From the NCBI GenBank assembly GCA_023251435.1, contig JAHEYU010000005.1:62001-126000 (forward strand): a stretch of 64,000 nt of DNA, given 5' to 3'. Positions 1 through 64,000 of the stretch are shown piece after piece (position 1 is the first letter of the stretch; the number at the start of each line of letters is the position of its first letter). The notes beneath the pieces were generated by a model. The model did not search any database. It was not told the origin of the DNA and was given only the letters and a program-made list of their open reading frames with translations. The stretch is from Bacteroidota bacterium (GTDB lineage: Bacteria > Bacteroidota > Bacteroidia > Bacteroidales > Prolixibacteraceae). The translations under genes were made by a program, and so were the position numbers.

Positions 1-572
1 TGGTTTTGGGCGACAATATTTTTTACGGCTATAACTTTACATCGATACTCGAAGATGCTGCCGCATTGACAGATGGAGCGATTGTGTTTGGCTACTATGT
101 GAACGATCCCGACCGGTATGGTGTCGCAGAATTCGATGAAAAGGGAAAAGTCTTATCGATCGAAGAAAAACCTGCTAAACCTAAATCGAATTATGCAGTT
201 ACCGGCCTTTATTTTTACAGTAACGATGTGGTTTCAAAAGCTATCGGTCTGAAACCCTCGCCGCGTGGCGAACTCGAAATTACCGATTTGAACCGTTTAT
301 ATCTGGAAGAGGGTCGTTTGAATATGAAATTGCTGGGGCGTGGTTTTGCCTGGCTCGATACCGGAACCCACGAAAGTCTGATGCAGGCTTCTACTTTTAT
401 TTCTACCATCGAGCAACGTCAGGGATTAAAAGTATCGTGTATCGAAGAAATTGCTTTCAGCAAAGGATACATCAACAAAGATCAATTACTGAAACTGGCC
501 GAGCCGCTGAAGAAAAACCAGTATGGCGAGTATCTCATCAAACTTGCAAGCGGGCAAATTCAATCTTATTAG
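1..572 (+). CDS. rmlA: Glucose-1-phosphate thymidylyltransferase, 3' part (5' end outside window)
   Basis: This enzyme makes dTDP-glucose from glucose-1-phosphate and dTTP, the first step of dTDP-L-rhamnose synthesis. The frame is open from the first base and no start is visible. Family members are about 290 residues, so roughly 100 N-terminal residues, including the nucleotide-binding GG loop, lie outside. Visible motifs are GDNIFYG at the left edge, EEKPAKPKSNYAVTG with the substrate-contacting region, and WLDTGTHESL, all typical of RmlA. It is followed after 79 bases by rmlC and rmlD, which confirms the pathway. No rmlB lies in this window; it may be upstream. Confidence 0.95.
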   Translation, partial: VLGDNIFYGYNFTSILEDAAALTDGAIVFGYYVNDPDRYGVAEFDEKGKVLSIEEKPAKPKSNYAVTGLYFYSNDVVSKAIGLKPSPRGELEITDLNRLYLEEGRLNMKLLGRGFAWLDTGTHESLMQASTFISTIEQRQGLKVSCIEEIAFSKGYINKDQLLKLAEPLKKNQYGEYLIKLASGQIQSY

Positions 573-592
573 CCTTTTTCGGGCAATGTTTG

Positions 593-600
593 TATTTTTG
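593..600 (+). promoter_or_regulatory. Candidate -7 box before rmlC
   Basis: TATTTTTG matches the Bacteroidota -7 consensus TAnnTTTG exactly, in the 79-base gap between rmlA and rmlC. No good TTTG lies 19-21 bp upstream, so this is a possible internal promoter only. Confidence 0.4.
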
Positions 601-651
601 TGCGCCAATTTTATTGGTTTTAATGGAAGTGAATTACCTAAATAATTAACA

Positions 652-1209
652 GTGAAGATAATTGAAACATCTATCCCGGGACTTCTGATTCTTGAGCCCC
701 GGGTTTTTGCTGATACAAGGGGATATTTTCTTGAAAGCTACAATCAAAAGAAATTGGAGGAAGCGGGTATTTCTGTCTTTTTTGTTCAGGATAATGAATC
801 AAAATCGGGGAGGGGAGTCATACGAGGCTTACACTATCAGCTCGAACCTTATGCACAAAGCAAATTGGTAAGGGTAATACAGGGCAGCGTGTACGATTTG
901 GCGGTTGATTGCCGAAAAGGTTCACCGACTTTTGGCCAGTCTTTTGGTCTGGAACTGAGCGAAGAAAATAAATTGCAGTTTTATATCCCGAAAGGATTTG
1001 CCCACGGCTTTTCCGTTTTGAGCGAAACAGCTGTTTTCTCGTATAAGTGTGATGCTTTATACAATCCTGCCGCCGAACGAGGAATATTATACAATGATCC
1101 TGCACTTCAGATAAATTGGGGAATTGATGTTTCTGAAGCAATTGTTTCGGGCAAAGACACAATTTTACCTTTGTTTGCTGATGCTGAAATGAATTTCGAA
1201 TTCAAGTGA
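652..1209 (+). CDS. rmlC: dTDP-4-dehydrorhamnose 3,5-epimerase
   Basis: RmlC epimerises C3 and C5 of dTDP-4-keto-6-deoxyglucose in the cytoplasm. The protein is 185 residues, the usual family length, and is a cupin. Visible signature: RGLHYQ with the catalytic His at residue 61, KLVRVIQGSVYDLAVD, IPKGFAHGF, and a Tyr near residue 131 at the second catalytic position. The start is GTG at 652; no ATG gives a better N-terminus, and MKIIETSIPGLLILEP is a typical RmlC beginning. Its stop is one base before the rmlD start, so the two are co-transcribed and probably translationally coupled. Confidence 0.96.
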   Translation: MKIIETSIPGLLILEPRVFADTRGYFLESYNQKKLEEAGISVFFVQDNESKSGRGVIRGLHYQLEPYAQSKLVRVIQGSVYDLAVDCRKGSPTFGQSFGLELSEENKLQFYIPKGFAHGFSVLSETAVFSYKCDALYNPAAERGILYNDPALQINWGIDVSEAIVSGKDTILPLFADAEMNFEFK

Positions 1210-1210
1210 T

Positions 1211-2086
1211 ATGACTAAAATTTTAATCACAGGAGCCAATGGCCAGCTTGGTTCAGAAATCAGAAAATCAAGTGTTTTATTTCCTGATTTTAGCTTTGTA
1301 TTTACCGATTTGAATGAGCTGGATATTACCAGCCCATCGGCTGTTGCAGCAATGCTTGCTGAAGAAAAACCTCAGTGGCTGATCAATTGCGCTGCCTATA
1401 CAGCGGTTGACAAAGCCGAGACAGAGGAAGAAACTGCCTGGCTGATCAATGCGGTGGCGCCTGCAATACTGGCCGAAAAATCAAAGGCAGTTGGTTGCCG
1501 TTTTGTGCAGATCTCGACCGATTATGTTTTCGACGGGAAAAATCACCGGCCATACATTGAAGATGATGAGGTTTGCCCTACTTCAATTTATGGAAAAACA
1601 AAACTGGAAGGCGAGTTGATCAGTTTGACGAATAATCCTGAAACACTTGTTATCCGCACATCATGGCTGTATTCTTCGTTTGGGAACAACTTTGTGAAAA
1701 GTATGATCAAATTCGGAAAGGAACGCGATCAACTCAATGTAATTTTCGATCAGGTTGGAACTCCAACTTATGCCGGTGATCTGGCGGTGGCAATTCTGGA
1801 AATTATCAGGAAAACAGAATCAGGAAAGAGGGAGTTTGTGCCCGGAAAATACCATTATTCGAACGAAGGAGTTTGCAGCTGGTACGATTTTACAATTGCA
1901 ATTCATCAGATTTATGGTATCGATTGTATTGTTAACGCCATAGAATCAAAGGATTATCCTTCTGTGGTAGCCCGTCCTCCTTACAGTGTTCTGAATAAAT
2001 CAAAAATTAAAAGTATTTTTGGAATTAGCGTGCCATACTGGCGCCAAAGTCTCGAAAAATGTATCATTGAAATCAAAAAACTTTAA
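1211..2086 (+). CDS. rmlD: dTDP-4-dehydrorhamnose reductase
   Basis: RmlD reduces dTDP-4-dehydro-L-rhamnose to dTDP-L-rhamnose with NAD(P)H. The 291-residue short-chain dehydrogenase has the dinucleotide-binding GANGQLGSE near residue 7, STDYVFDG, and the catalytic YxxxK (YGKTK) near residue 127. The ATG sits one base after the rmlC stop, and the next gene begins 2 bases after this stop, so rmlC-rmlD-pgm form one tight transcription unit supplying rhamnose for cell-surface polysaccharide. Confidence 0.97.
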   Translation: MTKILITGANGQLGSEIRKSSVLFPDFSFVFTDLNELDITSPSAVAAMLAEEKPQWLINCAAYTAVDKAETEEETAWLINAVAPAILAEKSKAVGCRFVQISTDYVFDGKNHRPYIEDDEVCPTSIYGKTKLEGELISLTNNPETLVIRTSWLYSSFGNNFVKSMIKFGKERDQLNVIFDQVGTPTYAGDLAVAILEIIRKTESGKREFVPGKYHYSNEGVCSWYDFTIAIHQIYGIDCIVNAIESKDYPSVVARPPYSVLNKSKIKSIFGISVPYWRQSLEKCIIEIKKL

Positions 2087-2088
2087 TT

Positions 2089-3837
2089 ATGACAGCAAAT
2101 AATGATGTTTTAAACATGGTAAAAGCCAAGGCAGCAGAATGGTTAAGCGAATTGTATGATGCTAAGACGCGTGCTGAAGTTCAAAGGCTTTTAGACAACG
2201 AAGATCCGACAGAATTGATCGACTCGTTTTACCGCGATCTGGAATTCGGAACGGGCGGTTTGCGCGGCATCATGGGCGTGGGAACCAACCGAATGAACAT
2301 TTATACGGCAGGCGCCGCTACTCAGGGATTAAGTAATTATTTAAAAAAAGTATTTGCCCATCTTCCTGAAATTAAAGTTGTAATTGGTCACGATTGCCGC
2401 AACAACAGTCGTTTATTTTCTGAATCGAGTGCCGAAATTTTTGCTGCAAATGGTATAAAAGCATATCTGTTCGACGATTTGCGCCCAACTCCTGAAATTT
2501 CATTTGCTGTGCGCGAACTGGGCTGCCAAAGCGGAATTATACTTACAGCTTCACACAACCCGAAAGAATACAACGGCTACAAAGCTTATTGGGACGATGG
2601 TTCGCAGATTGTTGCCCCGCACGATGAAAATATTATTGACGAGGTGTTGAAAGTAAAAGTTGCCGACATCAAATTCAAAGGTGATAAAAGTTTAATTACC
2701 ATATTGGGAGCTGAAATGGACAAGCTTTTCCTCGAAAAAGTGAAAACCGTTTCCATTTCGCCTGAAGTTGTCCAAAAACACAAAGATTTAAAAATAGTGT
2801 ACACGCCAATTCATGGAACCGGAGTTCGCATGATTCCTGCTGCTTTGCGGGCATTTGGTTTTACAAACATATTTAATGTTCCTGAACAGGATGTTGTAGA
2901 TGGAAACTTTCCAACTGTAGTTTCGCCCAATCCTGAAGAAACCGCAGCGATGGAAATGGCGATAGCCAAAGCTGTTGAAGTTGATGCAGATTTGGTTCTG
3001 GCTTCTGATCCTGATGGAGACCGTCTTGGTGTTGCCGTTAAAAACGATAAAGGAAAATTCGTTATCCTGAACGGTAACCAAACAGCTTTGGTGTTTATTT
3101 ATTACATCATCAGCAAACGCAAGGAAAGTGGCAAATTAGCGGGCAATGAGTTTGTCGTGAAAACCATTGTGACCACCGAGTTGATTGCTAAAATTGCTGA
3201 AAAAAACGGAGTCGATTTTTATGATGTTTTTACCGGCTTCAAATACATCGCCGAAGTAATCCGCGATTTGGAAGGCCAGAAAGTTTACATCGGCGGTGGC
3301 GAAGAAAGTTTCGGATTTATGCCTGCCGATTTTGTACGCGATAAAGACGCTGTTTCATCGTGTGCGCTGATGGCCGAAATTGTGGCCTGGGCGAAAGATC
3401 AGGGCAAATCGTTGTACGAAATGTTGCTCGATATTTATGTGCAATATGGTTTCTCTCGCGAAAAACTGAAATCTGTTGTGCGCAAAGGAAAAGCAGGAGC
3501 CGAGGAAATTCAGCTTATGATGGTTAATTTCCGCACCAATCCACCAAAAGTTTTGGGTGGCTCGAAACTGAAAATCGTGAAGGATTACGAAACCCTGATT
3601 GCAAAGAATGTACTTTCAGGAGAAGAAACGGCGATCGATCAGAAAACCACCTCGAATGTATTGCAGTTCTTCACCGAAGACGGAACAAAAATATCTGTGC
3701 GACCATCGGGAACTGAACCAAAAATAAAATTCTATTGCGAGGTGGCCGGTGAACTTGCCAGCCGGGCTGACTACGATGCTGTTGCAGCAAAAGCTGACGA
3801 AAAAATTGATGCTATTTTGAAAGAACTTGACCTGTAA
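2089..3837 (+). CDS. Phosphoglucomutase/phosphomannomutase (alpha-D-phosphohexomutase)
   Basis: This enzyme interconverts hexose-6-phosphate and hexose-1-phosphate; here it would feed glucose-1-phosphate to RmlA. The 582-residue protein carries the four family signatures: TASHNP with phosphoserine at Ser155, the metal loop DPDGDRLG, the sugar-binding GGGEESFGF, and the phosphate-binding RPSGTEPKIKFY near the C-terminus. Length fits the larger PgcA-type mutases (about 570-600). It follows rmlD by 2 bases. The stop codon TAA (3835-3837) is the first three bases of a heptad repeat array. Confidence 0.95.
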   Translation: MTANNDVLNMVKAKAAEWLSELYDAKTRAEVQRLLDNEDPTELIDSFYRDLEFGTGGLRGIMGVGTNRMNIYTAGAATQGLSNYLKKVFAHLPEIKVVIGHDCRNNSRLFSESSAEIFAANGIKAYLFDDLRPTPEISFAVRELGCQSGIILTASHNPKEYNGYKAYWDDGSQIVAPHDENIIDEVLKVKVADIKFKGDKSLITILGAEMDKLFLEKVKTVSISPEVVQKHKDLKIVYTPIHGTGVRMIPAALRAFGFTNIFNVPEQDVVDGNFPTVVSPNPEETAAMEMAIAKAVEVDADLVLASDPDGDRLGVAVKNDKGKFVILNGNQTALVFIYYIISKRKESGKLAGNEFVVKTIVTTELIAKIAEKNGVDFYDVFTGFKYIAEVIRDLEGQKVYIGGGEESFGFMPADFVRDKDAVSSCALMAEIVAWAKDQGKSLYEMLLDIYVQYGFSREKLKSVVRKGKAGAEEIQLMMVNFRTNPPKVLGGSKLKIVKDYETLIAKNVLSGEETAIDQKTTSNVLQFFTEDGTKISVRPSGTEPKIKFYCEVAGELASRADYDAVAAKADEKIDAILKELDL

Positions 3838-3869
3838 GTTTCAAGTTCCAAGTTCCAGGTTTCAAGTTA
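3835..3869. repeat. Heptad repeat array, CAAGTTC type
   Basis: Five consecutive 7-bp units at 3835, 3842, 3849, 3856 and 3863: two exact CAAGTTC copies flanked by variants such as CAGGTTT and CAAGTTA. The first unit includes the stop codon of the mutase gene. The same unit type recurs near 54701 and 59392. Confidence 0.75.
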
Positions 3870-3903
3870 AAAATCGTTGTTCATCAGTAATGCAAGGAGG
3901 ATC

Positions 3904-3975
3904 AATGACCACAAATGACACGAAGTGAATGACGACTTAATGACTATTGAAAGACAACCAAAGATAATAAATGAC
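3904..3975. repeat. ATGAC-rich irregular repeat
   Basis: AATGAC occurs at 3904 (as CAATGAC), 3914, 3928, 3939 and 3970, and again over the start of the next gene near 3998. Spacing is irregular (10-14 bp, then wider). It resembles the more regular 10-bp arrays at 4897 and 59796. Confidence 0.5.
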
Positions 3976-3998
3976 AAACAATCAATTAACTTAAACCA

Positions 3999-4760
3999 AT
4001 GACAATGAAACATGTATTATTTTCAGCATTAGGAGTTGTGGCTTTTACTGCAATTTTTGCCCAGGGAAGAACCGATTTCCCGATGAAACCGGAAATGACT
4101 GAAATCTGGGATCCTGAAGTCACCGTGATCACTCCCGGTGAAACTGTTGTTAACGCACCGTCGGATGCCATCGTACTTTTTGATGGAGTAAACCTGAGTA
4201 CTGAATGGACCAATGATGCCGGTGCAGAGCCCGGTTGGACTGTGGCCGATGGTTGTGTAACTGTTGCAAAAGGTAAAGGAACGATTAAAACCAAACGCGT
4301 GTTTAATGATTTTCAGCTGCATATTGAATGGCGTTCGCCATCGGTAGTTGTTGGCGAAAGTCAGGGTCGCGGAAACAGCGGAGTGTTCCTTCAGGGAATT
4401 TACGAAGTTCAGGTCTTGGATAATTTTAATAACAGAACCTATCGCAATGGTCAGGCCGGAAGTTTGTACAAACAACATCCACCGCTTGTAAATGCCTGCA
4501 AAGCGCCTGGTATGTGGCAGGTGTATGATATTATTTACACAGCACCACGTTTCAACCCGAATGGAACTTACTTTACACCGCCAACTGTAACCGTTTTGCA
4601 CAATGGTGTTTTGGTGCAAAATCATGTTGCTTTGCGAGGTCCAACTCCATACATCGGTATTCCGGAGTATTTCGTAAAACCTCACGGTGCAGGTCCAATC
4701 AGTTTGCAGGATCATGGCAATCCGGTAAGTTACCGCAATATCTGGATTCGCGAATTGTAA
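3999..4760 (+). CDS. Secreted DUF1080 (3-keto-disaccharide hydrolase family) protein
   Basis: A 253-residue protein with an N-terminal signal peptide (MKHVLFSALGVVAFTAIFA, cleavage near AFA/Q or FAQ/G) and one DUF1080 domain, a concanavalin-like jelly roll. Family signatures seen are IVLFDGVNLSTEW, WTVADGCVTVAKGKG, RGNSGVFLQGIYEVQVLD and SLYKQHPPLVNAC. Characterised members act on 3-keto-glycosides, but many are only sugar-binding, so a periplasmic sugar role is inferred. The start may be the ATG at 4005 rather than 3999, since 3999 lies inside an AATGAC repeat. It stands alone and is followed by a clear terminator. Confidence 0.88.
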   Translation: MTMKHVLFSALGVVAFTAIFAQGRTDFPMKPEMTEIWDPEVTVITPGETVVNAPSDAIVLFDGVNLSTEWTNDAGAEPGWTVADGCVTVAKGKGTIKTKRVFNDFQLHIEWRSPSVVVGESQGRGNSGVFLQGIYEVQVLDNFNNRTYRNGQAGSLYKQHPPLVNACKAPGMWQVYDIIYTAPRFNPNGTYFTPPTVTVLHNGVLVQNHVALRGPTPYIGIPEYFVKPHGAGPISLQDHGNPVSYRNIWIREL

Positions 4761-4769
4761 TCCAGTCAT

Positions 4770-4806
4770 AACAAAGCTTTCTGCAAAACAGGAAGCTTTG
4801 TTTTTT
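4770..4806 (+). terminator. Rho-independent terminator after the DUF1080 gene
   Basis: Inverted repeat AACAAAGCTT (4770-4779) with AAGCTTTGTT (4793-4802), followed by a T run at 4801-4806. It lies 10 bases past the stop codon. Confidence 0.85.
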
Positions 4807-4896
4807 ACATGATAAACCGTTGACTTACCTATTTGATATTTTGTGACAGTCAATTGTGATCATTTGATTGTTATTGTGTTGTATTTTCTTGTCAAC

Positions 4897-4926
4897 TTAA
4901 TGACAATAAAATGACTTTTATGACAT
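4897..4926. repeat. 10-bp periodic ATGAC repeat, three units
   Basis: Units TTAATGACAA (4897), TAAAATGACT (4907) and TTTATGACAT (4917) share ATGAC at exact 10-bp spacing. Confidence 0.6.
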
Positions 4927-4977
4927 CGGGTAATATTGCGGATATTCATTACTTTTTTTAATCGAAGGATCCAACTT

Positions 4978-5019
4978 CTGAACACTGAACATTGACCACT
5001 GCGACTGTAAACTGCAACT
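4978..5019. repeat. Heptad repeat array, CTGAACA type
   Basis: Two exact CTGAACA units (4978, 4985) followed by diverging heptads (TTGACCA, CTGCGAC, TGTAAAC, TGCAACT) still in 7-bp register. Related arrays lie at 21431, 54776, 59453 and 59507. Confidence 0.7.
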
Positions 5020-5103
5020 TACCACTAACTTTTTTCAACTTTACCATTTCCTTACTTCTTTTTCTCCTGAAAGATGAGCCGATTCTTGGGAAAGTTTTTT
5101 GGT

Positions 5104-5111
5104 TATCTTTG
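5104..5111 (+). promoter_or_regulatory. guaA -7 box
   Basis: TATCTTTG, an exact TAnnTTTG match, 22 bases before ATG 5134. A transcript starting about 7 bases downstream excludes the in-frame upstream ATG at 5074, which fixes the guaA start. Confidence 0.75.
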
Positions 5112-5133
5112 CGCCAATAAAAAAAATAGTCTG

Positions 5134-6663
5134 ATGCAGGAAAAAATTCTTATCCTCGATTTTGGTTCACAATACACACAGTTGATTGGCCGGCGCGTTA
5201 GGGAGTTGAACGTTTATTGCGAAATCTACCCGTATAACCATTTTCCCGCGATTGACGAAACCGTAAAGGGTGTCATTTTATCCGGAAGCCCTTTTTCTGT
5301 AAGGGATGCCAATGCACCAAAGCCCGAATTGTCGCTAATTAAAGAGAAATTGCCGCTGCTGGGCGTTTGCTATGGCGCGCAATACCTGTCGCATTTCTTT
5401 GGCGGCGAAGTTGCTCCTTCCGATTCGCGCGAATACGGACGTGCCAATCTTGGATTTGTAGATTCTGCAAACGTGTTGTTTAAAAATATAAGCGAACATA
5501 CACAGGTATGGATGTCGCATGGCGATACCATTGTACGCATTCCCGAAAATTATAAAGTTATTGCCAGCACTGCCGATGTCGAATACGCTGCTTTCCAGAT
5601 TGAGGGAGAGCAAACGTATGGTATTCAGTTTCATCCCGAAGTTTACCATACCACCGAAGGAACCCAGTTGCTTCATAATTTTGTGATTGATATTTGTGGC
5701 TGCAAACAAGACTGGACGCCGGATTCGTTCATCGAAACAACTATTAAAGAGCTTCAGGATAAATTGGGCGATGACAAAGTGGTACTCGGACTCTCGGGCG
5801 GAGTTGATTCTTCGGTGGCCGGTGTGCTTCTGCACCGCGCGATTGGGAAAAATCTTACCTGCATTTTTGTTGACAATGGTTTGTTGCGCAAAAATGAATT
5901 TCAGCAAGTACTTGATTCGTATCAGCACATGGGATTGAATGTAATTGGAGTTGATGCCCGTCAGAAATTCTGGGACGATCTGGCCGGAATTACCGATCCT
6001 GAAACAAAACGCAAAACAATTGGCCGCGACTTTATCGAAGTGTTTGATGTGGAAGCGCACAAAATACAGGATGTAAAATGGCTGGCACAGGGTACCATTT
6101 ATCCTGATGTGATTGAATCTGTTTCGGTAAACGGACCTTCGGCAACCATCAAATCGCATCACAACGTAGGTGGACTACCGGCTAAAATGAACCTGAAAGT
6201 GGTTGAGCCATTGAATCTGCTTTTCAAAGACGAAGTTCGCAGAGTCGGGAAGGCTTTGGGCATTTATCCTGAATTGCTTGGCCGTCATCCTTTTCCGGGA
6301 CCGGGATTGGGAATCCGTATTTTGAGTGATGTGACTCCCGAAAAAGTTGCCATCCTTCAGGAAGTTGATGCCATTTTTATCAATGGATTGAAAGAGTGGG
6401 GATTGTACGACAAAGTTTGGCAGGCCGGGGCAATGCTTTTGCCAGTTCAATCGGTTGGCGTAATGGGCGACGAGCGTACCTACGAAAATGTGGTTGCCTT
6501 GCGCGCTGTGGCTTCTACCGATGGAATGACTGCCGACTGGGTACATCTTCCGTATGAATTCCTTGCCAAAATGTCGAACGAAATCATCAATAAAGTTCGC
6601 GGTATCAACCGGGTTGTATACGATATTAGCTCGAAACCACCAGCAACTATCGAGTGGGAATAA
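5134..6663 (+). CDS. guaA: GMP synthase (glutamine-hydrolysing)
   Basis: GuaA aminates XMP to GMP using glutamine and ATP. With the start at 5134 the protein is 509 residues, typical for the family. The N-terminal class I amidotransferase shows GVCYGAQ with nucleophile Cys79 and HPEVYHT with the His-Glu pair. The ATP pyrophosphatase domain has the P-loop [13 protein letters not shown], and the C-terminal dimerisation domain ends PPATIEWE. The start at 5134 is preferred over 5074 because a -7 promoter box lies at 5104-5111 and family members begin like [20 protein letters not shown]. It is a single-gene unit ended by the hairpin at 6685. Confidence 0.98.
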
Positions 6664-6684
6664 ACTAATTTGAAATAAGTCTTT

Positions 6685-6730
6685 AGGAGGAAAATGACCA
6701 ATTTAATTGTTTGTTTTCCTCCTTTCTTTT
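6685..6730 (+). terminator. Rho-independent terminator after guaA
   Basis: Perfect 10-bp stem AGGAGGAAAA (6685-6694) with TTTTCCTCCT (6714-6723), a 19-base loop and a T-rich tail. Confidence 0.8.
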
Positions 6731-6890
6731 TACAGGACATACGCTTCTTTGTCTTTGATTCTCTTGAATCATTGGATATTTATTTTTATCTGAAACTATT
6801 GTACTTTCCATTGTGTCGAAATGGATTAGTTTCTTCTAATTTCAGTCAGATTGAGTCATTTTAAATAATTGTTAAACCGGTAAAAAATAA

Positions 6891-6912
6891 TATAAAGAAT
6901 AATTTCTTTATA
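6891..6912. promoter_or_regulatory. Candidate operator upstream of rex
   Basis: Perfect 9-bp inverted repeat TATAAAGAA (6891-6899) and TTCTTTATA (6904-6912) with a 4-base centre, lying just upstream of and overlapping the -33 region of the rex promoter. The half-site-N4-half-site layout with a GAA-N4-TTC core resembles the known Rex operator. A near-identical palindrome lies at 7674-7697. Autoregulation by Rex is inferred. Confidence 0.55.
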
Positions 6913-6924
6913 CAGATATTTCAA

Positions 6925-6932
6925 TATATTTG
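6925..6932 (+). promoter_or_regulatory. rex -7 box
   Basis: TATATTTG, an exact TAnnTTTG match, 58 bases before the rex ATG. A TTTC at 6903-6906 is a weak -33 candidate. Confidence 0.65.
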
Positions 6933-6990
6933 GCTCGTCAATTAAAACACAGACTTCTGTAGTTCGAAAATTTCTAATTTCCAACATATC

Positions 6991-7623
6991 ATGAAAAACA
7001 AACAGGTTTCTGAACCCACTCTGCGAAGGTTGCCCGGATATTTGTTCTTTCTGCGAAAGATTATGGATCAGGGAATTGTTAATATTTCTGCTCCGGTGAT
7101 TGGAAGAAATTTGAATTGCGATGCCACTCAAGTAGTTAAGGATTTGTCAGTTACCGGAATTAAAGGGCGTCCAAGGATCGGATATGATACTTATGAGCTT
7201 ATCCATGATCTTGAAGAATTCCTTGGATTTAACCGAACCAATGAAGCCTTCCTTATAGGAGCCGGGAATTTGGGTACTGCGCTAATGGCATATCAGGAGC
7301 ACCAATCGCTTGGCTTGAAGATTGTTGCTGCTTTTGATGTAGATAGTAATAAAATAGGAAAAAATATCGGCGGTATTTATGTTTTGGATTATAATAGGTT
7401 ATTCCATTTGACAGGTCGGCTCGATGTTAAGATTGGTATACTCACCACCCCCAATCATGTAGCGCAGGACGTTGCGGAGGATTTGGTTAATTGCGGAATT
7501 AAAGCCATTTGGAATTTTACTTCTGCAACTCTCGAAATACCTGATAATGTTATTGTGCAGAATACTTCTATGAGTTCGTATGCAGCTGTTTTACTCAGAC
7601 GCTTATCTGATTCCGGACAATAA
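6991..7623 (+). CDS. rex: Redox-sensing transcriptional repressor Rex
   Basis: Rex senses the NADH/NAD+ ratio and represses fermentation and respiration genes when NAD+ is high. The 210-residue protein has the N-terminal winged helix (residues about 1-80, with LRRLPGYLFFL and VVKDLSVTGIKGRP) and a Rossmann domain with GAGNLG at 90-95, FDVDSNKIG and TTPNHVAQDVAEDLV; the C-terminal helix is LLRRLSDSG. Length and motifs are standard. It is followed 122 bases later by a biotin-carrier/carboxyltransferase pair preceded by the same palindrome as rex, suggesting those genes are its targets. Two oxidase clusters further along are other plausible targets, but I saw no matching site there. Confidence 0.96.
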   Translation: MKNKQVSEPTLRRLPGYLFFLRKIMDQGIVNISAPVIGRNLNCDATQVVKDLSVTGIKGRPRIGYDTYELIHDLEEFLGFNRTNEAFLIGAGNLGTALMAYQEHQSLGLKIVAAFDVDSNKIGKNIGGIYVLDYNRLFHLTGRLDVKIGILTTPNHVAQDVAEDLVNCGIKAIWNFTSATLEIPDNVIVQNTSMSSYAAVLLRRLSDSGQ

Positions 7624-7673
7624 TAGAATATGATGAAACTTGAAAATTTAAAATAAAACTACTGTTTATAAAA

Positions 7674-7697
7674 TAATAAAGAAATAATTCTTTATTA
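7674..7697. promoter_or_regulatory. Candidate operator upstream of the biotin-carrier gene
   Basis: Perfect 10-bp inverted repeat TAATAAAGAA (7674-7683) and TTCTTTATTA (7688-7697) with a 4-base centre. It shares the AAAGAA-N4-TTCTTT core with the palindrome before rex, and has no T run after it, so it looks like an operator and not a terminator. Confidence 0.55.
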
Positions 7698-7745
7698 AAA
7701 TATTTACTTGAATTAGAATATTATAAAAGCTTTAAAATTTAATTT

Positions 7746-8138
7746 ATGAGACAGTTTATTATTTCTGTTGGAGGCGAAAAGTTTGAAGTTGATGTTGTTG
7801 AGGTTTCGAATACCTCCAATACTAATTCCACTAAGGGGTACAATTCTGCAACAATTGAAAGCAAAAAGCTTGTGCCGGAAGTTACCAATAAAGAAGTTGA
7901 ATCGAAGGTTCAATTGAATCTGGGTGCAGTTCCTATCGATTCTCCAATGCCTGGAAGTATTGTACGAATTTTAGTTAATCCTGGAGAAATTGTCTCAAAA
8001 GGTCAGAAGTTATTTGTTTTGGAAGCCATGAAAATGGAAAATGAAATTGGTGCACCTTTAGCAGGAAAGGTTTCGGCAGTTAAAGTAAATGTTGGCGACA
8101 CCGTTTCAGAAGGACAACACGTTATGATTTTAAATTAA
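7746..8138 (+). CDS. Biotin carboxyl carrier protein of a biotin-dependent (de)carboxylase
   Basis: A 130-residue carrier with a C-terminal biotinyl domain. The biotin-accepting motif is EAMKMEN with Lys96; SPMPGSI and GDTVSEGQ flank it as usual. The N-terminal 60 residues are a poorly conserved linker beginning MRQFIISVGGEKFEVDV, as in gamma-type carriers of oxaloacetate and methylmalonyl-CoA decarboxylases. It lies 6 bases before a carboxyltransferase lacking its own biotin domain, so the two form one enzyme. The substrate (oxaloacetate, pyruvate or methylmalonyl-CoA/propionyl-CoA transcarboxylation) cannot be fixed from sequence. Confidence 0.9.
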   Translation: MRQFIISVGGEKFEVDVVEVSNTSNTNSTKGYNSATIESKKLVPEVTNKEVESKVQLNLGAVPIDSPMPGSIVRILVNPGEIVSKGQKLFVLEAMKMENEIGAPLAGKVSAVKVNVGDTVSEGQHVMILN

Positions 8139-8144
8139 TACCCC

Positions 8145-9686
8145 ATGAAGAATAAAAGAGTAAAAATTACTGAAACTGTACTTCGCGATGCCCATCAGTC
8201 GCTAATAGCAACCAGGATGAGGTTGGACGAAATGTTACCTATTGTAGAACAGCTTGATGAGGTTGGTTACCATTCTCTTGAAGCATGGGGAGGAGCTACT
8301 TTTGATAGCTGTCTAAGGTTCTTGAATGAAGATCCCTGGCATCGACTCAGAGAAATCAAAAAACTCGCCAAAAAGACTCCTTTGCAAATGCTTCTTCGTG
8401 GACAAAATCTTTTAGGCTATAAGCATTATTCCGATGATATTGTTGAATACTTTGTCCAAAAAGCGATCGATAACGGGATGGATATTATTCGGATTTTTGA
8501 TGCATTGAATGATCCGCGTAATGTTGAGACTGCGATTAATGCCTGCAAAAGGGCCGGTGGGCATGCACAAGCTACCGTGTCGTATACAACTAGCCCAGTC
8601 CATACCCTTAAATTGTTTGTTGAAGATGCAAAACGATTGGAGTCAATGGGTGCAGACTCGTTGTGCATTAAGGATATGGCTGGTTTGCTACTGCCATACA
8701 CAGCATATCAATTGATCAGCACTTTGAAGAGCAATATTAAAATACCTATTGCACTGCATACTCACTATACGAGCGGGGTTGCTTCCATGACCTATTTGAA
8801 GGCCATTGAAGCCGGAGTTGATGTGGTTGATTGTGCAATATCGCCTCTGGCAATGGGAACCTCCCAACCACCTACCGAATCATTAGTCGCATCATTATTG
8901 GGAACCGAACGTGATTCAGGACTCGATTTAAGCAAGCTTAGCGAAATTGCCGACTATTTCCGACCTATCCGTGAAAAATATATCTCTTCCGGCTTGCTCG
9001 ATCCAAAGATGCTGGGAGTCGATGTTAATGCCTTGATATATCAGGTTCCAGGAGGTATGCTGTCAAATCTGATTTCTCAGCTCAAGCAAGCGAATGCGGA
9101 GCATAAATACGAGGAAGTATTGCGAGAAATTCCACGTGTTCGCGAGGATTTCGGATATCCGCCATTGGTAACGCCAACAAGTCAGATTGTAGGTACACAG
9201 GCTGTTATGAATGTGATTATGGGTGAAAGGTATAAGCTTGTCCCTAAAGAATCGAAAGCTGTTGTAAAAGGAGAATATGGAAAAACTCCAGGTGTTATAA
9301 AAGAGGAGATAATTGCTAAAATTCTTGGTGATGAGGAGCGCATTACTTGTCGCCCTGCTGATTTGTTGTCGCCCGAATTGCCTGCAGCTTTTGAAGCTGT
9401 TAAAGAATATTCCATCCAAGATGAGGACGCACTATCGTATGCCATGCTTCCACAGGTTGCTGAAAAATTCTTTAAAGCCCGAAAATTAGGATTCCCTGAG
9501 CCGCAAGCAGAAAAGCAATCACCTGCAAAGGTATCCGAGACAGATCTTAAAGGTGTAGATAAAAAGGTTGTGGCCGCAATCGCTACTACAGTTGCTATTC
9601 TGGCTGGCGAGGATGATAAAACCTATAAAATAGAGAATATCAGAAAATATAGTCCATGGGCAATGGCATCTAGGTACAATTACTAA
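8145..9686 (+). CDS. Carboxyltransferase subunit, oxaloacetate decarboxylase alpha / pyruvate carboxylase B type
   Basis: A 513-residue carboxyltransferase of the DRE-TIM family. Signatures are TETVLRDAHQSLIATRMR near residue 10, LLRGQNLLGYKHY, the metal-site HTHYTSG and AISPLAMGTSQPPTES. After the TIM barrel comes the conserved PYC/OADA domain (about 300-450). The C-terminal biotinyl domain of the full-length 600-residue enzymes is absent, and the biotin carrier is the separate upstream gene. No beta (sodium pump) subunit gene is nearby, so sodium-pumping decarboxylase activity is unproven; a 5S-like transcarboxylase or two-subunit pyruvate carboxylase is possible. A strong terminator follows. 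Confidence 0.9.
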   Translation: MKNKRVKITETVLRDAHQSLIATRMRLDEMLPIVEQLDEVGYHSLEAWGGATFDSCLRFLNEDPWHRLREIKKLAKKTPLQMLLRGQNLLGYKHYSDDIVEYFVQKAIDNGMDIIRIFDALNDPRNVETAINACKRAGGHAQATVSYTTSPVHTLKLFVEDAKRLESMGADSLCIKDMAGLLLPYTAYQLISTLKSNIKIPIALHTHYTSGVASMTYLKAIEAGVDVVDCAISPLAMGTSQPPTESLVASLLGTERDSGLDLSKLSEIADYFRPIREKYISSGLLDPKMLGVDVNALIYQVPGGMLSNLISQLKQANAEHKYEEVLREIPRVREDFGYPPLVTPTSQIVGTQAVMNVIMGERYKLVPKESKAVVKGEYGKTPGVIKEEIIAKILGDEERITCRPADLLSPELPAAFEAVKEYSIQDEDALSYAMLPQVAEKFFKARKLGFPEPQAEKQSPAKVSETDLKGVDKKVVAAIATTVAILAGEDDKTYKIENIRKYSPWAMASRYNY

Positions 9687-9740
9687 AAGAAGCTATCAGT
9701 TAATAGACTTTATTAATCGAATTTTCATATTGCGAATAGT

Positions 9741-9790
9741 CTAAAAGAGTTGTTTTTACAAATTGTAAAACAGCTCTTTTAGTTTTTTTT
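9741..9790 (+). terminator. Rho-independent terminator after the carboxyltransferase gene
   Basis: Long nearly perfect stem starting CTAAAAGAG (9741-9749) and ending CTCTTTTAG (9774-9782), with a T8 tract at 9783-9790. Confidence 0.9.
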
Positions 9791-9813
9791 GAAAGCTGGA
9801 TTCTTATCTATCC

Positions 9814-10698
9814 TTATTTCGACTTAGCAATCATACCCATAAATAAACTCATTTGCCCATTTAGTGCAGCAATTTTGTTTGCAGGTTCTGTTCGGGCTTC
9901 CAGCAATATCCAGCCATCGTATTTAATTCCTTTAAATAAGTTCATGAGTTGCTGATATGGATATTCGCCTACATTGAATTCACGCACATGAACTGTGTCG
10001 CCAAACCATTTCTTTACCGAGTTGAAGTTGGCTTCCAGTCCGGGTGGCAGTAAATCCTGATCGTTACAGTTCCAGCACATTTTTACACTATTTTCGGTAA
10101 CCTGTTCGAAAATAGCTTTCATATTTGGAATTTCCTGCGTGAGGTTTCCGTGAACTTCAACCCGAACCAATTGACCTAAGTCGCTGGCAAACTTACCAAC
10201 TTCGTTCAACGATGCAGCAATCTGAGCAATAGTTTTTTCTTTCGGAACACCGGTGGGCAAATCGTTAGGTTTAACTTTAATGCCGCTGGCACCAATGTCT
10301 TTGCACAATTGGATGTATTCCTTGGTTTGATCAATGTTCTTCAGAAGAATAGCCGTATCAGGGCTATGATATTCAAAATTGGCGCCGTAACCGAGGCAAT
10401 TACCAGGACTGTCTGCAAATCGCTTTTTGACTTCGGAACGCTGAGAGGCCGAGAGTTTTGTTTCAACACCATGAGCATGTTCGTTGCTTAATTCAACGCC
10501 CAAAAATCCGGTTTTTTCACAATTGGCAATCGGGGTTGGCAAATCCCAGTCTTTGGCCCATTGGTAGGTAACCAACCCGAGTTTCATACCTGATTTTTTC
10601 TCGGTTACAAACACTGAAAAAGGGTCAGCTATCGAAAGGCCAATGCCGGCCACCAAACTTCTTTGAAGAAAATTACGACGGGTTAAATTATTTTTCAT
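9814..10698 (-). CDS. Exported sugar phosphate isomerase/epimerase-like TIM-barrel protein
   Basis: A 294-residue protein of the xylose isomerase-like/AP endonuclease 2 barrel family. The N-terminus MKNNLTRRNFLQRSLVAGIG is a twin-arginine (Tat) type signal. The barrel shows MKLGLVTYQWAKDWDLPT, ELSNEHAHGVET, GIKVKPND, VRVEVHGN, CWNCNDQD and ILLEARTEP, with acidic and His residues in metal-binding positions of this fold. It is predicted periplasmic and probably acts on a sugar, but the substrate is unknown. It is a lone gene, convergent with the carboxyltransferase. Confidence 0.85.
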   Translation of the reverse strand: MKNNLTRRNFLQRSLVAGIGLSIADPFSVFVTEKKSGMKLGLVTYQWAKDWDLPTPIANCEKTGFLGVELSNEHAHGVETKLSASQRSEVKKRFADSPGNCLGYGANFEYHSPDTAILLKNIDQTKEYIQLCKDIGASGIKVKPNDLPTGVPKEKTIAQIAASLNEVGKFASDLGQLVRVEVHGNLTQEIPNMKAIFEQVTENSVKMCWNCNDQDLLPPGLEANFNSVKKWFGDTVHVREFNVGEYPYQQLMNLFKGIKYDGWILLEARTEPANKIAALNGQMSLFMGMIAKSK

Positions 10699-10773
10699 GA
10701 TTCAGAACTGGTTTTAATGATTAGGTTGTTATCCCCCTGCTCATTGGGATATCGATAATCGTTTGCAGCAGCT

Positions 10774-10800
10774 AGTGCCAATTCGGATTTGGCACTTTTT
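10774..10800 (+). terminator. Terminator-like hairpin in a divergent region
   Basis: Perfect 8-bp stem AGTGCCAA (10774-10781) with TTGGCACT (10789-10796), then TTTT. It points rightward, where no annotated transcript would end, so it may end a small RNA or be an attenuator or unrelated palindrome. Confidence 0.4.
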
Positions 10801-11080
10801 AGTTCTGGTTTTACAATCCAGTTTTCCTTTATAGCTTAAAATTTCTAACGCGCTGCTGCAAATTACAATCTGCATTTTAATCAGGAAGTTGTAATTCCAG
10901 TATTCAGGTAATCCGCTTTACACGAACAAAAATCTGTATCAGGTGACTTCCTGTTCCTTCCCAAAGTGATTACCCCAAAATTCTAACAAATACAACTGCT
11001 GGTTGTTGAATAACAACTATAAATAGCGTAATAACAACGATAAGTGTTTGTATTTTTCTGATTCCGGAAATGCATCGGCA

Positions 11081-11088
11081 TATCTTTG
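11081..11088 (+). promoter_or_regulatory. XRE gene -7 box
   Basis: TATCTTTG, an exact TAnnTTTG match, with TCTG 20 bp upstream (11057-11060). It overlaps the in-frame TTG at 11086, so that codon cannot be the start. Confidence 0.7.
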
Positions 11089-11124
11089 CTGTGTCGAAAA
11101 AATACAAACAAAACGGAGGTAAAT

Positions 11125-12021
11125 ATGGAAACTAAATTGATTGGTAATAAAATTGCCGAAGCACGAAAGAAAGCATCTATTTCTCAAGCCCAGCTTGCTG
11201 ATCGACTGTTTATTAGTCCACAGGCAGTTGGAAAATGGGAGCGTGGAGAATCAATGCCCGACATCATTACGTTTAGCCGTTTGGCGGAAATTCTGGGTGT
11301 CGACCTTAACTATTTTTCAGAAAAATTTCAATCTGTGGCTACTGAAATGGCGCCTGTTGGGCCTTTGGTAAAGCAATTGGCTGAAATGCCATCCGGTAAG
11401 TTAGGGAAAAAACTTAGCTGGGATATGTCGCGCGGGAACTGGGTGGACGCTGACTTTTCGGGGTTGAAAAATCTGTGCGATAAATTCAGTTCCTCCAACA
11501 TGCAGCGCTGCAAGTTTATCGGTTCCGATTTGTCGGGACTTCTTCTAAAAAGCAATAATGTTGACACCTGTGACTTTTCAGGTTCCGTGATCAGTAGTAG
11601 TCACATTCAGACTTCCAACTTAATCAACAATCAATTTAAGGACTGTTTTCTGAACGATACTGAATTTTCTGGAAGTCATATTAAAGGCTGCGATTTCACC
11701 GGTGCCGATTTTACAGGAGCTAAGTTAAAATCTGGTGACTTAATGAAAAATACAATTGCCAATGCTGTATGGAACCGCACTTCATTTATTGATACGCATA
11801 TTGCCGATATCGTTTTTACCGGTGCATTGCAGGACTGTTCTTTTGAGAACTGCGCCTTCAAAAGAGTGACATTTCAGGATACAACGCTTACCAACACTTT
11901 CTTTAAAAACAAGAGTTTAAAAGGGATTCGGTTTATTGATTGTCAGGCAGATCGGATGACTTACGAATTCCTGAAAAACGGGAAAGCGGACTTAAGCGGT
12001 ATCACGCTGTTACCAAATTAA
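11125..12021 (+). CDS. XRE-family helix-turn-helix protein with pentapeptide-repeat C-terminal domain
   Basis: A 298-residue protein. Residues about 6-65 form an XRE/Cro-type HTH (SISQAQLADRLFISPQAVGKWERG). From about residue 100 to the end runs a pentapeptide-repeat-like region with recurring five-residue units such as CDFTG-ADFTG-AKLKS, predicting a right-handed quadrilateral beta-helix. It is likely a DNA-binding regulator with a beta-helical sensing or oligomerisation domain; target unknown. The start at 11125 has a strong GGAGG five bases upstream, rare in this genome, and follows the promoter at 11081. No obvious operon partner. Confidence 0.85.
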   Translation: METKLIGNKIAEARKKASISQAQLADRLFISPQAVGKWERGESMPDIITFSRLAEILGVDLNYFSEKFQSVATEMAPVGPLVKQLAEMPSGKLGKKLSWDMSRGNWVDADFSGLKNLCDKFSSSNMQRCKFIGSDLSGLLLKSNNVDTCDFSGSVISSSHIQTSNLINNQFKDCFLNDTEFSGSHIKGCDFTGADFTGAKLKSGDLMKNTIANAVWNRTSFIDTHIADIVFTGALQDCSFENCAFKRVTFQDTTLTNTFFKNKSLKGIRFIDCQADRMTYEFLKNGKADLSGITLLPN

Positions 12022-12267
12022 AACAGGAGATGATGATTGTTGCTGTAGTTGATCGGATTAGCTTGTTTTTGCTCTGTCTGAAAATATTTTGTAAAACCAC
12101 TCGGATTGAACAATGAAATTTCTAAATTTGAAAGGACTTGTCTTCCCTTGCTTTGGCGGGTATCCATCAAAATAGGTGATTCTGGTCAATAAAATGGCTT
12201 GATAAGTGCGAAATACATGCAATTGGCAATTGTTTAAACATTGTATCAATGCTAAAAAACTAAGAAA

Positions 12268-13425
12268 ATGGACACAGAAATTTTTTTTTTAACCGAGAGG
12301 ATTGAAGAACTTGAAAGAGAGAACTCTATTCTTAGACAGCAGCAAATTGAGATAATTGAAGCGAAAGAGTTGTATTTGAAAATTTTCGAAGAATTTCCGG
12401 CTTTGATTTGGCGTTCGCGTTTAGACAAATTGTGTGACTATTTTAATAAAACCTGGCTTGACTTTACAGGCAGAACGATGGAACAGGAATTTGGAAATGG
12501 TTGGGCTGAAGGTGTTCATCCAGATGATTTTGATTCTTGTGTACAGACCTATGTTGCCGCATTTGATAAAAGACAGTCGTTTTTAATGGAATATCGAATG
12601 AAAAATAAATTGGGCGAGTATTGTTGGATAAGAGATTTTGGCCGGCCATTTTACGATTTAGACAATACATTTTTAGGTTATATTGGTTCGTGTTATGATA
12701 TAACTGAAAATAAAAATAACGAACTTGAACTCATTGAACTAAACGCGACAAAGAATAAATTTTTCTCCATCATTGCTCACGATCTAAAAAACCCGTTCAA
12801 CTCTATTATCGGTTATAGCGAACTTCTCATCGACCATATCAAGGGAAAGGAATATGGAAAACTTGAGGATTATGCAAATATTATACTTCAGTCATCAAAC
12901 CGGGCAATGGATTTGCTGATGAACCTCATGGCATGGGCGCAATCGCAATCTGGCAGAATGGACTTCAATCCGGAATGTTTCGATATAATTCCCCTTGTCG
13001 ACGATGTAACGCTATTAGTAAATGGCATCGCCAAACAAAAATCAATTCTAATTGAAAGTACACTGCCAACCAGTATTCAGGTTAATGCAGATAAGCAAAT
13101 GATTAGCACTGTATTGAGAAACCTGATTTCGAATGCTATAAAATTCACCATGCCTGAAGGAAAAATAACAATTTCCGCATTTGATAAACAAAACCAGTTA
13201 ATCGTTTCTGTAACCGATACGGGTGTTGGAATATCACAGGAGAGAATCGACAAACTATTCAATATTAGTGAGGGCTATTCAACTCCGGGTACGCAAGATG
13301 AAAAAGGGACAGGGTTAGGATTAATTCTGTGCAAAGAATTTATTAATAAAAACAATGGAGAAATTTGGGTTGAGAGTAAATCCGGAATCGGGACGACATT
13401 ATACTTTTCATTGCCATTGGCATAA
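12268..13425 (+). CDS. PAS-domain sensor histidine kinase
   Basis: A 385-residue kinase without transmembrane segments. After a short coiled coil (about 8-35) comes a PAS fold (about 36-148; FPALIWRSRLDKLCDYFNKTWL, WIRDFGRPFYD), then HisKA with the phospho-acceptor in IIAHDLKNPFNSIIGY at His171, and HATPase_c with NLISNAIKF, DTGVGI and GTGLGL. The pattern matches cytoplasmic PAS kinases common in Bacteroidota. No response regulator is adjacent, so it is an orphan kinase. Codons 5-8 include a run of ten T residues (12281-12290) that could slip. A bidirectional terminator follows. Confidence 0.92.
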   Translation: MDTEIFFLTERIEELERENSILRQQQIEIIEAKELYLKIFEEFPALIWRSRLDKLCDYFNKTWLDFTGRTMEQEFGNGWAEGVHPDDFDSCVQTYVAAFDKRQSFLMEYRMKNKLGEYCWIRDFGRPFYDLDNTFLGYIGSCYDITENKNNELELIELNATKNKFFSIIAHDLKNPFNSIIGYSELLIDHIKGKEYGKLEDYANIILQSSNRAMDLLMNLMAWAQSQSGRMDFNPECFDIIPLVDDVTLLVNGIAKQKSILIESTLPTSIQVNADKQMISTVLRNLISNAIKFTMPEGKITISAFDKQNQLIVSVTDTGVGISQERIDKLFNISEGYSTPGTQDEKGTGLGLILCKEFINKNNGEIWVESKSGIGTTLYFSLPLA

Positions 13426-13464
13426 ATCATGACAATGGTTTTATACTTGAATATGTAAAAAACA

Positions 13465-13505
13465 AACAGCTCCGATGGTTTCAAATCATCGGAGCTGTTG
13501 TTTTT
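13465..13505. terminator. Bidirectional terminator between kinase and NIPSNAP genes
   Basis: Perfect 13-bp stem AACAGCTCCGATG (13465-13477) with CATCGGAGCTGTT (13487-13499), A-rich on the left and T5 on the right, between convergent genes. Confidence 0.9.
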
Positions 13506-13521
13506 GTATAATAACTACACC

Positions 13522-14313
13522 CTAAAAATCAGAATAATCGGTTGGGTGCAGAAGTATTTTTACTGAATTGGAAACCGTGTTTTTATATTCCGGAATGGCC
13601 GAAAGTGTTTTCCATTCAGGATGTGCCCTGAAAGCTGCCCATCGGTCGGCATGTATTGTTGTATTGGCAAATGTGGTGAGGTACATCAGGTTGGGCATTG
13701 TACTACCCGAGATCACTTCAGCATAAAAAACAGCATTGAAGTCCAGCTTTTTAAAAAGTTTTATCTCGCCGCCTTCGTTAAACATTTTAACTTTTTTCCT
13801 GAAAAGGTTTTCGGTCGGTCCTTCGTAACTTCTCAGTTCATAAATCCTTTCGGAAGGGGCTGTTTGGTGGTTAGGAATGAAAAAGTCAGGTGCATCGGCA
13901 AATGCTTTCAGGAGGACAGATTCTTTACGGATGAATGGCTTTTGGTCGAACGGAGCGCCCAGAAAATCACTTCCTTTTGTCTGATATAGCTGATCATTTT
14001 CCAGCATTTCCTGGATTTTGGCAAAATGGTTAAGCGATTTAAAAGGAACCCATACATATATACGTTTTTCCGAAGTGGTGTCGCTTTCGACGGGTTTAAA
14101 TACGCCCACTTTTTGAATTCCAGCCTTGTGCAGTGCAGGCAAAAAGGCGTTCTTCAGGAAGTTCTCCACTTTTTGCTGTTGAACTTTTCCTGTTAACCGG
14201 AAAACCTGAATCTGGTAATAATTTCTTTTTGCAGCGAAAGCCGAAACAGTAAATGCCAGGGTAAAAATGGTCATCAGGATAAATGACCGGCTGAATTTTG
14301 ATTGTTGGTTCAT
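13522..14313 (-). CDS. Secreted NIPSNAP-family protein
   Basis: A 263-residue protein with a Sec signal peptide (FILMTIFTLAFTVSAFAA). The mature part has two ferredoxin-like NIPSNAP-type halves: YYQIQVFRLTGKVQQQKVENF near the start and ERIYELRSYEGPTENLFRKK near residue 155, the latter being the classic motif, followed by MYLTTFANTTIHADRWAAF. Function of bacterial secreted NIPSNAP proteins is unknown. It lies 90 bases downstream of an unrelated hypothetical gene on the same strand and may share its transcript. Confidence 0.88.
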   Translation of the reverse strand: MNQQSKFSRSFILMTIFTLAFTVSAFAAKRNYYQIQVFRLTGKVQQQKVENFLKNAFLPALHKAGIQKVGVFKPVESDTTSEKRIYVWVPFKSLNHFAKIQEMLENDQLYQTKGSDFLGAPFDQKPFIRKESVLLKAFADAPDFFIPNHQTAPSERIYELRSYEGPTENLFRKKVKMFNEGGEIKLFKKLDFNAVFYAEVISGSTMPNLMYLTTFANTTIHADRWAAFRAHPEWKTLSAIPEYKNTVSNSVKILLHPTDYSDF

Positions 14314-14403
14314 TTTGTTCTTTTAAGTTATTTGTGGAAATTGTTTTTATTCGAAATAAAACGTATTGTTTGGCAGTTTTTCCTTCTGACTCGGGTCAAT
14401 TTC

Positions 14404-15204
14404 TCATTTCTGATTTGAGGGCAATTGTACTTCCTGAATACACCAGTAATCCCATTGTTTCAGAAATTTCATCTTTCCGGCACCTGAAAAATTCTCTGTT
14501 TGGTTGCTGCCCTCAATCACTCCTGAGAAACTGATGTAGAAACCTACTTCAGCGCTTGTTTCATCAAATTGAATGTCGGTAATATCAACTTTGTTGAGCG
14601 TAAACGATTTAAAAGCCTGCCTGAAATGATCGAACCATTTGTTTTCTTTTGCCTCTTTGGTAAGATCGTTGGTATAAAAGTCGGACTCCTTGTTTAAGAA
14701 TGAGTTGAAAAAATCGGAACAACCGTTCCGGAGATCGTATTCATGGTTCGGATGAAATTCTTCGTAAGTATAGTGGCTGATCCAGCCCTCCATTTGTATG
14801 TTTTCGGTTTCAGTAAAAAAAAGTTCTTCGGTTATAAACCGGTACAATTCGCGGTCTTCCACCTCGCAAAGCGTATCCAGATGTATTTGGTTTTGAGTTA
14901 AGGTATTCATAATCAGATCCAGTTCGGCACTGATTTCAGAGTCGGGAACTGTATCGCTTTTCCTGTATTCCGGCTTTCCAATAAAATCGTAAACCATAAT
15001 TCGCTCTGAATTATGAAATGCTTTTTCAAATTCCATCACATTGTCCAGAAACTGGCTTTCCATTTCGGGGGGCAGGTTCTCATTTTTAAATTCAGCAGGG
15101 AAATCGGCTCCGTATTCGAGCTTCAGCTTCATCCTTTTTATCTCGTTTTCCTGCTTCAGACGTTCCAGTTCGTCTTCAAATTCTTCGGGTTCGTAATCTT
15201 TCAT
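14404..15204 (-). CDS. Hypothetical acidic protein with N-terminal coiled coil
   Basis: I do not recognise a family for this 266-residue protein. Residues 1-32 (YEPEEFEDELERLKQENEI) are highly charged and predict a coiled coil. The rest is acidic and soluble, with no signal peptide or membrane segment. The C-terminal 110 residues (SDFFNSFL, FRQAFKSFTLNKVDITDIQF, GAGKMKFLKQWDYWCIQEVQL) resemble an NTF2/SnoaL-like cone fold in spacing, but that is a guess. It precedes the NIPSNAP gene on the same strand. Confidence 0.7.
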   Translation of the reverse strand: MKDYEPEEFEDELERLKQENEIKRMKLKLEYGADFPAEFKNENLPPEMESQFLDNVMEFEKAFHNSERIMVYDFIGKPEYRKSDTVPDSEISAELDLIMNTLTQNQIHLDTLCEVEDRELYRFITEELFFTETENIQMEGWISHYTYEEFHPNHEYDLRNGCSDFFNSFLNKESDFYTNDLTKEAKENKWFDHFRQAFKSFTLNKVDITDIQFDETSAEVGFYISFSGVIEGSNQTENFSGAGKMKFLKQWDYWCIQEVQLPSNQK

Positions 15205-15407
15205 CGGGCTTTTGTTATATGGAAAGTAATGGCTATAACTCTAATTAATTTCTGTAAGCCAAACTTATACAAAAATCAAGAATGTACGTGTATATGAAGA
15301 TTATAGATTGTAATTATTTGCTTTGATTTTAAACTTATGAACCCAATTAGTGTCCGAATGTTAACTTTAATTAAGGAACTTATTACAGATTGACCAGTTT
15401 TATAAAC

Positions 15408-15415
15408 TATTTTTG
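15408..15415 (+). promoter_or_regulatory. S41 peptidase gene -7 box
   Basis: TATTTTTG, an exact TAnnTTTG match, 76 bases before the ATG at 15491. The rest of the 15205-15490 gap shows nothing further. Confidence 0.6.
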
Positions 15416-15490
15416 CCAATCAATTAATTTTTGGATTCGACATTTGCATGATATTTGAAGTATTGCCGATCCGTTTATAAAAATACTATT

Positions 15491-17104
15491 ATGACATTTA
15501 ATTATAGAATTACAGGTTTTTCAGTTTTGTTGGGGATTATAATGATGGCTGGTGGCAGCGAATTGAAAGCGCAGGACGTTAATAACAGTACGAATAAATT
15601 TGGGCGTTTGCTCCGGTTGATCGACAGTTATTATGTAGATACAGCCAAGGTAGATGATTTGACAGAAAAAGCCATTGTTGAAGTACTTCGCGGACTCGAT
15701 CCACACTCTGTTTATATTTCAAAGGCCGAAGTGGAAAAAATGAATGAACCACTTCAGGGAAATTTTGAAGGGGTGGGCATTTCTTTCAACGTATACCACG
15801 ATACCCTGATGGTTGTAACCACTGTTCCCGGCGGACCTTCCGAAAAAGTCGGAATCAGGGCAGGAGACCGAATTGTAGCGGTTGATACGAAAAATATTGC
15901 TGGCATCGGTCTAAAAAATACTGATGTTTACGATTACCTGCGAGGTAAAAAAGGAACCAGGGTTGATTTGTCGGTTAAACGAAAAGGCGAGCTCACTCTG
16001 CTTGATTTTGCAGTTATTCGCGATAAAATTCCTATTAACAGCCTCGACGCTTCTTATATGCTGAATGACAATACCGGCTATATCAAGCTAAACAAGTTTT
16101 CGGCAACTACCACCAGCGAATTTTTAGACGCGATAAAATCGCTGAAAGCCGGTTCGAAACTTAATAGTCTTGTGCTCGATTTACGTGGAAACGGAGGCGG
16201 TTATCTTTCGGCAGCCACCGAATTGGCGGATCAATTCCTCGATGCCTACAAATTAATTGTATACACAAGCGGTGCTCATGCCGACAAAAAGGAATACACT
16301 TCAACTTCACTTGGCGAATTGGAGCAGGGAAAACTGGTTATTCTCATTGACGAAGGTTCTGCATCGGCCAGCGAAATTGTGGCAGGTGCTGTTCAGGATT
16401 GGGATCGTGCCGTTTTAATTGGTCGCCGTTCGTTTGGTAAAGGTTTGGTACAGCAGCCGTTTCCTTTGACAGATGGATCGATGATCAGGCTTACTACTGC
16501 TCATTATTACACTCCCAGCGGAAGAAATATTCAGAAACCTTATGAGGAAGGCACAGAAGCCTACCAAAAAGACTACCTAAACCGTATGAATAATGGTGAG
16601 TTATTCTCGAAAGACAGCGTTTTACAAAATAAGGCGGAGACATTTCTGACCAAAGCCAGTAAGCGAACTGTTTACGGCGGTGGTGGAGTAATGCCCGACT
16701 TGTTTATTCCGCTCGATACTTCGAAATATTACATTTATTACAACGGTTTGCAGCGTAAAAATTTGGTTTACAACGGAGTTCTCGATATAATGGATTCAAG
16801 TCGCGAAAGCCTGAAACAAAAGTATGCCGACTTTAAAACGTTTGCTGCTAAGTTCGAAGTGTCAGACGAAATGATCAACAAGATAATTGACGCTGGTGAA
16901 AAAGAGGGTGTTAAGAAAGATGATAAAAGCGTTGAATTTGCCCGTCCGTTAATGAAACGCCAGATGAAAGGCCTGATTGCCCGCGACCTCTTTTCGATGA
17001 GTCATTATTTTGAGATCATGAATGTTGAAGACGAAACCATCCAAAAAGCAGTTGAGGTAATTACCCAGAAAGGCACGTACGATAAAATTCTTTCGGGAAA
17101 ATAA
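15491..17104 (+). CDS. C-terminal processing peptidase, S41 family with PDZ domain
   Basis: A 537-residue exported serine protease of the CtpA/Prc type that trims or degrades envelope proteins. Order: signal peptide (GFSVLLGIIMMAGGSELKAQ), N-terminal helical domain, PDZ domain (about 85-175, with GVGISFNV and GGPSEKVGIRAGDRIVAV), S41 catalytic core and a C-terminal helical tail. The Ser-Lys dyad is seen as DEGSASASEIVAGA (Ser292) and RRSFGKGLVQ (Lys317), with the 25-residue spacing of the family. The ATG at 15491 is chosen over a TTG at 15455 because it places the signal peptide at the N-terminus. Confidence 0.94.
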   Translation: MTFNYRITGFSVLLGIIMMAGGSELKAQDVNNSTNKFGRLLRLIDSYYVDTAKVDDLTEKAIVEVLRGLDPHSVYISKAEVEKMNEPLQGNFEGVGISFNVYHDTLMVVTTVPGGPSEKVGIRAGDRIVAVDTKNIAGIGLKNTDVYDYLRGKKGTRVDLSVKRKGELTLLDFAVIRDKIPINSLDASYMLNDNTGYIKLNKFSATTTSEFLDAIKSLKAGSKLNSLVLDLRGNGGGYLSAATELADQFLDAYKLIVYTSGAHADKKEYTSTSLGELEQGKLVILIDEGSASASEIVAGAVQDWDRAVLIGRRSFGKGLVQQPFPLTDGSMIRLTTAHYYTPSGRNIQKPYEEGTEAYQKDYLNRMNNGELFSKDSVLQNKAETFLTKASKRTVYGGGGVMPDLFIPLDTSKYYIYYNGLQRKNLVYNGVLDIMDSSRESLKQKYADFKTFAAKFEVSDEMINKIIDAGEKEGVKKDDKSVEFARPLMKRQMKGLIARDLFSMSHYFEIMNVEDETIQKAVEVITQKGTYDKILSGK

Positions 17105-17155
17105 AAATTTTTGAGCGTGTTATGTTGCGAGTTTCACGGTGCGGGTTCCGAGAAA

Positions 17156-17190
17156 AACCCGTAACCCGTAACCCGCAACCCGTAACTTGA
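17156..17190. repeat. Heptad repeat array, AACCCGT type
   Basis: AACCCGT at 17156 and 17163, AACCCGC at 17170, AACCCGT at 17177, then AACTTGA. A CGGGTT at 17142-17147 can pair with AACCCG 17156-17161 to form a hairpin. It ends 8 bases before the pnuC ATG. Confidence 0.8.
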
Positions 17191-17198
17191 AATTCTAT

Positions 17199-17819
17199 AT
17201 GGAAATAATTATTAAATGGCTTTCAGGAAATTACATTGAGCTCCTGGGAGCCATTTTAGGTATTGCCTACATTTTTTTCTCTATTCGCCAGAATATACTC
17301 ACCTGGCCGGTTGGATTGCTTACTTCAGCGCTTTACGTGTGGGTCTTTTTTGCCTCCAGTCTTTATGCTGAAATGGGACTTCAGATTTACTACCTGTTTA
17401 TAAGTTTTTACGGTTGGTACGAATGGTTGTACGGCAGTTCTTCAGGCAAATCGGAACCGTTAAAAGTGAGTCGTTTAAGCCTTCGTTTGGGCACGATACT
17501 TTTGATAATCAGTCTGGCGCTTTTTGTTTTGTTATGGTATATCCTGAATAATTATACCGATTCGAATGTTCCGATGGCCGATGCACTGGCAACCGCACTT
17601 GGAATTGTTGCAACCTGGATGCTGGCCCGAAAAATTCTGGAACACTGGCTTTTATGGGTTTTTGTTGATATATTTTCGATCGGACTTTTTTTGCACAAAG
17701 AGCTTTATCCTACCGTTATTCTGTTTGTTGTTTACACCATCATGGCAGTTGTCGGGTTTGTTGAATGGAAGAAGGAGCTGGTGGGTGAGGGGTCAATGGA
17801 TCAGTTACCGGGAAAGTAA
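17199..17819 (+). CDS. pnuC: Nicotinamide riboside transporter PnuC
   Basis: PnuC is an inner-membrane facilitator for nicotinamide riboside. The 206-residue protein has about seven hydrophobic segments and the family motifs WPVGLLTSALYVWVFF and YYLFISFYGWYEWLYG. I place the start at ATG 17199; the upstream TTG at 17187 falls inside the end of a heptad repeat. It is followed 8 bases later by an NR-kinase-like gene, giving an uptake-and-trapping pair for NAD salvage. No TPP or other riboswitch is seen upstream. Confidence 0.94.
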   Translation: MEIIIKWLSGNYIELLGAILGIAYIFFSIRQNILTWPVGLLTSALYVWVFFASSLYAEMGLQIYYLFISFYGWYEWLYGSSSGKSEPLKVSRLSLRLGTILLIISLALFVLLWYILNNYTDSNVPMADALATALGIVATWMLARKILEHWLLWVFVDIFSIGLFLHKELYPTVILFVVYTIMAVVGFVEWKKELVGEGSMDQLPGK

Positions 17820-17827
17820 TTACAGAG

Positions 17828-18364
17828 ATGAACAGAGAAAATAAACAAATACGAATTGCTGTTACAGGTCCTGAATCGACCGGTAAAACCACTTTGGCCA
17901 AACAGTTGGCTGAATTTTATAACGGATTGTATATAAGTGAATTTGCGCGCGAATTTGTTGAAACTTTGCCCCGACATTATACTTACGATGATGTTGAAAC
18001 AATTGCATTAAAACAGCTCGAACAATACCAGTCAACCAAATCAGGTTCCGGGCAAATGTTTTTTTTTGATACATGGCTGATTATTACAAAAGTATGGTTT
18101 AATTGGGTATTTCAGCGAACACCCGATTGGCTGGAAAATCAGATTCAGGAATGTAAAATTGACTTATTTCTGCTGTGCCGTCCCGACTTGCCTTGGGAAG
18201 CCGATCCTGTTCGTGAAAACGGAGGTGAGAACCGCTTGAAACTGTTTGAACAATACCGCAACGAGCTGAACCATTATGGCTTTAAGTATGTTGAAATCGG
18301 AGGAAGCGGCAATGCAAGGTTGGAATCGGCAATTGTCGCAATCAATAGTTTGCATCAGGAGTAA
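17828..18364 (+). CDS. NadR-type ribosylnicotinamide kinase-like P-loop ATPase
   Basis: A 178-residue AAA_28-family P-loop protein. Walker A is TGPESTGKTTLAKQLAEFY near residue 12, followed by SEFAREFVE, which matches the kinase domain of NadR. The NadR adenylyltransferase and repressor domains are absent. Paired with PnuC (8-base gap), it probably phosphorylates incoming nicotinamide riboside to NMN, trapping it in the cell. Activity on thiamine or another nucleoside is an alternative. Confidence 0.88.
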   Translation: MNRENKQIRIAVTGPESTGKTTLAKQLAEFYNGLYISEFAREFVETLPRHYTYDDVETIALKQLEQYQSTKSGSGQMFFFDTWLIITKVWFNWVFQRTPDWLENQIQECKIDLFLLCRPDLPWEADPVRENGGENRLKLFEQYRNELNHYGFKYVEIGGSGNARLESAIVAINSLHQE

Positions 18365-18381
18365 AACTTTCAGACTTTTAG

Positions 18382-18412
18382 TTTGATATCACTTTCAAAA
18401 GTGTGATTTTTG
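18382..18412 (+). promoter_or_regulatory. cysE promoter with overlapping hairpin
   Basis: TTTG (18382-18385), a 19-bp spacer and GATTTTTG (18405-18412), one mismatch from TAnnTTTG. The spacer contains an inverted repeat ATCAC (18388-18392) / GTGAT (18403-18407) followed by Ts, which may also terminate the preceding NR-kinase transcript or act as an operator. Confidence 0.55.
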
Positions 18413-18435
18413 TCACTAATTAATAATCAGTACAA

Positions 18436-19365
18436 ATGCTTTCAGAAAAGAATTTTGAACACAAAATGAGCCGTGCTGTCGACCAATTGGCCGATCCAAA
18501 ATCATACAGCCTGGTTTGCCACGAGCATCGCATGGGCGAACCTTTACCTTCGATCGAAAAACTGGGCAAAATAGTTGGACTAATCCGCGAAATTCTGTTT
18601 CCGGGCTACTTCGGAAATACCAGTTTGCGGGCCAATACCATCAAGCATTACGTGGGTGTTAACATCGACGAATTGTTCGAATTATTGTCGGAGCAGATTT
18701 TGGCCGGACTATGCTTTACCTGCCAGAATCCTGAAATGGTTGATATGCAGGAGCGTTCGAAGTTTGCACAGGGCCTTGCTTCCGATCTTATTTCGTTTCT
18801 TCCTGAAATCAGGAGGCTAATGGTTACTGACGTTGAAGCTGCCTATTTGGGCGATCCGGCGGCCAATAGCAGGAGCGAAGTTATATTCTGCTATCCGGCT
18901 ATCCGGGCAATTATCAATCACCGCATCGGACATCAGTTGCTGCAATTGGGCGTGCCGCTTATTCCGCGCATTATTTCAGAAATGGGACACTCCGAAACAG
19001 GTATCGATATTCATCCGGGAGCACAGATTGGTGAATCATTTACGATTGATCATGGTACCGGGGTTGTAATCGGGTCAACCTGTATTATTGGTAACAATGT
19101 GAAACTCTATCAGGGAGTTACGCTCGGCGCCAAGAGTTTTCCGCTTGATGCCGATGGCAATCCTATCAAGGGAATTCCACGCCATCCGATAGTGGAGGAC
19201 AACGTGATCATTTACGCGCAGGCAACTATTCTGGGTCGTATCAGGATTGGAGCGAATTCTGTGATTGGTGGAAACGTATGGGTGACCAACAGCTTGCCAC
19301 CGAACACCAAGCTTGTTCAGTCTAAAGCCAAAGAAACCGATTACAGCGACGGTGCCGGAATTTAA
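18436..19365 (+). CDS. cysE: Serine O-acetyltransferase
   Basis: CysE acetylates L-serine with acetyl-CoA, the committing step of cysteine synthesis. The 309-residue protein has a long helical N-terminal domain, as in EpsC/plant-like forms, and a left-handed beta-helix of hexapeptide repeats: GHSETGIDIHPGAQIGESF with active-site His, DHGTGVVIGSTCIIGNNV and LGRIRIGANSVIGGNVWV. It has its own promoter at 18382-18412, and the next gene follows after 23 bases. No cysK is adjacent. Confidence 0.94.
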   Translation: MLSEKNFEHKMSRAVDQLADPKSYSLVCHEHRMGEPLPSIEKLGKIVGLIREILFPGYFGNTSLRANTIKHYVGVNIDELFELLSEQILAGLCFTCQNPEMVDMQERSKFAQGLASDLISFLPEIRRLMVTDVEAAYLGDPAANSRSEVIFCYPAIRAIINHRIGHQLLQLGVPLIPRIISEMGHSETGIDIHPGAQIGESFTIDHGTGVVIGSTCIIGNNVKLYQGVTLGAKSFPLDADGNPIKGIPRHPIVEDNVIIYAQATILGRIRIGANSVIGGNVWVTNSLPPNTKLVQSKAKETDYSDGAGI

Positions 19366-19388
19366 TAAGTCTTTAAAAACAATATATC

Positions 19389-20549
19389 TTGAAAAAACAA
19401 ACATACACCGCCACTACGCTGGCCGGATTAGAAGAAATACTTGCACAGGAGTTGATTGAAATTGGTGCCGATGAGGTGCAGATAGGACGTCGCTCGGTGT
19501 ATTTTAGTGGTGATTTAAAGTTACTTTACAAAGCGAATTACTGTTTGCGCAGCGCTTTGCGGATTTTACTGCCCATCGATTCGTACAAGATATTTTCGGC
19601 TGACGATTTGTATCAGCGCGGCAAAAACTTTAAATGGGAAGAGTTGTTTGGCTGCGACCAGACTTTTGCTATTCAGAGTACCGTTTTTACCGATCTTTTT
19701 AATAATTCGATGTTCGCGTCGCTCAAGCTGAAAGATGCCATTGTCGATCGTTTTCGCTATAAATTTGGCGAAAGGCCATCGGTCGATTCAAAGAATCCGG
19801 ATATACGGATTAACCTGCACATCAGCAACGAGTATTGTACCATTTCGCTCGATAGCAGCGGAGAATCGCTGCACAAGCGTGCTTACAGGCTCGACCAGAA
19901 CGAAGCGCCAATGAGTGAAGTGCTGGCTGCCGGTTTAATAAGGCTTTCGGAATGGGACCGTAAAAGCGATTTTGTTGATCCAATGTGTGGATCGGGCACA
20001 ATCGCCATCGAAGCGGCCATGTTGGCCAATGGAATTTATCCGGGTAGCATTCGGAAAGACTTTTCTTTTCGCAACTGGCGCAATTTTAATCCTGAATTGT
20101 TCAAACAAGTGGAAGAAGAAGTTCAGCCGGTGGGCGTTCAGCCTGTGAAAATTTCGGCTTCGGATATCTCTCGCCGCAACATCGATATTGCCTATAAAAA
20201 TGCCGAAGCTGCTGGCGTCTTGAAATTCATTGATTTTAAAATATCCGATTTTAAAGTGTTGGAACCAGCTTCCGATAAGCCTTTCCTGTTGTTTAATCCA
20301 CCTTACGGTGAACGTTTGACTCCGGATGATACCAATTTTTATGCGATGATTGGGGAACGGCTGAAACATCATTATTCCGATGCAACTGTCTGGATCATCA
20401 GTACGCCTCAATGCCTGAAATCAATAGGATTGCGACCTTCCCGTAAAATTTCAATTCTGAACGGTTCGCTGGAATGTAGTTTCAGGAAATACGAATTGTA
20501 TTCAGGTTCTAAGAAAATCTCTTCTTTGGGCATTGGTGCAGATAAATGA
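19389..20549 (+). CDS. THUMP-domain class I SAM-dependent RNA methyltransferase (RlmL N-domain/YpsC type)
   Basis: A 386-residue methyltransferase. Residues about 1-155 include the THUMP RNA-binding domain; the Rossmann-like catalytic domain follows, with SAM motif DPMCGSGTIAIEAAM near 200 and the N-methylation motif NPPYGERL near 302. It corresponds to the m2G2445-type half of RlmL and to YpsC proteins, so 23S rRNA is the likely target. The start is TTG (19389), giving MKKQTYTATTLAGLEEILAQ; no ATG fits better. It lies 23 bases after cysE. Confidence 0.9.
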   Translation: MKKQTYTATTLAGLEEILAQELIEIGADEVQIGRRSVYFSGDLKLLYKANYCLRSALRILLPIDSYKIFSADDLYQRGKNFKWEELFGCDQTFAIQSTVFTDLFNNSMFASLKLKDAIVDRFRYKFGERPSVDSKNPDIRINLHISNEYCTISLDSSGESLHKRAYRLDQNEAPMSEVLAAGLIRLSEWDRKSDFVDPMCGSGTIAIEAAMLANGIYPGSIRKDFSFRNWRNFNPELFKQVEEEVQPVGVQPVKISASDISRRNIDIAYKNAEAAGVLKFIDFKISDFKVLEPASDKPFLLFNPPYGERLTPDDTNFYAMIGERLKHHYSDATVWIISTPQCLKSIGLRPSRKISILNGSLECSFRKYELYSGSKKISSLGIGADK

Positions 20550-20573
20550 TGATAATAGATTGGATTGTTACAA

Positions 20574-20618
20574 GTTTCGGGTTACGTGTTGCGACCTGAA
20601 ACCCGAAACCCGTAACTT
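20574..20618. repeat. Heptad repeat with 10-bp perfect inverted repeat, GAAACCC type
   Basis: GTTTCGGGTT (20574-20583) and AACCCGAAAC (20600-20609) form a perfect stem with a 16-base loop. GAAACCC repeats at 20598 and 20605, followed by GTAACTT, in 7-bp register. It sits between convergent genes and ends 6 bases from the aroE stop, so it may serve as a terminator. Confidence 0.75.
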
Positions 20619-20623
20619 CTCCC

Positions 20624-21373
20624 TCAGCTATTCCAAATCTCCCAGGCCCTGATAGCTTGTAAATGGAGCATTTCCAATCCATTTTTTGTTTTTGCACCCC
20701 GCGCTTTACCATTTTTCAGAAACAGAGTTTCTTCCGGATTGTAAACCAGATCGAACAAAACATGATCGGATGTAATTGATTGATAAGGAATTTCCGGACA
20801 ATTATCCACATTCGGAAATGTTCCGATTGGAGTTGCATGGATGATAATCAGGTAATCTTTCAAAAGTTCGTCAGTTATCTGGCTGTATCTTATCTCGCTG
20901 GCAAACAACTGATCTTCGATGGAAGCTGATAAATATTCAATATTTAGTTTGTCGAGAATATGTTTGATGGCTTTTGAAGCCCCGCCGGTTCCTAAAATCA
21001 GCGCTTTTTTGTGCTTTTCTTCCAACATCGGGCGCAGCGAATTTTCGAATCCGTAAATGTCGGTATTGAATCCTTTTAAAAATCGTTTGCCATCTTTAAA
21101 AGTAATTTTAACTGTATTTACCGCTCCAATCTGCGCTGCTTCAGCATCAATTTCATCTAAGAAAGGCATGATTTGCTGTTTGTACGGAATGGTGCAGTTT
21201 AGTCCGAAAATGTTTTTATCCTGATCAAAAATACCGGGAAATTCATCAATGCTGTCCAGTTCGAAATTCACATATTCATGATCTGCAAGGTTCTCCTGCT
21301 CAAACTTTTCAGCGAAAAATTTTCTGGAAAACGAATATCCCAGCCTGTGTCCAATTAGTCCGAATGTTTTCAT
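20624..21373 (-). CDS. aroE: Shikimate dehydrogenase
   Basis: AroE reduces 3-dehydroshikimate to shikimate with NADPH in aromatic amino acid synthesis. The 249-residue protein begins FGLIGHRLGYSFSRKFF, whose Ser residues bind shikimate, then NCTIPYK with the catalytic Lys, AQIGAVNTV, the nucleotide loop LGTGGASKAI, and GLEMLHLQA at the C-terminus. It is slightly shorter than the 270-residue norm, as common in Bacteroidota. It lies downstream of the ABC-F-like gene's convergent partner region and appears monocistronic. Confidence 0.95.
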   Translation of the reverse strand: MKTFGLIGHRLGYSFSRKFFAEKFEQENLADHEYVNFELDSIDEFPGIFDQDKNIFGLNCTIPYKQQIMPFLDEIDAEAAQIGAVNTVKITFKDGKRFLKGFNTDIYGFENSLRPMLEEKHKKALILGTGGASKAIKHILDKLNIEYLSASIEDQLFASEIRYSQITDELLKDYLIIIHATPIGTFPNVDNCPEIPYQSITSDHVLFDLVYNPEETLFLKNGKARGAKTKNGLEMLHLQAIRAWEIWNS

Positions 21374-21430
21374 TTGTATTCATTTTATAAATTTCAAATA
21401 GGGGCGTTTTTGTTTCAGGTTTCGTTGTCA

Positions 21431-21458
21431 ACTGCGACTGAACACTGAACTCTGAACA
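21431..21458. repeat. Heptad repeat array, CTGAACA type
   Basis: CTGAACA at 21438, CTGAACT at 21445 and CTGAACA at 21452, preceded by ACTGCGA at 21431, all in 7-bp register. It ends 8 bases from the stop codon of the ABC-F gene. Confidence 0.75.
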
Positions 21459-21466
21459 CTAATGCG

Positions 21467-23329
21467 TTAAGCCAGTTCGCTTAATTCGAGCCAGCGCATT
21501 TCTTTTTCTTCCAGTAAATCGGAAACCGTTCCGAACCGTATTGATTTTTCGTGCAATTGGTCATTGCTTAAAGTTCCTGAATTCAATTCATCGCTTATTT
21601 GTGTCTTTTCATTTTCGAGCGATTCAATATCATTTTCGAGTTGCTCCAATTCCTTTTTTTCATTGAAAGTCAACTTTCGTTCCTTTGCTTTTTCCGGTTT
21701 TGCCAGTTCTTTCGCATCTGGTTTTTTTAACTTTTTTGCCAGTTCTTCATCGTCAATTTGCTTGTTTCTCCAGATAGTATAGCTGCCCGGAAAATCTTTA
21801 ATATTGCCCTCGCCATCGAATACAAACAGGTGATCGACAATTTTATCCATGAAATAACGGTCGTGCGAAACAATGATTACACAGCCCTGAAATACGCGCA
21901 AATACTCTTCCAGAACCGATAGAGTCATAATATCCAGATCATTGGTTGGCTCATCCAGAATCAGGAAATTCGGATTTGTCATCAGGATTGTGCAAAGATA
22001 CAATCGCCGTTTTTCGCCTCCTGAAAGACGTTCAACAAAAGAATACTGAGTGTCAGGAGGGAAAAGGAATGTGGTAAGTAATTGTGATGCAGTAAGTTTT
22101 CGGCCATCTTCGAAATTGATAACTTCGGCGATTTTCTGAACAACATCAATCACTTTGTCGCCGGGATTAAATTCAATGCCCGTTTGCTGGTAGTAGCCAA
22201 AACGAATGGTTTGCCCGATTTCAACCGTTCCTTTATCAGCTTGAAGATTTCCGGTAACAATGTTCAGGAAGGTCGATTTTCCGGTGCCGTTTTTACCTAC
22301 AATTCCTACTTTTTCGAAACGCTGGAATTTATACGAGAAATCCTTTATCAGGCAAAGCGAGTCGTACGATTTACTAATATTGTCGAGATCAAGAATTTTA
22401 TTTCCGATCCGCGACGAATTCATGCTTAGTTCAATATTGTTCTCGTTCAGGTTTTGTGACGCTTTTACCTTCAGATCTTCAACGCGTTCCATTCTGTATT
22501 TCGATTTGTGCCCGCGTGCCTGGGGCATTCGTCTCGACCATTCTAATTCGGTACGAAGCAGATTTTTTGCCCTTTCAACCACCGCAGCGGTCGAGTCCAT
22601 CCGATCCTGACGTTTTTCAAGAAAATAGGAATAATTACCGCGATAACGGTAAATTGTATTTCCCTCCATTTCCAGAATTTCGTTGCAAACCCGATCGAGA
22701 AAATAGCGATCGTGCGTAACCATGAACAGCGTAACTTTTGTTTTTTCAAGGTAGTTTTCCAGCCATTCAATCATTTCCAGATCGAGGTGGTTGGTAGGCT
22801 CATCAAGCATCAGCAAATCAGGCTCATTAATCAGTGCATTTGCCAATGCCACACGCTTTTTCTGTCCTCCTGAAAGTTCTGAAATCCGTTGGTCGTAATT
22901 GGTGACTTTAAGCTGGGTAAGTATCTGTTTTACTTTTACTTCATAGTCCCAGGCATGATGCCGTTCCATCAACTCGGTGTATTTTGTGATGTCATCCTTG
23001 TGATTCAGTCGCAATGCCAGTTCGAAATTTCGGATGACTTCAACCATCTCGTCTCCCGACTGAAATACAGCTTCGAAAACCGTAAGATTTTCATCCAATT
23101 CAGGAATTTGTTTGAGATATGCAATTTTAATATCGCCGGTTTTGGTTATTTGTCCCGATTCCGGAGTGTCGTTTCCGGCAAGCAATTCCATGAGGGTGGT
23201 TTTTCCTGTACCATTGCGGGCAATGAGTGCTATCTTTTGATGCTGAAAAATGGTGAAGGAAATATTTTCGAACAATAACTGTTCGCCAAATCGCTTCGAT
23301 AAATTTTCAGCCTGTAAAAACGGAGTCAT
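21467..23329 (-). CDS. ABC-F family ATPase (Uup type)
   Basis: A 620-residue soluble protein with two ABC cassettes and no transmembrane domain, acting on the ribosome or DNA. First cassette: Walker A ARNGTGKTT, signature LSGGQKKRVALA, Walker B LLMLDEPTNHLD. Second: GKNGTGKST, LSGGEKRRLYLC, FLILDEPTNDLD. The linker holds the P-site tRNA interaction motif region, and the C-terminus (KERKLTFNEKKELEQLEND) is a coiled coil typical of Uup. The start at 23329 is chosen because a -7 box lies at 23348-23341 on this strand, leaving only a leader of about 6 bases and excluding the longer frame beginning at 23362. Confidence 0.93.
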   Translation of the reverse strand: MTPFLQAENLSKRFGEQLLFENISFTIFQHQKIALIARNGTGKTTLMELLAGNDTPESGQITKTGDIKIAYLKQIPELDENLTVFEAVFQSGDEMVEVIRNFELALRLNHKDDITKYTELMERHHAWDYEVKVKQILTQLKVTNYDQRISELSGGQKKRVALANALINEPDLLMLDEPTNHLDLEMIEWLENYLEKTKVTLFMVTHDRYFLDRVCNEILEMEGNTIYRYRGNYSYFLEKRQDRMDSTAAVVERAKNLLRTELEWSRRMPQARGHKSKYRMERVEDLKVKASQNLNENNIELSMNSSRIGNKILDLDNISKSYDSLCLIKDFSYKFQRFEKVGIVGKNGTGKSTFLNIVTGNLQADKGTVEIGQTIRFGYYQQTGIEFNPGDKVIDVVQKIAEVINFEDGRKLTASQLLTTFLFPPDTQYSFVERLSGGEKRRLYLCTILMTNPNFLILDEPTNDLDIMTLSVLEEYLRVFQGCVIIVSHDRYFMDKIVDHLFVFDGEGNIKDFPGSYTIWRNKQIDDEELAKKLKKPDAKELAKPEKAKERKLTFNEKKELEQLENDIESLENEKTQISDELNSGTLSNDQLHEKSIRFGTVSDLLEEKEMRWLELSELA

Positions 23330-23340
23330 ATTTTTTTCTG

Positions 23341-23348
23341 CAAAAGTA
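23341..23348 (-). promoter_or_regulatory. ABC-F gene -7 box
   Basis: Read on the minus strand this is TACTTTTG, an exact TAnnTTTG match, only 11 bases before the ATG. The predicted mRNA would be nearly leaderless. Confidence 0.65.
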
Positions 23349-23408
23349 ACATTTTCGGGCAACCTGTCGAATACACTTTTTAACTGGAATTAGAACCCTT
23401 TTTTATTT

Positions 23409-23416
23409 TAAGTTTG
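23409..23416 (+). promoter_or_regulatory. nth -7 box
   Basis: TAAGTTTG, an exact TAnnTTTG match. Its TTG is in frame with nth and could be mistaken for a start codon at 23414. Confidence 0.65.
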
Positions 23417-23440
23417 GAATCACAAAATATTAAAAGTGAG

Positions 23441-24091
23441 ATGAACAAAAAAGAACGATTTGAACGTGTAATCAGTTATTTTCAGAAAGAGATGCCCATT
23501 GCCGAAACAGAGCTGGAATACAAAAATCCTTATGAATTGCTGGTTGCGGTAATTCTTTCGGCCCAATGTACCGACAAACGTGTTAATTTGATTACTCCTG
23601 ATTTATTAAAACGTTTTCCAACACCTGAAGCGATGGCTGCAGTTGATTCTGCCGAGGTTTTTGATTATATCAGATCGTGTTCGTATCCCAATAATAAAGC
23701 AAAGCATCTGGTTGGCATGGCTCGTATGCTGGTAAACGATTTTGATGGAAAGGTTCCCGATGACATAGATGAATTGCAAAAACTACCTGGAGTCGGACGA
23801 AAAACGGCCAATGTAATCGCTTCGGTGGTTTACAACAAGCCTGCAATGGCTGTCGATACGCACGTTTTCAGGGTTTCTGCCCGCATTGGATTGACTGTTG
23901 GTTCTAAAACTCCTTTGGAAACAGAAAAGCAACTGGTCGAATACTTTCCTGAAGAATTGCTCCCACTGGCGCATCACTGGCTCATTTTGCACGGACGATA
24001 CACTTGTCTGGCCCGGTCGCCAAAATGTGAAAAGTGTGGATTAACCGCTGTTTGTGAATATTTTCAGGAAGAACAACAAAAACAAAAATGA
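23441..24091 (+). CDS. nth: Endonuclease III
   Basis: Nth is a bifunctional DNA glycosylase/AP lyase for oxidised pyrimidines. The 216-residue protein has LLVAVILSAQCTDKRVN, the helix-hairpin-helix LQKLPGVGRKTANVI with catalytic Lys121, VDTHVFRVSARIGL with catalytic Asp139, and the C-terminal [4Fe-4S] cluster cysteines in CLARSPKCEKCGLTAVC. The ATG at 23441 follows the -7 box at 23409 and is preferred over TTG 23414. It is divergent from the ABC-F gene. Confidence 0.96.
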   Translation: MNKKERFERVISYFQKEMPIAETELEYKNPYELLVAVILSAQCTDKRVNLITPDLLKRFPTPEAMAAVDSAEVFDYIRSCSYPNNKAKHLVGMARMLVNDFDGKVPDDIDELQKLPGVGRKTANVIASVVYNKPAMAVDTHVFRVSARIGLTVGSKTPLETEKQLVEYFPEELLPLAHHWLILHGRYTCLARSPKCEKCGLTAVCEYFQEEQQKQK

Positions 24092-24222
24092 GCAATTATC
24101 AAAATCAGTCAGATATGTTCTCATAAAACCATCTAACCTGTTTGATAATCAACTAAATATTAAATGTTTGCCATTGCTGCGAAATTAATTTTGTTAATTT
24201 TTTTATATTTTGCCAAACTTTG

Positions 24223-24230
24223 TACATTTG
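24223..24230 (+). promoter_or_regulatory. Ferredoxin gene -7 box
   Basis: TACATTTG, an exact TAnnTTTG match, 30 bases before the ferredoxin ATG. Confidence 0.7.
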
Positions 24231-24260
24231 TGACATTCAAAAAACTAAAAAAATAGAGTT

Positions 24261-24431
24261 ATGGCTTATAGAATTTCAGAAGAATGTATTGCTTGCGGTA
24301 CATGCATCGATGAATGTCCTGTTGAAGCAATTTCTGAGGGAGATATCTACAAAATTGATGCAGACCTTTGCACCGATTGTGGATCGTGTGCCGAAGTTTG
24401 TCCGGTTGATGCAATTTCGGTTGCAGAGTAA
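24261..24431 (+). CDS. 2[4Fe-4S] ferredoxin
   Basis: A 56-residue clostridial-type ferredoxin, a low-potential electron carrier. It has two CxxCxxCxxxCP motifs, CIACGTCIDECP and CTDCGSCAEVCP, in pseudo-twofold arrangement, with MAYRISEE at the N-terminus. Such ferredoxins serve pyruvate:ferredoxin oxidoreductase and related enzymes in anaerobic metabolism. It has its own promoter (24223) and a strong terminator (24454), so it is monocistronic and probably highly expressed. It is short enough to be missed by length-filtered gene calls. Confidence 0.95.
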   Translation: MAYRISEECIACGTCIDECPVEAISEGDIYKIDADLCTDCGSCAEVCPVDAISVAE

Positions 24432-24453
24432 TTTCCGCTAGAAATAAAGCTAC

Positions 24454-24493
24454 AAAGAAGCTGATCCTAAAAAGGGTCAGCTTCTTTTTTTTT
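24454..24493 (+). terminator. Rho-independent terminator after ferredoxin
   Basis: Stem AAAGAAGCTGATCC (24454-24467) with GGGTCAGCTTCTTT (24474-24487), one wobble pair, and nine Ts at 24485-24493. Confidence 0.92.
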
Positions 24494-24556
24494 GCCCCAG
24501 CTTGCAACTATGTGGTCTGATTTTTGTCAATAAAAGCAGATTCTAATACTGTTACC

Positions 24557-24916
24557 ATGAAGACAATTTCTGCTTTTTTATTGATAATGGTTTGTTATTT
24601 GGGAAGTTACGCGCAAAAAGCGGCGACACAACCTTCTGTCACAATAACCGAAAACTCCTCTTTCTCAATCAATAAAGTATATCCCAACCCGGTAAAAGAT
24701 TTTGTAATCGTTGAAATTCGATCTGAAGATGCCGGGACAATGCAAGTCAGCTTAATCAATGTTCTTGGTTCTGAAGTAAAAAAGTGGGAATCATCCAATC
24801 TTCTTCAGGGCGAACAAAAAATGAAATTCGAACTCGGTTCCATTAAGAGTGGTGTTTATTTTCTGAAAATCGTGAAATCAGGTCAGGTAAAAACACAGGT
24901 AATAAAGAAGAATTAA
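24557..24916 (+). CDS. Minimal secreted protein with T9SS type A sorting domain
   Basis: A 119-residue protein made of a Sec signal peptide (MKTISAFLLIMVCYLGSYAQ), about 20 linker residues and a complete type A C-terminal sorting domain (INKVYPNPVKDFVIVEI, VSLINVLGSEVKKWE, GVYFLKIVKSG, VIKKN). These domains direct export by the type IX system and cell-surface attachment. There is essentially no passenger. The ATG at 24557 is used; an upstream in-frame TTG at 24524 lies in a TGATTTTTG promoter-like box. Confidence 0.88.
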   Translation: MKTISAFLLIMVCYLGSYAQKAATQPSVTITENSSFSINKVYPNPVKDFVIVEIRSEDAGTMQVSLINVLGSEVKKWESSNLLQGEQKMKFELGSIKSGVYFLKIVKSGQVKTQVIKKN

Positions 24917-25094
24917 ATAGCTGCTTTCAGATTATACCGATAATATCCAATTGAAATATTGTGATTCACGTTTAAAACGGTTCTGCATAATTCAGGGAAA
25001 TGTGTTAGATTCTAAAAGGGCAAAATGTTGCCTCCTCTTGTAAACGGAAGAAGTTAGCTCCAATTATCATCCATCAATAAAGACTACAAATAAA

Positions 25095-25132
25095 AAAGCA
25101 GGCAAACGATTTTACCCGATTACCTGCTTTTA
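25095..25132 (-). terminator. Terminator downstream of the Gfo/Idh/MocA gene
   Basis: AAAAGCAGG (25095-25103) pairs with CCTGCTTTT (25124-25132). Read on the minus strand it ends in a T run (A run at 25093-25098), as needed for the minus-strand gene at 25165. Confidence 0.7.
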
Positions 25133-25164
25133 TTCAGTGCATCCGAAGGATGTTGTTTAATCAA

Positions 25165-26490
25165 TTATACCAGTTTCCAGCCTTCGCGGTATTCGTAATG
25201 CATCAGTTTGGTTGCAGCTCCGTCAACATCGTCAATAAATGTTTCGGTTGCAGGATCCCATTTAATAGTACGTTTCAGTTCGCAGGCAATGTTTCCGAGT
25301 GTACAAACAGTGCAGCTGCTGTGGCCAATTTCAACCGGAACAATTGGGTCTTTGCGTTCTTTTACAGCTTCGATGAAGTTAAGCTGGTGAGGAATTTTTG
25401 TTTCGTAAGGACCAGTGTCGCCTTCGGCTTTTGTCGGTGGCAGGAATTTATCGTCGGAAGCAAGGAAATGTCCGCGTGATACTTCAATCCAGCCATCTTT
25501 ACCGATGAATTTAACACCCTTGGTTTTCTTTTCATCGAAAGGTTCTGAAGTCATAACTACGCCGTTTGCATAAACAAACTGCATGAACTCAGTTCCGTCG
25601 CCAATTGGTGAAATCTCAACCGGGCCGCTTTTGTCCATTCCAAGACCCCATTGGGCAACGTCGAACATGTGAGCACCCCAGTCGGTCGTAAAACCACCGC
25701 CCATTTCTTTGTACCATCTCCATCCGCCCCAGAATTGTTCGTTTTGTTCGGGTTCAACAGTAATTGGAGGATTAAGCTGACTGTTATAATGGATTGGCAT
25801 TGGAAGGTTGGCCAACCAAAGATCCCAGTTCAAATCAGCCGGCAAAGTTTCTTCCGGAAGATCATAAGGTTTTGGAGGAGCACCTACATAAGCGTGTACT
25901 TTTTCGATTTGGCCGAGTGCGCCGGTTTGAACCAAATTAACAGCATGCTGGAAATTCGGGTCAGACCGCTGCTGGCTTCCAACGCCCAGAATGCGGTTTG
26001 TTTCGCGCACTACGCGACGTAATTCCTGACCTTCTTTAATAGTGAAAGTCATAGGTTTTTCGAGGTAAACATCTTTTCCGGCTTTACATGCAGCAATGGC
26101 GATCATGGCATGTGAATGGTCTGGAACAGCTATAACTACCGCATTAATGTCGGTACGTGCCAGTAAATCCTGGTATTTTTCGTAAGTCTGAACTTCTACC
26201 TGAACTCCTGCTTTTTCGTAGAATGCTTTTACTTTTTTCTCGAAACGCTGACGTTTAACGCCATAAACATCGCAACCTGCAATTACTTTAACGCCCGGAA
26301 TCTGCAGGAATCCGTTCATTAAGAACATTGCCTGCTGACCCATTCCGATGATTCCGATTTTAAGATCGGTGTCAACTACTTTTTGTTTGCAGGCAGAAAG
26401 TGACGAGAACATTGCGACTCCTGCCATACCAATGGCAGCTGTTCCAAGAAATTGCCGTCTCGAAACTCCATTTTTTTGTTGATTTTCCAT
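25165..26490 (-). CDS. Exported Gfo/Idh/MocA family oxidoreductase
   Basis: A 441-residue NAD(P)-dependent oxidoreductase with a twin-arginine leader (SRRQFLGTAAIGMAGVAMF) that also carries a possible lipobox Cys (SLSAC). The Rossmann domain starts LKIGIIGMGQQAMF; DVYLEKPMT is the family's EKP catalytic-lysine motif. The C-terminal alpha/beta domain includes WGGWRWYKEMGGGFTTDWG. These exported enzymes usually act on sugars or glycosides in the periplasm with tightly bound NAD(P). Monocistronic with its own terminator; substrate unknown. Confidence 0.9.
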   Translation of the reverse strand: MENQQKNGVSRRQFLGTAAIGMAGVAMFSSLSACKQKVVDTDLKIGIIGMGQQAMFLMNGFLQIPGVKVIAGCDVYGVKRQRFEKKVKAFYEKAGVQVEVQTYEKYQDLLARTDINAVVIAVPDHSHAMIAIAACKAGKDVYLEKPMTFTIKEGQELRRVVRETNRILGVGSQQRSDPNFQHAVNLVQTGALGQIEKVHAYVGAPPKPYDLPEETLPADLNWDLWLANLPMPIHYNSQLNPPITVEPEQNEQFWGGWRWYKEMGGGFTTDWGAHMFDVAQWGLGMDKSGPVEISPIGDGTEFMQFVYANGVVMTSEPFDEKKTKGVKFIGKDGWIEVSRGHFLASDDKFLPPTKAEGDTGPYETKIPHQLNFIEAVKERKDPIVPVEIGHSSCTVCTLGNIACELKRTIKWDPATETFIDDVDGAATKLMHYEYREGWKLV

Positions 26491-26707
26491 GTGAATTAAT
26501 TATTTGTGTTAGTTGGAATCTGTGTTTTTTTGTGGACGTAAAAATACCCATTTGAACTAATTAACCAAAAGAAAAGAATGCTATTCTTATTATCTGAAGA
26601 TTACAAAGCTGTTAAAAAACGAATATCGAAGATATTTTATTGATTTTATGTCAGTTTCAAACTTATTTTTTTTGATTTTTGTCAGGTAATCGAAAAAGAG
26701 CTCCACA

Positions 26708-27757
26708 ATGGATAAATATATTGATCTACTGAAATCGCTGATTTCAATGCCTTCATTTAGCAGAGATGAACAGAATGCGGCACTTATAATCAGGAAGTTT
26801 CTGGATAGTTCAGGAATAAAGTACAATTTCAGTGCAAATAATACCTGGGCAAAAAACGAACACTGGAAAGAAGGTCTTCCGGTTATTTTGCTGAATTCGC
26901 ATATCGACACAGTTAAACCTGCCAGTGGTTATAAGCGTGATCCGTTTTCTCCGAATGTTGAAAATGGGATTCTGTATGGTTTGGGAAGCAATGATGCCGG
27001 AGGTGCTTTGGTGACTCTGCTGGCTGTTTTTGTGCATTTCTGTAAAAGCGAAAATCTACTGTTTAACCTTATTTATGCGGCTACGGCCGAAGAAGAAATT
27101 TCAGGAATGAACGGGCTCGCCAGTATTTTAAATGAATTGGGTACTTTGGATTTGGCCATTGTAGGCGAACCAACACAAATGCAAATGGCCATTGCCGAAA
27201 AAGGTTTGCTGGTACTTGATTGTACCGCATTAGGAAAATCGGGACATGCTGCACGTGAAGAAGGGGAGAATGCCATATACAAGGCCATTGCAGATATTGA
27301 CAAGCTAAGAAACTTCAGGTTCGAAAAGACTTCGGATATTTTGGGAGTAGTAAAAATGTCGGTTACCATGATAAATGCCGGAACACAGCACAATGTGGTG
27401 CCTGATGCATGTTCGTTTGTGGTTGATGTGCGTACCAACGAATATTATTCAAACCCGGAAGCCTTCCGGATTATCGATGAATTAATTGATTCGGACGTAA
27501 AGCCACGATCATTTAGATTGAATTCATCAAGCATTCCGGTTGATCATTCGATTGTTCAACGTGGAATTAAGTTAGGCTTGAATTATTACGGATCGCCAAC
27601 AACATCAGATCAGGCAGTTATTCCATTTCCTTCGGTTAAAATTGGCCCGGGCAACAGTGCACGTTCGCATACTGCCGATGAGTTTATCCTGATTTCGGAG
27701 ATTGAAGAGGGATTTAGGATTTATGTTGATTTGCTGACAGATTTGCGTATAATATAA
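26708..27757 (+). CDS. M20-family deacylase/peptidase, ArgE-like
   Basis: A 349-residue zinc hydrolase of the ArgE/DapE/CPG2 family. Metal-binding and catalytic motifs are NSHIDTVKP (His, Asp), GSNDAGG (bridging Asp) and ATAEEEISG (Glu-Glu), with the dimerisation lid between about 160 and 270. Length and motifs fit the Bacteroidota acyl-ornithine/acyl-citrulline deacylase of arginine synthesis. argH lies 9 kb away on the same strand, not in an operon, so an arginine role is inferred; a dipeptidase role is possible. No operon partner. Confidence 0.85.
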   Translation: MDKYIDLLKSLISMPSFSRDEQNAALIIRKFLDSSGIKYNFSANNTWAKNEHWKEGLPVILLNSHIDTVKPASGYKRDPFSPNVENGILYGLGSNDAGGALVTLLAVFVHFCKSENLLFNLIYAATAEEEISGMNGLASILNELGTLDLAIVGEPTQMQMAIAEKGLLVLDCTALGKSGHAAREEGENAIYKAIADIDKLRNFRFEKTSDILGVVKMSVTMINAGTQHNVVPDACSFVVDVRTNEYYSNPEAFRIIDELIDSDVKPRSFRLNSSSIPVDHSIVQRGIKLGLNYYGSPTTSDQAVIPFPSVKIGPGNSARSHTADEFILISEIEEGFRIYVDLLTDLRII

Positions 27758-27765
27758 AAAAAATA

Positions 27766-27793
27766 GAGAGACCTGTCCCCCAACAGGTCTCTC
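27766..27793 (-). terminator. Terminator downstream of amtB
   Basis: Perfect 11-bp stem GAGAGACCTGT (27766-27776) with ACAGGTCTCTC (27783-27793). An A8 run to the left becomes a T run on the minus strand, so it serves the amt operon; it may also end the plus-strand gene. Confidence 0.85.
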
Positions 27794-27859
27794 ATGGAAA
27801 GCTTCAGATATAAATCTAAAGCTAGAAAATTTGAATCGAACAAAACTATTTTGAAATAA

Positions 27860-29230
27860 TTAGCTTTCAGAATATGCCATTTCATTGTGTTGAGTAATAT
27901 CCAAACCGGCAACTTCTTCTTTCTGAGTTGCTCGTATTCCAAAGAATTTGTCAACAATTTTGAAAAGGATAAAGGTCATAGCACCAGAGAATATAATAGT
28001 TACTACGGTTGCAATCAGCTGAATGTAAAGCTGTTTTGGGTTTCCGTAGAATAAACCGCTGTATGAAGACTGGATAGCAGGTGTTGCAAGAAATCCGGTT
28101 GCAAGAGCACCGATAATACCACCAACTCCGTGTACTCCAAAAGCATCGAGAGAATCGTCGTAACCAAGTTTGTGTTTGACTATTGAAACCATAAAGTAAC
28201 AAACTACTGCAACCAAAACACCAATGACCACTGCGCCCAATACCCCAACGAATCCAGCAGCAGGTGTAATGGCAACCAATCCGGCAACAGCACCGGTACA
28301 AATACCAATTACGGTAGGTTTTTTGTTAATTGTCCAGTCAAGTATTGCCCACGAAAACGCTGCTGTTGCTGTTGCTACGTGAGTTGAAAGGAATGCACTA
28401 ATAGCAAGCCCATCGGCAGCTAAACCACTTCCTGCATTAAATCCGAACCAACCAAACCATAATAAGGCTGCTCCAATCACAACCAAAGGTATATTGTGAG
28501 GCGCTGTAGGATGATTGTTGTAATTTTTTCGTGATCCGATCATCAGCGTCATTACCAATGCTGCAATACCCGCATTGATATGTACAACTGTTCCTCCTGC
28601 AAAATCTAATGCTCCCATTTTGAACAACCAACCGTCGGCTGACCAAACCCAATGAGCAACAGGATTGTAAACGAAGATGGCCCAAAGTACAGAGAATATT
28701 AGGAATCCTCGGAATTTAATACGTTCAGCATAAGCTCCAATGATTAACGCTGGTGTAATTACAGCAAACATACATTGAAACAATACAAAAGAAAGGTGCG
28801 GAATACGTGCAGTTGCCTGCGAAATGTAATAAGGGCTCACATCATTTATCCCTATTCCGTTAAGAAATGCCCAATCAAATCCTCCAATGTACGGAGCAAG
28901 AAAGCCTGTTGATGAACTGAACGAAAGGCTGTATCCAATGAATACCCATTCGAGCGTGATTACTGCAGTTAAAATGAAACACTGCATCAGAATGTTTAAA
29001 ACATTTTTTTGACGGACTAAACCTCCATAAAACAGGGCAAGTCCGGGTATTGTCATCAGCAGTACTAAAGCTGTTGCAACAATCATCCATGCGGTATTTC
29101 CAAAATCAATGTATGGAGTTGGTTCGGGTGCTGCAACAGCAGCGGCTTCTACAGCTTCCTGAGCAAAAAGTAGGGTGGGGGCGATTAATCCTAGTAATGC
29201 CAACCCTGTATATCGTAATTTCGTCTTCAT
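27860..29230 (-). CDS. amtB: Ammonium transporter AmtB
   Basis: AmtB conducts ammonium across the inner membrane. The 456-residue protein has a cleavable leader (LRYTGLALLGLIAPTLLFAQ) and eleven predicted helices, with LFYGGLVRQKNVLNIL, the pore His in GGTVVHINAG and FGVHGVGG, and the cytoplasmic tail that meets GlnK. The start at 29230 places the signal peptide first; the longer frame to 29323 would overlap glnK. It is last in an outer-membrane protein-glnK-amtB operon, implying expression under nitrogen limitation. Confidence 0.96.
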   Translation of the reverse strand: MKTKLRYTGLALLGLIAPTLLFAQEAVEAAAVAAPEPTPYIDFGNTAWMIVATALVLLMTIPGLALFYGGLVRQKNVLNILMQCFILTAVITLEWVFIGYSLSFSSSTGFLAPYIGGFDWAFLNGIGINDVSPYYISQATARIPHLSFVLFQCMFAVITPALIIGAYAERIKFRGFLIFSVLWAIFVYNPVAHWVWSADGWLFKMGALDFAGGTVVHINAGIAALVMTLMIGSRKNYNNHPTAPHNIPLVVIGAALLWFGWFGFNAGSGLAADGLAISAFLSTHVATATAAFSWAILDWTINKKPTVIGICTGAVAGLVAITPAAGFVGVLGAVVIGVLVAVVCYFMVSIVKHKLGYDDSLDAFGVHGVGGIIGALATGFLATPAIQSSYSGLFYGNPKQLYIQLIATVVTIIFSGAMTFILFKIVDKFFGIRATQKEEVAGLDITQHNEMAYSES

Positions 29231-29261
29231 ATAGAATTTATCTTTATATTTTTTTGAGGGA

Positions 29262-29606
29262 TTATTTGTTGTATAGCGATTCGTCACCCCGGTCTTTGGT
29301 GCGGATTCTGATAGATTGTTCAATTTCAGTTACGAAAATGCGCCCATCTCCACTTTCACCAGTATAGGCCGATTCGAGGATTGCATTGATCGATTTTTCA
29401 ACATTGATGTCGCGAACAACAAATGAGATATACATGCGGGCTACCGAGTTTACATCGTAGGCTACTCCTCTGAAAATAAGGCCTTGACGGGCTGTTCCCT
29501 GACCTTTTACTTCCCACCAGGAGAGAAAGTCGATATCGGCTTCATGCAATGCAGCACGTACTTCCTCAAACTTGGTTTTTCTAACAATGGCTTCAACTTT
29601 TTTCAT
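29262..29606 (-). CDS. glnK: PII-family nitrogen regulator
   Basis: A 114-residue PII protein that senses 2-oxoglutarate and ATP/ADP and blocks AmtB. Conserved parts are MKKVEAIVRKTKFEEVRAAL, the B-loop TGESGDGRIFV and the C-loop IRIRT. The T-loop is unusual: ARQGLIFRGVAYDVNSVARM keeps the Tyr of the RGxxY uridylylation position but lacks the canonical FLPKVK stretch. It is 31 bases upstream of amtB in the same operon, so AmtB is its likely partner. Confidence 0.92.
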   Translation of the reverse strand: MKKVEAIVRKTKFEEVRAALHEADIDFLSWWEVKGQGTARQGLIFRGVAYDVNSVARMYISFVVRDINVEKSINAILESAYTGESGDGRIFVTEIEQSIRIRTKDRGDESLYNK

Positions 29607-29646
29607 GATACTTGATTTTTGAGGGTTTTATATTAACAAGATTAAA

Positions 29647-30291
29647 TTACAGGGAGAATCCTACAACAATGTGGAACTGTTCTGTCGATGGATTCAGGAT
29701 AACAGAACCACTTACAGGAATAGAGAAGCTATCAGAAATCTTGATGGTCTTTGATGATTTTATTCCAACATTACAAAGGTTGAAAGTTGCATCTTTGGTG
29801 TACTGTCCGTTTCCGGCACCGGCAAACAATGTAATTGCTCCAGCGTTATATCCTGCTTCAAGATAAGTGTCATCAGCATTAGTCATATAAGCAGCAGATA
29901 AAGATAATTTACCAAGTCCAAGTCCGATCATCGGCTCGAAGTAATGTGAATCACCATCGAAATATGCTGCAGTCGGGAAATAATAATCAGTTACTGTAAA
30001 AGTTAAAGAGCTGCTTTCGCCAAGGCTAACACCGTAGCTGGCGTATAAATCAGCCTCCATTGCTTCGTTGGTCGAAAAACAATAGGAGCCCCATGCTCCA
30101 ACAGTAAATCCACCATTGCTGTATTTAACTCCTGGCTGCATAGCCGGGCCTGATCCGAATTTGGCACCACGCCATACATAGCTGCTATAAACATCAACTC
30201 CGGTACTCCACTTGCTTTCTTCTTGTGCTTTTACATTCAAGGTGCAAATTGCGAGAACTGTAAAAACGATGACGGTAATTTTCTTTTTCAT
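29647..30291 (-). CDS. TorF/Gcw_chp-type outer-membrane beta-barrel protein
   Basis: A 214-residue protein with a signal peptide (ITVIVFTVLAICTLNVKAQ). The mature part is alternating amphipathic beta strands with VDVYSSYVWRGAKFG near the N-terminus, the hallmark of the TorF (Gcw_chp) family, and ends in aromatic-terminated strand FHIVVGFSL, as outer-membrane barrels do. Position as first gene of the glnK-amtB operon suggests a pore for ammonium or another small nitrogen compound; that is inference. Confidence 0.82.
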   Translation of the reverse strand: MKKKITVIVFTVLAICTLNVKAQEESKWSTGVDVYSSYVWRGAKFGSGPAMQPGVKYSNGGFTVGAWGSYCFSTNEAMEADLYASYGVSLGESSSLTFTVTDYYFPTAAYFDGDSHYFEPMIGLGLGKLSLSAAYMTNADDTYLEAGYNAGAITLFAGAGNGQYTKDATFNLCNVGIKSSKTIKISDSFSIPVSGSVILNPSTEQFHIVVGFSL

Positions 30292-30356
30292 GATACTTAA
30301 TTTTTAGGGTTAAACTTTTATTTGTTATCTATATTTTTTTTATCGTAGACATTTTT

Positions 30357-30400
30357 GGGGGTCATTCAATAAATAATATCATTTTTTAGGAACTACCCCC
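30357..30400. promoter_or_regulatory. GGGGGT...ACCCCC inverted repeat before the amt operon
   Basis: GGGGGT (30357-30362) and ACCCCC (30395-30400), 38 bp start to start. The same arrangement and spacing occurs at 36601-36644 before argH. Either a paired regulator site or an RNA stem-loop in the leader. Confidence 0.45.
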
Positions 30401-30419
30401 TTTGTTTGTTATGCTGGGT

Positions 30420-30427
30420 CAAAAGTA
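30420..30427 (-). promoter_or_regulatory. Candidate -7 box of the omp-glnK-amtB operon
   Basis: Minus-strand TACTTTTG matches TAnnTTTG, predicting a 5' leader of about 120 bases. The leader contains GGGGGT and ACCCCC that can pair (see 30357-30400). Confidence 0.5.
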
Positions 30428-30455
30428 TTTTATTATTTGTATAATTTGACAGTTG

Positions 30456-30570
30456 AAAATGGGGGTAGGTCTTAATTAAAGATAAATTAACAAACGAATG
30501 GATTAAAAAAGTGGGGTTAAATAATAAAAAAGTGCATAAAAAATCGTATTTTGATATAAAAAATAGGGGT
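30456..30570. promoter_or_regulatory. Cluster of AAAATRGGGGT motifs
   Basis: AAAATGGGGGT at 30456-30466 and AAAATAGGGGT at 30560-30570, with a weaker GTGGGGTTA at 30511. Each 11-mer recurs exactly once more, both at argH (36596 and, reversed, 36639). Confidence 0.5.
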
Positions 30571-30851
30571 ATGTGTCGAAAAAACGTAAAAATGTAGTTT
30601 TAATATTTTGTTTTAATGCTTTGTTAATCAAATAGTCATGATGTACAATTTGATAATGACAAAAAGATATAATAGTTTGTTTTAATATATCAAAAAGATA
30701 TAAATAATTGAAAAATTAATTAAATGTAAATTTTTTAGCTTTTTGTTTCTGTGGGTTTTATTTTTCTGAAAAATCGAAATCAGAGAATTTTTGACTTTAG
30801 ATTTATTTTTTGTGATTATCGGTGCAATTAATCTATAAAGTTCAGTTTTGT

Positions 30852-30859
30852 TATATTTG
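30852..30859 (+). promoter_or_regulatory. LTA-synthase-like gene -7 box
   Basis: TATATTTG, an exact TAnnTTTG match, 38 bases before ATG 30898. It excludes nothing in frame but makes the TTG at 30889 a less likely start. Confidence 0.7.
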
Positions 30860-30897
30860 CAGTCCTTTTTATTGTACTGATATCTACATTGCATTTC

Positions 30898-32733
30898 ATG
30901 AGCTTACAACTGTCAAGGTTTTTTAAGTATTTTCTGTTTTGGATGATCTTTTTTTTGATTGCCAAGGCTTTATTCCTGATATGGAATTTTGAAACAACCA
31001 GTCAGTTGTCGGTTGCCGAATTTTTTGGGATATTCTGGCATGGCCTGAAAATGGATGTTTCAACGGCTTGTTATCTGCTTTTACTACCTGGATTATTATT
31101 GGCTTTTCGTATATTCTTACCCTCAAAGTTTGTTAATCGTTTTGTTTATGGCTATACCCTTATTTTTCTGATTGTAGCATCTATATTGATTGTACTCGAT
31201 TTGGGACTGTATCCACATTGGGGAACCCGGGTGAATGTGACCTTATTTAATTATATCGACGACCCGGTAGCCATTGGCGCCTCGATATCTTTGGGTGACG
31301 TTTTGTTGGGTTTTCTGTTGGGCAGTAGTCTGGTTGTCGGCTTTTTGTATCTGTTTCGGTTTATCTTTCCTGAAGGATTGGTTCGCTCCGGAGATATAAA
31401 ATGGGGAACCGCACTTTTGCAACTTTTTCTGGTAGCGACTCTTATTCTTCCGATTCGGGGAGGATTAGATACTTCGCCGCTAAATCTTAGTTCGGTTGCT
31501 TTTAGTTCAAAGTTGTATGTAAATCAAGCAGCAAGTAATTACTTATGGAATTTTGCCAAGTCGGTCGAAAAGCGTAAAAGGTTCTCAAATCCATGTGCAT
31601 ATATGGAAAAGGATGAAAGTCTCCGGATTTTTAATGAATTTCAGAAAAAGGACACTTTATTTCAACGTCCCCAGCTTATCCGACTTAATTCGGAGAAACA
31701 GCCAAATGTAATCCTTATAATTTTAGAGAGTTTCACCAATAAAGTAATTGCTCCTTTGGGTGGAATGCATGGCATTGCGTCCAATCTGGATTCGCTTTGC
31801 ACCAAAAGTACGATTTTTACTTCCTTTTATTCAACCGGAAACCGTTCTGATCGCGGCATCTCTGCATTGCTTGGCGGATATCCTTCGTTACTTAGCACTT
31901 CAATCATGGTTTATCCTGAAAAATCAAATGGTTTGACTTTGCTTCCGGAGTATTTCAACCGAAAAAACTACAATACCTCCTTTTATTACGGGGGCGACAT
32001 CAATTTTTATAATCTGAAGACATTTGTGCTGAAGGGCAATTTTGGGAAGTTGGTCACCAAAGCTGATTTTTCGTCGGAATTGGGACGAATGTCGAAATGG
32101 GGTGTTCCCGATGGGTATATATTTGAGCGGGCTACCGAAGATTTAAAAATTGAAAAGGAACCTTTTATGAAAACCATTTACACCATTAGCAGTCATCCGC
32201 CTTATGATGTGCCGTTTTCGAAGTTCTCCGGAAATTCAAACGAAGAGAAATACCTGAATTCGGTGGCATATACCGACAGTTGTCTGGGAGCGTTTATCGA
32301 TTCATTCCGAAAATCGCCGCTTTGGAAGAATACCTTATTAATAGTAACATCCGATCATGGAACATTGCCGCCGGGACCGACCGACATCACCGATCCAGCA
32401 TCTTACCTGATACCTTTGATTTGGTCGGGTGGGGTGGTTGACTCTTTGCAACGGATTGAAACTATTACGCAGCAGGTTGATTTAGGAACTTCGCTCGTTC
32501 ATCAATTGGGTTGGGAAACTGACTCTGCTCCATTCTCGAAAGATTTTTTCACCTCACAACCCCACGCTTTTTACATGCTCGATTCTGGTTGGGGATATGT
32601 TGTTCCTGAAGGATTTTTTTATTTCGATCAGAGCAGCAATGATTTTGTTTCGAAACCTATTGGAAAATCTGTAGATTTATTTTTTCCGAAAGCGTACATG
32701 CAGGTTTTACACGATGATTTTATTAACAGATAA
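30898..32733 (+). CDS. LTA synthase-family membrane sulfatase/phosphotransferase
   Basis: A 611-residue protein with five N-terminal membrane helices (to about residue 205) and an extracytoplasmic alkaline-phosphatase-fold domain (about 265-590). Metal and active-site motifs: NVILIILES with the metal-binding Glu, STGNRSDRGISALLGGYPS at the nucleophile, and TSDHG. In most homologues the nucleophile is Thr in a GTRTD-type motif; here the equivalent position is Ser. It probably transfers phospho-head groups to surface glycans or lipids. A lipid kinase follows 52 bases later, suggesting a shared lipid role. Confidence 0.88.
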   Translation: MSLQLSRFFKYFLFWMIFFLIAKALFLIWNFETTSQLSVAEFFGIFWHGLKMDVSTACYLLLLPGLLLAFRIFLPSKFVNRFVYGYTLIFLIVASILIVLDLGLYPHWGTRVNVTLFNYIDDPVAIGASISLGDVLLGFLLGSSLVVGFLYLFRFIFPEGLVRSGDIKWGTALLQLFLVATLILPIRGGLDTSPLNLSSVAFSSKLYVNQAASNYLWNFAKSVEKRKRFSNPCAYMEKDESLRIFNEFQKKDTLFQRPQLIRLNSEKQPNVILIILESFTNKVIAPLGGMHGIASNLDSLCTKSTIFTSFYSTGNRSDRGISALLGGYPSLLSTSIMVYPEKSNGLTLLPEYFNRKNYNTSFYYGGDINFYNLKTFVLKGNFGKLVTKADFSSELGRMSKWGVPDGYIFERATEDLKIEKEPFMKTIYTISSHPPYDVPFSKFSGNSNEEKYLNSVAYTDSCLGAFIDSFRKSPLWKNTLLIVTSDHGTLPPGPTDITDPASYLIPLIWSGGVVDSLQRIETITQQVDLGTSLVHQLGWETDSAPFSKDFFTSQPHAFYMLDSGWGYVVPEGFFYFDQSSNDFVSKPIGKSVDLFFPKAYMQVLHDDFINR

Positions 32734-32739
32734 ACCGTC

Positions 32740-32761
32740 GAGACGCGATTTATCGCGTCTC
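32740..32761. repeat. Perfect palindromic repeat
   Basis: GAGACGCGAT (32740-32749) and ATCGCGTCTC (32752-32761) with a 2-base loop. This GC-rich palindrome type is dispersed in many Bacteroidota and cyanobacterial genomes. It could also act as a weak terminator. Confidence 0.65.
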
Positions 32762-32785
32762 TAAAATTTAATATAGACAAGCAAT

Positions 32786-33670
32786 ATGTCACAACAAAAA
32801 AATAAAATATTTCTGATTATTAATAAGTACGCAGGCCATCAGAATGGGGCCGATTCCCTTGATGTTGTGGTTTCGTACTTAAAGAAGAATGATTGTGCTG
32901 TTCAATATTCCTTTACAAATCATCCGGGACATGCCACTGAACTTGCTTCTAATGCAATTGCCGATGGTTATGATTTGGTGGTTGCTGTGGGTGGTGATGG
33001 AACAGTGAATGAAGTTGCTCAGGGATTGATTGGCACCGAAACACCGATGGGAATTATCCCGATGGGCTCAGGAAACGGACTTGCTCGCGAGCTGGGGATT
33101 TCGATGAATTTACTTAAAAGTACCCGAACCCTAATCAAGGGTAAAAACCTGAAACTGGATGTATGCAAACTCAACGATCAACGTTTTCTATGCACCAGCG
33201 GAATTGGTTTCGACGCGTTGGTTGCCCACAAGATGAGCAAGGCTGCATCGCGTGGGTTTCTGAAATATGTGCAATTGGTTGTTCAGGAAAGTATATTTTA
33301 TAAACCGCTTGATGTGCGGATAAAAATTGACGGTGTCTTAATCGAAAAGCCTGTTTTTCTGATCACTTTTGCCAATGCTTCGCAGTTTGGGAACAATGCT
33401 TTTATTGCGCCCGCAGCCAGCATGACCGACGGATTTATTGATGTGGTTGTTGTGCATAAATTTGCGAAAATATGGATGCCGGTTTTCGCAGTTGCCCTGT
33501 TTACCAAACTTATACCCAAACTCACATTTGTTGAATGTTTCAAGGCAAAACAAATTGATCTGGAACTTGCAGATACGCCCTATTATCATTTTGATGGAGA
33601 GCCGGGTAAACTTAAAACTCCGGCTCAGATAAACCTTGATGAAGATAAAATTTGGGTGAGGTGCGGGTAA
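32786..33670 (+). CDS. Diacylglycerol kinase-family lipid kinase (YegS/DagK type)
   Basis: A 294-residue soluble or peripheral lipid kinase. The catalytic GGDGTVNEVAQGL near residue 72 and MGSGNGLARELG near 93 are the family signatures; the C-terminal beta sandwich carries FDGEPG. It phosphorylates diacylglycerol or another lipid for recycling. Next to an LTA-synthase-like enzyme, it may recycle the diacylglycerol that enzyme releases; that link is inferred from order only. Confidence 0.93.
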   Translation: MSQQKNKIFLIINKYAGHQNGADSLDVVVSYLKKNDCAVQYSFTNHPGHATELASNAIADGYDLVVAVGGDGTVNEVAQGLIGTETPMGIIPMGSGNGLARELGISMNLLKSTRTLIKGKNLKLDVCKLNDQRFLCTSGIGFDALVAHKMSKAASRGFLKYVQLVVQESIFYKPLDVRIKIDGVLIEKPVFLITFANASQFGNNAFIAPAASMTDGFIDVVVVHKFAKIWMPVFAVALFTKLIPKLTFVECFKAKQIDLELADTPYYHFDGEPGKLKTPAQINLDEDKIWVRCG

Positions 33671-33732
33671 GTACTTTTGCTATTTCTGGTTTTTTAAAAT
33701 GTCAATAGGAATGCGTATTCTGGTTTTCTCCG

Positions 33733-33779
33733 GTTGACTTCTTGTCGGAAATTCTTTATATTTAAGCTATAAAATAGCT
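33733..33779 (+). promoter_or_regulatory. Promoter-like region of the Tat/T9SS aldo-keto reductase gene
   Basis: GTTG (33733-33736), 20-bp spacer, TATATTTA (33757-33764; one mismatch to TAnnTTTG), immediately followed by an AGCTAT-AAA-ATAGCT palindrome (33765-33779) at the expected transcription start. Confidence 0.45.
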
Positions 33780-33785
33780 GACAAT

Positions 33786-35537
33786 ATGAAATCACCACAA
33801 AAACGGTCCTTTACACGTCGAAATTTCATCAGTACATCAGTTGCCGGTACAGCTGGAATATCATTATTGCCAATGGCAACTTGCTGGTCAGATTCAGTAT
33901 CTGCTAGCAATATTTCAGTTGAAGCACTTTCATCAATTGTAAAAAGAAAATTTGGAAACTTTGATTTTGAAGTAACTACATTGGGACTGGGTGGACAGGC
34001 TGCAATACAGTTGACTCCTTCTGATGTTGATCCAACTGCAATAATTATTAAAGCCGTAAAACTTGGTATTAATTATTTTGACACTTCAAATACTTATGGC
34101 AGTAGTCAGTTACATTATAATAAAGCGTTTAAAGTATTAAATCTGATTCCAGGTACCGCAAATTATGATGGAACCCTGAGAAAATCAATTTGGTTAACCA
34201 GCAAAACAAAAATGAAATGGGGTAACCCGGGGTATCCTGAACGTCCGAATGTCACAAATACCCCTGGTGCACCAAATGTGAAGTGTGCAATTGATGACCT
34301 TAAACGTTCACTTTCTCAGATGTTTGGTGATAATAAAGGTACATATCCAGAAGGAGCATACTTGGATATGATGTTGATGCATTCCATAAATACAATTGAA
34401 ACCAATGATGTTTTATATGAAGGATTGGAAACACCATTGGTTTCAAATGGAAATTTTGGCGCTCTGGTTGCCTTGCGGGATTTTCGCGATGGAACCAACT
34501 TTACTGGCATGAATCAAAAAAATGAAAAACTTGTCCGTCATATTGGATTTTCAGGGCATAGTAGTCCCCCTGTAATGGTCGATTTAATACAGCGAGACGA
34601 ATATGGAATTCTTGAAGCTGTTTTAGTTGCAATTAATTCAAATGATAAAACAAAATATAACATGCAGCATAACGTAATACCTGTTGCTTCTGCAAAAGGT
34701 ATGGGCATTATTGCTATGAAAGTATTTGCTGATGCTGCTTTGTATCATAAAGCTCCAAAGTGGTCTGGTTCTCCCGCTGATTTATTTTTGCAGGTTGGAA
34801 CAGCAGAGTTGCCTAGTCGCCCTCTTATCGAATATACCCTGACTACTCCTGGAGTTCATACAGCAATAATAGGTATAGGACATATTGATGAAGATCCGCA
34901 AAAATGTCAGTTAATTCAAAATCTTAATGCTGCTCAAATAGATTCAGATGGAATTACTGAAATTGAAAGAAAAAAAATCGAAGATCTTACAAAAGCACAA
35001 AAACCGAATTCCAACTATTTTCAAATATCTAAAGTCGGACTAACCAAACCCAGAAATATAAGAGTAGTAGACGATAGGTTGCTGTGGGATAACGCATTTG
35101 CAGGGGATTCGCCCGTAACTAATTACGAAATAATGGTTAATGGCAAGAAAGTCGGTGAAATTCCTCATCAGCCTCAGATTCTTAAAAGTAAACCTTTTAC
35201 TTTTAATATTTCTGTAATATCAGGTGATAAAATTGAAGTTTTAGCTGTTGATAAAAGTGGTATGAAGGCTATTGGATTACTTTTGATTTCTTCGATTTCG
35301 GCATCTTCCGATAATAATAAAGTTCAACTTTTTCCGAACCCTGTTCATACAGAATTGACAGTTAGTAATATTGAATCAGTTAATTCCTGGGTTTCAATTT
35401 ATACTGTTGCTGGTAAAAAACTGATCGAAAAAAAAGCAATTGGAACTCAGGCAAAATTCGATGTTTCAAACTTGCCTAAAGGCACATACTTTGTAAAATT
35501 TATTGATGGTAGCAGTGCGAAATTCATCAAAAAATGA
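33786..35537 (+). CDS. Tat-signal aldo/keto reductase with C-terminal T9SS sorting domain
   Basis: A 583-residue protein in four parts: a twin-arginine leader (FTRRNFISTSVAGTAGISLL), an aldo/keto reductase barrel (about 50-415) with Asp-Tyr-Lys-His residues visible in NYFDTSNTYG, TSKTK and MLMHSI, a fibronectin III-like domain (about 420-500), and a type A sorting domain (LFPNPVHTELTVSNI, GKKLIEKKA, LPKGTYFVKFIDG). The barrel has loop insertions. It would be a cell-surface oxidoreductase. A Tat leader combined with a T9SS domain is unusual because known T9SS cargo crosses the inner membrane by Sec. The next gene, convergent, is a second aldo/keto reductase. Confidence 0.88.
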   Translation: MKSPQKRSFTRRNFISTSVAGTAGISLLPMATCWSDSVSASNISVEALSSIVKRKFGNFDFEVTTLGLGGQAAIQLTPSDVDPTAIIIKAVKLGINYFDTSNTYGSSQLHYNKAFKVLNLIPGTANYDGTLRKSIWLTSKTKMKWGNPGYPERPNVTNTPGAPNVKCAIDDLKRSLSQMFGDNKGTYPEGAYLDMMLMHSINTIETNDVLYEGLETPLVSNGNFGALVALRDFRDGTNFTGMNQKNEKLVRHIGFSGHSSPPVMVDLIQRDEYGILEAVLVAINSNDKTKYNMQHNVIPVASAKGMGIIAMKVFADAALYHKAPKWSGSPADLFLQVGTAELPSRPLIEYTLTTPGVHTAIIGIGHIDEDPQKCQLIQNLNAAQIDSDGITEIERKKIEDLTKAQKPNSNYFQISKVGLTKPRNIRVVDDRLLWDNAFAGDSPVTNYEIMVNGKKVGEIPHQPQILKSKPFTFNISVISGDKIEVLAVDKSGMKAIGLLLISSISASSDNNKVQLFPNPVHTELTVSNIESVNSWVSIYTVAGKKLIEKKAIGTQAKFDVSNLPKGTYFVKFIDGSSAKFIKK

Positions 35538-35561
35538 TATTTTTTAAAGAGTCTGCATAGT

Positions 35562-36524
35562 TTAACCACCATATTTAAACAGAGGTGTTTGGTTTAACGC
35601 TTTTAGTTTTATTTCGTTTACCTCTTTTGGGCTAAGCTGACTTAATGTTTCTTTCATATTAATGGCAATTTTAAACAGTTCGGCTTCGCCTGGTGTTAGG
35701 ATGTTTGTTACCGGGTGCGACAAAGTAAAGCGTAATCCCATCCTGATGTCATCTTCGCCCAGAAGTGGTTCGTACCAACATTTTGGATATTTAGACCGGT
35801 CGGCATTTTGAGGCCACGGACCTTTTGCCATCGCTTTCAGGGCAATAATTCCCATTTGTTTTTGTTTGGCAAGTTCGAGTACCTGCGGTCCAAAATTGCC
35901 TGCATTCCAGGTGGCGAAATTAAATGGAAACATGATTGAATCGAAGTCGAAACCATTCATTAAAGCCATTGCCGCTTCAACCGAGTGGGCAGAAAATCCG
36001 ATGTATTTTATTTTTCCTTCTTTTTGCGCTTCCTTAAAAGTTTCGAGTGCTCCACCCGGTGCGAAAATCGTTTTAACATCGTTAAGAGAAGTTACCGCAT
36101 GAAGCTGATAAAGATCGAAATGATCGGTACGAAGGTTTTTTAGAGATTGCTCCAATTCTATACGGGCATCGTCTTTGGTTCGTTTGGTGGTTTTGCATGA
36201 TAGAAATACATTTTTGCGATAAGGTTCCAGTGCCGGACCCAATTTAATTTCAGCATCGCCATACGAAGGCGCCACATCAAAATGGTTTACGCCTGCATCA
36301 ATGGCAAATTTCACAATTGAAGCCGCATCTTCGGGTGTTGCATTTTTTACAATGATTCCACCGAAACCAATAATTGAAAGCATTTCGCCGGTTTTTCCAA
36401 GCGATCTTTTTTCGAGCTTAACAGCCGGAGTTGTTTCCCTTGCAATTAATGAAAGATTGGCCAGGAAAAGACTAAAAACCGGGGCAGCCATTGCTGTTTT
36501 ACTGATAAATTCACGACGTTTCAT
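35562..36524 (-). CDS. Exported aldo/keto reductase
   Basis: A 320-residue NAD(P)-dependent aldo/keto reductase with a Tat-like leader (MKRREFISKTAMAAPVFSLF). The barrel shows LGKTGEMLSIIGFGG, the catalytic Asp and Tyr in NHFDVAPSYGDAE, Lys in CKTTKRT, and His in LYQLHAV. Members with this leader are common in Bacteroidota periplasm. The ATG at 36524 is chosen so that the leader is N-terminal; the frame extends to 36578. It is convergent with the T9SS-tagged reductase and divergent from argH. Confidence 0.88.
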   Translation of the reverse strand: MKRREFISKTAMAAPVFSLFLANLSLIARETTPAVKLEKRSLGKTGEMLSIIGFGGIIVKNATPEDAASIVKFAIDAGVNHFDVAPSYGDAEIKLGPALEPYRKNVFLSCKTTKRTKDDARIELEQSLKNLRTDHFDLYQLHAVTSLNDVKTIFAPGGALETFKEAQKEGKIKYIGFSAHSVEAAMALMNGFDFDSIMFPFNFATWNAGNFGPQVLELAKQKQMGIIALKAMAKGPWPQNADRSKYPKCWYEPLLGEDDIRMGLRFTLSHPVTNILTPGEAELFKIAINMKETLSQLSPKEVNEIKLKALNQTPLFKYGG

Positions 36525-36595
36525 ATCAATTATTTTTAAGGAATAGAACTTTTTTTGAATGCACAAATGTTCATGCAAGTTACAACATATATTAA

Positions 36596-36649
36596 AAAAT
36601 GGGGGTGTTTTGAATAAAAATTCAGTTGAAATACATAAACCCCTATTTT
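36596..36649. promoter_or_regulatory. AAAATRGGGGT inverted pair upstream of argH
   Basis: AAAATGGGGGT (36596-36606) and, on the other strand, AAAATAGGGGT (36649-36639). The G-tract cores are 38 bp apart start to start, exactly as at 30357/30395. The pair ends 5 bases before the argH -7 box, a position suited to an activator or repressor. Confidence 0.5.
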
Positions 36650-36653
36650 GATT

Positions 36654-36661
36654 TATCTTTG
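36654..36661 (+). promoter_or_regulatory. argH -7 box
   Basis: TATCTTTG, an exact TAnnTTTG match, 22 bases before ATG 36684. It shows that the in-frame TTG at 36648 is upstream of the transcript. Confidence 0.75.
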
Positions 36662-36683
36662 GGACATCAAAAATATTCTGATT

Positions 36684-38021
36684 ATGAAACTCTGGGATAA
36701 AGGAACATCGGTAAATGAACTCATCGAAAATTTTACAGTTGGCAAAGATCGTGAAATGGACTTGTACCTTGCAAAATTTGATGTGCTTGGATCAATTGCC
36801 CATGCTAAAATGTTGCAATCGATTGATTTACTTACAAAAAGTGAGCTTGCAGAACTTCATTCAGAACTGACCGAAATTTACCGTGTGATTGAAAACGGAG
36901 GCTTCAGGATTGAGGAAGGTGTGGAAGATGTTCATTCTCAGGTTGAACTGATGCTCACCCGGAAACTGGGTGATGTAGGTAAGAAAATTCATAGTGGTCG
37001 TTCACGTAACGATCAGGTTTTGCTCGACCTTAAACTTTTTACCCGTTCCGAAATTCAGAAATTGGTAATTGCTGCCAACGAATTGTTTGAAAAGCTGCTG
37101 ATAAAAGCCGAAGCCAACAAACAATACCTGATGCCCGGATACACTCATTTACAGGTGGCTATGCCCTCATCTTTTGGTTTGTGGTTTAGCGCTTATGCCG
37201 AAAGTCTGGTAGATGATTTGGTTTTACTGCAGGCTGCCTATAAAATTACCAATCAAAATCCGTTGGGTTCGGCGGCCGGATATGGTTCTTCTTTTCCGCT
37301 CGACCGGCAGATGACCACCGATTTGCTGGGTTTCGAATCTATGAACTACAATGTGATTTATGCCCAAATGGGACGCGGAAAGATGGAGAAAACGGTTGCT
37401 TTTGCTTTGTCGTCGGTTGCTGCAACCATCTCAAAATTCGCTTTCGATGTTTGCTTGTTCATGAGCCAGAATTTTGGCTTCGTTTCTCTTCCTGACGAGC
37501 TGACAACCGGTTCGAGCATAATGCCCCACAAGAAAAATCCCGATGTGTTCGAACTCGTTCGCTCGCATTGTAATAAAATACAGGCGATTCCTTACCAGAT
37601 CAGTTTGATGACCAATAATCTTCCAAGCGGCTATTTCCGCGACCTTCAGATTTTGAAAGAAGTTTTCCTGCCTGCATTTCAGGAATTAAACGACTGCATA
37701 AGCATTGCCGGATTTGCGATTGATAACATGACAGTAAATACCAATTTACTTGCCGACGATCGCTATAAATATGTTTTCAGCGTTGAAGATGTGAATAAAC
37801 TTGTAATGCAGGGAGTTCCATTCCGCGATGCGTACAAACAGGTTGGCAATCAGATTAATGCAGGAACTTATGAGCCAAGTCGCGATATAAATCACAGCCA
37901 TCAGGGAAGTTTAGGAAATTTATGTCTTGAAGATATTGTCGGTAAAATGAAGATTGTCATCGATGGATATAAATTTCAGGAGATAGAAAAAGCCTACACG
38001 AAATTGCTTGGAGAAGTTTGA
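36684..38021 (+). CDS. argH: Argininosuccinate lyase
   Basis: ArgH cleaves argininosuccinate to arginine and fumarate, the last step of arginine synthesis. The 445-residue protein has HSGRSRNDQVLLDLKLF near residue 100, MPGYTHLQVAMP, and the family signature GSSIMPHKKNPDVFELVRS with the catalytic Ser loop. The start at 36684 gives the expected MKLWDKG N-terminus and follows the -7 box at 36654. It is monocistronic; other arg genes are absent apart from the possible ArgE-like deacylase at 26708. The upstream G-tract motifs link it to the amt region. Confidence 0.96.
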   Translation: MKLWDKGTSVNELIENFTVGKDREMDLYLAKFDVLGSIAHAKMLQSIDLLTKSELAELHSELTEIYRVIENGGFRIEEGVEDVHSQVELMLTRKLGDVGKKIHSGRSRNDQVLLDLKLFTRSEIQKLVIAANELFEKLLIKAEANKQYLMPGYTHLQVAMPSSFGLWFSAYAESLVDDLVLLQAAYKITNQNPLGSAAGYGSSFPLDRQMTTDLLGFESMNYNVIYAQMGRGKMEKTVAFALSSVAATISKFAFDVCLFMSQNFGFVSLPDELTTGSSIMPHKKNPDVFELVRSHCNKIQAIPYQISLMTNNLPSGYFRDLQILKEVFLPAFQELNDCISIAGFAIDNMTVNTNLLADDRYKYVFSVEDVNKLVMQGVPFRDAYKQVGNQINAGTYEPSRDINHSHQGSLGNLCLEDIVGKMKIVIDGYKFQEIEKAYTKLLGEV

Positions 38022-38394
38022 ATGCTTCTAATCAACAAGTAAGCATTTAGGATTAAAAGCGAACAGATTGTCAGGATTTGTTAATTTATCGTTATTTGTT
38101 GATTTTTCCTGATTATGATTTTTATCTGAAATTTATTATTAAGTATCTATTGGATAGTGTTTTGAGTGTTTGTTTTGCCTCTTTTCTTCCAGAGCGCCTC
38201 AAATTTGTCATTGTCATTGATTTCTTAGAATTTGAACTTTCTATAAAAAAAAACTACTTTTGCTTTCAGTTTGTAAGAAAAAAGATTGTTTTGCTTATAA
38301 TTTATCAATATTGATCGGTTGATTCGTTCATAATGATTTTGAAACCGATAATTAGGAAGCTTTTTGTGAATACGAAATATTAAAAATATAGATA
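38022..38394. other. 373-base region before gltB
   Basis: Contains the gltB promoter (38231-38262) and a transcribed leader of about 125 bases with an ATCGGTT/AACCGAT inverted repeat (38314-38320/38343-38349). A 78-codon frame at 38078-38314 overlaps the promoter and is not believed. Confidence 0.75.
38231..38262 (+). promoter_or_regulatory. gltB promoter
   Basis: TTTG (38231-38234), a 20-bp spacer and TACTTTTG (38255-38262): a full match to the Bacteroidota housekeeping promoter consensus. Confidence 0.8.
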
Positions 38395-41300
38395 ATGAGT
38401 ATAGGTTTTCCAAAGGCCCAGGGTTTGTATGATCCTGCCAATGAGCATGATAATTGCGGAATTGGCTTTGTGGCTCATATTAAAGGTCAAAAATCGCATG
38501 AAATTGTTGAACGTGGCCTGGAGGTTCTTGAAAATATGGACCACCGTGGCGCAACCGGTTCTGACAATAAAACTGGTGACGGTGCTGGTATTTTAATGCA
38601 AATCCCGGATCAGTATATCAAGGAGGTGTTGAAAGTTAATATTCCGGCTTCAGGTAAATTTGGCACAGGATTGATTTTTTTTCCGCAGGACAAAGAAGAA
38701 GCAAGTATTTGTCAGGAAGTCTTAACAAAGTATATTTTTCAGGAAGGACTTGAGCTGATTGAATACCGCGATGTGGCTGTTGATAGTTCAGCTCCGGGCG
38801 AAATTGCAAAACTTACAGAACCTTATGTAAGGCAGATATTTGTGAAAGCCGATCTTGAGCAGGATGTGCTTGAACAAAAATTATATCTCGCACGCAAGCA
38901 GGCAGCTCAGGAGATAAGGGAATCGGCACTTAAATTCAAAGGGGCATTTTATATTCCAAGTTTATCTTCCAAAACCATTATTTACAAGGGAATGTTAACT
39001 CCGGGTCAGTTAAGGGATTATTACAAAGATTTGACCCATCCAAAATTTACAAGCGCCATCGCTTTGGTACATTCAAGGTTCAGCACCAATACTTTCCCGA
39101 CATGGGATTTGGCTCAGCCTTTCCGTTTGGTGGCTCACAATGGCGAGATCAATACAATCAAGGGAAACCGCATGTGGATGCAGGCTCGCGAAGCATTGCT
39201 TAAATCAGAAGTTTTTGGTGATGATCTGAAAAAACTGTTTCCTGTAATCGAACCCAATAAATCTGATTCGGCTTCATTTGACAATACGCTTGAATTTCTA
39301 CACATGACCGGTCGGTCAATTCCTCACGCGTTGTGTATGATGATTCCTGAATCGTTCAATTCGAAAAATCCGATTCCTGACAGTCTGAAGGCTTTTTACG
39401 AATATCATTCAACCATCATGGAACCGTGGGATGGCCCGGCCTCTATGGTTTTTTCTGATGGCCGCTACATTGGAGGTACACTCGACCGCAACGGATTGCG
39501 TCCTTCTAGATACATTATCACCAAAAACGATATGATCGTTATGGGCTCGGAAGTGGGAGTTCAGACTTTTGCTGCTGAAGAAGTAAAAGAAAAAGGCCGT
39601 TTGCGCCCCGGAAAAATACTGCTTGTTGATACCAAACTTGGTATTATTATTCCTGACAAAGAAGTAAAAGCGCAGTTGAGTTCCCGTAATCCTTATGGTA
39701 ACTGGCTGAAGGAAAATCGTTTGGTGATGGACGATATTGAGGTGAAACAACGAGTTTCTTCATCGCTGGGCGATCAGTTTAATACCTTGTCGAAAGTCTT
39801 TGGCTACTCGAAAGAAGACATGGAAATGATAATCGCTCCGATGGCTATTTCAGGAGTTGAACCAACCAGCTCGATGGGTAATGATACTCCGCTGGCTTGT
39901 TTCTCCGAAAAACCTCATCGTTTCTTCGATTATTTCCGCCAGGTATTTGCGCAGGTAACCAATCCGCCAATTGATTCAATTCGCGAAGGCCTCGTGATGT
40001 CACTGACCAATTACATCGGTTCGCTTCACTCAAATATTCTGGATGAATCGCCGATACACGCGAAACTTATAAAGTTTGACGATCCGATTATTACCAATAC
40101 CGACCTTGGAAAAATAAAAGATCTGAAACATGAGCAATTCTCGCACGCCACATTGCCAATGGTATTTCCGATAAAAGATGGTGTAGAGGGATTTCAGAAA
40201 GCGTTTGATGGATTGCTGAAACTTGCAGAAAAAGCGGTGGATGACAAGAAAAACTTCATCATTCTGTCCGACCGTCAGGTTTCCGAAGAATTTGCGCCAA
40301 TTCCATCATTGCTAGCCGTTGCAGCAGTTCACCATCACCTGATTCAGACCCAGAAAAGGATGCAGATCGGGATCATTGTTGAGACCGGCGAAGCACGCGA
40401 GATTGCACATTTTGCGTTGTTGTTTGGTTATGGAGCCAGTTCGGTGAATCCTTATCTGGCCTTTGCTGCCATCGACGATCTGGTGAAAAGTGGTGAGATT
40501 AAATTGAAATATTCTGAAGCCAGATACAATTACATCAAATCGATTGATAAAGGTTTGCTGAAGGTTTTATCAAAGATGGGCGTATCAACTTTGCGTAGTT
40601 ATCAGGGAGGTCAGTTGTTTGAAGCGCTTGGAATTAGTAATGAGGTAATTAATAAATATTTTACCGGAACTGCTTCTAAATTTGGTGGAATCGGTTTTGA
40701 AGAGATTTGTCAGGAGTCGCTTTTATTCCATAAGGAAGCTTACGGTAAAAAGAAACACCTGATCAATAATAATTTTGAGAGTGCCGGAACTTACCATTAC
40801 CGGAAATACGGCGAACACCATGCATGGAATCCTGAAACAATCGGATTGCTGCAATGGGCTACCCGGACCAACGATTACAGTGTATTCAAGGAATTCAGTA
40901 AAAAGGTAGATGCCGATAATACCAAACCAACGTTTATTCGCGGTTGCCTGAAATACAAAAAGAACCCGATTGATATTTCACTGGTTGAACCTGCCGAAAG
41001 TATCATGAAACGATTTGTTACCGGCGCCATGTCGTACGGATCGATCAGCAAGGAAGCACATGAGGCTTTGGCTGTTGCGATGAATACCATTGGCGGACGA
41101 AGCAACACGGGCGAAGGTGGTGAAGATGCTGAACGTTTTGGAACCAACAAACGAAGCGCTATCAAGCAGGTAGCGTCGGGTCGTTTTGGGGTAACCAACA
41201 ATTACCTGATCAATGCCGATGAGTTGCAGATTAAAATTGCACAGGGCGCAAAACCGGGTGAGGGTGGACAACTTCCCGGATTTAAAGTCAATAATATTAT

Positions 41301-42918
41301 TGCCAAACTCCGGAATTCAACTCCCGGAATTACCTTAATTTCGCCTCCGCCTCACCACGATATTTATTCGATTGAGGATTTGGCACAGCTGATTTACGAC
41401 CTGAAGGTTACCAACCCGAGAGCAAAAGTTTCAGTAAAACTGGTGGCTGAAAATGGGGTAGGTACAATTGCTGCCGGTGTTGCCAAAGCTTTCTCTGATG
41501 TGATAATCATTGCAGGTTGCGAAGGTGGTACTGGTGCCAGTCCGGCCAGTTCTATCAAATTTGCAGGTTTGCCTGCCGAGTTGGGTATTGCCGAAGCGCA
41601 ACAAACTTTGGTAATGAACAACCTTCGCGGTCGTGTGAAATTGCAGGTTGACGGTCAGCTTAAAACGGGCCGCGATGTGGTGATTATGGGAATGTTGGGC
41701 GGCGAAGAATTCGGATTCTCTACATCAGCGCTCATCACTTTGGGTTGCATCATGATGCGCAAATGCCACTTGAATACTTGTCCTGCCGGTATTGCCACAC
41801 AGGACGAAACCCTTCGCAAACGTTTTATTGGCCGCTCCGAATTTGTGATCAATTTCTTCCGTTTTATTGCCGAAGAAGTTCGCGAACATCTTGCAGAACT
41901 CGGATTTACAACTTTCGAAGAAATTGTTGGCCGTGCCGATTTGCTCGAACAGAACAATGAGGTATTGAACTGGAAAATGAAGAAGATGGACTTCTCGAAG
42001 ATCATTTATATGCCTGAAGAAGCCAAACACCACGACATTCACAATACATTTCTAAATATTAAATCGGTTGAAGATCATCTCGACCACACCTTAATTCGCG
42101 AAGCAAATAAAGCCATCAAGAGCAAAGAAAAAGTTTGGCTGTCGCATACCATCACCAATGTTGACCGTACTGTCGGGGCCATGTTGTCAGGTGAAATTTC
42201 CCGTCGTTACGGCGAAGAAGGATTGCCAAACAATACAATCATGGCCAATTTCACAGGAACAGCCGGACAAAGTTTCGGCGCTTTCCTTGTGAAAGGATTG
42301 AGTTTCCGTTTGGAAGGTGATTGTAACGACTACATTGGCAAAGGGCTTTCAGGAGGACGTATCATCGTTGTTCCTCCGGTAGGTACAACTTTTAATCCTG
42401 AAGAAAATATCATCGTTGGAAATACTTCTTTTTACGGGGCAACTTCAGGAGAAGCATACATTCGCGGGGTAGCCGGAGAACGATTCTGTGTACGTAATTC
42501 AGGAGCAAAAACAGTTATTGAAGGTAGCGGCGACCATTGCTGCGAATACATGACAGGCGGCCGTGTGGTTGTGCTGGGAACTACCGGACGTAACTTTGCA
42601 GCCGGGATGAGCGGCGGAATTGCTTATGTACTCGATGAGGAAGGCAATTTCGGATATTTTTGCAACAAAGGGCTGGTTGAACTTGGCCCGGTTGAAGACA
42701 AAGCCGATATCGTTGAATTACAGGATATGATTAACAAGCATTTGCTATATACACAAAGTACAATGGCAGCTAAAATTCTTACCAACTGGGACGAATACCT
42801 TCCAAAATTTGTCAAGGTAATTCCGTTTGAGTATAAGAAAGTGCTTGAAGAACTGAAACTTCGTGAGTTGGAGAAAAAACTTCAGCTGACTGAAGATAAT
42901 CCGAGGCATCAGGAGTAG
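38395..42918 (+). CDS. gltB: Glutamate synthase large subunit
   Basis: GltB makes two glutamates from glutamine and 2-oxoglutarate. The 1507-residue protein matches family length. A 20-residue propeptide precedes the N-terminal nucleophile Cys21 (HDNCGIGFVAHI) of the class II amidotransferase. The central and FMN-binding synthase domains follow, with NTGEGGEDAERFG and CEGGTGASPASS; the [3Fe-4S] cysteines appear in CIMMRKCHLNTCPAGIATQ. The C-terminal GXGXG beta-helix runs GLSGGRIIV, GATSGEAYIRG and MTGGRVVVLG. gltD follows after 245 bases containing repeats and hairpins. Confidence 0.98.
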   Translation: MSIGFPKAQGLYDPANEHDNCGIGFVAHIKGQKSHEIVERGLEVLENMDHRGATGSDNKTGDGAGILMQIPDQYIKEVLKVNIPASGKFGTGLIFFPQDKEEASICQEVLTKYIFQEGLELIEYRDVAVDSSAPGEIAKLTEPYVRQIFVKADLEQDVLEQKLYLARKQAAQEIRESALKFKGAFYIPSLSSKTIIYKGMLTPGQLRDYYKDLTHPKFTSAIALVHSRFSTNTFPTWDLAQPFRLVAHNGEINTIKGNRMWMQAREALLKSEVFGDDLKKLFPVIEPNKSDSASFDNTLEFLHMTGRSIPHALCMMIPESFNSKNPIPDSLKAFYEYHSTIMEPWDGPASMVFSDGRYIGGTLDRNGLRPSRYIITKNDMIVMGSEVGVQTFAAEEVKEKGRLRPGKILLVDTKLGIIIPDKEVKAQLSSRNPYGNWLKENRLVMDDIEVKQRVSSSLGDQFNTLSKVFGYSKEDMEMIIAPMAISGVEPTSSMGNDTPLACFSEKPHRFFDYFRQVFAQVTNPPIDSIREGLVMSLTNYIGSLHSNILDESPIHAKLIKFDDPIITNTDLGKIKDLKHEQFSHATLPMVFPIKDGVEGFQKAFDGLLKLAEKAVDDKKNFIILSDRQVSEEFAPIPSLLAVAAVHHHLIQTQKRMQIGIIVETGEAREIAHFALLFGYGASSVNPYLAFAAIDDLVKSGEIKLKYSEARYNYIKSIDKGLLKVLSKMGVSTLRSYQGGQLFEALGISNEVINKYFTGTASKFGGIGFEEICQESLLFHKEAYGKKKHLINNNFESAGTYHYRKYGEHHAWNPETIGLLQWATRTNDYSVFKEFSKKVDADNTKPTFIRGCLKYKKNPIDISLVEPAESIMKRFVTGAMSYGSISKEAHEALAVAMNTIGGRSNTGEGGEDAERFGTNKRSAIKQVASGRFGVTNNYLINADELQIKIAQGAKPGEGGQLPGFKVNNIIAKLRNSTPGITLISPPPHHDIYSIEDLAQLIYDLKVTNPRAKVSVKLVAENGVGTIAAGVAKAFSDVIIIAGCEGGTGASPASSIKFAGLPAELGIAEAQQTLVMNNLRGRVKLQVDGQLKTGRDVVIMGMLGGEEFGFSTSALITLGCIMMRKCHLNTCPAGIATQDETLRKRFIGRSEFVINFFRFIAEEVREHLAELGFTTFEEIVGRADLLEQNNEVLNWKMKKMDFSKIIYMPEEAKHHDIHNTFLNIKSVEDHLDHTLIREANKAIKSKEKVWLSHTITNVDRTVGAMLSGEISRRYGEEGLPNNTIMANFTGTAGQSFGAFLVKGLSFRLEGDCNDYIGKGLSGGRIIVVPPVGTTFNPEENIIVGNTSFYGATSGEAYIRGVAGERFCVRNSGAKTVIEGSGDHCCEYMTGGRVVVLGTTGRNFAAGMSGGIAYVLDEEGNFGYFCNKGLVELGPVEDKADIVELQDMINKHLLYTQSTMAAKILTNWDEYLPKFVKVIPFEYKKVLEELKLRELEKKLQLTEDNPRHQE

Positions 42919-42922
42919 CGAA

Positions 42923-43047
42923 GCCCCCTTCCCAATTTCCTGCCTGTCGGCAGGAACTCCAAGGGGGAAAGGGAAGGATACTGCAAGTTGCAGCTTTTTC
43001 GCCCTGAAGGGGCAGCACATCAATAGCCCGGGACGAAACACCGGGTT
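42923..43047. repeat. Composite REP-like palindromic element between gltB and gltD
   Basis: Four palindromes in series: outer CCCCCTT (42924-42930)/AAGGGGG (42961-42967) around TCCTGCC/GGCAGGA (42938-42944/42949-42955); CTGCAA-G-TTGCAG (42981-42993) followed by Ts; GCCCTGAAGGGGC (43001-43013); and CCCGG (43027-43031)/CCGGG (43041-43045). The last two resemble a GC-rich element dispersed in many Bacteroidota genomes. Confidence 0.7.
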
Positions 43048-43067
43048 AAAAAAGACAACAAACGTAA

Positions 43068-43115
43068 CCGACCGGAAGATAATGTTATTCAGCGTAATAA
43101 CCTTATTTCGGTCGG
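43068..43115. other. Long imperfect hairpin before gltD
   Basis: CCGACCG (43068-43074) pairs with CGGTCGG (43109-43115), with an inner GTTATT/AATAAC stem (43084-43089/43096-43101). It lies 49 bases before the gltD ATG and may set the gltB:gltD ratio by mRNA processing; that is inference. Confidence 0.5.
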
Positions 43116-43163
43116 AATAGAATAAAAATTAATTTATTGATTTTCTGACAAATTATAATTACC

Positions 43164-44588
43164 ATGGGAAATCCAAAAGGTTTCATGACAATAGGACGGA
43201 AAGAAGCAGGTTATCGTCCGCTGAATGACAGAATTTATGATTACGGAGAGGTTGAGCAAACCCTCGACGACAAGGACCGCATAGAACAGGCTGCTCGTTG
43301 CATGGATTGTGGAGTTCCTTTCTGCCATTGGGGTTGCCCTGTCGGCAGTAAAATTCCGGAATGGCAGGATCTGGTTTACAAGGCTGATTGGAAAGGTGCC
43401 TACGAAGCATTGCATTCAACCAACAGTTTTCCGGAGTTTACTGGTCGCGTTTGTCCTGCTCCCTGCGAGAAATCGTGCGTGCTGGCCATTCACGAGGAAG
43501 CTGTAACCATTCGCGAAAACGAAGCTTCAACCGTTGAACATGCTTTCAATCTTGGTTTTGTTCAGCCACGTATTCCTGAAGTACGCACAGGTAAAAAAGT
43601 TGCGGTGGTTGGCTCCGGTCCTGCCGGTTTATCGGCTGCCGATCTGTTAAATCAGGCTGGCCATGAAGTGACAGTTTTTGAGAAAAATAATGCAATCGGC
43701 GGCTTGCTTCGTTTCGGAATTCCCGATTTTAAATTAAGTAAAACAATCATTGATCGTCGTTTAGGGATTTTCCTCGACGAAGGAATTAATTTCAAACCAA
43801 ATGTTGCTGTTGGTACAGATATTAGCCGCGAAGAATTACTGGCAAATTTTGATGCAATAGTTTTGGCCAATGGCGCCGAACAAGCCCGCGATTTACCTGT
43901 TGAAGGCCGCGATTTGAATGGTGTCTATTTTGCCATGGAATTTCTGACACAACAAAATAAACGAATTGCCGGGGAACTTATACCTGAAGAAATTAGCATT
44001 ACAGCCAAAGATAAACGGGTTCTGGTAATTGGTGGAGGCGATACAGGCTCTGATTGTGTGGGAACTTCGATTCGACAAAAAGCAAAAAGCGTGATTCAGA
44101 TCGAAATTTTACCAAAACCAACAGCAAAACGCGCTGATAACAATCCCTGGCCTTACTGGCCAAACACCCTTCGTACTTCGAGTTCGCACATGGAAGGCTG
44201 CGAACGCCGCTGGAGTTTATCGACCAAACGTCTGATTGGCGAGAATGGTCAGCTTAAACAGGTTGAACTGGTTGGAGTTGAATGGGGGAAAGATGAAGCA
44301 GGACGTTGGGCAATGACCGAAATACCCGGATCATCAGAAATTCTGGATGTCGATCTGGTATTGCTTTCGATGGGTTTCACCCAGCCGGTTCACAACGGCT
44401 TGCTCGATCAACTGGGTATTGAGTACGATGCCCGCGGAAATGTGAAAGTGAATTTGAAAAAGCAAACTTCGATTGATAAAGTTTTTGCCTGCGGCGACAT
44501 TGAAGCAGGTGCAAGCCTTGTAGTTCGTGCAATCGAAGCAGGAAAGATTGCCGCCGCAAATGTGGATGAATTCCTGACTGAAGAGTAA
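43164..44588 (+). CDS. gltD: Glutamate synthase small subunit
   Basis: GltD is the NAD(P)H-oxidising flavoprotein that passes electrons to GltB. The 474-residue protein begins with the [4Fe-4S]-binding domain (CMDCGVPFCHWGCPVGSKIPE, CPAPCEKSC), then the FAD Rossmann motif VAVVGSGPAGLSAADLL near 147 and the NAD(P) motif VLVIGGGDTGSDCVGTS near 285, and ends with FACGDIEAGASLVVRAIEAG. It is downstream of gltB and followed by a strong terminator. Confidence 0.97.
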   Translation: MGNPKGFMTIGRKEAGYRPLNDRIYDYGEVEQTLDDKDRIEQAARCMDCGVPFCHWGCPVGSKIPEWQDLVYKADWKGAYEALHSTNSFPEFTGRVCPAPCEKSCVLAIHEEAVTIRENEASTVEHAFNLGFVQPRIPEVRTGKKVAVVGSGPAGLSAADLLNQAGHEVTVFEKNNAIGGLLRFGIPDFKLSKTIIDRRLGIFLDEGINFKPNVAVGTDISREELLANFDAIVLANGAEQARDLPVEGRDLNGVYFAMEFLTQQNKRIAGELIPEEISITAKDKRVLVIGGGDTGSDCVGTSIRQKAKSVIQIEILPKPTAKRADNNPWPYWPNTLRTSSSHMEGCERRWSLSTKRLIGENGQLKQVELVGVEWGKDEAGRWAMTEIPGSSEILDVDLVLLSMGFTQPVHNGLLDQLGIEYDARGNVKVNLKKQTSIDKVFACGDIEAGASLVVRAIEAGKIAAANVDEFLTEE

Positions 44589-44612
44589 TATTTCACAACT
44601 CTACCATATCAA

Positions 44613-44648
44613 AGGCCGTCTCAATTTAGTTTGGGACGGCCTTTTTTC
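44613..44648 (+). terminator. Rho-independent terminator after gltD
   Basis: AAGGCCGTCTCAA (44613-44625) pairs with TTGGGACGGCCTT (44632-44644) with one wobble; T6 tract at 44643-44648. Confidence 0.93.
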
Positions 44649-44827
44649 ATGTCTTTTCCAGACTTTTCGGTTTCTTGAAAACTTCGGTCTTAACAATTAT
44701 TAACGGTTCGGAATTGTTTTTTGCCTGGTAATGTTTTAACTTTCTGTATGTCAGTTGTTAGTGGCTGTTTTGAAGTGGGTTAACTGATAATTTATCACTT
44801 TTATAAACCTTCCAAACATTCTATTTT

Positions 44828-45760
44828 ATGTGGAAAAGAATTAAGTTAACCTTGAAGAGAGTTTCAACTTATGAGTACAAACCTCGTTACTCTCGCTTAG
44901 CCGGTGATATTGCCAGTTTTGAACCACGCCTTCAGAAAAGAATATTTGATACAGGTAGCGCCCAAAAGCAGTGGGCGATAAAATCCCTGGAATTACTGAC
45001 CCAAACCAGAGTATTTCTTGACGAATATAAAATCGATGAGGGATGGAAAAGTTTTCATACTGCAAAACGATTCGAGATATACGGAATGGACAAGCATGAA
45101 CGACTTGCTCTGGCAAGAGCGATTTATAAAGAAGCGGATAAACTTAATGAATGGAGAAAAGCATCGATTAAAAGTATGTTGGGCGATACAAACGGCCAGG
45201 TAACCGAAGCTCCCGAACCTGACGTCCTTATTCTGGCAGCCGAAATTAAAGACGAAGACTATAATAACATGTATTATATGAATCGTCTATCTCACAATAT
45301 TTTCTGGTTACTTTCCGGATTACTCTTTCTTACAATATGGTTAATCGTCGCCTATTTTGTTATTTGTTCAAATTGGTACGATATCAAATTTACAAAAACC
45401 GACTTAAGTCTTACCGGTTATATCATTGGTGTCTTATTATTCGGATTTCTTGGAGCTCTTACCAGTGCCATTCTTTTTACGCGCAACCTGTCGAAATCGT
45501 CGAGGATCAAGGAAATTGCAAGTAGTCAGGTTGTTGTAATGAGCAAGATTTTTATCGGCGTCGGATTTTCAGTTTTCATATTTCTGATTTTGCGTTCGTC
45601 GGTTGCTGATGGCATCAAGCTTTTTAGTTTTTCAATCTCACAACCGCTCGATTATTTTGCCATCGCTTTTGCTTCAGGTTTTACCGAAAAATTTGCGCAG
45701 AAATCGATGGATTTGCTTATTGGAAAAGATAACACCGAAAAAAGTAAAACTTCAGAATAA
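44828..45760 (+). CDS. Unknown membrane protein with cytoplasmic N-terminal domain
   Basis: I do not recognise this 310-residue family. Residues 1-155 are soluble, helical and basic (FLDEYKIDEGWKSFHTAKRFE, HERLALARAIYKEADKLNEW). From about 160 there are four hydrophobic segments (FWLLSGLLFLTIWLIVAYF, GYIIGVLLFGFLGALTSAIL, IFIGVGFSVFIFLIL, and the C-terminal PLDYFAIAFASGF). The organisation resembles SLATT-like membrane effectors only superficially. A patatin phospholipase follows 141 bases later in the same direction, so the two may work together. Confidence 0.75.
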   Translation: MWKRIKLTLKRVSTYEYKPRYSRLAGDIASFEPRLQKRIFDTGSAQKQWAIKSLELLTQTRVFLDEYKIDEGWKSFHTAKRFEIYGMDKHERLALARAIYKEADKLNEWRKASIKSMLGDTNGQVTEAPEPDVLILAAEIKDEDYNNMYYMNRLSHNIFWLLSGLLFLTIWLIVAYFVICSNWYDIKFTKTDLSLTGYIIGVLLFGFLGALTSAILFTRNLSKSSRIKEIASSQVVVMSKIFIGVGFSVFIFLILRSSVADGIKLFSFSISQPLDYFAIAFASGFTEKFAQKSMDLLIGKDNTEKSKTSE

Positions 45761-45901
45761 GCGATTGTATAAGGATAAAGGTTCATCATCAAATAGTTGA
45801 ATATTTACTGTTATAAAACGAGCCATCCCTATTAATCGGGATACAGGAAAATGATTATTGGCGAGTTACAATGTGGCAATTAACAATCAAATTAAAAACA
45901 C

Positions 45902-47131
45902 ATGAAAATTACAGATTTTACAAATCATCCGGAAGTCAAACAGATTATTGACGGGATGAAAAACGACAAAATTGATCAGAAGCAGTTTTCAGATATTATG
46001 GATTCATCAGGAAACCAATATGTTGAACTCGTTCAGGAGGGCGGGGGAGTATTAGGCGTTGCATTAATAGGTTATACTTATGTGCTCGAACAATTGGGAA
46101 TCCGCTTTTTCAGCCTTGCCGGAACTTCTGCAGGTTCGATCAATGCGATGTTACTTGCCGGGCTGGGCGATATCTCGAAACTTAAGTCAGAAAAGGTAAT
46201 TGAAGTACTCGTCAATAAAAATCTTTACGATTTTGTTGATGGGAATGATGACTCGAAAGATTTTATAAAGGCTTTGGTTGAAAAGGCAAAGCGGGTAAAA
46301 TTAATCTGGAAAGGCTGGCAGATTATCGATGAAATTTTTGATGATCTGGGACTTAATCCGGGAGACGATTTTTTGAATTGGCTTTCGGGGTATCTGAAGG
46401 ATAATGGAATTAAAACCATGGCTGATCTTGAAGACAGTTTTATGAAAGTGCCTGCAGATTTAACTGTCAGGGAAGGTGTTGCGAAAACAACCGATGGGTT
46501 GAAACCCCGGCTAGCCATTATTAGTGCCGATTTGACAACTGAAACAAAAGTTGAATTTCCGAAATTGACAAGTCTTTACTGGAACAATCCCAACAATGTA
46601 AATCCTGCTAACTTTGTCAGGGCCTCCATGTCAATTCCTTATTTCTTTAGCCCATTGCGAATTAGTAATATTCCCAAAGGTCCCGAGGCCAAAAAGAACT
46701 GGGAGGAGCTTGTGGGTTTTATGGGAGTTCCGCCAGAAGAATCGGTTCTTGTTGATGGTGGTCTTTTATCAAATTTCCCGATCGATGTTTTTCATAACCC
46801 ATGTGTAATTCCACGTCTGCCTACTTTTGGCATCCGTTTGGGCGATAACCGTAACAATGCCAATAAGATATCAAGCCCTACCAGCCTTTTTGGTGCCATG
46901 TTCAATTCAATACGGCATTTACACGACTACGACTTCATTCTCCGGAATCCGGATTATCATTTACTCATCGAAAAGATTGACATTGGCGATCACGACTGGC
47001 TCAATTTCGGAATCACCGATGCAGCGAAACTTGATCTTTTCAAACGGGGAGCACAGGCAGCCGAAAGGTTTCTTCGGAAGTACGACTGGCTTGAATATAA
47101 GAAAGTTCGGGAGCAATTAATACCGAAATAG
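45902..47131 (+). CDS. Patatin-like phospholipase
   Basis: A 409-residue acyl hydrolase of the patatin fold. The Ser-Asp dyad is visible: GTSAGSINAML with nucleophile Ser near residue 81 and VDGGLLSNFPIDVF with the Asp near 288. The oxyanion-hole region is EGGGVLGVALIGY, with Leu where Arg or Lys is usual (GGGxRG). No signal peptide or membrane segment, so cytoplasmic. It follows an unknown membrane protein and ends 9 bases from a convergent lipoprotein gene. A housekeeping lipid role or an effector role are both open. Confidence 0.9.
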   Translation: MKITDFTNHPEVKQIIDGMKNDKIDQKQFSDIMDSSGNQYVELVQEGGGVLGVALIGYTYVLEQLGIRFFSLAGTSAGSINAMLLAGLGDISKLKSEKVIEVLVNKNLYDFVDGNDDSKDFIKALVEKAKRVKLIWKGWQIIDEIFDDLGLNPGDDFLNWLSGYLKDNGIKTMADLEDSFMKVPADLTVREGVAKTTDGLKPRLAIISADLTTETKVEFPKLTSLYWNNPNNVNPANFVRASMSIPYFFSPLRISNIPKGPEAKKNWEELVGFMGVPPEESVLVDGGLLSNFPIDVFHNPCVIPRLPTFGIRLGDNRNNANKISSPTSLFGAMFNSIRHLHDYDFILRNPDYHLLIEKIDIGDHDWLNFGITDAAKLDLFKRGAQAAERFLRKYDWLEYKKVREQLIPK

Positions 47132-47140
47132 GAGGAAAAA

Positions 47141-47443
47141 TTACTTAACAACAAAACCTCTTTGTGCTATAGCTTCCGAAATCTCTTTCAGATTGGTTTT
47201 GTTTGAATCGAAGCGCACAAAGGCAGTAGAATCTACATGGTTTGCACTAATGCTGTCGATTCCGGCCAGCAAATTAACGCCTGTGGCGATGGATGCTTCG
47301 CAATGGTCGCAAGTCATGCCTTCAACTTTAAGATTCATTTCAACCAAAACAGCCGGTACTTTGTCTTTGTCGGCTGATTGTTGTTTAGGTGCACATGCCG
47401 CTACGGATATGCAGATGATTGCGATAAAAAGTAATTTTTTCAT
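47141..47443 (-). CDS. Lipoprotein with heavy-metal-associated (HMA) domain
   Basis: A 100-residue periplasm-facing protein: lipoprotein signal (LLFIAIICISVAACAPK, lipobox Cys17) and an HMA fold with the copper-binding GMTCDHCEASI near residue 42 and the typical C-terminal IAQRGFVVK strand. Homologues bind Cu(I) or Hg(II). It is the last gene of the minus-strand block that ends with ctaB, suggesting copper handling for the caa3 oxidase. Confidence 0.88.
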   Translation of the reverse strand: MKKLLFIAIICISVAACAPKQQSADKDKVPAVLVEMNLKVEGMTCDHCEASIATGVNLLAGIDSISANHVDSTAFVRFDSNKTNLKEISEAIAQRGFVVK

Positions 47444-47530
47444 TTTGTTTCATTTTTTTTTAATCACCATGTTAAAACAATTATAATCAGGCAAATATTT
47501 GGTTTCAATTTCCAAATTCAGTCAAATATT

Positions 47531-48406
47531 CTATGAGGTATAAAGGCTGTCAACGATCAGCAGAACCATCATTAGCAGGTAAAGTAGATTCAATTTCAGG
47601 AATGAAGCGCGTACGGGAATATCCTTCTTTATGAATATACCGGCAGTGAGCGAAAACAACAGATAGAATATATAAATGAGAAGGAAAAACATGGTGGTCG
47701 AACCTTTTAAAACTGTCATTGCAACCACAAATGCTGTTGCAATGGTGGCCAAAATCCAGGTATAGCTTAATCGTTTGATCTGGTTGTCGTTGAATACTGA
47801 ATTCAGGCTTGGGTAGCCTGCCAGCGTATATTCTTTGCCAAACATGAGCAGGAGTAACCAGAAGTGCGGAATTTGCCCAATGAAAAAGAACAACGCAACC
47901 CAGATGATTTGTTCGTCGATGAGCGCCCCTCCGCCTGCAAACCAGCCAATATAGGGAGGCAGTGCACCCACAAGCGAGCCGGGAACGACTGCAAAGGCCG
48001 TTACTTTTTTAAGCGGTGTGTAAATTGCATTGTACGCTAGCAGCGTGAGTACACTTGTGAAAAATACAATAGGCGGGAAGCTGGTAAGCAAAATAAACGC
48101 GCCATAAGCAAAAAATGAAACCGCAACCAAAATTGCACCTTTCAAGCTTATCTTTCCTGAAGGGATGGGTCTGTTTTTGGTTCTTGGCATCAATGCATCC
48201 GTTTTGTATTCCTGAATGTGATTGATTGCACCCGAACTGCACGACATCAGAAATACACCCGACATCAACATCCAAACCTCACCACCCAACCAGCTTGTTT
48301 TTAGAGTATAACCTACAAGTGCAGATAAAGCAATGGGCAAAGAAATCCTTACTTTGCCCAGCTCCGAAATAATTTTTATCCAGGATAACAAATTTGTTCT
48401 GGTCAT
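47531..48406 (-). CDS. ctaB: Protoheme IX farnesyltransferase
   Basis: CtaB (CyoE) attaches a farnesyl group to heme B, making heme O, the precursor of heme A for the oxidase. The 291-residue UbiA-fold protein has about nine helices. The first Asp-rich motif is HIQEYKTDALMPRTKNRPIP, a variant with Glu/Asp spacing; the second region is near LNSVFNDNQIKRLSY. Its ATG overlaps the ctaC stop by 4 bases, so translation is coupled. Confidence 0.94.
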   Translation of the reverse strand: MTRTNLLSWIKIISELGKVRISLPIALSALVGYTLKTSWLGGEVWMLMSGVFLMSCSSGAINHIQEYKTDALMPRTKNRPIPSGKISLKGAILVAVSFFAYGAFILLTSFPPIVFFTSVLTLLAYNAIYTPLKKVTAFAVVPGSLVGALPPYIGWFAGGGALIDEQIIWVALFFFIGQIPHFWLLLLMFGKEYTLAGYPSLNSVFNDNQIKRLSYTWILATIATAFVVAMTVLKGSTTMFFLLIYIFYLLFSLTAGIFIKKDIPVRASFLKLNLLYLLMMVLLIVDSLYTS

Positions 48407-49347
48407 TTAAGAGTTTTCAGGTATTCAGTAATTTGTACGATATCGTCGTCTGTAAGCTGACCTTGATAAGGCAACATCAATCCTTTATTGAATCCTTTCA
48501 CTACATCCGCATTCGGGTCGTAAATAGACCGTTTGATGTATTCGTCATCTACAGTCACCACACGTTCATTTCCACCTGTAATAACAGTGGCTTCATGCCC
48601 GTAGATTCCTTTAAACGATGGTCCCACAAGCTTTGATCCGTCAAGTGAATGACATGCAAAACAGCCTATGTTTTTCATGATCCGCTTTCCGTTTTCTGTT
48701 GGCGAATCCAAAGCTACTTCAACTCGTTTGGTGGTGTCAACATACCATGAGTTAAATTGCTGCTCGGGCATTACTTTCACTGTGTTGAGCATGTATGAGT
48801 GATTCAAACCGCAGTATTCAGTGCAAAACAGATCGTAAAGACCCTCACGCTGTGGGATAAACCATATCATTTTTTCGCTTCCGGGAACTACGTCTTCTTT
48901 TACCCTGAACGACGGAATATACACGCTATGTATGACATCGAGCGAAACCAGATTTAATTTCACAGCCTTGTTCATTGGGACAAAAAGGGTATCTGTTTTT
49001 TTTCCATTTTCGTATTCGAAGGTGAAATTCCACATTCGGGCAACTACTTTGATGTTGAAACTATCATCCGGAGCTTTTCTCATTGGTGCCCATCCGGCCC
49101 AACCGTAATAGAACATCACCAATACCAAAATGGTAGGTATTACAGTCCAGATAATTTCAAGCTTCGTACTTCCTTTTATTTGGGTTGCGACCGGGTTTTT
49201 GGCTTTGTTGTACTTGAAAACAAAATACAACATCGCAAAAGTTAAGCCGATCAGAAAAACGAAGGAAATGCCCATTATTATTACAAAGGACTTGTCAACC
49301 CCCGCTACAAAATTGGATGCATTTGTCGAATTTGATAAGATATACAT
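48403..49347 (-). CDS. ctaC: Cytochrome c oxidase subunit II with fused cytochrome c domain
   Basis: A 314-residue caa3-type subunit II. Two N-terminal helices (about 18-44 and 62-84) anchor a CuA domain whose ligands are His140, Cys175, Cys179, His183 and Met186 (FCTEYCGLNHSYM). A C-terminal cytochrome c domain follows, heme site CFACH (residues 229-233) and a probable axial Met in GLMLPYQG. The fused heme c receives electrons directly. It sits between ctaF and ctaB in the oxidase operon. Confidence 0.96.
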   Translation of the reverse strand: MYILSNSTNASNFVAGVDKSFVIIMGISFVFLIGLTFAMLYFVFKYNKAKNPVATQIKGSTKLEIIWTVIPTILVLVMFYYGWAGWAPMRKAPDDSFNIKVVARMWNFTFEYENGKKTDTLFVPMNKAVKLNLVSLDVIHSVYIPSFRVKEDVVPGSEKMIWFIPQREGLYDLFCTEYCGLNHSYMLNTVKVMPEQQFNSWYVDTTKRVEVALDSPTENGKRIMKNIGCFACHSLDGSKLVGPSFKGIYGHEATVITGGNERVVTVDDEYIKRSIYDPNADVVKGFNKGLMLPYQGQLTDDDIVQITEYLKTLK

Positions 49348-49352
49348 AGCTT

Positions 49353-49637
49353 TTATCTGTAATAGTAATCTAAAAATGTAATAAATATAACCGCGAAAAA
49401 CACCAGTACTACAAAGCCAACCATTATACGTAGAAAGGGTTGGTCGAACTTAAGGTGCATAAACCAGGTTAAAACTAATACGGACTTTAAGTTAGCAAAA
49501 ATCATTGCTCCCAAAACTGAATACTCGCCAAGATTTATTTTGGTAATTCCGATCGACAAGAATGTCATAGCAACCAGCGCCACCAGAATATAAATGTAAA
49601 CCTTGTAGGGTACGATATGATGTTTTTCATTTTCCAT
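49353..49637 (-). CDS. ctaF: Cytochrome c oxidase subunit IV (COX4/CtaF-like)
   Basis: A 94-residue protein with three hydrophobic helices (IYILVALVAMTFLSIGIT, GAMIFANLKSVLVLTWF, MVGFVVLVFFAVIFI), matching prokaryotic subunit IV. The WFMHLKFD motif is typical. It lies between ctaE and ctaC with gaps of 15 and 5 bases, so it is part of the same operon and likely stabilises subunit I. Confidence 0.88.
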   Translation of the reverse strand: MENEKHHIVPYKVYIYILVALVAMTFLSIGITKINLGEYSVLGAMIFANLKSVLVLTWFMHLKFDQPFLRIMVGFVVLVFFAVIFITFLDYYYR

Positions 49638-49652
49638 TTCTAATCGCTTTTA

Positions 49653-50273
49653 TTAGTGTATTAAATAGAACAACGGGAACAGGAATATCCAGATCAAATC
49701 GACCAAATGCCAGTATAATCCGGCATTTTCGAGTAACGAGGGCCGATCGGCATGTACCGTTCCTTTCTGAACTTTATTCAATGCCACGATAATAATAATC
49801 ATTCCAATAACGATGTGCAGCGCATGCAGTCCGGTCATAACGAAATACAGACCGAAGAACAGAACTTCACCATGCGCCATGTCATTGAGCAAATGTTCCG
49901 ATCCGGGCCAGATGCCGTGATCAAATTTAACTCCCCATTCAAAATATTTGTTGATCAGGAAAATAAGTGCAAGTATGATGGTAATTTCAAGCAAAAGCAC
50001 TGTTAACCCTATGTTTTTTTTCTGAAGTGCAGATGTTGACATTGCGATAGTCATACTGCTCACCAGAAGAATTATGGTATTTATTGCACCAATTGTAATG
50101 TTTAGCTCATGTCCGGCCATTTGAAAGGCCTCCGGATTCAGAAACCTGTAAATAGCGTAAACAATGAACAAACCTCCAAAAAGAAGCAATTCGGTAAAGA
50201 TAAAAAGCCACATTCCCAATTTTGATGCTTCCTGATCGTAATGGGGATCTGAATGTTGTGCTACATGTTCCAT
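49653..50273 (-). CDS. ctaE: Cytochrome c oxidase subunit III
   Basis: A 206-residue subunit with five predicted helices. Characteristic stretches are LGMWLFIFTELLLFGGLF, the conserved Glu in helix 3 region, and TGLHALHIVIGMIII; it ends WHLVDLIWIFLFPLFYL. It is the short five-helix form. It follows ctaD by 17 bases in transcription order. Confidence 0.95.
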   Translation of the reverse strand: MEHVAQHSDPHYDQEASKLGMWLFIFTELLLFGGLFIVYAIYRFLNPEAFQMAGHELNITIGAINTIILLVSSMTIAMSTSALQKKNIGLTVLLLEITIILALIFLINKYFEWGVKFDHGIWPGSEHLLNDMAHGEVLFFGLYFVMTGLHALHIVIGMIIIIVALNKVQKGTVHADRPSLLENAGLYWHLVDLIWIFLFPLFYLIH

Positions 50274-50290
50274 AAAGTGATATACAAGGT

Positions 50291-51904
50291 TTAGTATTCG
50301 TAAGGTCCGTCTTTTTCTCCGTAAACAGGTATTTCATCATAATTTTCCAATGGGGGAGGCGAAGGCACTGTCCATTCAAGTGTTTTGCTGTTCCACGGGT
50401 TTATTTCGGCAATCGCACCGTTTTTGGCCGATCTGAAAAGGTTGATCACTACGATAAGCAATCCAAATGTCATTACCCAGGAGCCAAGCGATGAGAGAAT
50501 ATTTCCGGCATGAAATTCTGGTAAATAATCGTAATATCTGCGGGGCATACCCATCATTCCAAGGTAAAACATGGGCGAATACAAAGTGAGGAAACCAACC
50601 GTGAAAAAGGCCCAGCCAACTTTAGCCCATACTTTGTCGTACATGCGGCCAAACATTTTGGGGAACCAGTAGTGAATGGCACCAAAAAAGGCAAATCCAA
50701 CACCGCCAAAAACGATGAAGTGAAAGTGTGCAACCACGAAAGCAGTATCATGTACGTGTACATTGGTGGCCAAAGCACCCAGAACCAATCCGGAGAACCC
50801 TCCGATCATGAAAACAAATATGAAGGTAACTGCCCATAAAAAAGGAGCTTCAGGATTAATGGAACCCTTGTGCATGGTCGAAATCCAGTTGAAAACCTTT
50901 ATCGCACTTGGAATAGCTACAATGAATGTCAGAATCGAAAAAGTATATTGCGCGGTTCCGCTCATTCCTGAAGTAAACATGTGGTGTCCCCAAACAAAGT
51001 AACCTACAAAGGCTATTGCCAGTGTTGAAACGATGATTGCACGGTATCCGAAGATATGTTTTTGTGAGAATGTTGGAATAATTTCAGAAATGGCTCCCAT
51101 CGCCGGAAGAATCATTACATAAACAGCCGGATGTGAATAAATCCAGAACAAATGCTGGTACAAAATCGGGTCACCACCCAACGCAGGGTCAAATACCCCA
51201 ATGTTAAAAATACGTTCGAGCGCCACCAGAACAAGGGTAATTCCCACAACTGGTGTAGCCAAAAGCTGAATCCATGCAGTTCCGTATAGCGACCACGGGA
51301 AAAGTGGCATTTTAAACCAGGTCATTCCAGGTGCACGCATCCGGTGGATAGTAACAATGAAGTTCAATCCGGTTAAAATAGATGAAAAACCGAGAACAAA
51401 TGCCCCGAAAATGGCAGGTAATAAATTGGTTCCGGTTTTAAAGCTGTATGGCGCGTAAAATGTCCAACCGGTATCGGGTGCTCCGTTTCCGAAAAGTACA
51501 GAGGCAATAACCAGAACTGCGCCCAAAACATAAAAGTACCACGAAAGCAAATTTATCTTCGGAAAGGCCACATCTTTTGCTCCGATCATGATGGGAAGCA
51601 TAAAATTGCCAAATACCGCCGGAAGACCTGGTATTACTATCATGAAAATCATGATTACTCCATGAACTGTAAACACTGCATTGTAAGTGCCAGGATCCAT
51701 AATCGTTTTTCCCGGAGCAATTAATTCAAGCTTCATGGCCAAACCGAGCACAACGCCAACCACAAACATGGTCAACATCGAATACATGTATAAAAGTGCA
51801 ATCCGCTTGTGGTCGGTCGAGAATATCCATGCGAATATCCCCTTGTATTTTCCTTTGTAATCGAGGTAGTTAACCTCGTGTTCAAGTTGAGTTGCTGTTT
51901 GCAT
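50291..51904 (-). CDS. ctaD: Cytochrome c oxidase subunit I
   Basis: The 537-residue heme-copper oxidase core with 12 helices. Ligands are visible: HGVIMIF (low-spin heme His), WIYSHPAVYVMILP (CuB His and the cross-linked Tyr of A-type enzymes), HHMFTSG (CuB His pair) and VAHFHFIVFGG (heme His residues). The HPAVY sequence marks the A family. It is 3 bases downstream of sco in transcription order. Confidence 0.97.
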   Translation of the reverse strand: MQTATQLEHEVNYLDYKGKYKGIFAWIFSTDHKRIALLYMYSMLTMFVVGVVLGLAMKLELIAPGKTIMDPGTYNAVFTVHGVIMIFMIVIPGLPAVFGNFMLPIMIGAKDVAFPKINLLSWYFYVLGAVLVIASVLFGNGAPDTGWTFYAPYSFKTGTNLLPAIFGAFVLGFSSILTGLNFIVTIHRMRAPGMTWFKMPLFPWSLYGTAWIQLLATPVVGITLVLVALERIFNIGVFDPALGGDPILYQHLFWIYSHPAVYVMILPAMGAISEIIPTFSQKHIFGYRAIIVSTLAIAFVGYFVWGHHMFTSGMSGTAQYTFSILTFIVAIPSAIKVFNWISTMHKGSINPEAPFLWAVTFIFVFMIGGFSGLVLGALATNVHVHDTAFVVAHFHFIVFGGVGFAFFGAIHYWFPKMFGRMYDKVWAKVGWAFFTVGFLTLYSPMFYLGMMGMPRRYYDYLPEFHAGNILSSLGSWVMTFGLLIVVINLFRSAKNGAIAEINPWNSKTLEWTVPSPPPLENYDEIPVYGEKDGPYEY

Positions 51905-51907
51905 AAA

Positions 51908-52807
51908 TCAAATATGTTCGTTTAATTTTTTTCTTTTTGGTTTGAAAATCAGGACCAGAAAAAATAACAAGGCCACAAATAATATCAGAGTACCCGAAAT
52001 CTTGGTTACATTAAGCACGTATGCCTGTCCAACCGGATCGTAGGAAAAACAGTACTGCATTATTTTGTTGATAGTTGGCGCCGACATTCCTTTGGATGAT
52101 TCGATAATTGCCATCTTGAAATCAAATGGCTGGAAATAAGTGCCATTCATGTAACGGGTAATTTTACCTTTAGGGCTCACCACAGTAACTGATGCAGCAT
52201 GCAGAAAATCATTTCCTGTTCTTTTATATTTGAACCCTGTTGCATTGGTCCCTTTCACAATACTTGCACTATCCGAAACAAAAAACTTCCATCCTTTACT
52301 GATTTCCTCTTTTTTGTCCACCAAATTCAGGTAATTCGTTTTTTTTCTGATCCCCAGATCTATTGTTTCTGAAGGGTCAAAACTGATGGTGAGTACCTGG
52401 TAGTCAATTCCGGCAACCATATCCGATGCGTTCATGACATTGGCGAGTCCTTCCATTAGTGGACTGCAAATGCCTGGACAACGGTAATATACCCAGTTAA
52501 TTATGGTTGGTTTGTCGATTAAATCGGTAAGAACAACACGTTGATTGTTTTCATCAATCAGGTAAATATCAGTTGGCATGAATTCATCCAGATGCTCAAT
52601 AATGCCAATCTCCGGATCTTTTGTTTGATCGTCAAAAACAGTTTGCCCTGACGAAACTGTTCCGAAAACAAGTGAAAAAACAGATAGAAAAAAGAAGAAT
52701 TTTTTTGTGATCTTGTTTGCGAAAACCTTGAACTTAATGTCTGAAAAGCTTCCAGAATTATAGGTATTTTCCTTTTGGGTTATTTTAAATAGTTGATTTT
52801 GACTCAT
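51908..52807 (-). CDS. SCO1/SenC-family copper chaperone with C-terminal anchor
   Basis: A 299-residue thioredoxin-fold protein delivering copper to the CuA site. Copper ligands are Cys110 and Cys114 (YYRCPGICSP) and a His in DFLHAASVTVV near residue 206. A hydrophobic stretch near 37-52 serves as signal peptide, and an extra C-terminal helix (GTLILFVALLFFLVLIF) anchors the protein, which differs from the usual single-anchor SCO. It heads the caa3 operon. The start could be internal, since the first 30 residues are atypical for a signal sequence. Confidence 0.92.
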   Translation of the reverse strand: MSQNQLFKITQKENTYNSGSFSDIKFKVFANKITKKFFFFLSVFSLVFGTVSSGQTVFDDQTKDPEIGIIEHLDEFMPTDIYLIDENNQRVVLTDLIDKPTIINWVYYRCPGICSPLMEGLANVMNASDMVAGIDYQVLTISFDPSETIDLGIRKKTNYLNLVDKKEEISKGWKFFVSDSASIVKGTNATGFKYKRTGNDFLHAASVTVVSPKGKITRYMNGTYFQPFDFKMAIIESSKGMSAPTINKIMQYCFSYDPVGQAYVLNVTKISGTLILFVALLFFLVLIFKPKRKKLNEHI

Positions 52808-52903
52808 ATTGACTTTTGGTTTTCAATAATTTGATTTTGCGTAAAACCCTGTTTTGCCATAAGAAACCCCAAAAAGGGTCGAATGTTTATGAAACCTAAT
52901 TAA

Positions 52904-53620
52904 TTATTTGCAACAACTGCCCTTTTCTACTTTCACATGCGGTTCAAGCTTTTCGCTTGTCGGACTTATGTATGGAATTCCCAGAGATAAGCCTCTCAGA
53001 ATAAACAGAACGCCAAGCAGAAATACAAAATAGGGAACCACTTTCTGCATTTTACTGCGCACCCCTTGTCCGATGGCTTCACTTGCCAGGGTAGCCAACA
53101 GCAATAGGGGGATGGTTCCTATTCCGAAAAGCATCATAAAAAGTGCACCCGTCATAACTGTTCCTGAACCGATGGCACCTGCTATGGCTACATAAACCAG
53201 TCCGCAAGGTAATAATCCATTGAGCAAACCGATCATCAGAAGCGAAAAATAGGAGCGGTCGGTGAAAAGCTTTCTTAACCTTGTGATCAGGCGGGCGGAA
53301 AAGCCGGTGAACAGGTTTCCAATGGTGATCTTTTCTCTGAAAAAGAATGGAAACAATACGCTGATAATCATGGCTACACCGAGCAAAATAGATGTCCATT
53401 GCTGAAATCCGGCCATGTGAATTCCTTGACCCAATAAGCCAAATAAAATACCTAAAATGCTGTAAGTAATAACCCTGCCTGAATTGTACAAGACAGCTCC
53501 TGAAATTTTCGAAATCAGGTTGTGTTTTTTCAGTGGAAGTGCCACCACAATTGGCCCGCACATTCCGATGCAATGAAAACTGCCGATAAGGCCGATGGTT
53601 AAAGGTGTGATGAAGTCCAT
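52904..53620 (-). CDS. SafE/UreH-type integral membrane protein of the cbb3 cluster
   Basis: A 238-residue protein of the DsbD_2-like SafE family with six predicted helices. The signature GLIGSFHCIGMCGPIVVALP near the N-terminus and GLLNGLLPCGLVYVAI mid-protein carry the paired Cys residues seen in copper-handling relatives. It ends KGSCCK, a possible metal-binding tail. Homologues follow ccoH in many cbb3 clusters. Here a toxin-antitoxin pair intervenes between it and ccoH. A 96-base gap separates it from sco. Confidence 0.87.
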   Translation of the reverse strand: MDFITPLTIGLIGSFHCIGMCGPIVVALPLKKHNLISKISGAVLYNSGRVITYSILGILFGLLGQGIHMAGFQQWTSILLGVAMIISVLFPFFFREKITIGNLFTGFSARLITRLRKLFTDRSYFSLLMIGLLNGLLPCGLVYVAIAGAIGSGTVMTGALFMMLFGIGTIPLLLLATLASEAIGQGVRSKMQKVVPYFVFLLGVLFILRGLSLGIPYISPTSEKLEPHVKVEKGSCCK

Positions 53621-53624
53621 AAGT

Positions 53625-53924
53625 TTAAATAGAAAAAGGCTTGTTTTTATCTTGGCGATTGTCCCAAAAGGAAACTATTTTGACTTGATTTTTATGGATT
53701 TCATAAAAGATTAAATAAACTTTCATTGGGATTACCCGGGTTGTTTTATTTGATGTAAGTCTCCCAATAAATTCATTTCCTGAAAGCGCTTTCAATAAAT
53801 CTTCTATTTCATTTAAGATTTTAAGGCTGTAATTTATGTTGCCATTTCTTACAATATAAAAATCAAGAACAGCTTTCAATTGATCACTGGCATGGACAGA
53901 CCAAATTATTTTTTTGTTAGCCAT
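53625..53924 (-). CDS. RelE/ParE-family toxin
   Basis: A 99-residue toxin of the RelE/ParE fold: IIWSVHASDQLKAVLDFYI at the N-terminus, EIEDLLKALSGNEFIGRL in the helix pair, and the C-terminal beta strands YLIFYEIHKNQVKIVSFWDNR with the conserved Arg-rich end. Either ribosome-dependent mRNA cleavage or gyrase inhibition is possible. It overlaps the antitoxin gene by 19 bases and is 4 bases from safE. Confidence 0.88.
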   Translation of the reverse strand: MANKKIIWSVHASDQLKAVLDFYIVRNGNINYSLKILNEIEDLLKALSGNEFIGRLTSNKTTRVIPMKVYLIFYEIHKNQVKIVSFWDNRQDKNKPFSI

Positions 53925-54151
53925 TTTTTCATATTTGTCAGTAGAAGATCATTATCAATTGATTCACCATTCTTAATTTCTTCTCTGCCTTTTTCGATAG
54001 AAACTTCCTGCTCCGAAGATAATTGATATAAGGACTGCTCTGATGAATCAAAAATCGTCTGAACAGCTTTCAGAAAATTCAAATCTTTCGAGTCTCTGAT
54101 CCTCGAGATCAAATTGTTTTTTATTTGAGTAGTCATGTCCATAAGGCTCAT
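53906..54151 (-). CDS. Antitoxin paired with RelE/ParE toxin
   Basis: An 81-residue acidic protein (SEQEVSIEKGREEIKNGESIDN, ending LTNMKKWLTKK) encoded upstream of and overlapping the toxin by 19 bases, the usual type II arrangement. The N-terminal half is helical (QIKNNLISRIRDSKDLNFLKAV) and could form the DNA-binding or dimerising part, with the acidic C-terminal half wrapping the toxin. The start could be a nearby downstream ATG. Confidence 0.8.
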   Translation of the reverse strand: MSLMDMTTQIKNNLISRIRDSKDLNFLKAVQTIFDSSEQSLYQLSSEQEVSIEKGREEIKNGESIDNDLLLTNMKKWLTKK

Positions 54152-54236
54152 TTTTTAACTTCTATCAAAAGTAAATATTTTTTATCAATTGAGTAAAGTA
54201 ACGTTTGCTATTTATGTTTGCTAGTCATCGTTTAAT

Positions 54237-54689
54237 TTACCGTTCAACAGCAATCTCTTCTTCCTGAAAATAGGAAACCGCGTTTGCCTTCCAGTCAATT
54301 TTTACCTGATATCTCCCTTTCTCAAGGTTTTTCATGTCGATGATTTGCGAAAAAGCGGTATCCACTTTAACGCCAAGGCTGAAATCTCTTCTTGCCTCCA
54401 CCGGACTGTAGAAATGTATTTTGCCTGAATATTCCTGATGGTTAGCCAAATTTGGAAATTTCAGTTTTAAAGTGTCATCCGAAAGTTCGAAAGCAATTTT
54501 CGTTTCTAGGGCGGCAGTATTTCCAACTTTTTCGATATGCTGCTGGTAGGTAATCGATTTCTGATAATAGTCGTTGTCAACCAAATCAAAGTCCTGCCTC
54601 ACCGCAATCGAGACCAGCACCAGCATTCCGCTGATCATCACTATCAATGCAATTACGATACCTGTTCCCCAATTGAATTTTATCTTCAT
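54237..54689 (-). CDS. ccoH: FixH/CcoH-family assembly protein
   Basis: A 150-residue protein with one N-terminal membrane helix (GIVIALIVMISGMLVLVSIAV) and a periplasmic beta domain starting DLVDNDYYQKSITYQQHIEK, the typical FixH region. It is needed for cbb3 oxidase assembly. It follows ccoG by 92 bases of repeat-rich DNA and precedes the toxin-antitoxin pair. Confidence 0.9.
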   Translation of the reverse strand: MKIKFNWGTGIVIALIVMISGMLVLVSIAVRQDFDLVDNDYYQKSITYQQHIEKVGNTAALETKIAFELSDDTLKLKFPNLANHQEYSGKIHFYSPVEARRDFSLGVKVDTAFSQIIDMKNLEKGRYQVKIDWKANAVSYFQEEEIAVER

Positions 54690-54694
54690 ATCTC

Positions 54695-54790
54695 AAATAG
54701 TTCCAAATATTAAGTTCCAAGATTAATCATTATTTGTCATTGATTGTCAGTCGAATGACCACTCCTGCACACTTTGACTGATCACTGTTT
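54695..54790. repeat. Mixed heptad repeat region between ccoG and ccoH
   Basis: Contains TTCCAA units (54701, 54715), a GTCATTGATTGTCA stretch (ATGAC type) and ACTTTG-ACTGATC-ACTG units (54771-54787) of the CTGAACA type. The ccoG stop codon (54782-54784) lies inside the last unit. Confidence 0.6.
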
Positions 54791-56194
54791 TTCGTCCAAC
54801 TCATTCGGTCCAACAAACGTGGTCGTTATTTTATCAATCATCTTTCCATTTTCGAATATGCCAATTTCCAAATGGCTGTTCGACGATTTTACGTTTTCCT
54901 TTTTCAGCACGATGAGCAGGTTTCGCTTTGCAACTTCGCCTTTCTCAACCTTCAGCGGATCTCCCATCAGTAGGATTTCACCTTCAGGAGAAAGTAGTTT
55001 TAATTCGATACTGACCGTCGAATTGGTTTTGTTGACCATTTGCAAATTGTATAAATTGCTGTATTTGTCAGCTCCGTATTCCTGAAACATGGTTCCGGGC
55101 GAGCGGTTGACCGATGTTTCCACATCTCCGCGAACGGTAAACAAATATGTCATTACAATAAGTAAGGCAATCAATACTGAAGAATATGCGATTACACGCG
55201 CATTGAACTTTATGCTTTTCCCCTCCGAAATCGATTTTTCAGAAGCGAAACGGATCAATCCATTTGGTTTTTTTACCTTTTTCATCACCGAGTTGCAGGC
55301 GTCAATACAGGCTGTACAATTGATGCATTCAAGTTGGGTTCCGTTGCGGATGTCGATTCCGGTCGGGCAAACTGCCACGCAGCTGTAGCAATTGATGCAG
55401 TCGCCGTGTTCACTTCTGCGGTTTTCTGCGTTTCTGCGGGGCTCACCGCGTTTGTAGTCGTAGGCCACCAGAATGGTATTTACATCGAGCATAACACCCT
55501 GCAAGCGGCCATAAGGACAAACAATGGTGCAAACCTGTTCGCGAAACCAGGCAAATACGAAATAATGAATTCCGGTAAATACCAAGGCGCCCATTAATAA
55601 GCCTGATCTTTGCAAGGGCCAGCCATCCATGATTTCTCCGAGCTTTTCGGTTCCGGTGACGTAGGAAATAAAAGTTAAAATGGTGAAGAACGAAATTAGC
55701 AGGAAAATGCCGTGTTTTAGTATCCGTTTCAGGATTTTTATCGCGTCAGCCTCCTGCTCTGCAAGTTCTTTTTGTTTTTCTGCATTCCCATCAATCAGAT
55801 ACTCAATGGGGCGATATAAAAACTCCAGAAAGACCGTTTGAGGACAAACCCATCCGCAGAAAATCCTTCCGTAGATAACCGTAAATAGTACAATGAACAC
55901 TACCAGCGTAATGATTGCCAACACCAGTAAGTGAAAATCCTGCGGGTAAAAAGTAGTGCCAAACAAAACAAATTTACGTTGCAGAAAATTAAGGAAAATC
56001 AGAGGATCGCCATTGATTTTCAGGAATGGGGCCAGGTAGAAAAAAGTGAGCAATGTCCAGGCAATAATTCTCCGGATATTGTAAAGATTTCCTTTTGGCA
56101 TTTTCGGGAATAGCCAGACCCGTTTGCCATCTTTTCCAAACGTTGACGGCCGGTCTCTGAAGGTCGTTTCCTGAAAATTGTCCTTAGATTCCAT
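54782..56194 (-). CDS. ccoG: Cytochrome c oxidase accessory protein CcoG (FixG/RdxA)
   Basis: A 470-residue membrane-bound polyferredoxin, a Cu(II) reductase for cbb3 assembly. Five helices, with CGWVCPQTVFLEFLYRPIE and CTIVCPYGRLQGVML, then two cluster motifs CINCYSCVAVCPTG and CINCTACIDACNSV, and a C-terminal Ig-like domain (TVSIELKLLSPEG). The stop codon lies inside a heptad repeat. It begins 3 bases after the ccoP stop. Confidence 0.96.
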   Translation of the reverse strand: MESKDNFQETTFRDRPSTFGKDGKRVWLFPKMPKGNLYNIRRIIAWTLLTFFYLAPFLKINGDPLIFLNFLQRKFVLFGTTFYPQDFHLLVLAIITLVVFIVLFTVIYGRIFCGWVCPQTVFLEFLYRPIEYLIDGNAEKQKELAEQEADAIKILKRILKHGIFLLISFFTILTFISYVTGTEKLGEIMDGWPLQRSGLLMGALVFTGIHYFVFAWFREQVCTIVCPYGRLQGVMLDVNTILVAYDYKRGEPRRNAENRRSEHGDCINCYSCVAVCPTGIDIRNGTQLECINCTACIDACNSVMKKVKKPNGLIRFASEKSISEGKSIKFNARVIAYSSVLIALLIVMTYLFTVRGDVETSVNRSPGTMFQEYGADKYSNLYNLQMVNKTNSTVSIELKLLSPEGEILLMGDPLKVEKGEVAKRNLLIVLKKENVKSSNSHLEIGIFENGKMIDKITTTFVGPNELDEKQ

Positions 56195-56197
56195 TGT

Positions 56198-56827
56198 TTA
56201 GTTCTTTACAAATTTCTCACCCTCCGGCGCTTTCTGGTTTGGCGGATTTGTTCCCTGCAGACTCAAAATATAGGTGATCACATTGTTAATCTGTGTTTTA
56301 TTCAATTGACTTTTGTACGAAATCATGCCTTTTTCAATAACACCTTCATTGATTACCTTTAGCAAATCTTCAGGTTTTCCGCCATGAATCCAGTATTCGT
56401 CGGTGAAATTCGGCCCAACCAATCCTTCTCCAAATTTGCCATGACAAACCAGACATGTTTTATCATAAATGACTTTTCCTGCGGCAAGTATTTGCTCCTC
56501 AGAAAGGGGCGCAACGGTTGCCGTTTTTGTGGCTTCTTCACTTACCGCAACATCTGTTTTGGCTTTGGCCGCCATCATTTCTTTACGGTATTCTTTTCGT
56601 TGTACAATGTCTTCATCTTCAAATACAAAAAGCAATATCAGGTATGAGAATGAAATAACAATAGTCACATAAAAAAGATATTTCAACCAAGGAGGAAGTG
56701 GATTGTCGAGCTCTTTGATCCCATCATATTCATGATCGCCTCCGAAATATTTAATTTGCGTTGCATCATCTACTTCCTGATGTAACTCTTCTCGTTCTTC
56801 TATTGGTTTATCATCATTTGTATGCAT
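56198..56827 (-). CDS. ccoP: cbb3-type oxidase subunit III (CcoP), single heme c
   Basis: A 209-residue subunit: CcoP N-terminal region (HEYDGIKELDNPLPPWLKYLF) with one helix (VTIVISFSYLILLFVF), then one cytochrome c domain (CLVCHG, axial Met near GMISYKS). Proteobacterial CcoP has two heme c domains. The start is uncertain: an upstream in-frame ATG at 56899 would add 24 residues. It lies 204 bases after ccoQ. Confidence 0.92.
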   Translation of the reverse strand: MHTNDDKPIEEREELHQEVDDATQIKYFGGDHEYDGIKELDNPLPPWLKYLFYVTIVISFSYLILLFVFEDEDIVQRKEYRKEMMAAKAKTDVAVSEEATKTATVAPLSEEQILAAGKVIYDKTCLVCHGKFGEGLVGPNFTDEYWIHGGKPEDLLKVINEGVIEKGMISYKSQLNKTQINNVITYILSLQGTNPPNQKAPEGEKFVKN

Positions 56828-57012
56828 AATTTCTGGTTTTTGCAATTTGTATTCAGTTTTATCTTTTTGTGTGACTACATTTTTGAAGACCAATTCCATC
56901 CCGTCCGAAAGTGGTCAAAGCATTGTTCTGCTTTATGCCGCGGACGATTTACATCTTCTATTATCTCTATCTACAAATATTTCGCACCTCTGGTGCCTTT
57001 TCCCTTTTCTCC

Positions 57013-57047
57013 ATGCCCCACGCTCTTTGCCCTATGCTCCACGCTTT
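57013..57047. repeat. Heptad repeat array, TGCTCCACGC type
   Basis: Five units in 7-bp register at 57013 (ATGCCCC), 57020 (ACGCTCT), 57027 (TTGCCCT), 57034 (ATGCTCC) and 57041 (ACGCTTT), alternating two unit types. The ccoQ stop codon (57032-57034) and its last codons are inside it. Confidence 0.7.
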
Positions 57048-57223
57048 TCATTGCCGGTGGTCACCGAGTCCTCCAAAGGCATATTACTGAACTCATCAAT
57101 TTCTTCTTTCTTCATCCTGAATGCATTGATGGTAACGAAAATGAAGAAAGTGAAGAAAATAAAAAAGCCTATCAGTGCATAAATTTCAACATGAAATATA
57201 TTGCGTAATGTATCACCTACCAT
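57032..57223 (-). CDS. ccoQ: cbb3-type oxidase subunit CcoQ
   Basis: A 63-residue protein with one helix (IYALIGFFIFFTFFIFVTI) and a charged cytoplasmic tail (RMKKEEIDEFSNMPLED), matching CcoQ/FixQ. It is 3 bases downstream of ccoNO. Its last codons (EKRGA) and stop arise from a heptad repeat. Confidence 0.85.
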   Translation of the reverse strand: MVGDTLRNIFHVEIYALIGFFIFFTFFIFVTINAFRMKKEEIDEFSNMPLEDSVTTGNEKRGA

Positions 57224-57226
57224 AGC

Positions 57227-59368
57227 TTATTTTTTTACAGGTTTGTTCATAATGTCAACTCCAAGTCGCTGCATATAAGCAATCAAAGCGATTATTTCAC
57301 GGTTGCTGTCGGTTTGGATTCCGGCTGTCGCCAGATCTTTGGCGATGCTGTCGGCCTGCGCTTTTAAATCAGCAATGGCCTGCTGTTCGTAATTGTCGGG
57401 GTAGGGGACGCCCAATAATTTCATTGCCCTTATTTTTCCAGGAGTCGATTGAATGTCGATTTCCTTTTTCGCCAGCCACGGATAAGCCGGCATAATGGAT
57501 GCTTCGTTCATTTTCTGCGGATCGATGAAATGGTTGTAATGCCATGAATTTGGTTTGTATATTTTCCCGGTTTTTACTCCTTCGCGCGCCAAATCTGGTC
57601 CGGTACGTTTTGATCCAAACTGGAACGGATGATCATAGACCGATTCGCCGGCTTTTGAATATTCGCCGTATCGTTCAGTTTCGGAGCGGAATGGCCGGAT
57701 CATCTGCGAATGGCAATTATAACAACCTTCTTTTACGTAAATGTCCCTTCCCTGCAATTCGAGCGGTGTGTATGGTTTTACGCTTGTGATGGTCGGAATA
57801 TTTGATTTGATCAGGTAGGTCGGAATCACTTCAACGATTCCGCCAATCAGTATGGCAATGGTCGCAAAAATCAGGAAACGGATTGGTTTGCGTTCCAGAA
57901 AACGGTGTCCTGATTCTGTCGAAGTTTTTCCATCGGGCAATACTTCCATCGCAGGAGCCTGTGCTTCTTCTTCGGCAACAAACGAACCTGCCTGTATTGT
58001 TTTTACCACATTGAACACCAGAATTAAGAATCCGGCAACGTATAAAAATCCGCCAAATGCCCTGATGGTGTACATCGGAATCAATTGTGCCACTGTTTCA
58101 AGGAAATTTGGATACATTAAAAATCCGTCAGGAGTAAACTGTTTCCACATCAATGCCTGAGTAATTCCGCCGATATAAAGTGGAACTGCATAAAAAACGA
58201 TGGCAAGAGTGGCAATCCAAAAGTGTACGTTGGCTAGTTTGGTTGAATAAAGTTTTGTGTTGTAAAGGCGAGGAATCAGCCAGTAAATCATACCGAAAGT
58301 CAACATTCCGTTCCAGCCAAGTGCGCCAATGTGAACGTGCCCGATGGTCCAGTCGGTAAAGTGACTGATGGCATTTACTGTTTTGAATGACAGCAATGGA
58401 CCTTCAAAAGTTGACATTCCGTAGGCAGTGATACCCACCACGAACATTTTCAGTACAGGATCACGGCGTACTTTATCCCATGCGCCGCGAAGGGTGAGCA
58501 ATCCGTTGATCATACCTCCCCAACTTGGGGCGAGCAACATGACCGAAAAGGTGGTTCCCAGCGCCTGAAGCCAATCGGGCAGTGAACTGTACAGCAAGTG
58601 GTGTGGTCCGGCCCAGATATACAAGAAAATGAGCGACCAGAAATGTACAATGGACAGTTTGTAGGAATAAACAGGGCGACCTGAAACTTTGGGAATAAAA
58701 TAATACATCATTCCCAGAAATGGTGTTGTCAGGAAGAATGCCACCGCATTGTGTCCATACCACCACTGTACCAAGGCATCCTGAACGCCTGCGTACAGCG
58801 TATAACTTTTCAGGAAACTCACAGGTACTGCCAACGAATTGAAAATATGAAGAACAGCTACTGTAACCCAGGTAGCTATGTAAAACCAGATTGAAACATA
58901 AATATGACTTGTGCGGCGTTGCAAAATTGTTCCAAACATGTTCCATCCAAAAACCACCCAAACCAGGGTAATTGCAATGTCGATGGGCCATTCAAGCTCG
59001 GCGTATTCTTTACCGGTTGTAAATCCGGCAAGCAAAGTAACGGCTGCTGCCACAATAATCGATTGCCAACCCCAGAAATGGATTTTGCCCAACAATTCGC
59101 TGTACATGCGAGTTTTCAGCAATCGTTGCAGTGAATAATAAACCGCTGTAAAAATGGCATTTCCAACGAAGGCAAAAATAACAGCATTGGTATGTACCGG
59201 CCGGGTTCGCCCAAAGGTGGTGAATTCGAGCCCGAAATTCATCCACGGTATAAATATTTGAAGGGCAACCAGCAAGCCCGCCAATAAACCGACAACACCC
59301 CAAACAATTGTTGCAATTGCAAAATTGCGGGTCATTCGGTTGTCGTACGAAAATTTTTGTTGTTCCAT
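57227..59368 (-). CDS. ccoNO: cbb3-type oxidase subunits I and II fused (CcoNO)
   Basis: A 713-residue fusion. The first ~480 residues are the 12-helix heme-copper subunit CcoN, including TNAVIFAFVGNAIF, QWWYGHNAVAFFLTTPFLG (CuB ligands) and HVHIGALGWNGML. The last ~200 residues are CcoO, with an anchor helix (FLIFATIAILIGGIVEVIP) and the heme c site GCYNCHSQMIRPF, then HYNHFIDPQKMNEASIMPAY with axial Met. The fusion is usual in Bacteroidota. It is high-affinity and acts at low oxygen. Confidence 0.97.
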   Translation of the reverse strand: MEQQKFSYDNRMTRNFAIATIVWGVVGLLAGLLVALQIFIPWMNFGLEFTTFGRTRPVHTNAVIFAFVGNAIFTAVYYSLQRLLKTRMYSELLGKIHFWGWQSIIVAAAVTLLAGFTTGKEYAELEWPIDIAITLVWVVFGWNMFGTILQRRTSHIYVSIWFYIATWVTVAVLHIFNSLAVPVSFLKSYTLYAGVQDALVQWWYGHNAVAFFLTTPFLGMMYYFIPKVSGRPVYSYKLSIVHFWSLIFLYIWAGPHHLLYSSLPDWLQALGTTFSVMLLAPSWGGMINGLLTLRGAWDKVRRDPVLKMFVVGITAYGMSTFEGPLLSFKTVNAISHFTDWTIGHVHIGALGWNGMLTFGMIYWLIPRLYNTKLYSTKLANVHFWIATLAIVFYAVPLYIGGITQALMWKQFTPDGFLMYPNFLETVAQLIPMYTIRAFGGFLYVAGFLILVFNVVKTIQAGSFVAEEEAQAPAMEVLPDGKTSTESGHRFLERKPIRFLIFATIAILIGGIVEVIPTYLIKSNIPTITSVKPYTPLELQGRDIYVKEGCYNCHSQMIRPFRSETERYGEYSKAGESVYDHPFQFGSKRTGPDLAREGVKTGKIYKPNSWHYNHFIDPQKMNEASIMPAYPWLAKKEIDIQSTPGKIRAMKLLGVPYPDNYEQQAIADLKAQADSIAKDLATAGIQTDSNREIIALIAYMQRLGVDIMNKPVKK

Positions 59369-59391
59369 AGAGTATTAGTTTTTTAATAATT

Positions 59392-59473
59392 CCAAGTTCC
59401 AAATTTCAAGTTTCAGGCTCTGTTTAAAGTTCAACGTTTAAAGTTGCTCCAAACTGAACACTGATCACCGAGA
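59392..59473. repeat. Heptad repeats between ccoS and ccoNO
   Basis: CCAAGTT-type units at 59392, 59399, 59406 and 59413, then weaker heptads, then ACTGAAC (59453), ACTGATC (59460) and ACCGAGA (59467). Two unit types are joined in one array. The ccoS stop codon (59465-59467) lies inside. Confidence 0.75.
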
Positions 59474-59746
59474 CTGCCTACTTCTTTTCCAGAACCTTTT
59501 TTCTATCAACTGCGACTGATCACTGCGACTTTTTTTTTTTTCGTTTTTTTCTGCCAACTGTGACTGATCACTGCGACTCTTCTCTTTTTCTGTATCACTC
59601 TTCACCTCCGGATCGTCAAACAACATCCTGACCGATGGCGTGTAGGTATCTTCGTACTGGCCATTTTTTACCGACCAGATGAAAGCAATCAGGAATGCAC
59701 CTGCCATAATGATTGCTGCAAATACCAATACGAATACTACTGACAT
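59465..59746 (-). CDS. ccoS: cbb3 maturation protein CcoS with repeat-derived tail
   Basis: CcoS is a small membrane protein needed for cofactor insertion in cbb3 oxidase. Residues 1-48 are canonical: one helix (VFVLVFAAIIMAGAFLIAF), WSVKNGQYEDTYTPSVRML and FDD. The remaining ~43 residues are a basic tail with two 16-residue repeats, each starting KSRSDQSQL, that are the translation of an intergenic heptad repeat. Typical CcoS is about 50-70 residues. The tail also includes a 12-base poly-A coding run. Gap to ccoNO: 96 bases of repeats. Confidence 0.9.
   Translation of the reverse strand: MSVVFVLVFAAIIMAGAFLIAFIWSVKNGQYEDTYTPSVRMLFDDPEVKSDTEKEKSRSDQSQLAEKNEKKKSRSDQSQLIEKRFWKRSRQSR
59507..59578. 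repeat. 48-bp direct repeat inside ccoS, ACTGATC heptad type
   Basis: A 24-base element at 59507-59530 and 59555-59578, one mismatch, exactly 48 bp apart, each internally in 7-bp register (ACTGCG, ACTGATC, ACTGCGA). On the minus strand it encodes SRSDQSQL. Confidence 0.85.
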
Positions 59747-59795
59747 ATCTCCAATATTTTAGTTATCTCTCATTAAAATCATAACTTTTAAATAG

Positions 59796-59895
59796 TTGTC
59801 ATTTGTTGTCTGTTGTCATTCATAGTCATTTGTTGTCATTGATCCTGCCTTATAATGACTATGAATGACAATTTAATGACAACTAATGACAACTC
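59796..59895. repeat. ATGAC/GTCAT repeat with 18-bp inverted repeat
   Basis: TTGTCATTCATAGTCATT (59813-59830) and its exact reverse complement (59854-59871), 23-base loop. Outside the stem, more GTCAT/ATGAC units occur at about 10-bp spacing. It lies in the 168-base gap between ccoI and ccoS. Confidence 0.8.
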
Positions 59896-59914
59896 TGACT
59901 ACTAAACGTAAAAC

Positions 59915-62362
59915 TCATTCTCTTAACATCTGTTTTGCGGATAAATGTATGGAAAAACTTGCAAATGCAACTACTGACACCGAACTTATTGGCATCAGAA
60001 TCGCAGCTACGATGGGAGTCAGATTTCCCTGAACCGCAAATGATAATCCCACCACATTGTACAAAAATGAAATCAGAAAACCTGCCTTCACAACGGTCAT
60101 GCTTCGGTGTGTAAACTGTATGAATTTGTCGAGTTTGCCGAATTGTTTCGATTGCAGAATGGCATCGCAAGCCGGCGAAAAATTGAAAACATTGTCGGCA
60201 ATCACAATTCCCACATTGCTTTCATTCAGCGCTCCCGCGTCATTCAGTCCATCGCCGATCATCAAAACTTTCCGGCCTTCCTGCTGTAATTTTTTGATAT
60301 AGTTTAACTTGTCTGTTGGCGACTGATTGAAATGCAGACTTTTATCCTTCCCGAAAAATTGAATCAGGTTGGCTTTTTCCGCATCATTATCGCCTGTTAA
60401 AAGATGCAATTCGTGTGTTTTTTGTAGTTTTCTGATGAGCTCACCCAGTCCGGGGCGGTATTCGTTTTCGAGCTGAAAATGGCCAACAACCTCATCTTTG
60501 AAATAAATCCAGACTTCGGTTTTAAGGTTTTCCTCTTTGCTCATTTCTCCGGTAACGAAATATTTCGATCCCATGTTGATCCGGATACCGTTCACCAAAG
60601 CACTGATTCCAAGCGATGGAATTTCCTGAAAGTCTTTCACTTCCAATATCTCATCGCCTTCAATGAAATTAAAGATGGTTTTGCTCAACGGGTGCGACGA
60701 ATGGAATGCCAGTGATTTGATTATCAGCAGTTGTTCTGAAGTTAGTTCTTTGCCAACGAACCGGATATCGGACGATTGGGCGTTGGTAATTGTGCCGGTT
60801 TTGTCGAAAACAACCGTGTCAACTTTGTATAGATGTTCGATTACTGCGGTATTTTTCAGGTAAAAACCTTTTCGCCCGTATTGCCGCATGGTACTGCCGA
60901 AAGTGAACGGAACGGTCAGCGCCAGGGCACAGGGGCAGGCAATAATCAGTACCGAAGTAAAAGCAAAAAGTGCCAGTTCAGGCTTGTTGAAATACCAGAA
61001 AATACCTGAACCAATGGCGATAAGTACAATCACCACCGTGAAATACTGGCTGACGCGGTTAACAATGGTATTCAGTTTATTTTCGGCAGTGAGCGGATTT
61101 TCAACCTGATTCCAGAGTTGGGTAAGGTAACTTTGCTGAACTTCCTTTTCGATGGTGAGTTCGATTGCGCTTCCAATCTGACGACCACCGGCAAATACAG
61201 AATCGCCTGCTTTTTTTGTTACAGGCATCGATTCGCCGGTTACAAAACTATAGTCGATGCTGGCCGTAGCGCTTTTCAGGATCGAATCGGCTGGTACAAT
61301 TTCCTGATTGCGGACCAGAATCTGATCGCCCGATTTCAGATCTTCAAGAGGAATCGTGACATTTCCGGAGTCAGTAATTTTGGTTACTGCCAGCGGAAAG
61401 TAAGTTTTATAATCGCGTTCGAACGAAAGTGCCTGGTAGGTTTTCCCCTGGTACCAACGGCCAATCAGCATAAAAAATACGAGTCCGGTCAGCGAATCGA
61501 TGTATCCGATTCCTTTTCCTGAAAGTATCTCAACCAGACTTTGGGTGAAAAGCGTGATCAATCCGAGTGCAATCGGCAAGTCGATGCTGATCATCTTTTT
61601 CTTCAGGCTTTTGTATGCCGTCAGAAAGTAATCGCTGGCGCTGTAAAATAGAACAGGAATGGCGAGTAAAACGCTTAGCCATCCAAACAATTTTTTCATG
61701 TCGGCTTCCAGAAATTCATTACCGGGGAGGTATTGCGGAAAGTGGTAAATCATGGCATTCATGAAACTGAATCCGGCAATCCCTATTTTGATGAACAGCT
61801 TTTTGTCCGACTGATCGGTTGACTTTTTATCGATGCTGTGCTGGTTAATTTCAGGAATATAATGGATGCTTACAAGCAGATTGACCAGTTGCCGCAATGA
61901 GATTTCATTTTCGTTGAAAGTAATGTTGATCTCTTTCTTCGGAAAGTTGACGAAAGACTGGATGATGCCTTTGTTCAGGCTATGCAGGTTTTCGAGTAGC
62001 CAGATGCACGATGCGCAATGTATTTCAGGAATGAAAAAACTGACCTTTGAGATGCCGCCTTCCGAAAAATTCAGGATTTTGGATTTGAACTGATCCAGGT
62101 CGAGAAATGAGTATGTTTCGCTGGCGGGAAGTTGCGTTTCGTCGATTTTGATGCCTGCCATTGGCTCAATCTGGTAATATTGTTTTAGCTGGCTGGCATT
62201 AAGTATCTGGTAAACGGTGGAGCAGCCCGAACAGCAGAAAGGATTTCCCTCAAAAATGACAGGAGATTTTCCGCAGGAATTCCCGCAATGGATACATTTC
62301 AAATCGTCAATCATAAGTTCTGGGTCCGGCAATTGATTTTCGGGATAAGTAAGGATTAACAT
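59915..62362 (-). CDS. ccoI: Copper-transporting P1B-type ATPase CcoI
   Basis: An 815-residue copper exporter supplying the cbb3 oxidase. Order: N-terminal Cys-rich metal domain (CIHCGNSCGK, FCCSGC), HMA domain (IHCASCIWLLENL), transmembrane bundle with the CPC motif (IIACPCALALTVPF), P-domain DKTGTITNA, and MIGDGLNDAGALNESNVG. This composition is FixI/CcoI, slower-turnover Cu export for oxidase assembly. The start may be 16 residues later (MIDDLKC). First gene of the cbb3 block. Confidence 0.95.
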   Translation of the reverse strand: MLILTYPENQLPDPELMIDDLKCIHCGNSCGKSPVIFEGNPFCCSGCSTVYQILNASQLKQYYQIEPMAGIKIDETQLPASETYSFLDLDQFKSKILNFSEGGISKVSFFIPEIHCASCIWLLENLHSLNKGIIQSFVNFPKKEINITFNENEISLRQLVNLLVSIHYIPEINQHSIDKKSTDQSDKKLFIKIGIAGFSFMNAMIYHFPQYLPGNEFLEADMKKLFGWLSVLLAIPVLFYSASDYFLTAYKSLKKKMISIDLPIALGLITLFTQSLVEILSGKGIGYIDSLTGLVFFMLIGRWYQGKTYQALSFERDYKTYFPLAVTKITDSGNVTIPLEDLKSGDQILVRNQEIVPADSILKSATASIDYSFVTGESMPVTKKAGDSVFAGGRQIGSAIELTIEKEVQQSYLTQLWNQVENPLTAENKLNTIVNRVSQYFTVVIVLIAIGSGIFWYFNKPELALFAFTSVLIIACPCALALTVPFTFGSTMRQYGRKGFYLKNTAVIEHLYKVDTVVFDKTGTITNAQSSDIRFVGKELTSEQLLIIKSLAFHSSHPLSKTIFNFIEGDEILEVKDFQEIPSLGISALVNGIRINMGSKYFVTGEMSKEENLKTEVWIYFKDEVVGHFQLENEYRPGLGELIRKLQKTHELHLLTGDNDAEKANLIQFFGKDKSLHFNQSPTDKLNYIKKLQQEGRKVLMIGDGLNDAGALNESNVGIVIADNVFNFSPACDAILQSKQFGKLDKFIQFTHRSMTVVKAGFLISFLYNVVGLSFAVQGNLTPIVAAILMPISSVSVVAFASFSIHLSAKQMLRE

Positions 62363-62433
62363 GCAATTTTGTTCAGTGAATTATTGAATTTAGGTCAATT
62401 ATCTGATTGCCGAAACTAATTAATTAAAACAGG

Positions 62434-62464
62434 TTTGTTAAAACGCGAATTATTTATAATTTTG
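62434..62464 (+). promoter_or_regulatory. rpsF operon promoter
   Basis: TTTG (62434-62437), 19-bp spacer, TAATTTTG (62457-62464): a full consensus match. A 14-bp perfect palindrome ACCTAAATTTAGGT (62469-62482) lies at the predicted transcription start. Confidence 0.85.
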
Positions 62465-62517
62465 CGCGACCTAAATTTAGGTATAAAGTATTCATGTTTA
62501 ATTAATTTAGATGTTTT

Positions 62518-62871
62518 ATGAAAAACCAGTATGAAACCGTTTTCATCGTAACTCCCGTTTTATCTGATATTCAGGTAAAGGAAACGGTAAAAAAATTCAG
62601 GGACATCATCACCGAGCACGGTGGAGAGATTGTCAATGAAGAGGACTGGGGATTGCGCAAATTAGCTTATCCCATTCAAAAAAAATCGACAGGGTTTTAT
62701 CAACTCTTCGAATTTGCTGCCGACCCAACGTTTGCAAAAACTTTGGAAACCCAATTCAGACGCGATGAGCGTATTATCCGTTTCCTGACCTTCAGCAAGG
62801 ATAAATATGCACAGGCTTACAGCGAGAGAAGAATTAACAAATCAAAAGTAAAAACTGAAAAGGAGAATTAA
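62518..62871 (+). CDS. rpsF: 30S ribosomal protein S6
   Basis: S6 binds the platform of the 30S subunit together with S18. The 117-residue protein begins [20 protein letters not shown] and contains [20 protein letters not shown], with [12 protein letters not shown] near the end. It has a lysine-rich tail. It leads the standard rpsF-rpsR-rplI operon behind a consensus promoter and a leader of about 47 bases. Confidence 0.98.
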
Positions 62872-62874
62872 GGT

Positions 62875-63144
62875 ATGGCTGCAAATTCAAGTGAAATAAG
62901 GTATTTGACCCCACCGTCGGTTGAAGTCAAAAAGAAAAAGTATTGCCGCTTTAAAAAGAACAAAATCAAATTTGTTGACTACAAAGATCCTGAATTTTTG
63001 AAAAAATTCTTAAACGAGCAAGGTAAAATTTTACCACGCCGTATTACCGGAACCTCTTTGAAGTATCAACGCAAAGTGGCAAAAGCAGTTAAAAGAGCCC
63101 GTCATATCGCGTTACTTCCATATGTTACTGATATGATGAAATAA
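62875..63144 (+). CDS. rpsR: 30S ribosomal protein S18
   Basis: S18 partners S6 on the 30S platform. The 89-residue protein has the typical [40 protein letters not shown] and [13 protein letters not shown]. Only one Cys is present, so a zinc-ribbon form is not indicated. It starts 3 bases after rpsF. Confidence 0.98.
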
Positions 63145-63162
63145 TTTTAAAGCTGAATAAAA

Positions 63163-63609
63163 ATGGAAGTTATATTATTGCAGGATGTTGCACGTTTAGG
63201 ATCGAAAGACGATGTGATTACCGTTAAAGACGGACACGGGCGTAACTTTTTGATACCTCAGAAGATGGCTGTAATCGCCACCGATTCGGCTAAAAAAGTA
63301 TTGGCTGAAAACACCAGACAGAGAGCACACAAAGAAGCAAAATTGAAAGATCTTGCTTTGGCTGTTGCCGAAAAACTCAAAACTGTTCAACTTGTTATTG
63401 GAGCAAAAACCAGCACAACCGGAAAAATCTTCGGTTCGGTTAATACCATCATGCTGGCCGAAGCTATCAATAGCAAAGGCTTCGAAATCGATCGCAAACA
63501 GATCATGATTTCTGACGACAGTGTTAAGGAAATTGGAAACTACACTGCCAAAATCAAATTACACAAAGAAGTAATTGTTGAATTAGGCTTTGAAGTTGTT
63601 TCAGAATAA
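63163..63609 (+). CDS. rplI: 50S ribosomal protein L9
   Basis: L9 bridges the base of the L1 stalk and reduces frameshifting. The 148-residue protein has the N-terminal domain EVILLQDVARLGSKDDVI and GHGRNFLIPQKMAV, the long central helix, and the C-terminal GKIFGSVNTIMLAEAI domain. It lies 18 bases after rpsR and is followed by a strong terminator. Confidence 0.98.
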   Translation: MEVILLQDVARLGSKDDVITVKDGHGRNFLIPQKMAVIATDSAKKVLAENTRQRAHKEAKLKDLALAVAEKLKTVQLVIGAKTSTTGKIFGSVNTIMLAEAINSKGFEIDRKQIMISDDSVKEIGNYTAKIKLHKEVIVELGFEVVSE

Positions 63610-63658
63610 ATAATTAATCGTTTATAAACAAAGACTCAAACATTTTTCAAACAGATAG

Positions 63659-63691
63659 AACCACCCGTCCTCACATGCGGGTGGTTTTTTT
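63659..63691 (+). terminator. Terminator of the rpsF-rpsR-rplI operon
   Basis: AACCACCCG (63659-63667) pairs with CGGGTGGTT (63678-63686), then a T7 tract (63685-63691). Confidence 0.93.
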
Positions 63692-63794
63692 ATTGCTTTT
63701 TTCTGAACTTCTGATAGCGTTTTTCGTTGAATGATAGGACTGACCAACTTTTTTTATGATTCTTTGTTCCTGAAAACACTAAAACATTGTCGTT

Positions 63795-64000
63795 ATGAAA
63801 AAAAATATCAGAAAATACTTGTGTCTATTGCTTTTTGTTATTGGTATTTCACTTTTTTCAAGTGCACAAAACAGTCAGGATTCTATTAAAAGTCAGATAG
63901 AAACTGTCGATGGTAATGCGTATATAGGAATTATCCTTAAAGAGACCTCTGAAACCATCAGGATTAAGACAGATAAACTCGGAGAATTAAGTATTCCCCG
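63795..64000 (+). CDS. Secreted hypothetical protein, 3' truncated by window end
   Basis: The first 68 codons of an open frame starting at ATG 63795. There is a clear Sec signal peptide (YLCLLLFVIGISLFSSAQ) followed by QIETVDGNAYIGIILKETSE and KTDKLGELSIP, which suggests a small Sm-like or beta-barrel domain found in many Bacteroidota hypothetical proteins. The rest is outside the window, so function cannot be judged. Confidence 0.7.
   Translation, partial: MKKNIRKYLCLLLFVIGISLFSSAQNSQDSIKSQIETVDGNAYIGIILKETSETIRIKTDKLGELSIP

What the first reader, a model, noticed from the sequence alone, without database searches (positions are those of the whole stretch)
3835..59580. Dispersed intergenic arrays with exact 7-bp periodicity but several unrelated unit sequences
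Arrays at 3835, 4978, 17156, 20598, 21431, 57013, 59392, 59453 and 59507 are all in strict 7-bp register, yet use different units (CAAGTTC, CTGAACA, AACCCGT, GAAACCC, TGCTCCACGC-type). One array (59392-59473) joins two unit types. They sit close to gene 3' ends, and the stop codons of the phosphoglucomutase, ccoG, ccoQ and ccoS genes lie inside or at the edge of arrays. The shared period with different units suggests one mechanism (heptad slippage or templated synthesis) and not one selfish sequence. Heptanucleotide tandem repeats are known from filamentous cyanobacteria, but I know of no description of this multi-unit family here.
Basis: partly seen in the sequence, partly recalled or inferred. 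Interest (0 to 1): 0.75.

Follow-up and report, generated by a model that had tools for sequence, protein, structure and literature searches.

The report
Seven-base repeats capping bacterial gene ends
Short arrays of seven-base DNA repeats sit at the ends of genes in this bacterium and many relatives and mostly point the same way relative to the gene whatever their sequence; they resemble repeats reported in Xanthomonas and Nostoc but form a wider and so far unexplained class.

Summary
The arrays are real and the lag-7 excess is genome-wide: 34 intergenic hits at lag 7 in 1.09 Mb of this genome, against 1-9 at lags that are not multiples of 7. Six of the nine listed arrays are in strict 7-bp register. 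The units are only partly 'unrelated': CAAGTTC, AACCCGT and GAAACCC are one degenerate family, AACnYGn.

At gene ends the G-richer strand mostly runs outward: G-form follows stop codons, C-form precedes starts. By G/C count 41 of 60 arrays fit, 14 oppose, 5 tie; Bacteroidota loci outside the genus give 18, 5 and 1. Facing AACnYGn arrays are G-left/C-right in 22 of 22 pairs. Units without GGG also fit. Arrays avoid divergent spacers (1 of 60). Two of seven positions are free to vary in the best-sampled family. In several compared spacers, relatives carry other arrays or none.

Closest known: the Xanthomonas/Nostoc heptamers (PMC4692102), with nearly the same layout but discussed as G-quadruplexes, which do not obviously cover units without GGG. 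I rate this a new variant of a known kind: dispersed heptad arrays with fast turnover. How they are made is unresolved.

The parts
3836..3868 (+). AACnYGn-family array, G-form (AAGTTTC/AAGTTCC units), overlapping and following the phosphoglucomutase stop codon (3835-3837)
4978..5001 (+). ACTGnnn-family array, C-form, upstream of the GMP synthase gene (ORF from 5074)
17124..17193 (.). Heptad-armed inverted repeat (G-form left arm, C-form right arm with AACCCGT units) filling the spacer between an S41 peptidase gene and an NMN transporter gene; kept in 7 aligned species; RNA fold z -3.6
20567..20616 (.). Heptad-armed inverted repeat in the convergent spacer between an RlmL-like methyltransferase gene and aroE; the orthologous spacer is 9 bp and empty in L319 and L321; RNA fold z -3.7
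21412..21424 (-). Short AACnYGn-like piece (CGAAACCTGAAAC on the gene strand) on the start side of aroE, below the array threshold
21430..21460 (-). ACTGnnn-family array; on the gene strand G-form, 6 bp after the stop of an ABC-F-like ATPase gene
54776..54787 (-). Single ACTGnnn word (GACTGATCACTG) that contains the ccoG stop codon (54782-54784); not an array by threshold
57004..57045 (-). CATGCCC-type array (period 21 = 3 x 7, weak at lag 7) containing the ccoQ stop codon (57032-57034)
59390..59415 (-). AACnYGn-family array, C-form on the gene strand, 21 bp upstream of the ccoNO start
59423..59445 (-). TTTAAAGTTCAACGTTTAAAGTT piece next to the previous array; one 7-bp unit shorter than in L099 and L101
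59452..59476 (-). ACTGnnn-family words containing the ccoS stop codon (59465-59467)
59497..59590 (-). Two copies of a 48-bp repeat, each holding AACTG(C/T)GACTGATCACTGCGACT, inside the ccoS reading frame so that they would be translated as its C-terminal tail; the word is absent from L099 and single in L098

Best explanation
These are members of a phylum-wide class of mostly short, degenerate heptad arrays that occupy gene ends in transcribed spacers. In the best-sampled families a core of 4-5 bases per 7 is conserved and the other positions are free. The G-richer strand mostly runs 5'->3' away from the gene, so that two facing arrays form a G-left/C-right imperfect hairpin. They spread within a genome by copying of short stretches (shared strings up to 26 bp, without flanks) from one array to another, gain and lose whole 7-bp units, are replaced quickly between species, and survive where no promoter is damaged (downstream of stop codons, between codirectional or convergent genes). 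Shown here: period, gene-end location, polarity, depletion from divergent spacers, degeneracy by phase, turnover in the compared spacers, lack of shared flanks. Inferred: the copying, and the role of slippage. Not shown: any function. The hairpin is probably a by-product of two facing arrays, since the arms do not co-vary.
For: Intergenic lag-7 excess at lags that are not multiples of 7: own 34 against 1-9; G010 16 against 0-4; G012 9 against 0-5; 79 loci outside the genus 28 against 0-8; coding DNA has no such peak. Polarity by family in 841 tandem spacers: AACnYGn G-form nearer the stop in 18 of 20, C-form nearer the start in 23 of 27, order G then C in 11 of 11 spacers with both; ACTG family 17 of 19, 3 of 4 and 2 of 2 (families defined on the same sample). 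Opposing AACnnGn chains within 70 bp: 22 of 22 G-then-C, 0 reversed (includes pattern-fetched loci and at least two orthologous pairs). By G/C count: 41 of 60 arrays for, 14 against, 5 ties; within 30 bp of a gene end, with GGG or CCC 10 for and 2 against, without 24 for, 6 against, 5 ties; per spacer, 34 of 52 fit throughout, 10 oppose, 4 are mixed, 4 tie. Divergent spacers: 1 of 60 arrays although they hold 48.4 of 202.7 kb, p 2.4e-6. Within 10 bp of a gene end: 37 of 60 against 25.3 +/- 3.4 for random placement. Phase-locked degeneracy in 98 arrays not fetched by pattern: 937 against 735 +/- 21, 0 of 500. Turnover: 9-bp empty spacers in L319 and L321 against AACnYGn hairpins in L304, L306, L307, L309 and, by eye, other heptad hairpins in L312 and L313; different sets in own, G015 and G011 at L133 3902-4003. 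Short copying: 11 pairs of 72 own arrays share 18 bp or more, against 3.8 (max 10 of 40 shuffles) when unit order is shuffled; G010 4 against 0.6 (max 3); 10 of the 11 lie in different spacers; arrays with 40-bp flanks have no non-self match of 38 bp or more, 0 of 72 queries in the own sample.
Against: Exceptions to the polarity are not rare (14 of 60), and small families are weak: AAAGTTT type 5 of 8 G-forms near the stop, CATGCCC type 2 of 4. The excess of shared strings is modest: at 21 bp or more the own count is 2 against 0.75 (shuffles reach 4), and the mean shared length is not above that of units redealt within type (5.44 against 5.53). Unit-sized indels were seen at only two sites, and the indel spectrum in aligned cco spacers is not centred on 7. 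At the spacer kept in seven species (17105-17198) AAC and GTT columns vary less than the rest (7 of 27 against 21 of 39, Fisher p 0.04; the C of AAC varies in 4 of 5 units), a weak hint of constraint that dispersal does not predict. Part of the polarity upstream of starts is general: array-free spacers also have C over G there (skew -0.11 to -0.12), while after stops they do not have G over C (-0.03 to -0.05). No copying enzyme is identified. Gene ends rest on my own ORF caller.
Confidence: 0.45

Rival explanations
1. Functional RNA hairpins: the arrays are kept because the transcript folds between cistrons or after the stop, for mRNA stability, ribosome stalling or translational coupling, as is reported for E. 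coli REPs within 15 nt of a stop codon.
For: Position in transcribed spacers and close to gene ends. Two of four folded window spacers fold far better than shuffles: 17105-17197 z -3.6 and 20550-20623 z -3.7. One hairpin is kept in 7 aligned species with 92.8% of cells paired. REP effect as described in PMC12306157 (passages).
Against: Arms are not more complementary within an element than between elements: genus, n = 17, -27.6 against -29.5 kcal/mol, p 0.95; all 21, p 0.11 (arms split at the midpoint). No covariation beyond shuffles in the conserved hairpin (3 pairs with double changes against 2.1; 155 of 500 shuffles reach it). The other two folded spacers have z -0.2 and -2.0. A relative can have an almost empty spacer (L288, 10 bp). 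No terminator-like site was listed in the two hairpin spacers.
Confidence: 0.2
2. Conventional short mobile palindromes of the REP/BIME or MITE kind, moved by a Y1 (RAYT-like) transposase.
For: Y1_Tnp genes in 23 of 23 genus genomes. Dispersed families, nearly empty orthologous spacers, and REP-like palindromes (GTAGAGACGCAC type) in the same ccoS-ccoN spacer of other species.
Against: 7 of 30 fetched Y1_Tnp loci have an AACnYGn double unit within about 1.5 kb, no more than random windows of that size (516 of 2000 own, 508 of 2000 G012, 611 of 2000 G010). Of the two flanks printed, L340 carries its own CCCCGTTAGGGG palindromes. No conserved ends or flanks: 0 of 72.
Confidence: 0.12
3. Binding sites: a protein reads 4-5 bases in every 7 along tandem heptads (RNA or DNA), and selection keeps the core while the other positions drift.
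For: Within-array mismatch by phase for 25 AACnYGn arrays: 0.03.03.20.01.05.40; for 7 GAAGnCn arrays.03.10, 0.03.30.03.41. AAC and GTT columns vary less than the rest in the conserved hairpin (7 of 27 against 21 of 39). PMC4679880 discusses heptamer binding by a cold-shock protein (passage).
Against: Different families coexist in one genome and replace each other in the same spacer, so one reader would need many specificities. No candidate protein was tested here.
Confidence: 0.15

Closest known systems
GGGAATC / (GGGANTN)n heptamer repeats of Xanthomonas and GGGGA(C/T)T of Nostoc (Rehm et al. 2015, PMC4692102; passages and sections 10 and 16 read)
   Same: Heptamers with two free positions; many inverted pairs (70 and 75 cases in two Xanthomonas genomes); mostly intergenic; nearer the upstream ORF (average 28 nt); under-represented between divergent ORFs; preference for the coding strand downstream of ORFs and the non-coding strand upstream; length and sequence differ between close species.
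   Different: There one G-tract unit type per organism, studied as G-quadruplexes. Here several families per genome, 45 of 60 arrays without GGG or CCC, with the same polarity on balance; a different phylum; the same spacer occupied by unrelated units in different species.
TAACTGA heptamer repeats of Beggiatoaceae, Cyanobacteria and five Bacteroidetes (MacGregor 2015, PMC4679880; abstract, passages and sections 8, 12, 24 read)
   Same: Period 7, intergenic, other heptamer repeats noted in the same spacers of some Bacteroidetes, close relatives lacking the arrays.
   Different: One exact unit whose near variants are rarely repeated in the main genome, mostly just upstream of starts; 169 direct sets and one indirect repeat there, and no polarity rule at both gene ends in what I read.
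REP sequences of E. coli and other bacteria (RepRanger, PMC12306157; passages read)
   Same: Extragenic, palindromic; a fraction lies within 15 nt of stop codons.
   Different: Not described there as heptad arrays in the passages I saw; here no shared flanks and no association with Y1_Tnp genes.
Tandem heptanucleotides of the cyanobacterium Calothrix (cited in PMC4692102, passage; original not read)
   Same: Three different heptanucleotides in one genome.
   Different: Calothrix arrays were not compared here.

Membership tests
Xanthomonas/Nostoc-type heptamer repeats | 7-bp unit, mainly intergenic | tested here: met
   lag profiles
Xanthomonas/Nostoc-type heptamer repeats | Two free positions per heptamer | tested here: met
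   AACnYGn (25 arrays), GAAGnCn (7) and CCAATnn (3); the ACTG family (10) is spread over about four positions
Xanthomonas/Nostoc-type heptamer repeats | Inverted pairs, G strand downstream of ORFs, few between divergent ORFs | tested here: met
   14 of 60 arrays oppose the polarity
Xanthomonas/Nostoc-type heptamer repeats | G-tracts (three or more G) able to form quadruplexes | tested here: not met
   45 of 60 arrays have no GGG or CCC; of these 28 fit the polarity, 12 oppose, 5 tie; two-G tracts were not tested
TAACTGA repeats (MacGregor) | Exact TAACTGA unit | tested here: not met
   no window array listed has this unit
REP/RAYT system | Fixed palindrome with conserved ends | tested here: not met
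   0 of 72 own arrays with 40-bp flanks have a non-self match of 38 bp or more
REP/RAYT system | Copies beside a Y1_Tnp gene more often than elsewhere | tested here: not met
   7 of 30 loci against 25-31% of random windows
Intrinsic terminator | G+C stem followed by a T run | tested here: not met
   none of the 11 sites listed in 15000-24500 lies in the two hairpin spacers; other spacers not scanned
RNA structure under selection | Compensatory changes in the stem | tested here: inconclusive
   one hairpin, 7 sequences, 3 pairs with double changes against 2.1 in shuffles

The most novel reading that the evidence does not exclude
Telomere-like end caps. An enzyme extends DNA 3' ends at gene borders with heptads from a short degenerate template, as telomerase does, and capped ends are then joined. 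This would explain why the G-rich strand tends to run 3'-outward from the gene, why two caps meet as G-left/C-right (the layout of fused telomeres, recalled), why the arms are independent of each other, why two positions per unit are degenerate, why unit sequences differ, and why arrays abut gene borders.
Probability: 0.07. Interest if true: 0.95.

Novelty: new variant of a known kind. Interest (0 to 1): 0.6.

Why it matters
In the papers I read, bacterial heptamer repeats are treated one sequence at a time and discussed as polymerase slippage, quadruplexes or binding sites for one regulator. Here families with different units share period, gene-end location and, on balance, outward-G polarity across Bacteroidota. 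If the rules hold in larger sets, quadruplex formation cannot be the general reason, and the old question of why bacterial repeats favour seven bases becomes testable. The arrays also rewrite spacers, and the predicted C-terminal tail of CcoS, quickly between species.

Tried and rejected
Intrinsic terminators: no site listed in the two hairpin spacers. RAYT/REP mobilisation: no association above background. Arm co-evolution: not found. Three-G quadruplexes as the general cause: arrays without GGG fit the polarity 28 to 12. General strand skew as the cause of the polarity: no G excess after stops in array-free spacers, but a C excess before starts. Generic hairpin bias: non-heptad spacer hairpins with perfect arms are G-left 62, C-left 75, equal 32; the same search caught only two heptad hairpins, one each way, because heptad arms are imperfect. 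Larger mobile element carrying the arrays: no shared flanks. My first listing of the 17105-17198 orthologues (spacer A-B) used queries out of frame by one base; it was redone and only one search is used for that spacer. One search repeated the phase test on a set that included pattern-fetched loci; only one search is used.
Full report
What the window is. The window is G000:C17:62001-126000 of a 5.73-Mb, 148-contig genome. The nearest named relative by the CcoNO query is an uncultured Prolixibacteraceae MAG at 92% identity. I used 1.09 Mb of this genome (window, L085-L096, L127-L146, L175-L194), 0.4 Mb each of two genus relatives, G012 (one contig) and G010, 80 named CcoNO loci, most of them Bacteroidota by title with a few Ignavibacteria, Neomarinimicrobiota and Calditrichota, and genus orthologues.

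Is it real. In the window, lag-7 segments exceed Markov controls (5 against 0.25 at threshold 10). In the own sample, intergenic hits are 34 at lag 7, 25 at 14 and 22 at 21, against 1-9 at the other lags from 4 to 30; coding DNA has 5 at lag 7. G010 has 16 at lag 7 against 0-4 at non-multiples of 7, and G012 is weaker (9 against 0-5). In the 79 loci outside the genus (L006-L084), 28 at lag 7 against 0-8 at non-multiples.

Units. The commonest unit is AACnYGn. The pattern (AACYYGN)x3-AAC with up to one mismatch has 180 overlapping matches in the own genome against none for the reversed control, and is present in 23 of 23 genus genomes, where the control gives 0-10. The exact pattern is present in 45 of 296 sampled phylum genomes and 24 of 140 genera, own included. 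Reversed-control hits are 0 in most of these but high in a few (G117, G126, G288), which may carry another heptad family; I did not follow them. A 23-bp ACTG-family word with up to two mismatches is found in 17 of 41 genomes, own included, 16 of them in the genus, with no control hits. Other types seen in the genus: CATGCCC, GAAGnCn, CCAATnn, ATTAACG and TTCCTTA.

Degeneracy is locked to phase. In 98 arrays that were not fetched by pattern, mismatches to the array's own consensus cluster in particular phases (937 against 735 +/- 21, 0 of 500 simulations). For 25 AACnYGn arrays the rates by phase are 0.03.03.20.01.05.40. Neutral mutation after slippage would be even across phases.

Polarity. 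Read along the gene, the G-form (NCRnGTT) follows stops and the C-form (AACnYGn) precedes starts: 18 of 20 and 23 of 27 tandem spacers, and 11 of 11 when both occur in one spacer; the ACTG family gives 17 of 19, 3 of 4 and 2 of 2; the AAAGTTT type 5 of 8 and 9 of 10; the CATGCCC type 2 of 4 and 6 of 6. The family patterns were drawn up on the same sample. Opposing AACnnGn chains within 70 bp are G-then-C in 22 of 22 (341 arrays, including pattern-fetched loci; at least two of the pairs are orthologues of others). Of 98 unbiased arrays, 24 have an inverted partner within 70 bp (about 1.6 expected); the left arm has G over C in 22 of 24 rows, which I count as 15 of 17 distinct palindromes, including GAGTTAA-type units in Larkinella (L052, L066). 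Non-heptad spacer hairpins with perfect arms show no such bias (62 G-left, 75 C-left, 32 equal). By G/C count all 60 arrays in genus spacers are 41 for, 14 against, 5 ties; per spacer 34 of 52 fit throughout, 10 oppose, 4 are mixed and 4 tie. The 79 outside loci give 24 arrays in 15 loci, all Bacteroidota by title: 18 for, 5 against, 1 tie; some of these loci also contributed to the hairpin count, so this is not a fully independent test. Array-free spacers have no G excess after stops but do have a C excess before starts, so the stop side is the stronger evidence. A palindrome of this layout obeys the rule at both ends whichever way it lies. By eye, single arms of different families at the two ends of one spacer (59369-59464, 21374-21466, L133 1752-1940) obey it too.

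Where they sit. Of 60 arrays 49 are in tandem, 10 in convergent and 1 in divergent spacers (p 2.4e-6 by spacer length). They lie close to gene ends more often than random placement gives (37 of 60 within 10 bp against 25.3 +/- 3.4), a moderate effect in short spacers.

Turnover and inheritance. In the convergent spacer at 20550-20623 the relatives behind L319 and L321 have 9 bp, while L304 (own), L306, L307 and L309 carry AACnYGn hairpins and, by eye, L313 a TTCCTTA-type and L312 an AAAAGG-type hairpin. In L133 3902-4003 own, G015 and G011 carry different sets. By contrast the 17105-17198 hairpin is kept in seven aligned species with 92-94-bp spacers, while L288 has 10 bp there. Exact one-unit differences occur at the 59423 region (own against L099 and L101) and at L133 1761 (own against G011).

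Mechanism. Hairpin function is not favoured: arms are no more complementary within than between elements, the conserved hairpin shows no covariation above shuffles, and two of four folded spacers have z -0.2 and -2.0. A mobile element with fixed ends or a Y1_Tnp link is not favoured. Shared strings of 18-26 bp between arrays, 10 of 11 pairs in different spacers, exceed shuffled unit order (11 against 3.8, max 10; G010 4 against 0.6, max 3), which points weakly to copying of short stretches. AAC and GTT columns of the conserved hairpin vary less than the rest (7 of 27 against 21 of 39, p 0.04), so a reader of the core is kept as a rival.

Known work. PMC4692102 (passages, sections 10 and 16) describes Xanthomonas and Nostoc heptamers with nearly the same layout and studies them as quadruplexes. 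PMC4679880 (abstract, passages, sections 8, 12, 24) describes TAACTGA arrays and mentions other heptamers in Bacteroidetes spacers. The slippage explanation for a 7-nt unit is attributed in these papers to earlier work by Mrazek and others, which I did not read. Library searches listed no description of AACnYGn arrays or of this polarity for heptads without G-tracts; I saw listings only for most of those papers, and the library lacks most subscription journals.

Verdict. The claim of one mechanism behind many units is strengthened by the polarity rule, while slippage as that mechanism is only weakly supported. I rate it a new variant of a known kind.

Noticed in passing
window 59795-59905, 3901-3990, 4890-4925; also L098, L282, L290, L310, L318, L320: A second repeat class: TGACAAN / GTCATT words spaced about 10-11 bp, often as inverted halves, sharing spacers with the heptad arrays or standing in their place in some species.
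   Followed up: partly
L100, L102, L104, L110 (ccoS-ccoN spacer): The same spacer holds a REP-like palindrome of the GTAGAGACGCAC...GTGCGTCTCTAC type in other species; spacer type does not follow CcoNO identity (L100 98% and L102 95% share it).
   Followed up: no
window 59465-59746 (ccoS): The C-terminal part of the CcoS reading frame runs through repeat arrays and differs between species.
   Followed up: no
L340 1000-1520: A Y1_Tnp (RAYT-like) gene flanked by many CCCCGTTAGGGG-type palindromes, a likely REP/RAYT pair of its own.
   Followed up: no
G117, G126, G288: High counts for the reversed control pattern (CAANGYY heptads), suggesting other heptad families in those phylum members.
   Followed up: no
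L052, L066 (Larkinella), L010, L064, L061: Long or inverted heptad arrays with other units (GAGTTAA, TCTTACC, ACTARTC, AGTCRAA) in other Bacteroidota.
   Followed up: partly
G015:C39 against L133 3902-4003: In G015 this spacer is shorter and holds only CAATNAN heptads before the start codon.
   Followed up: partly
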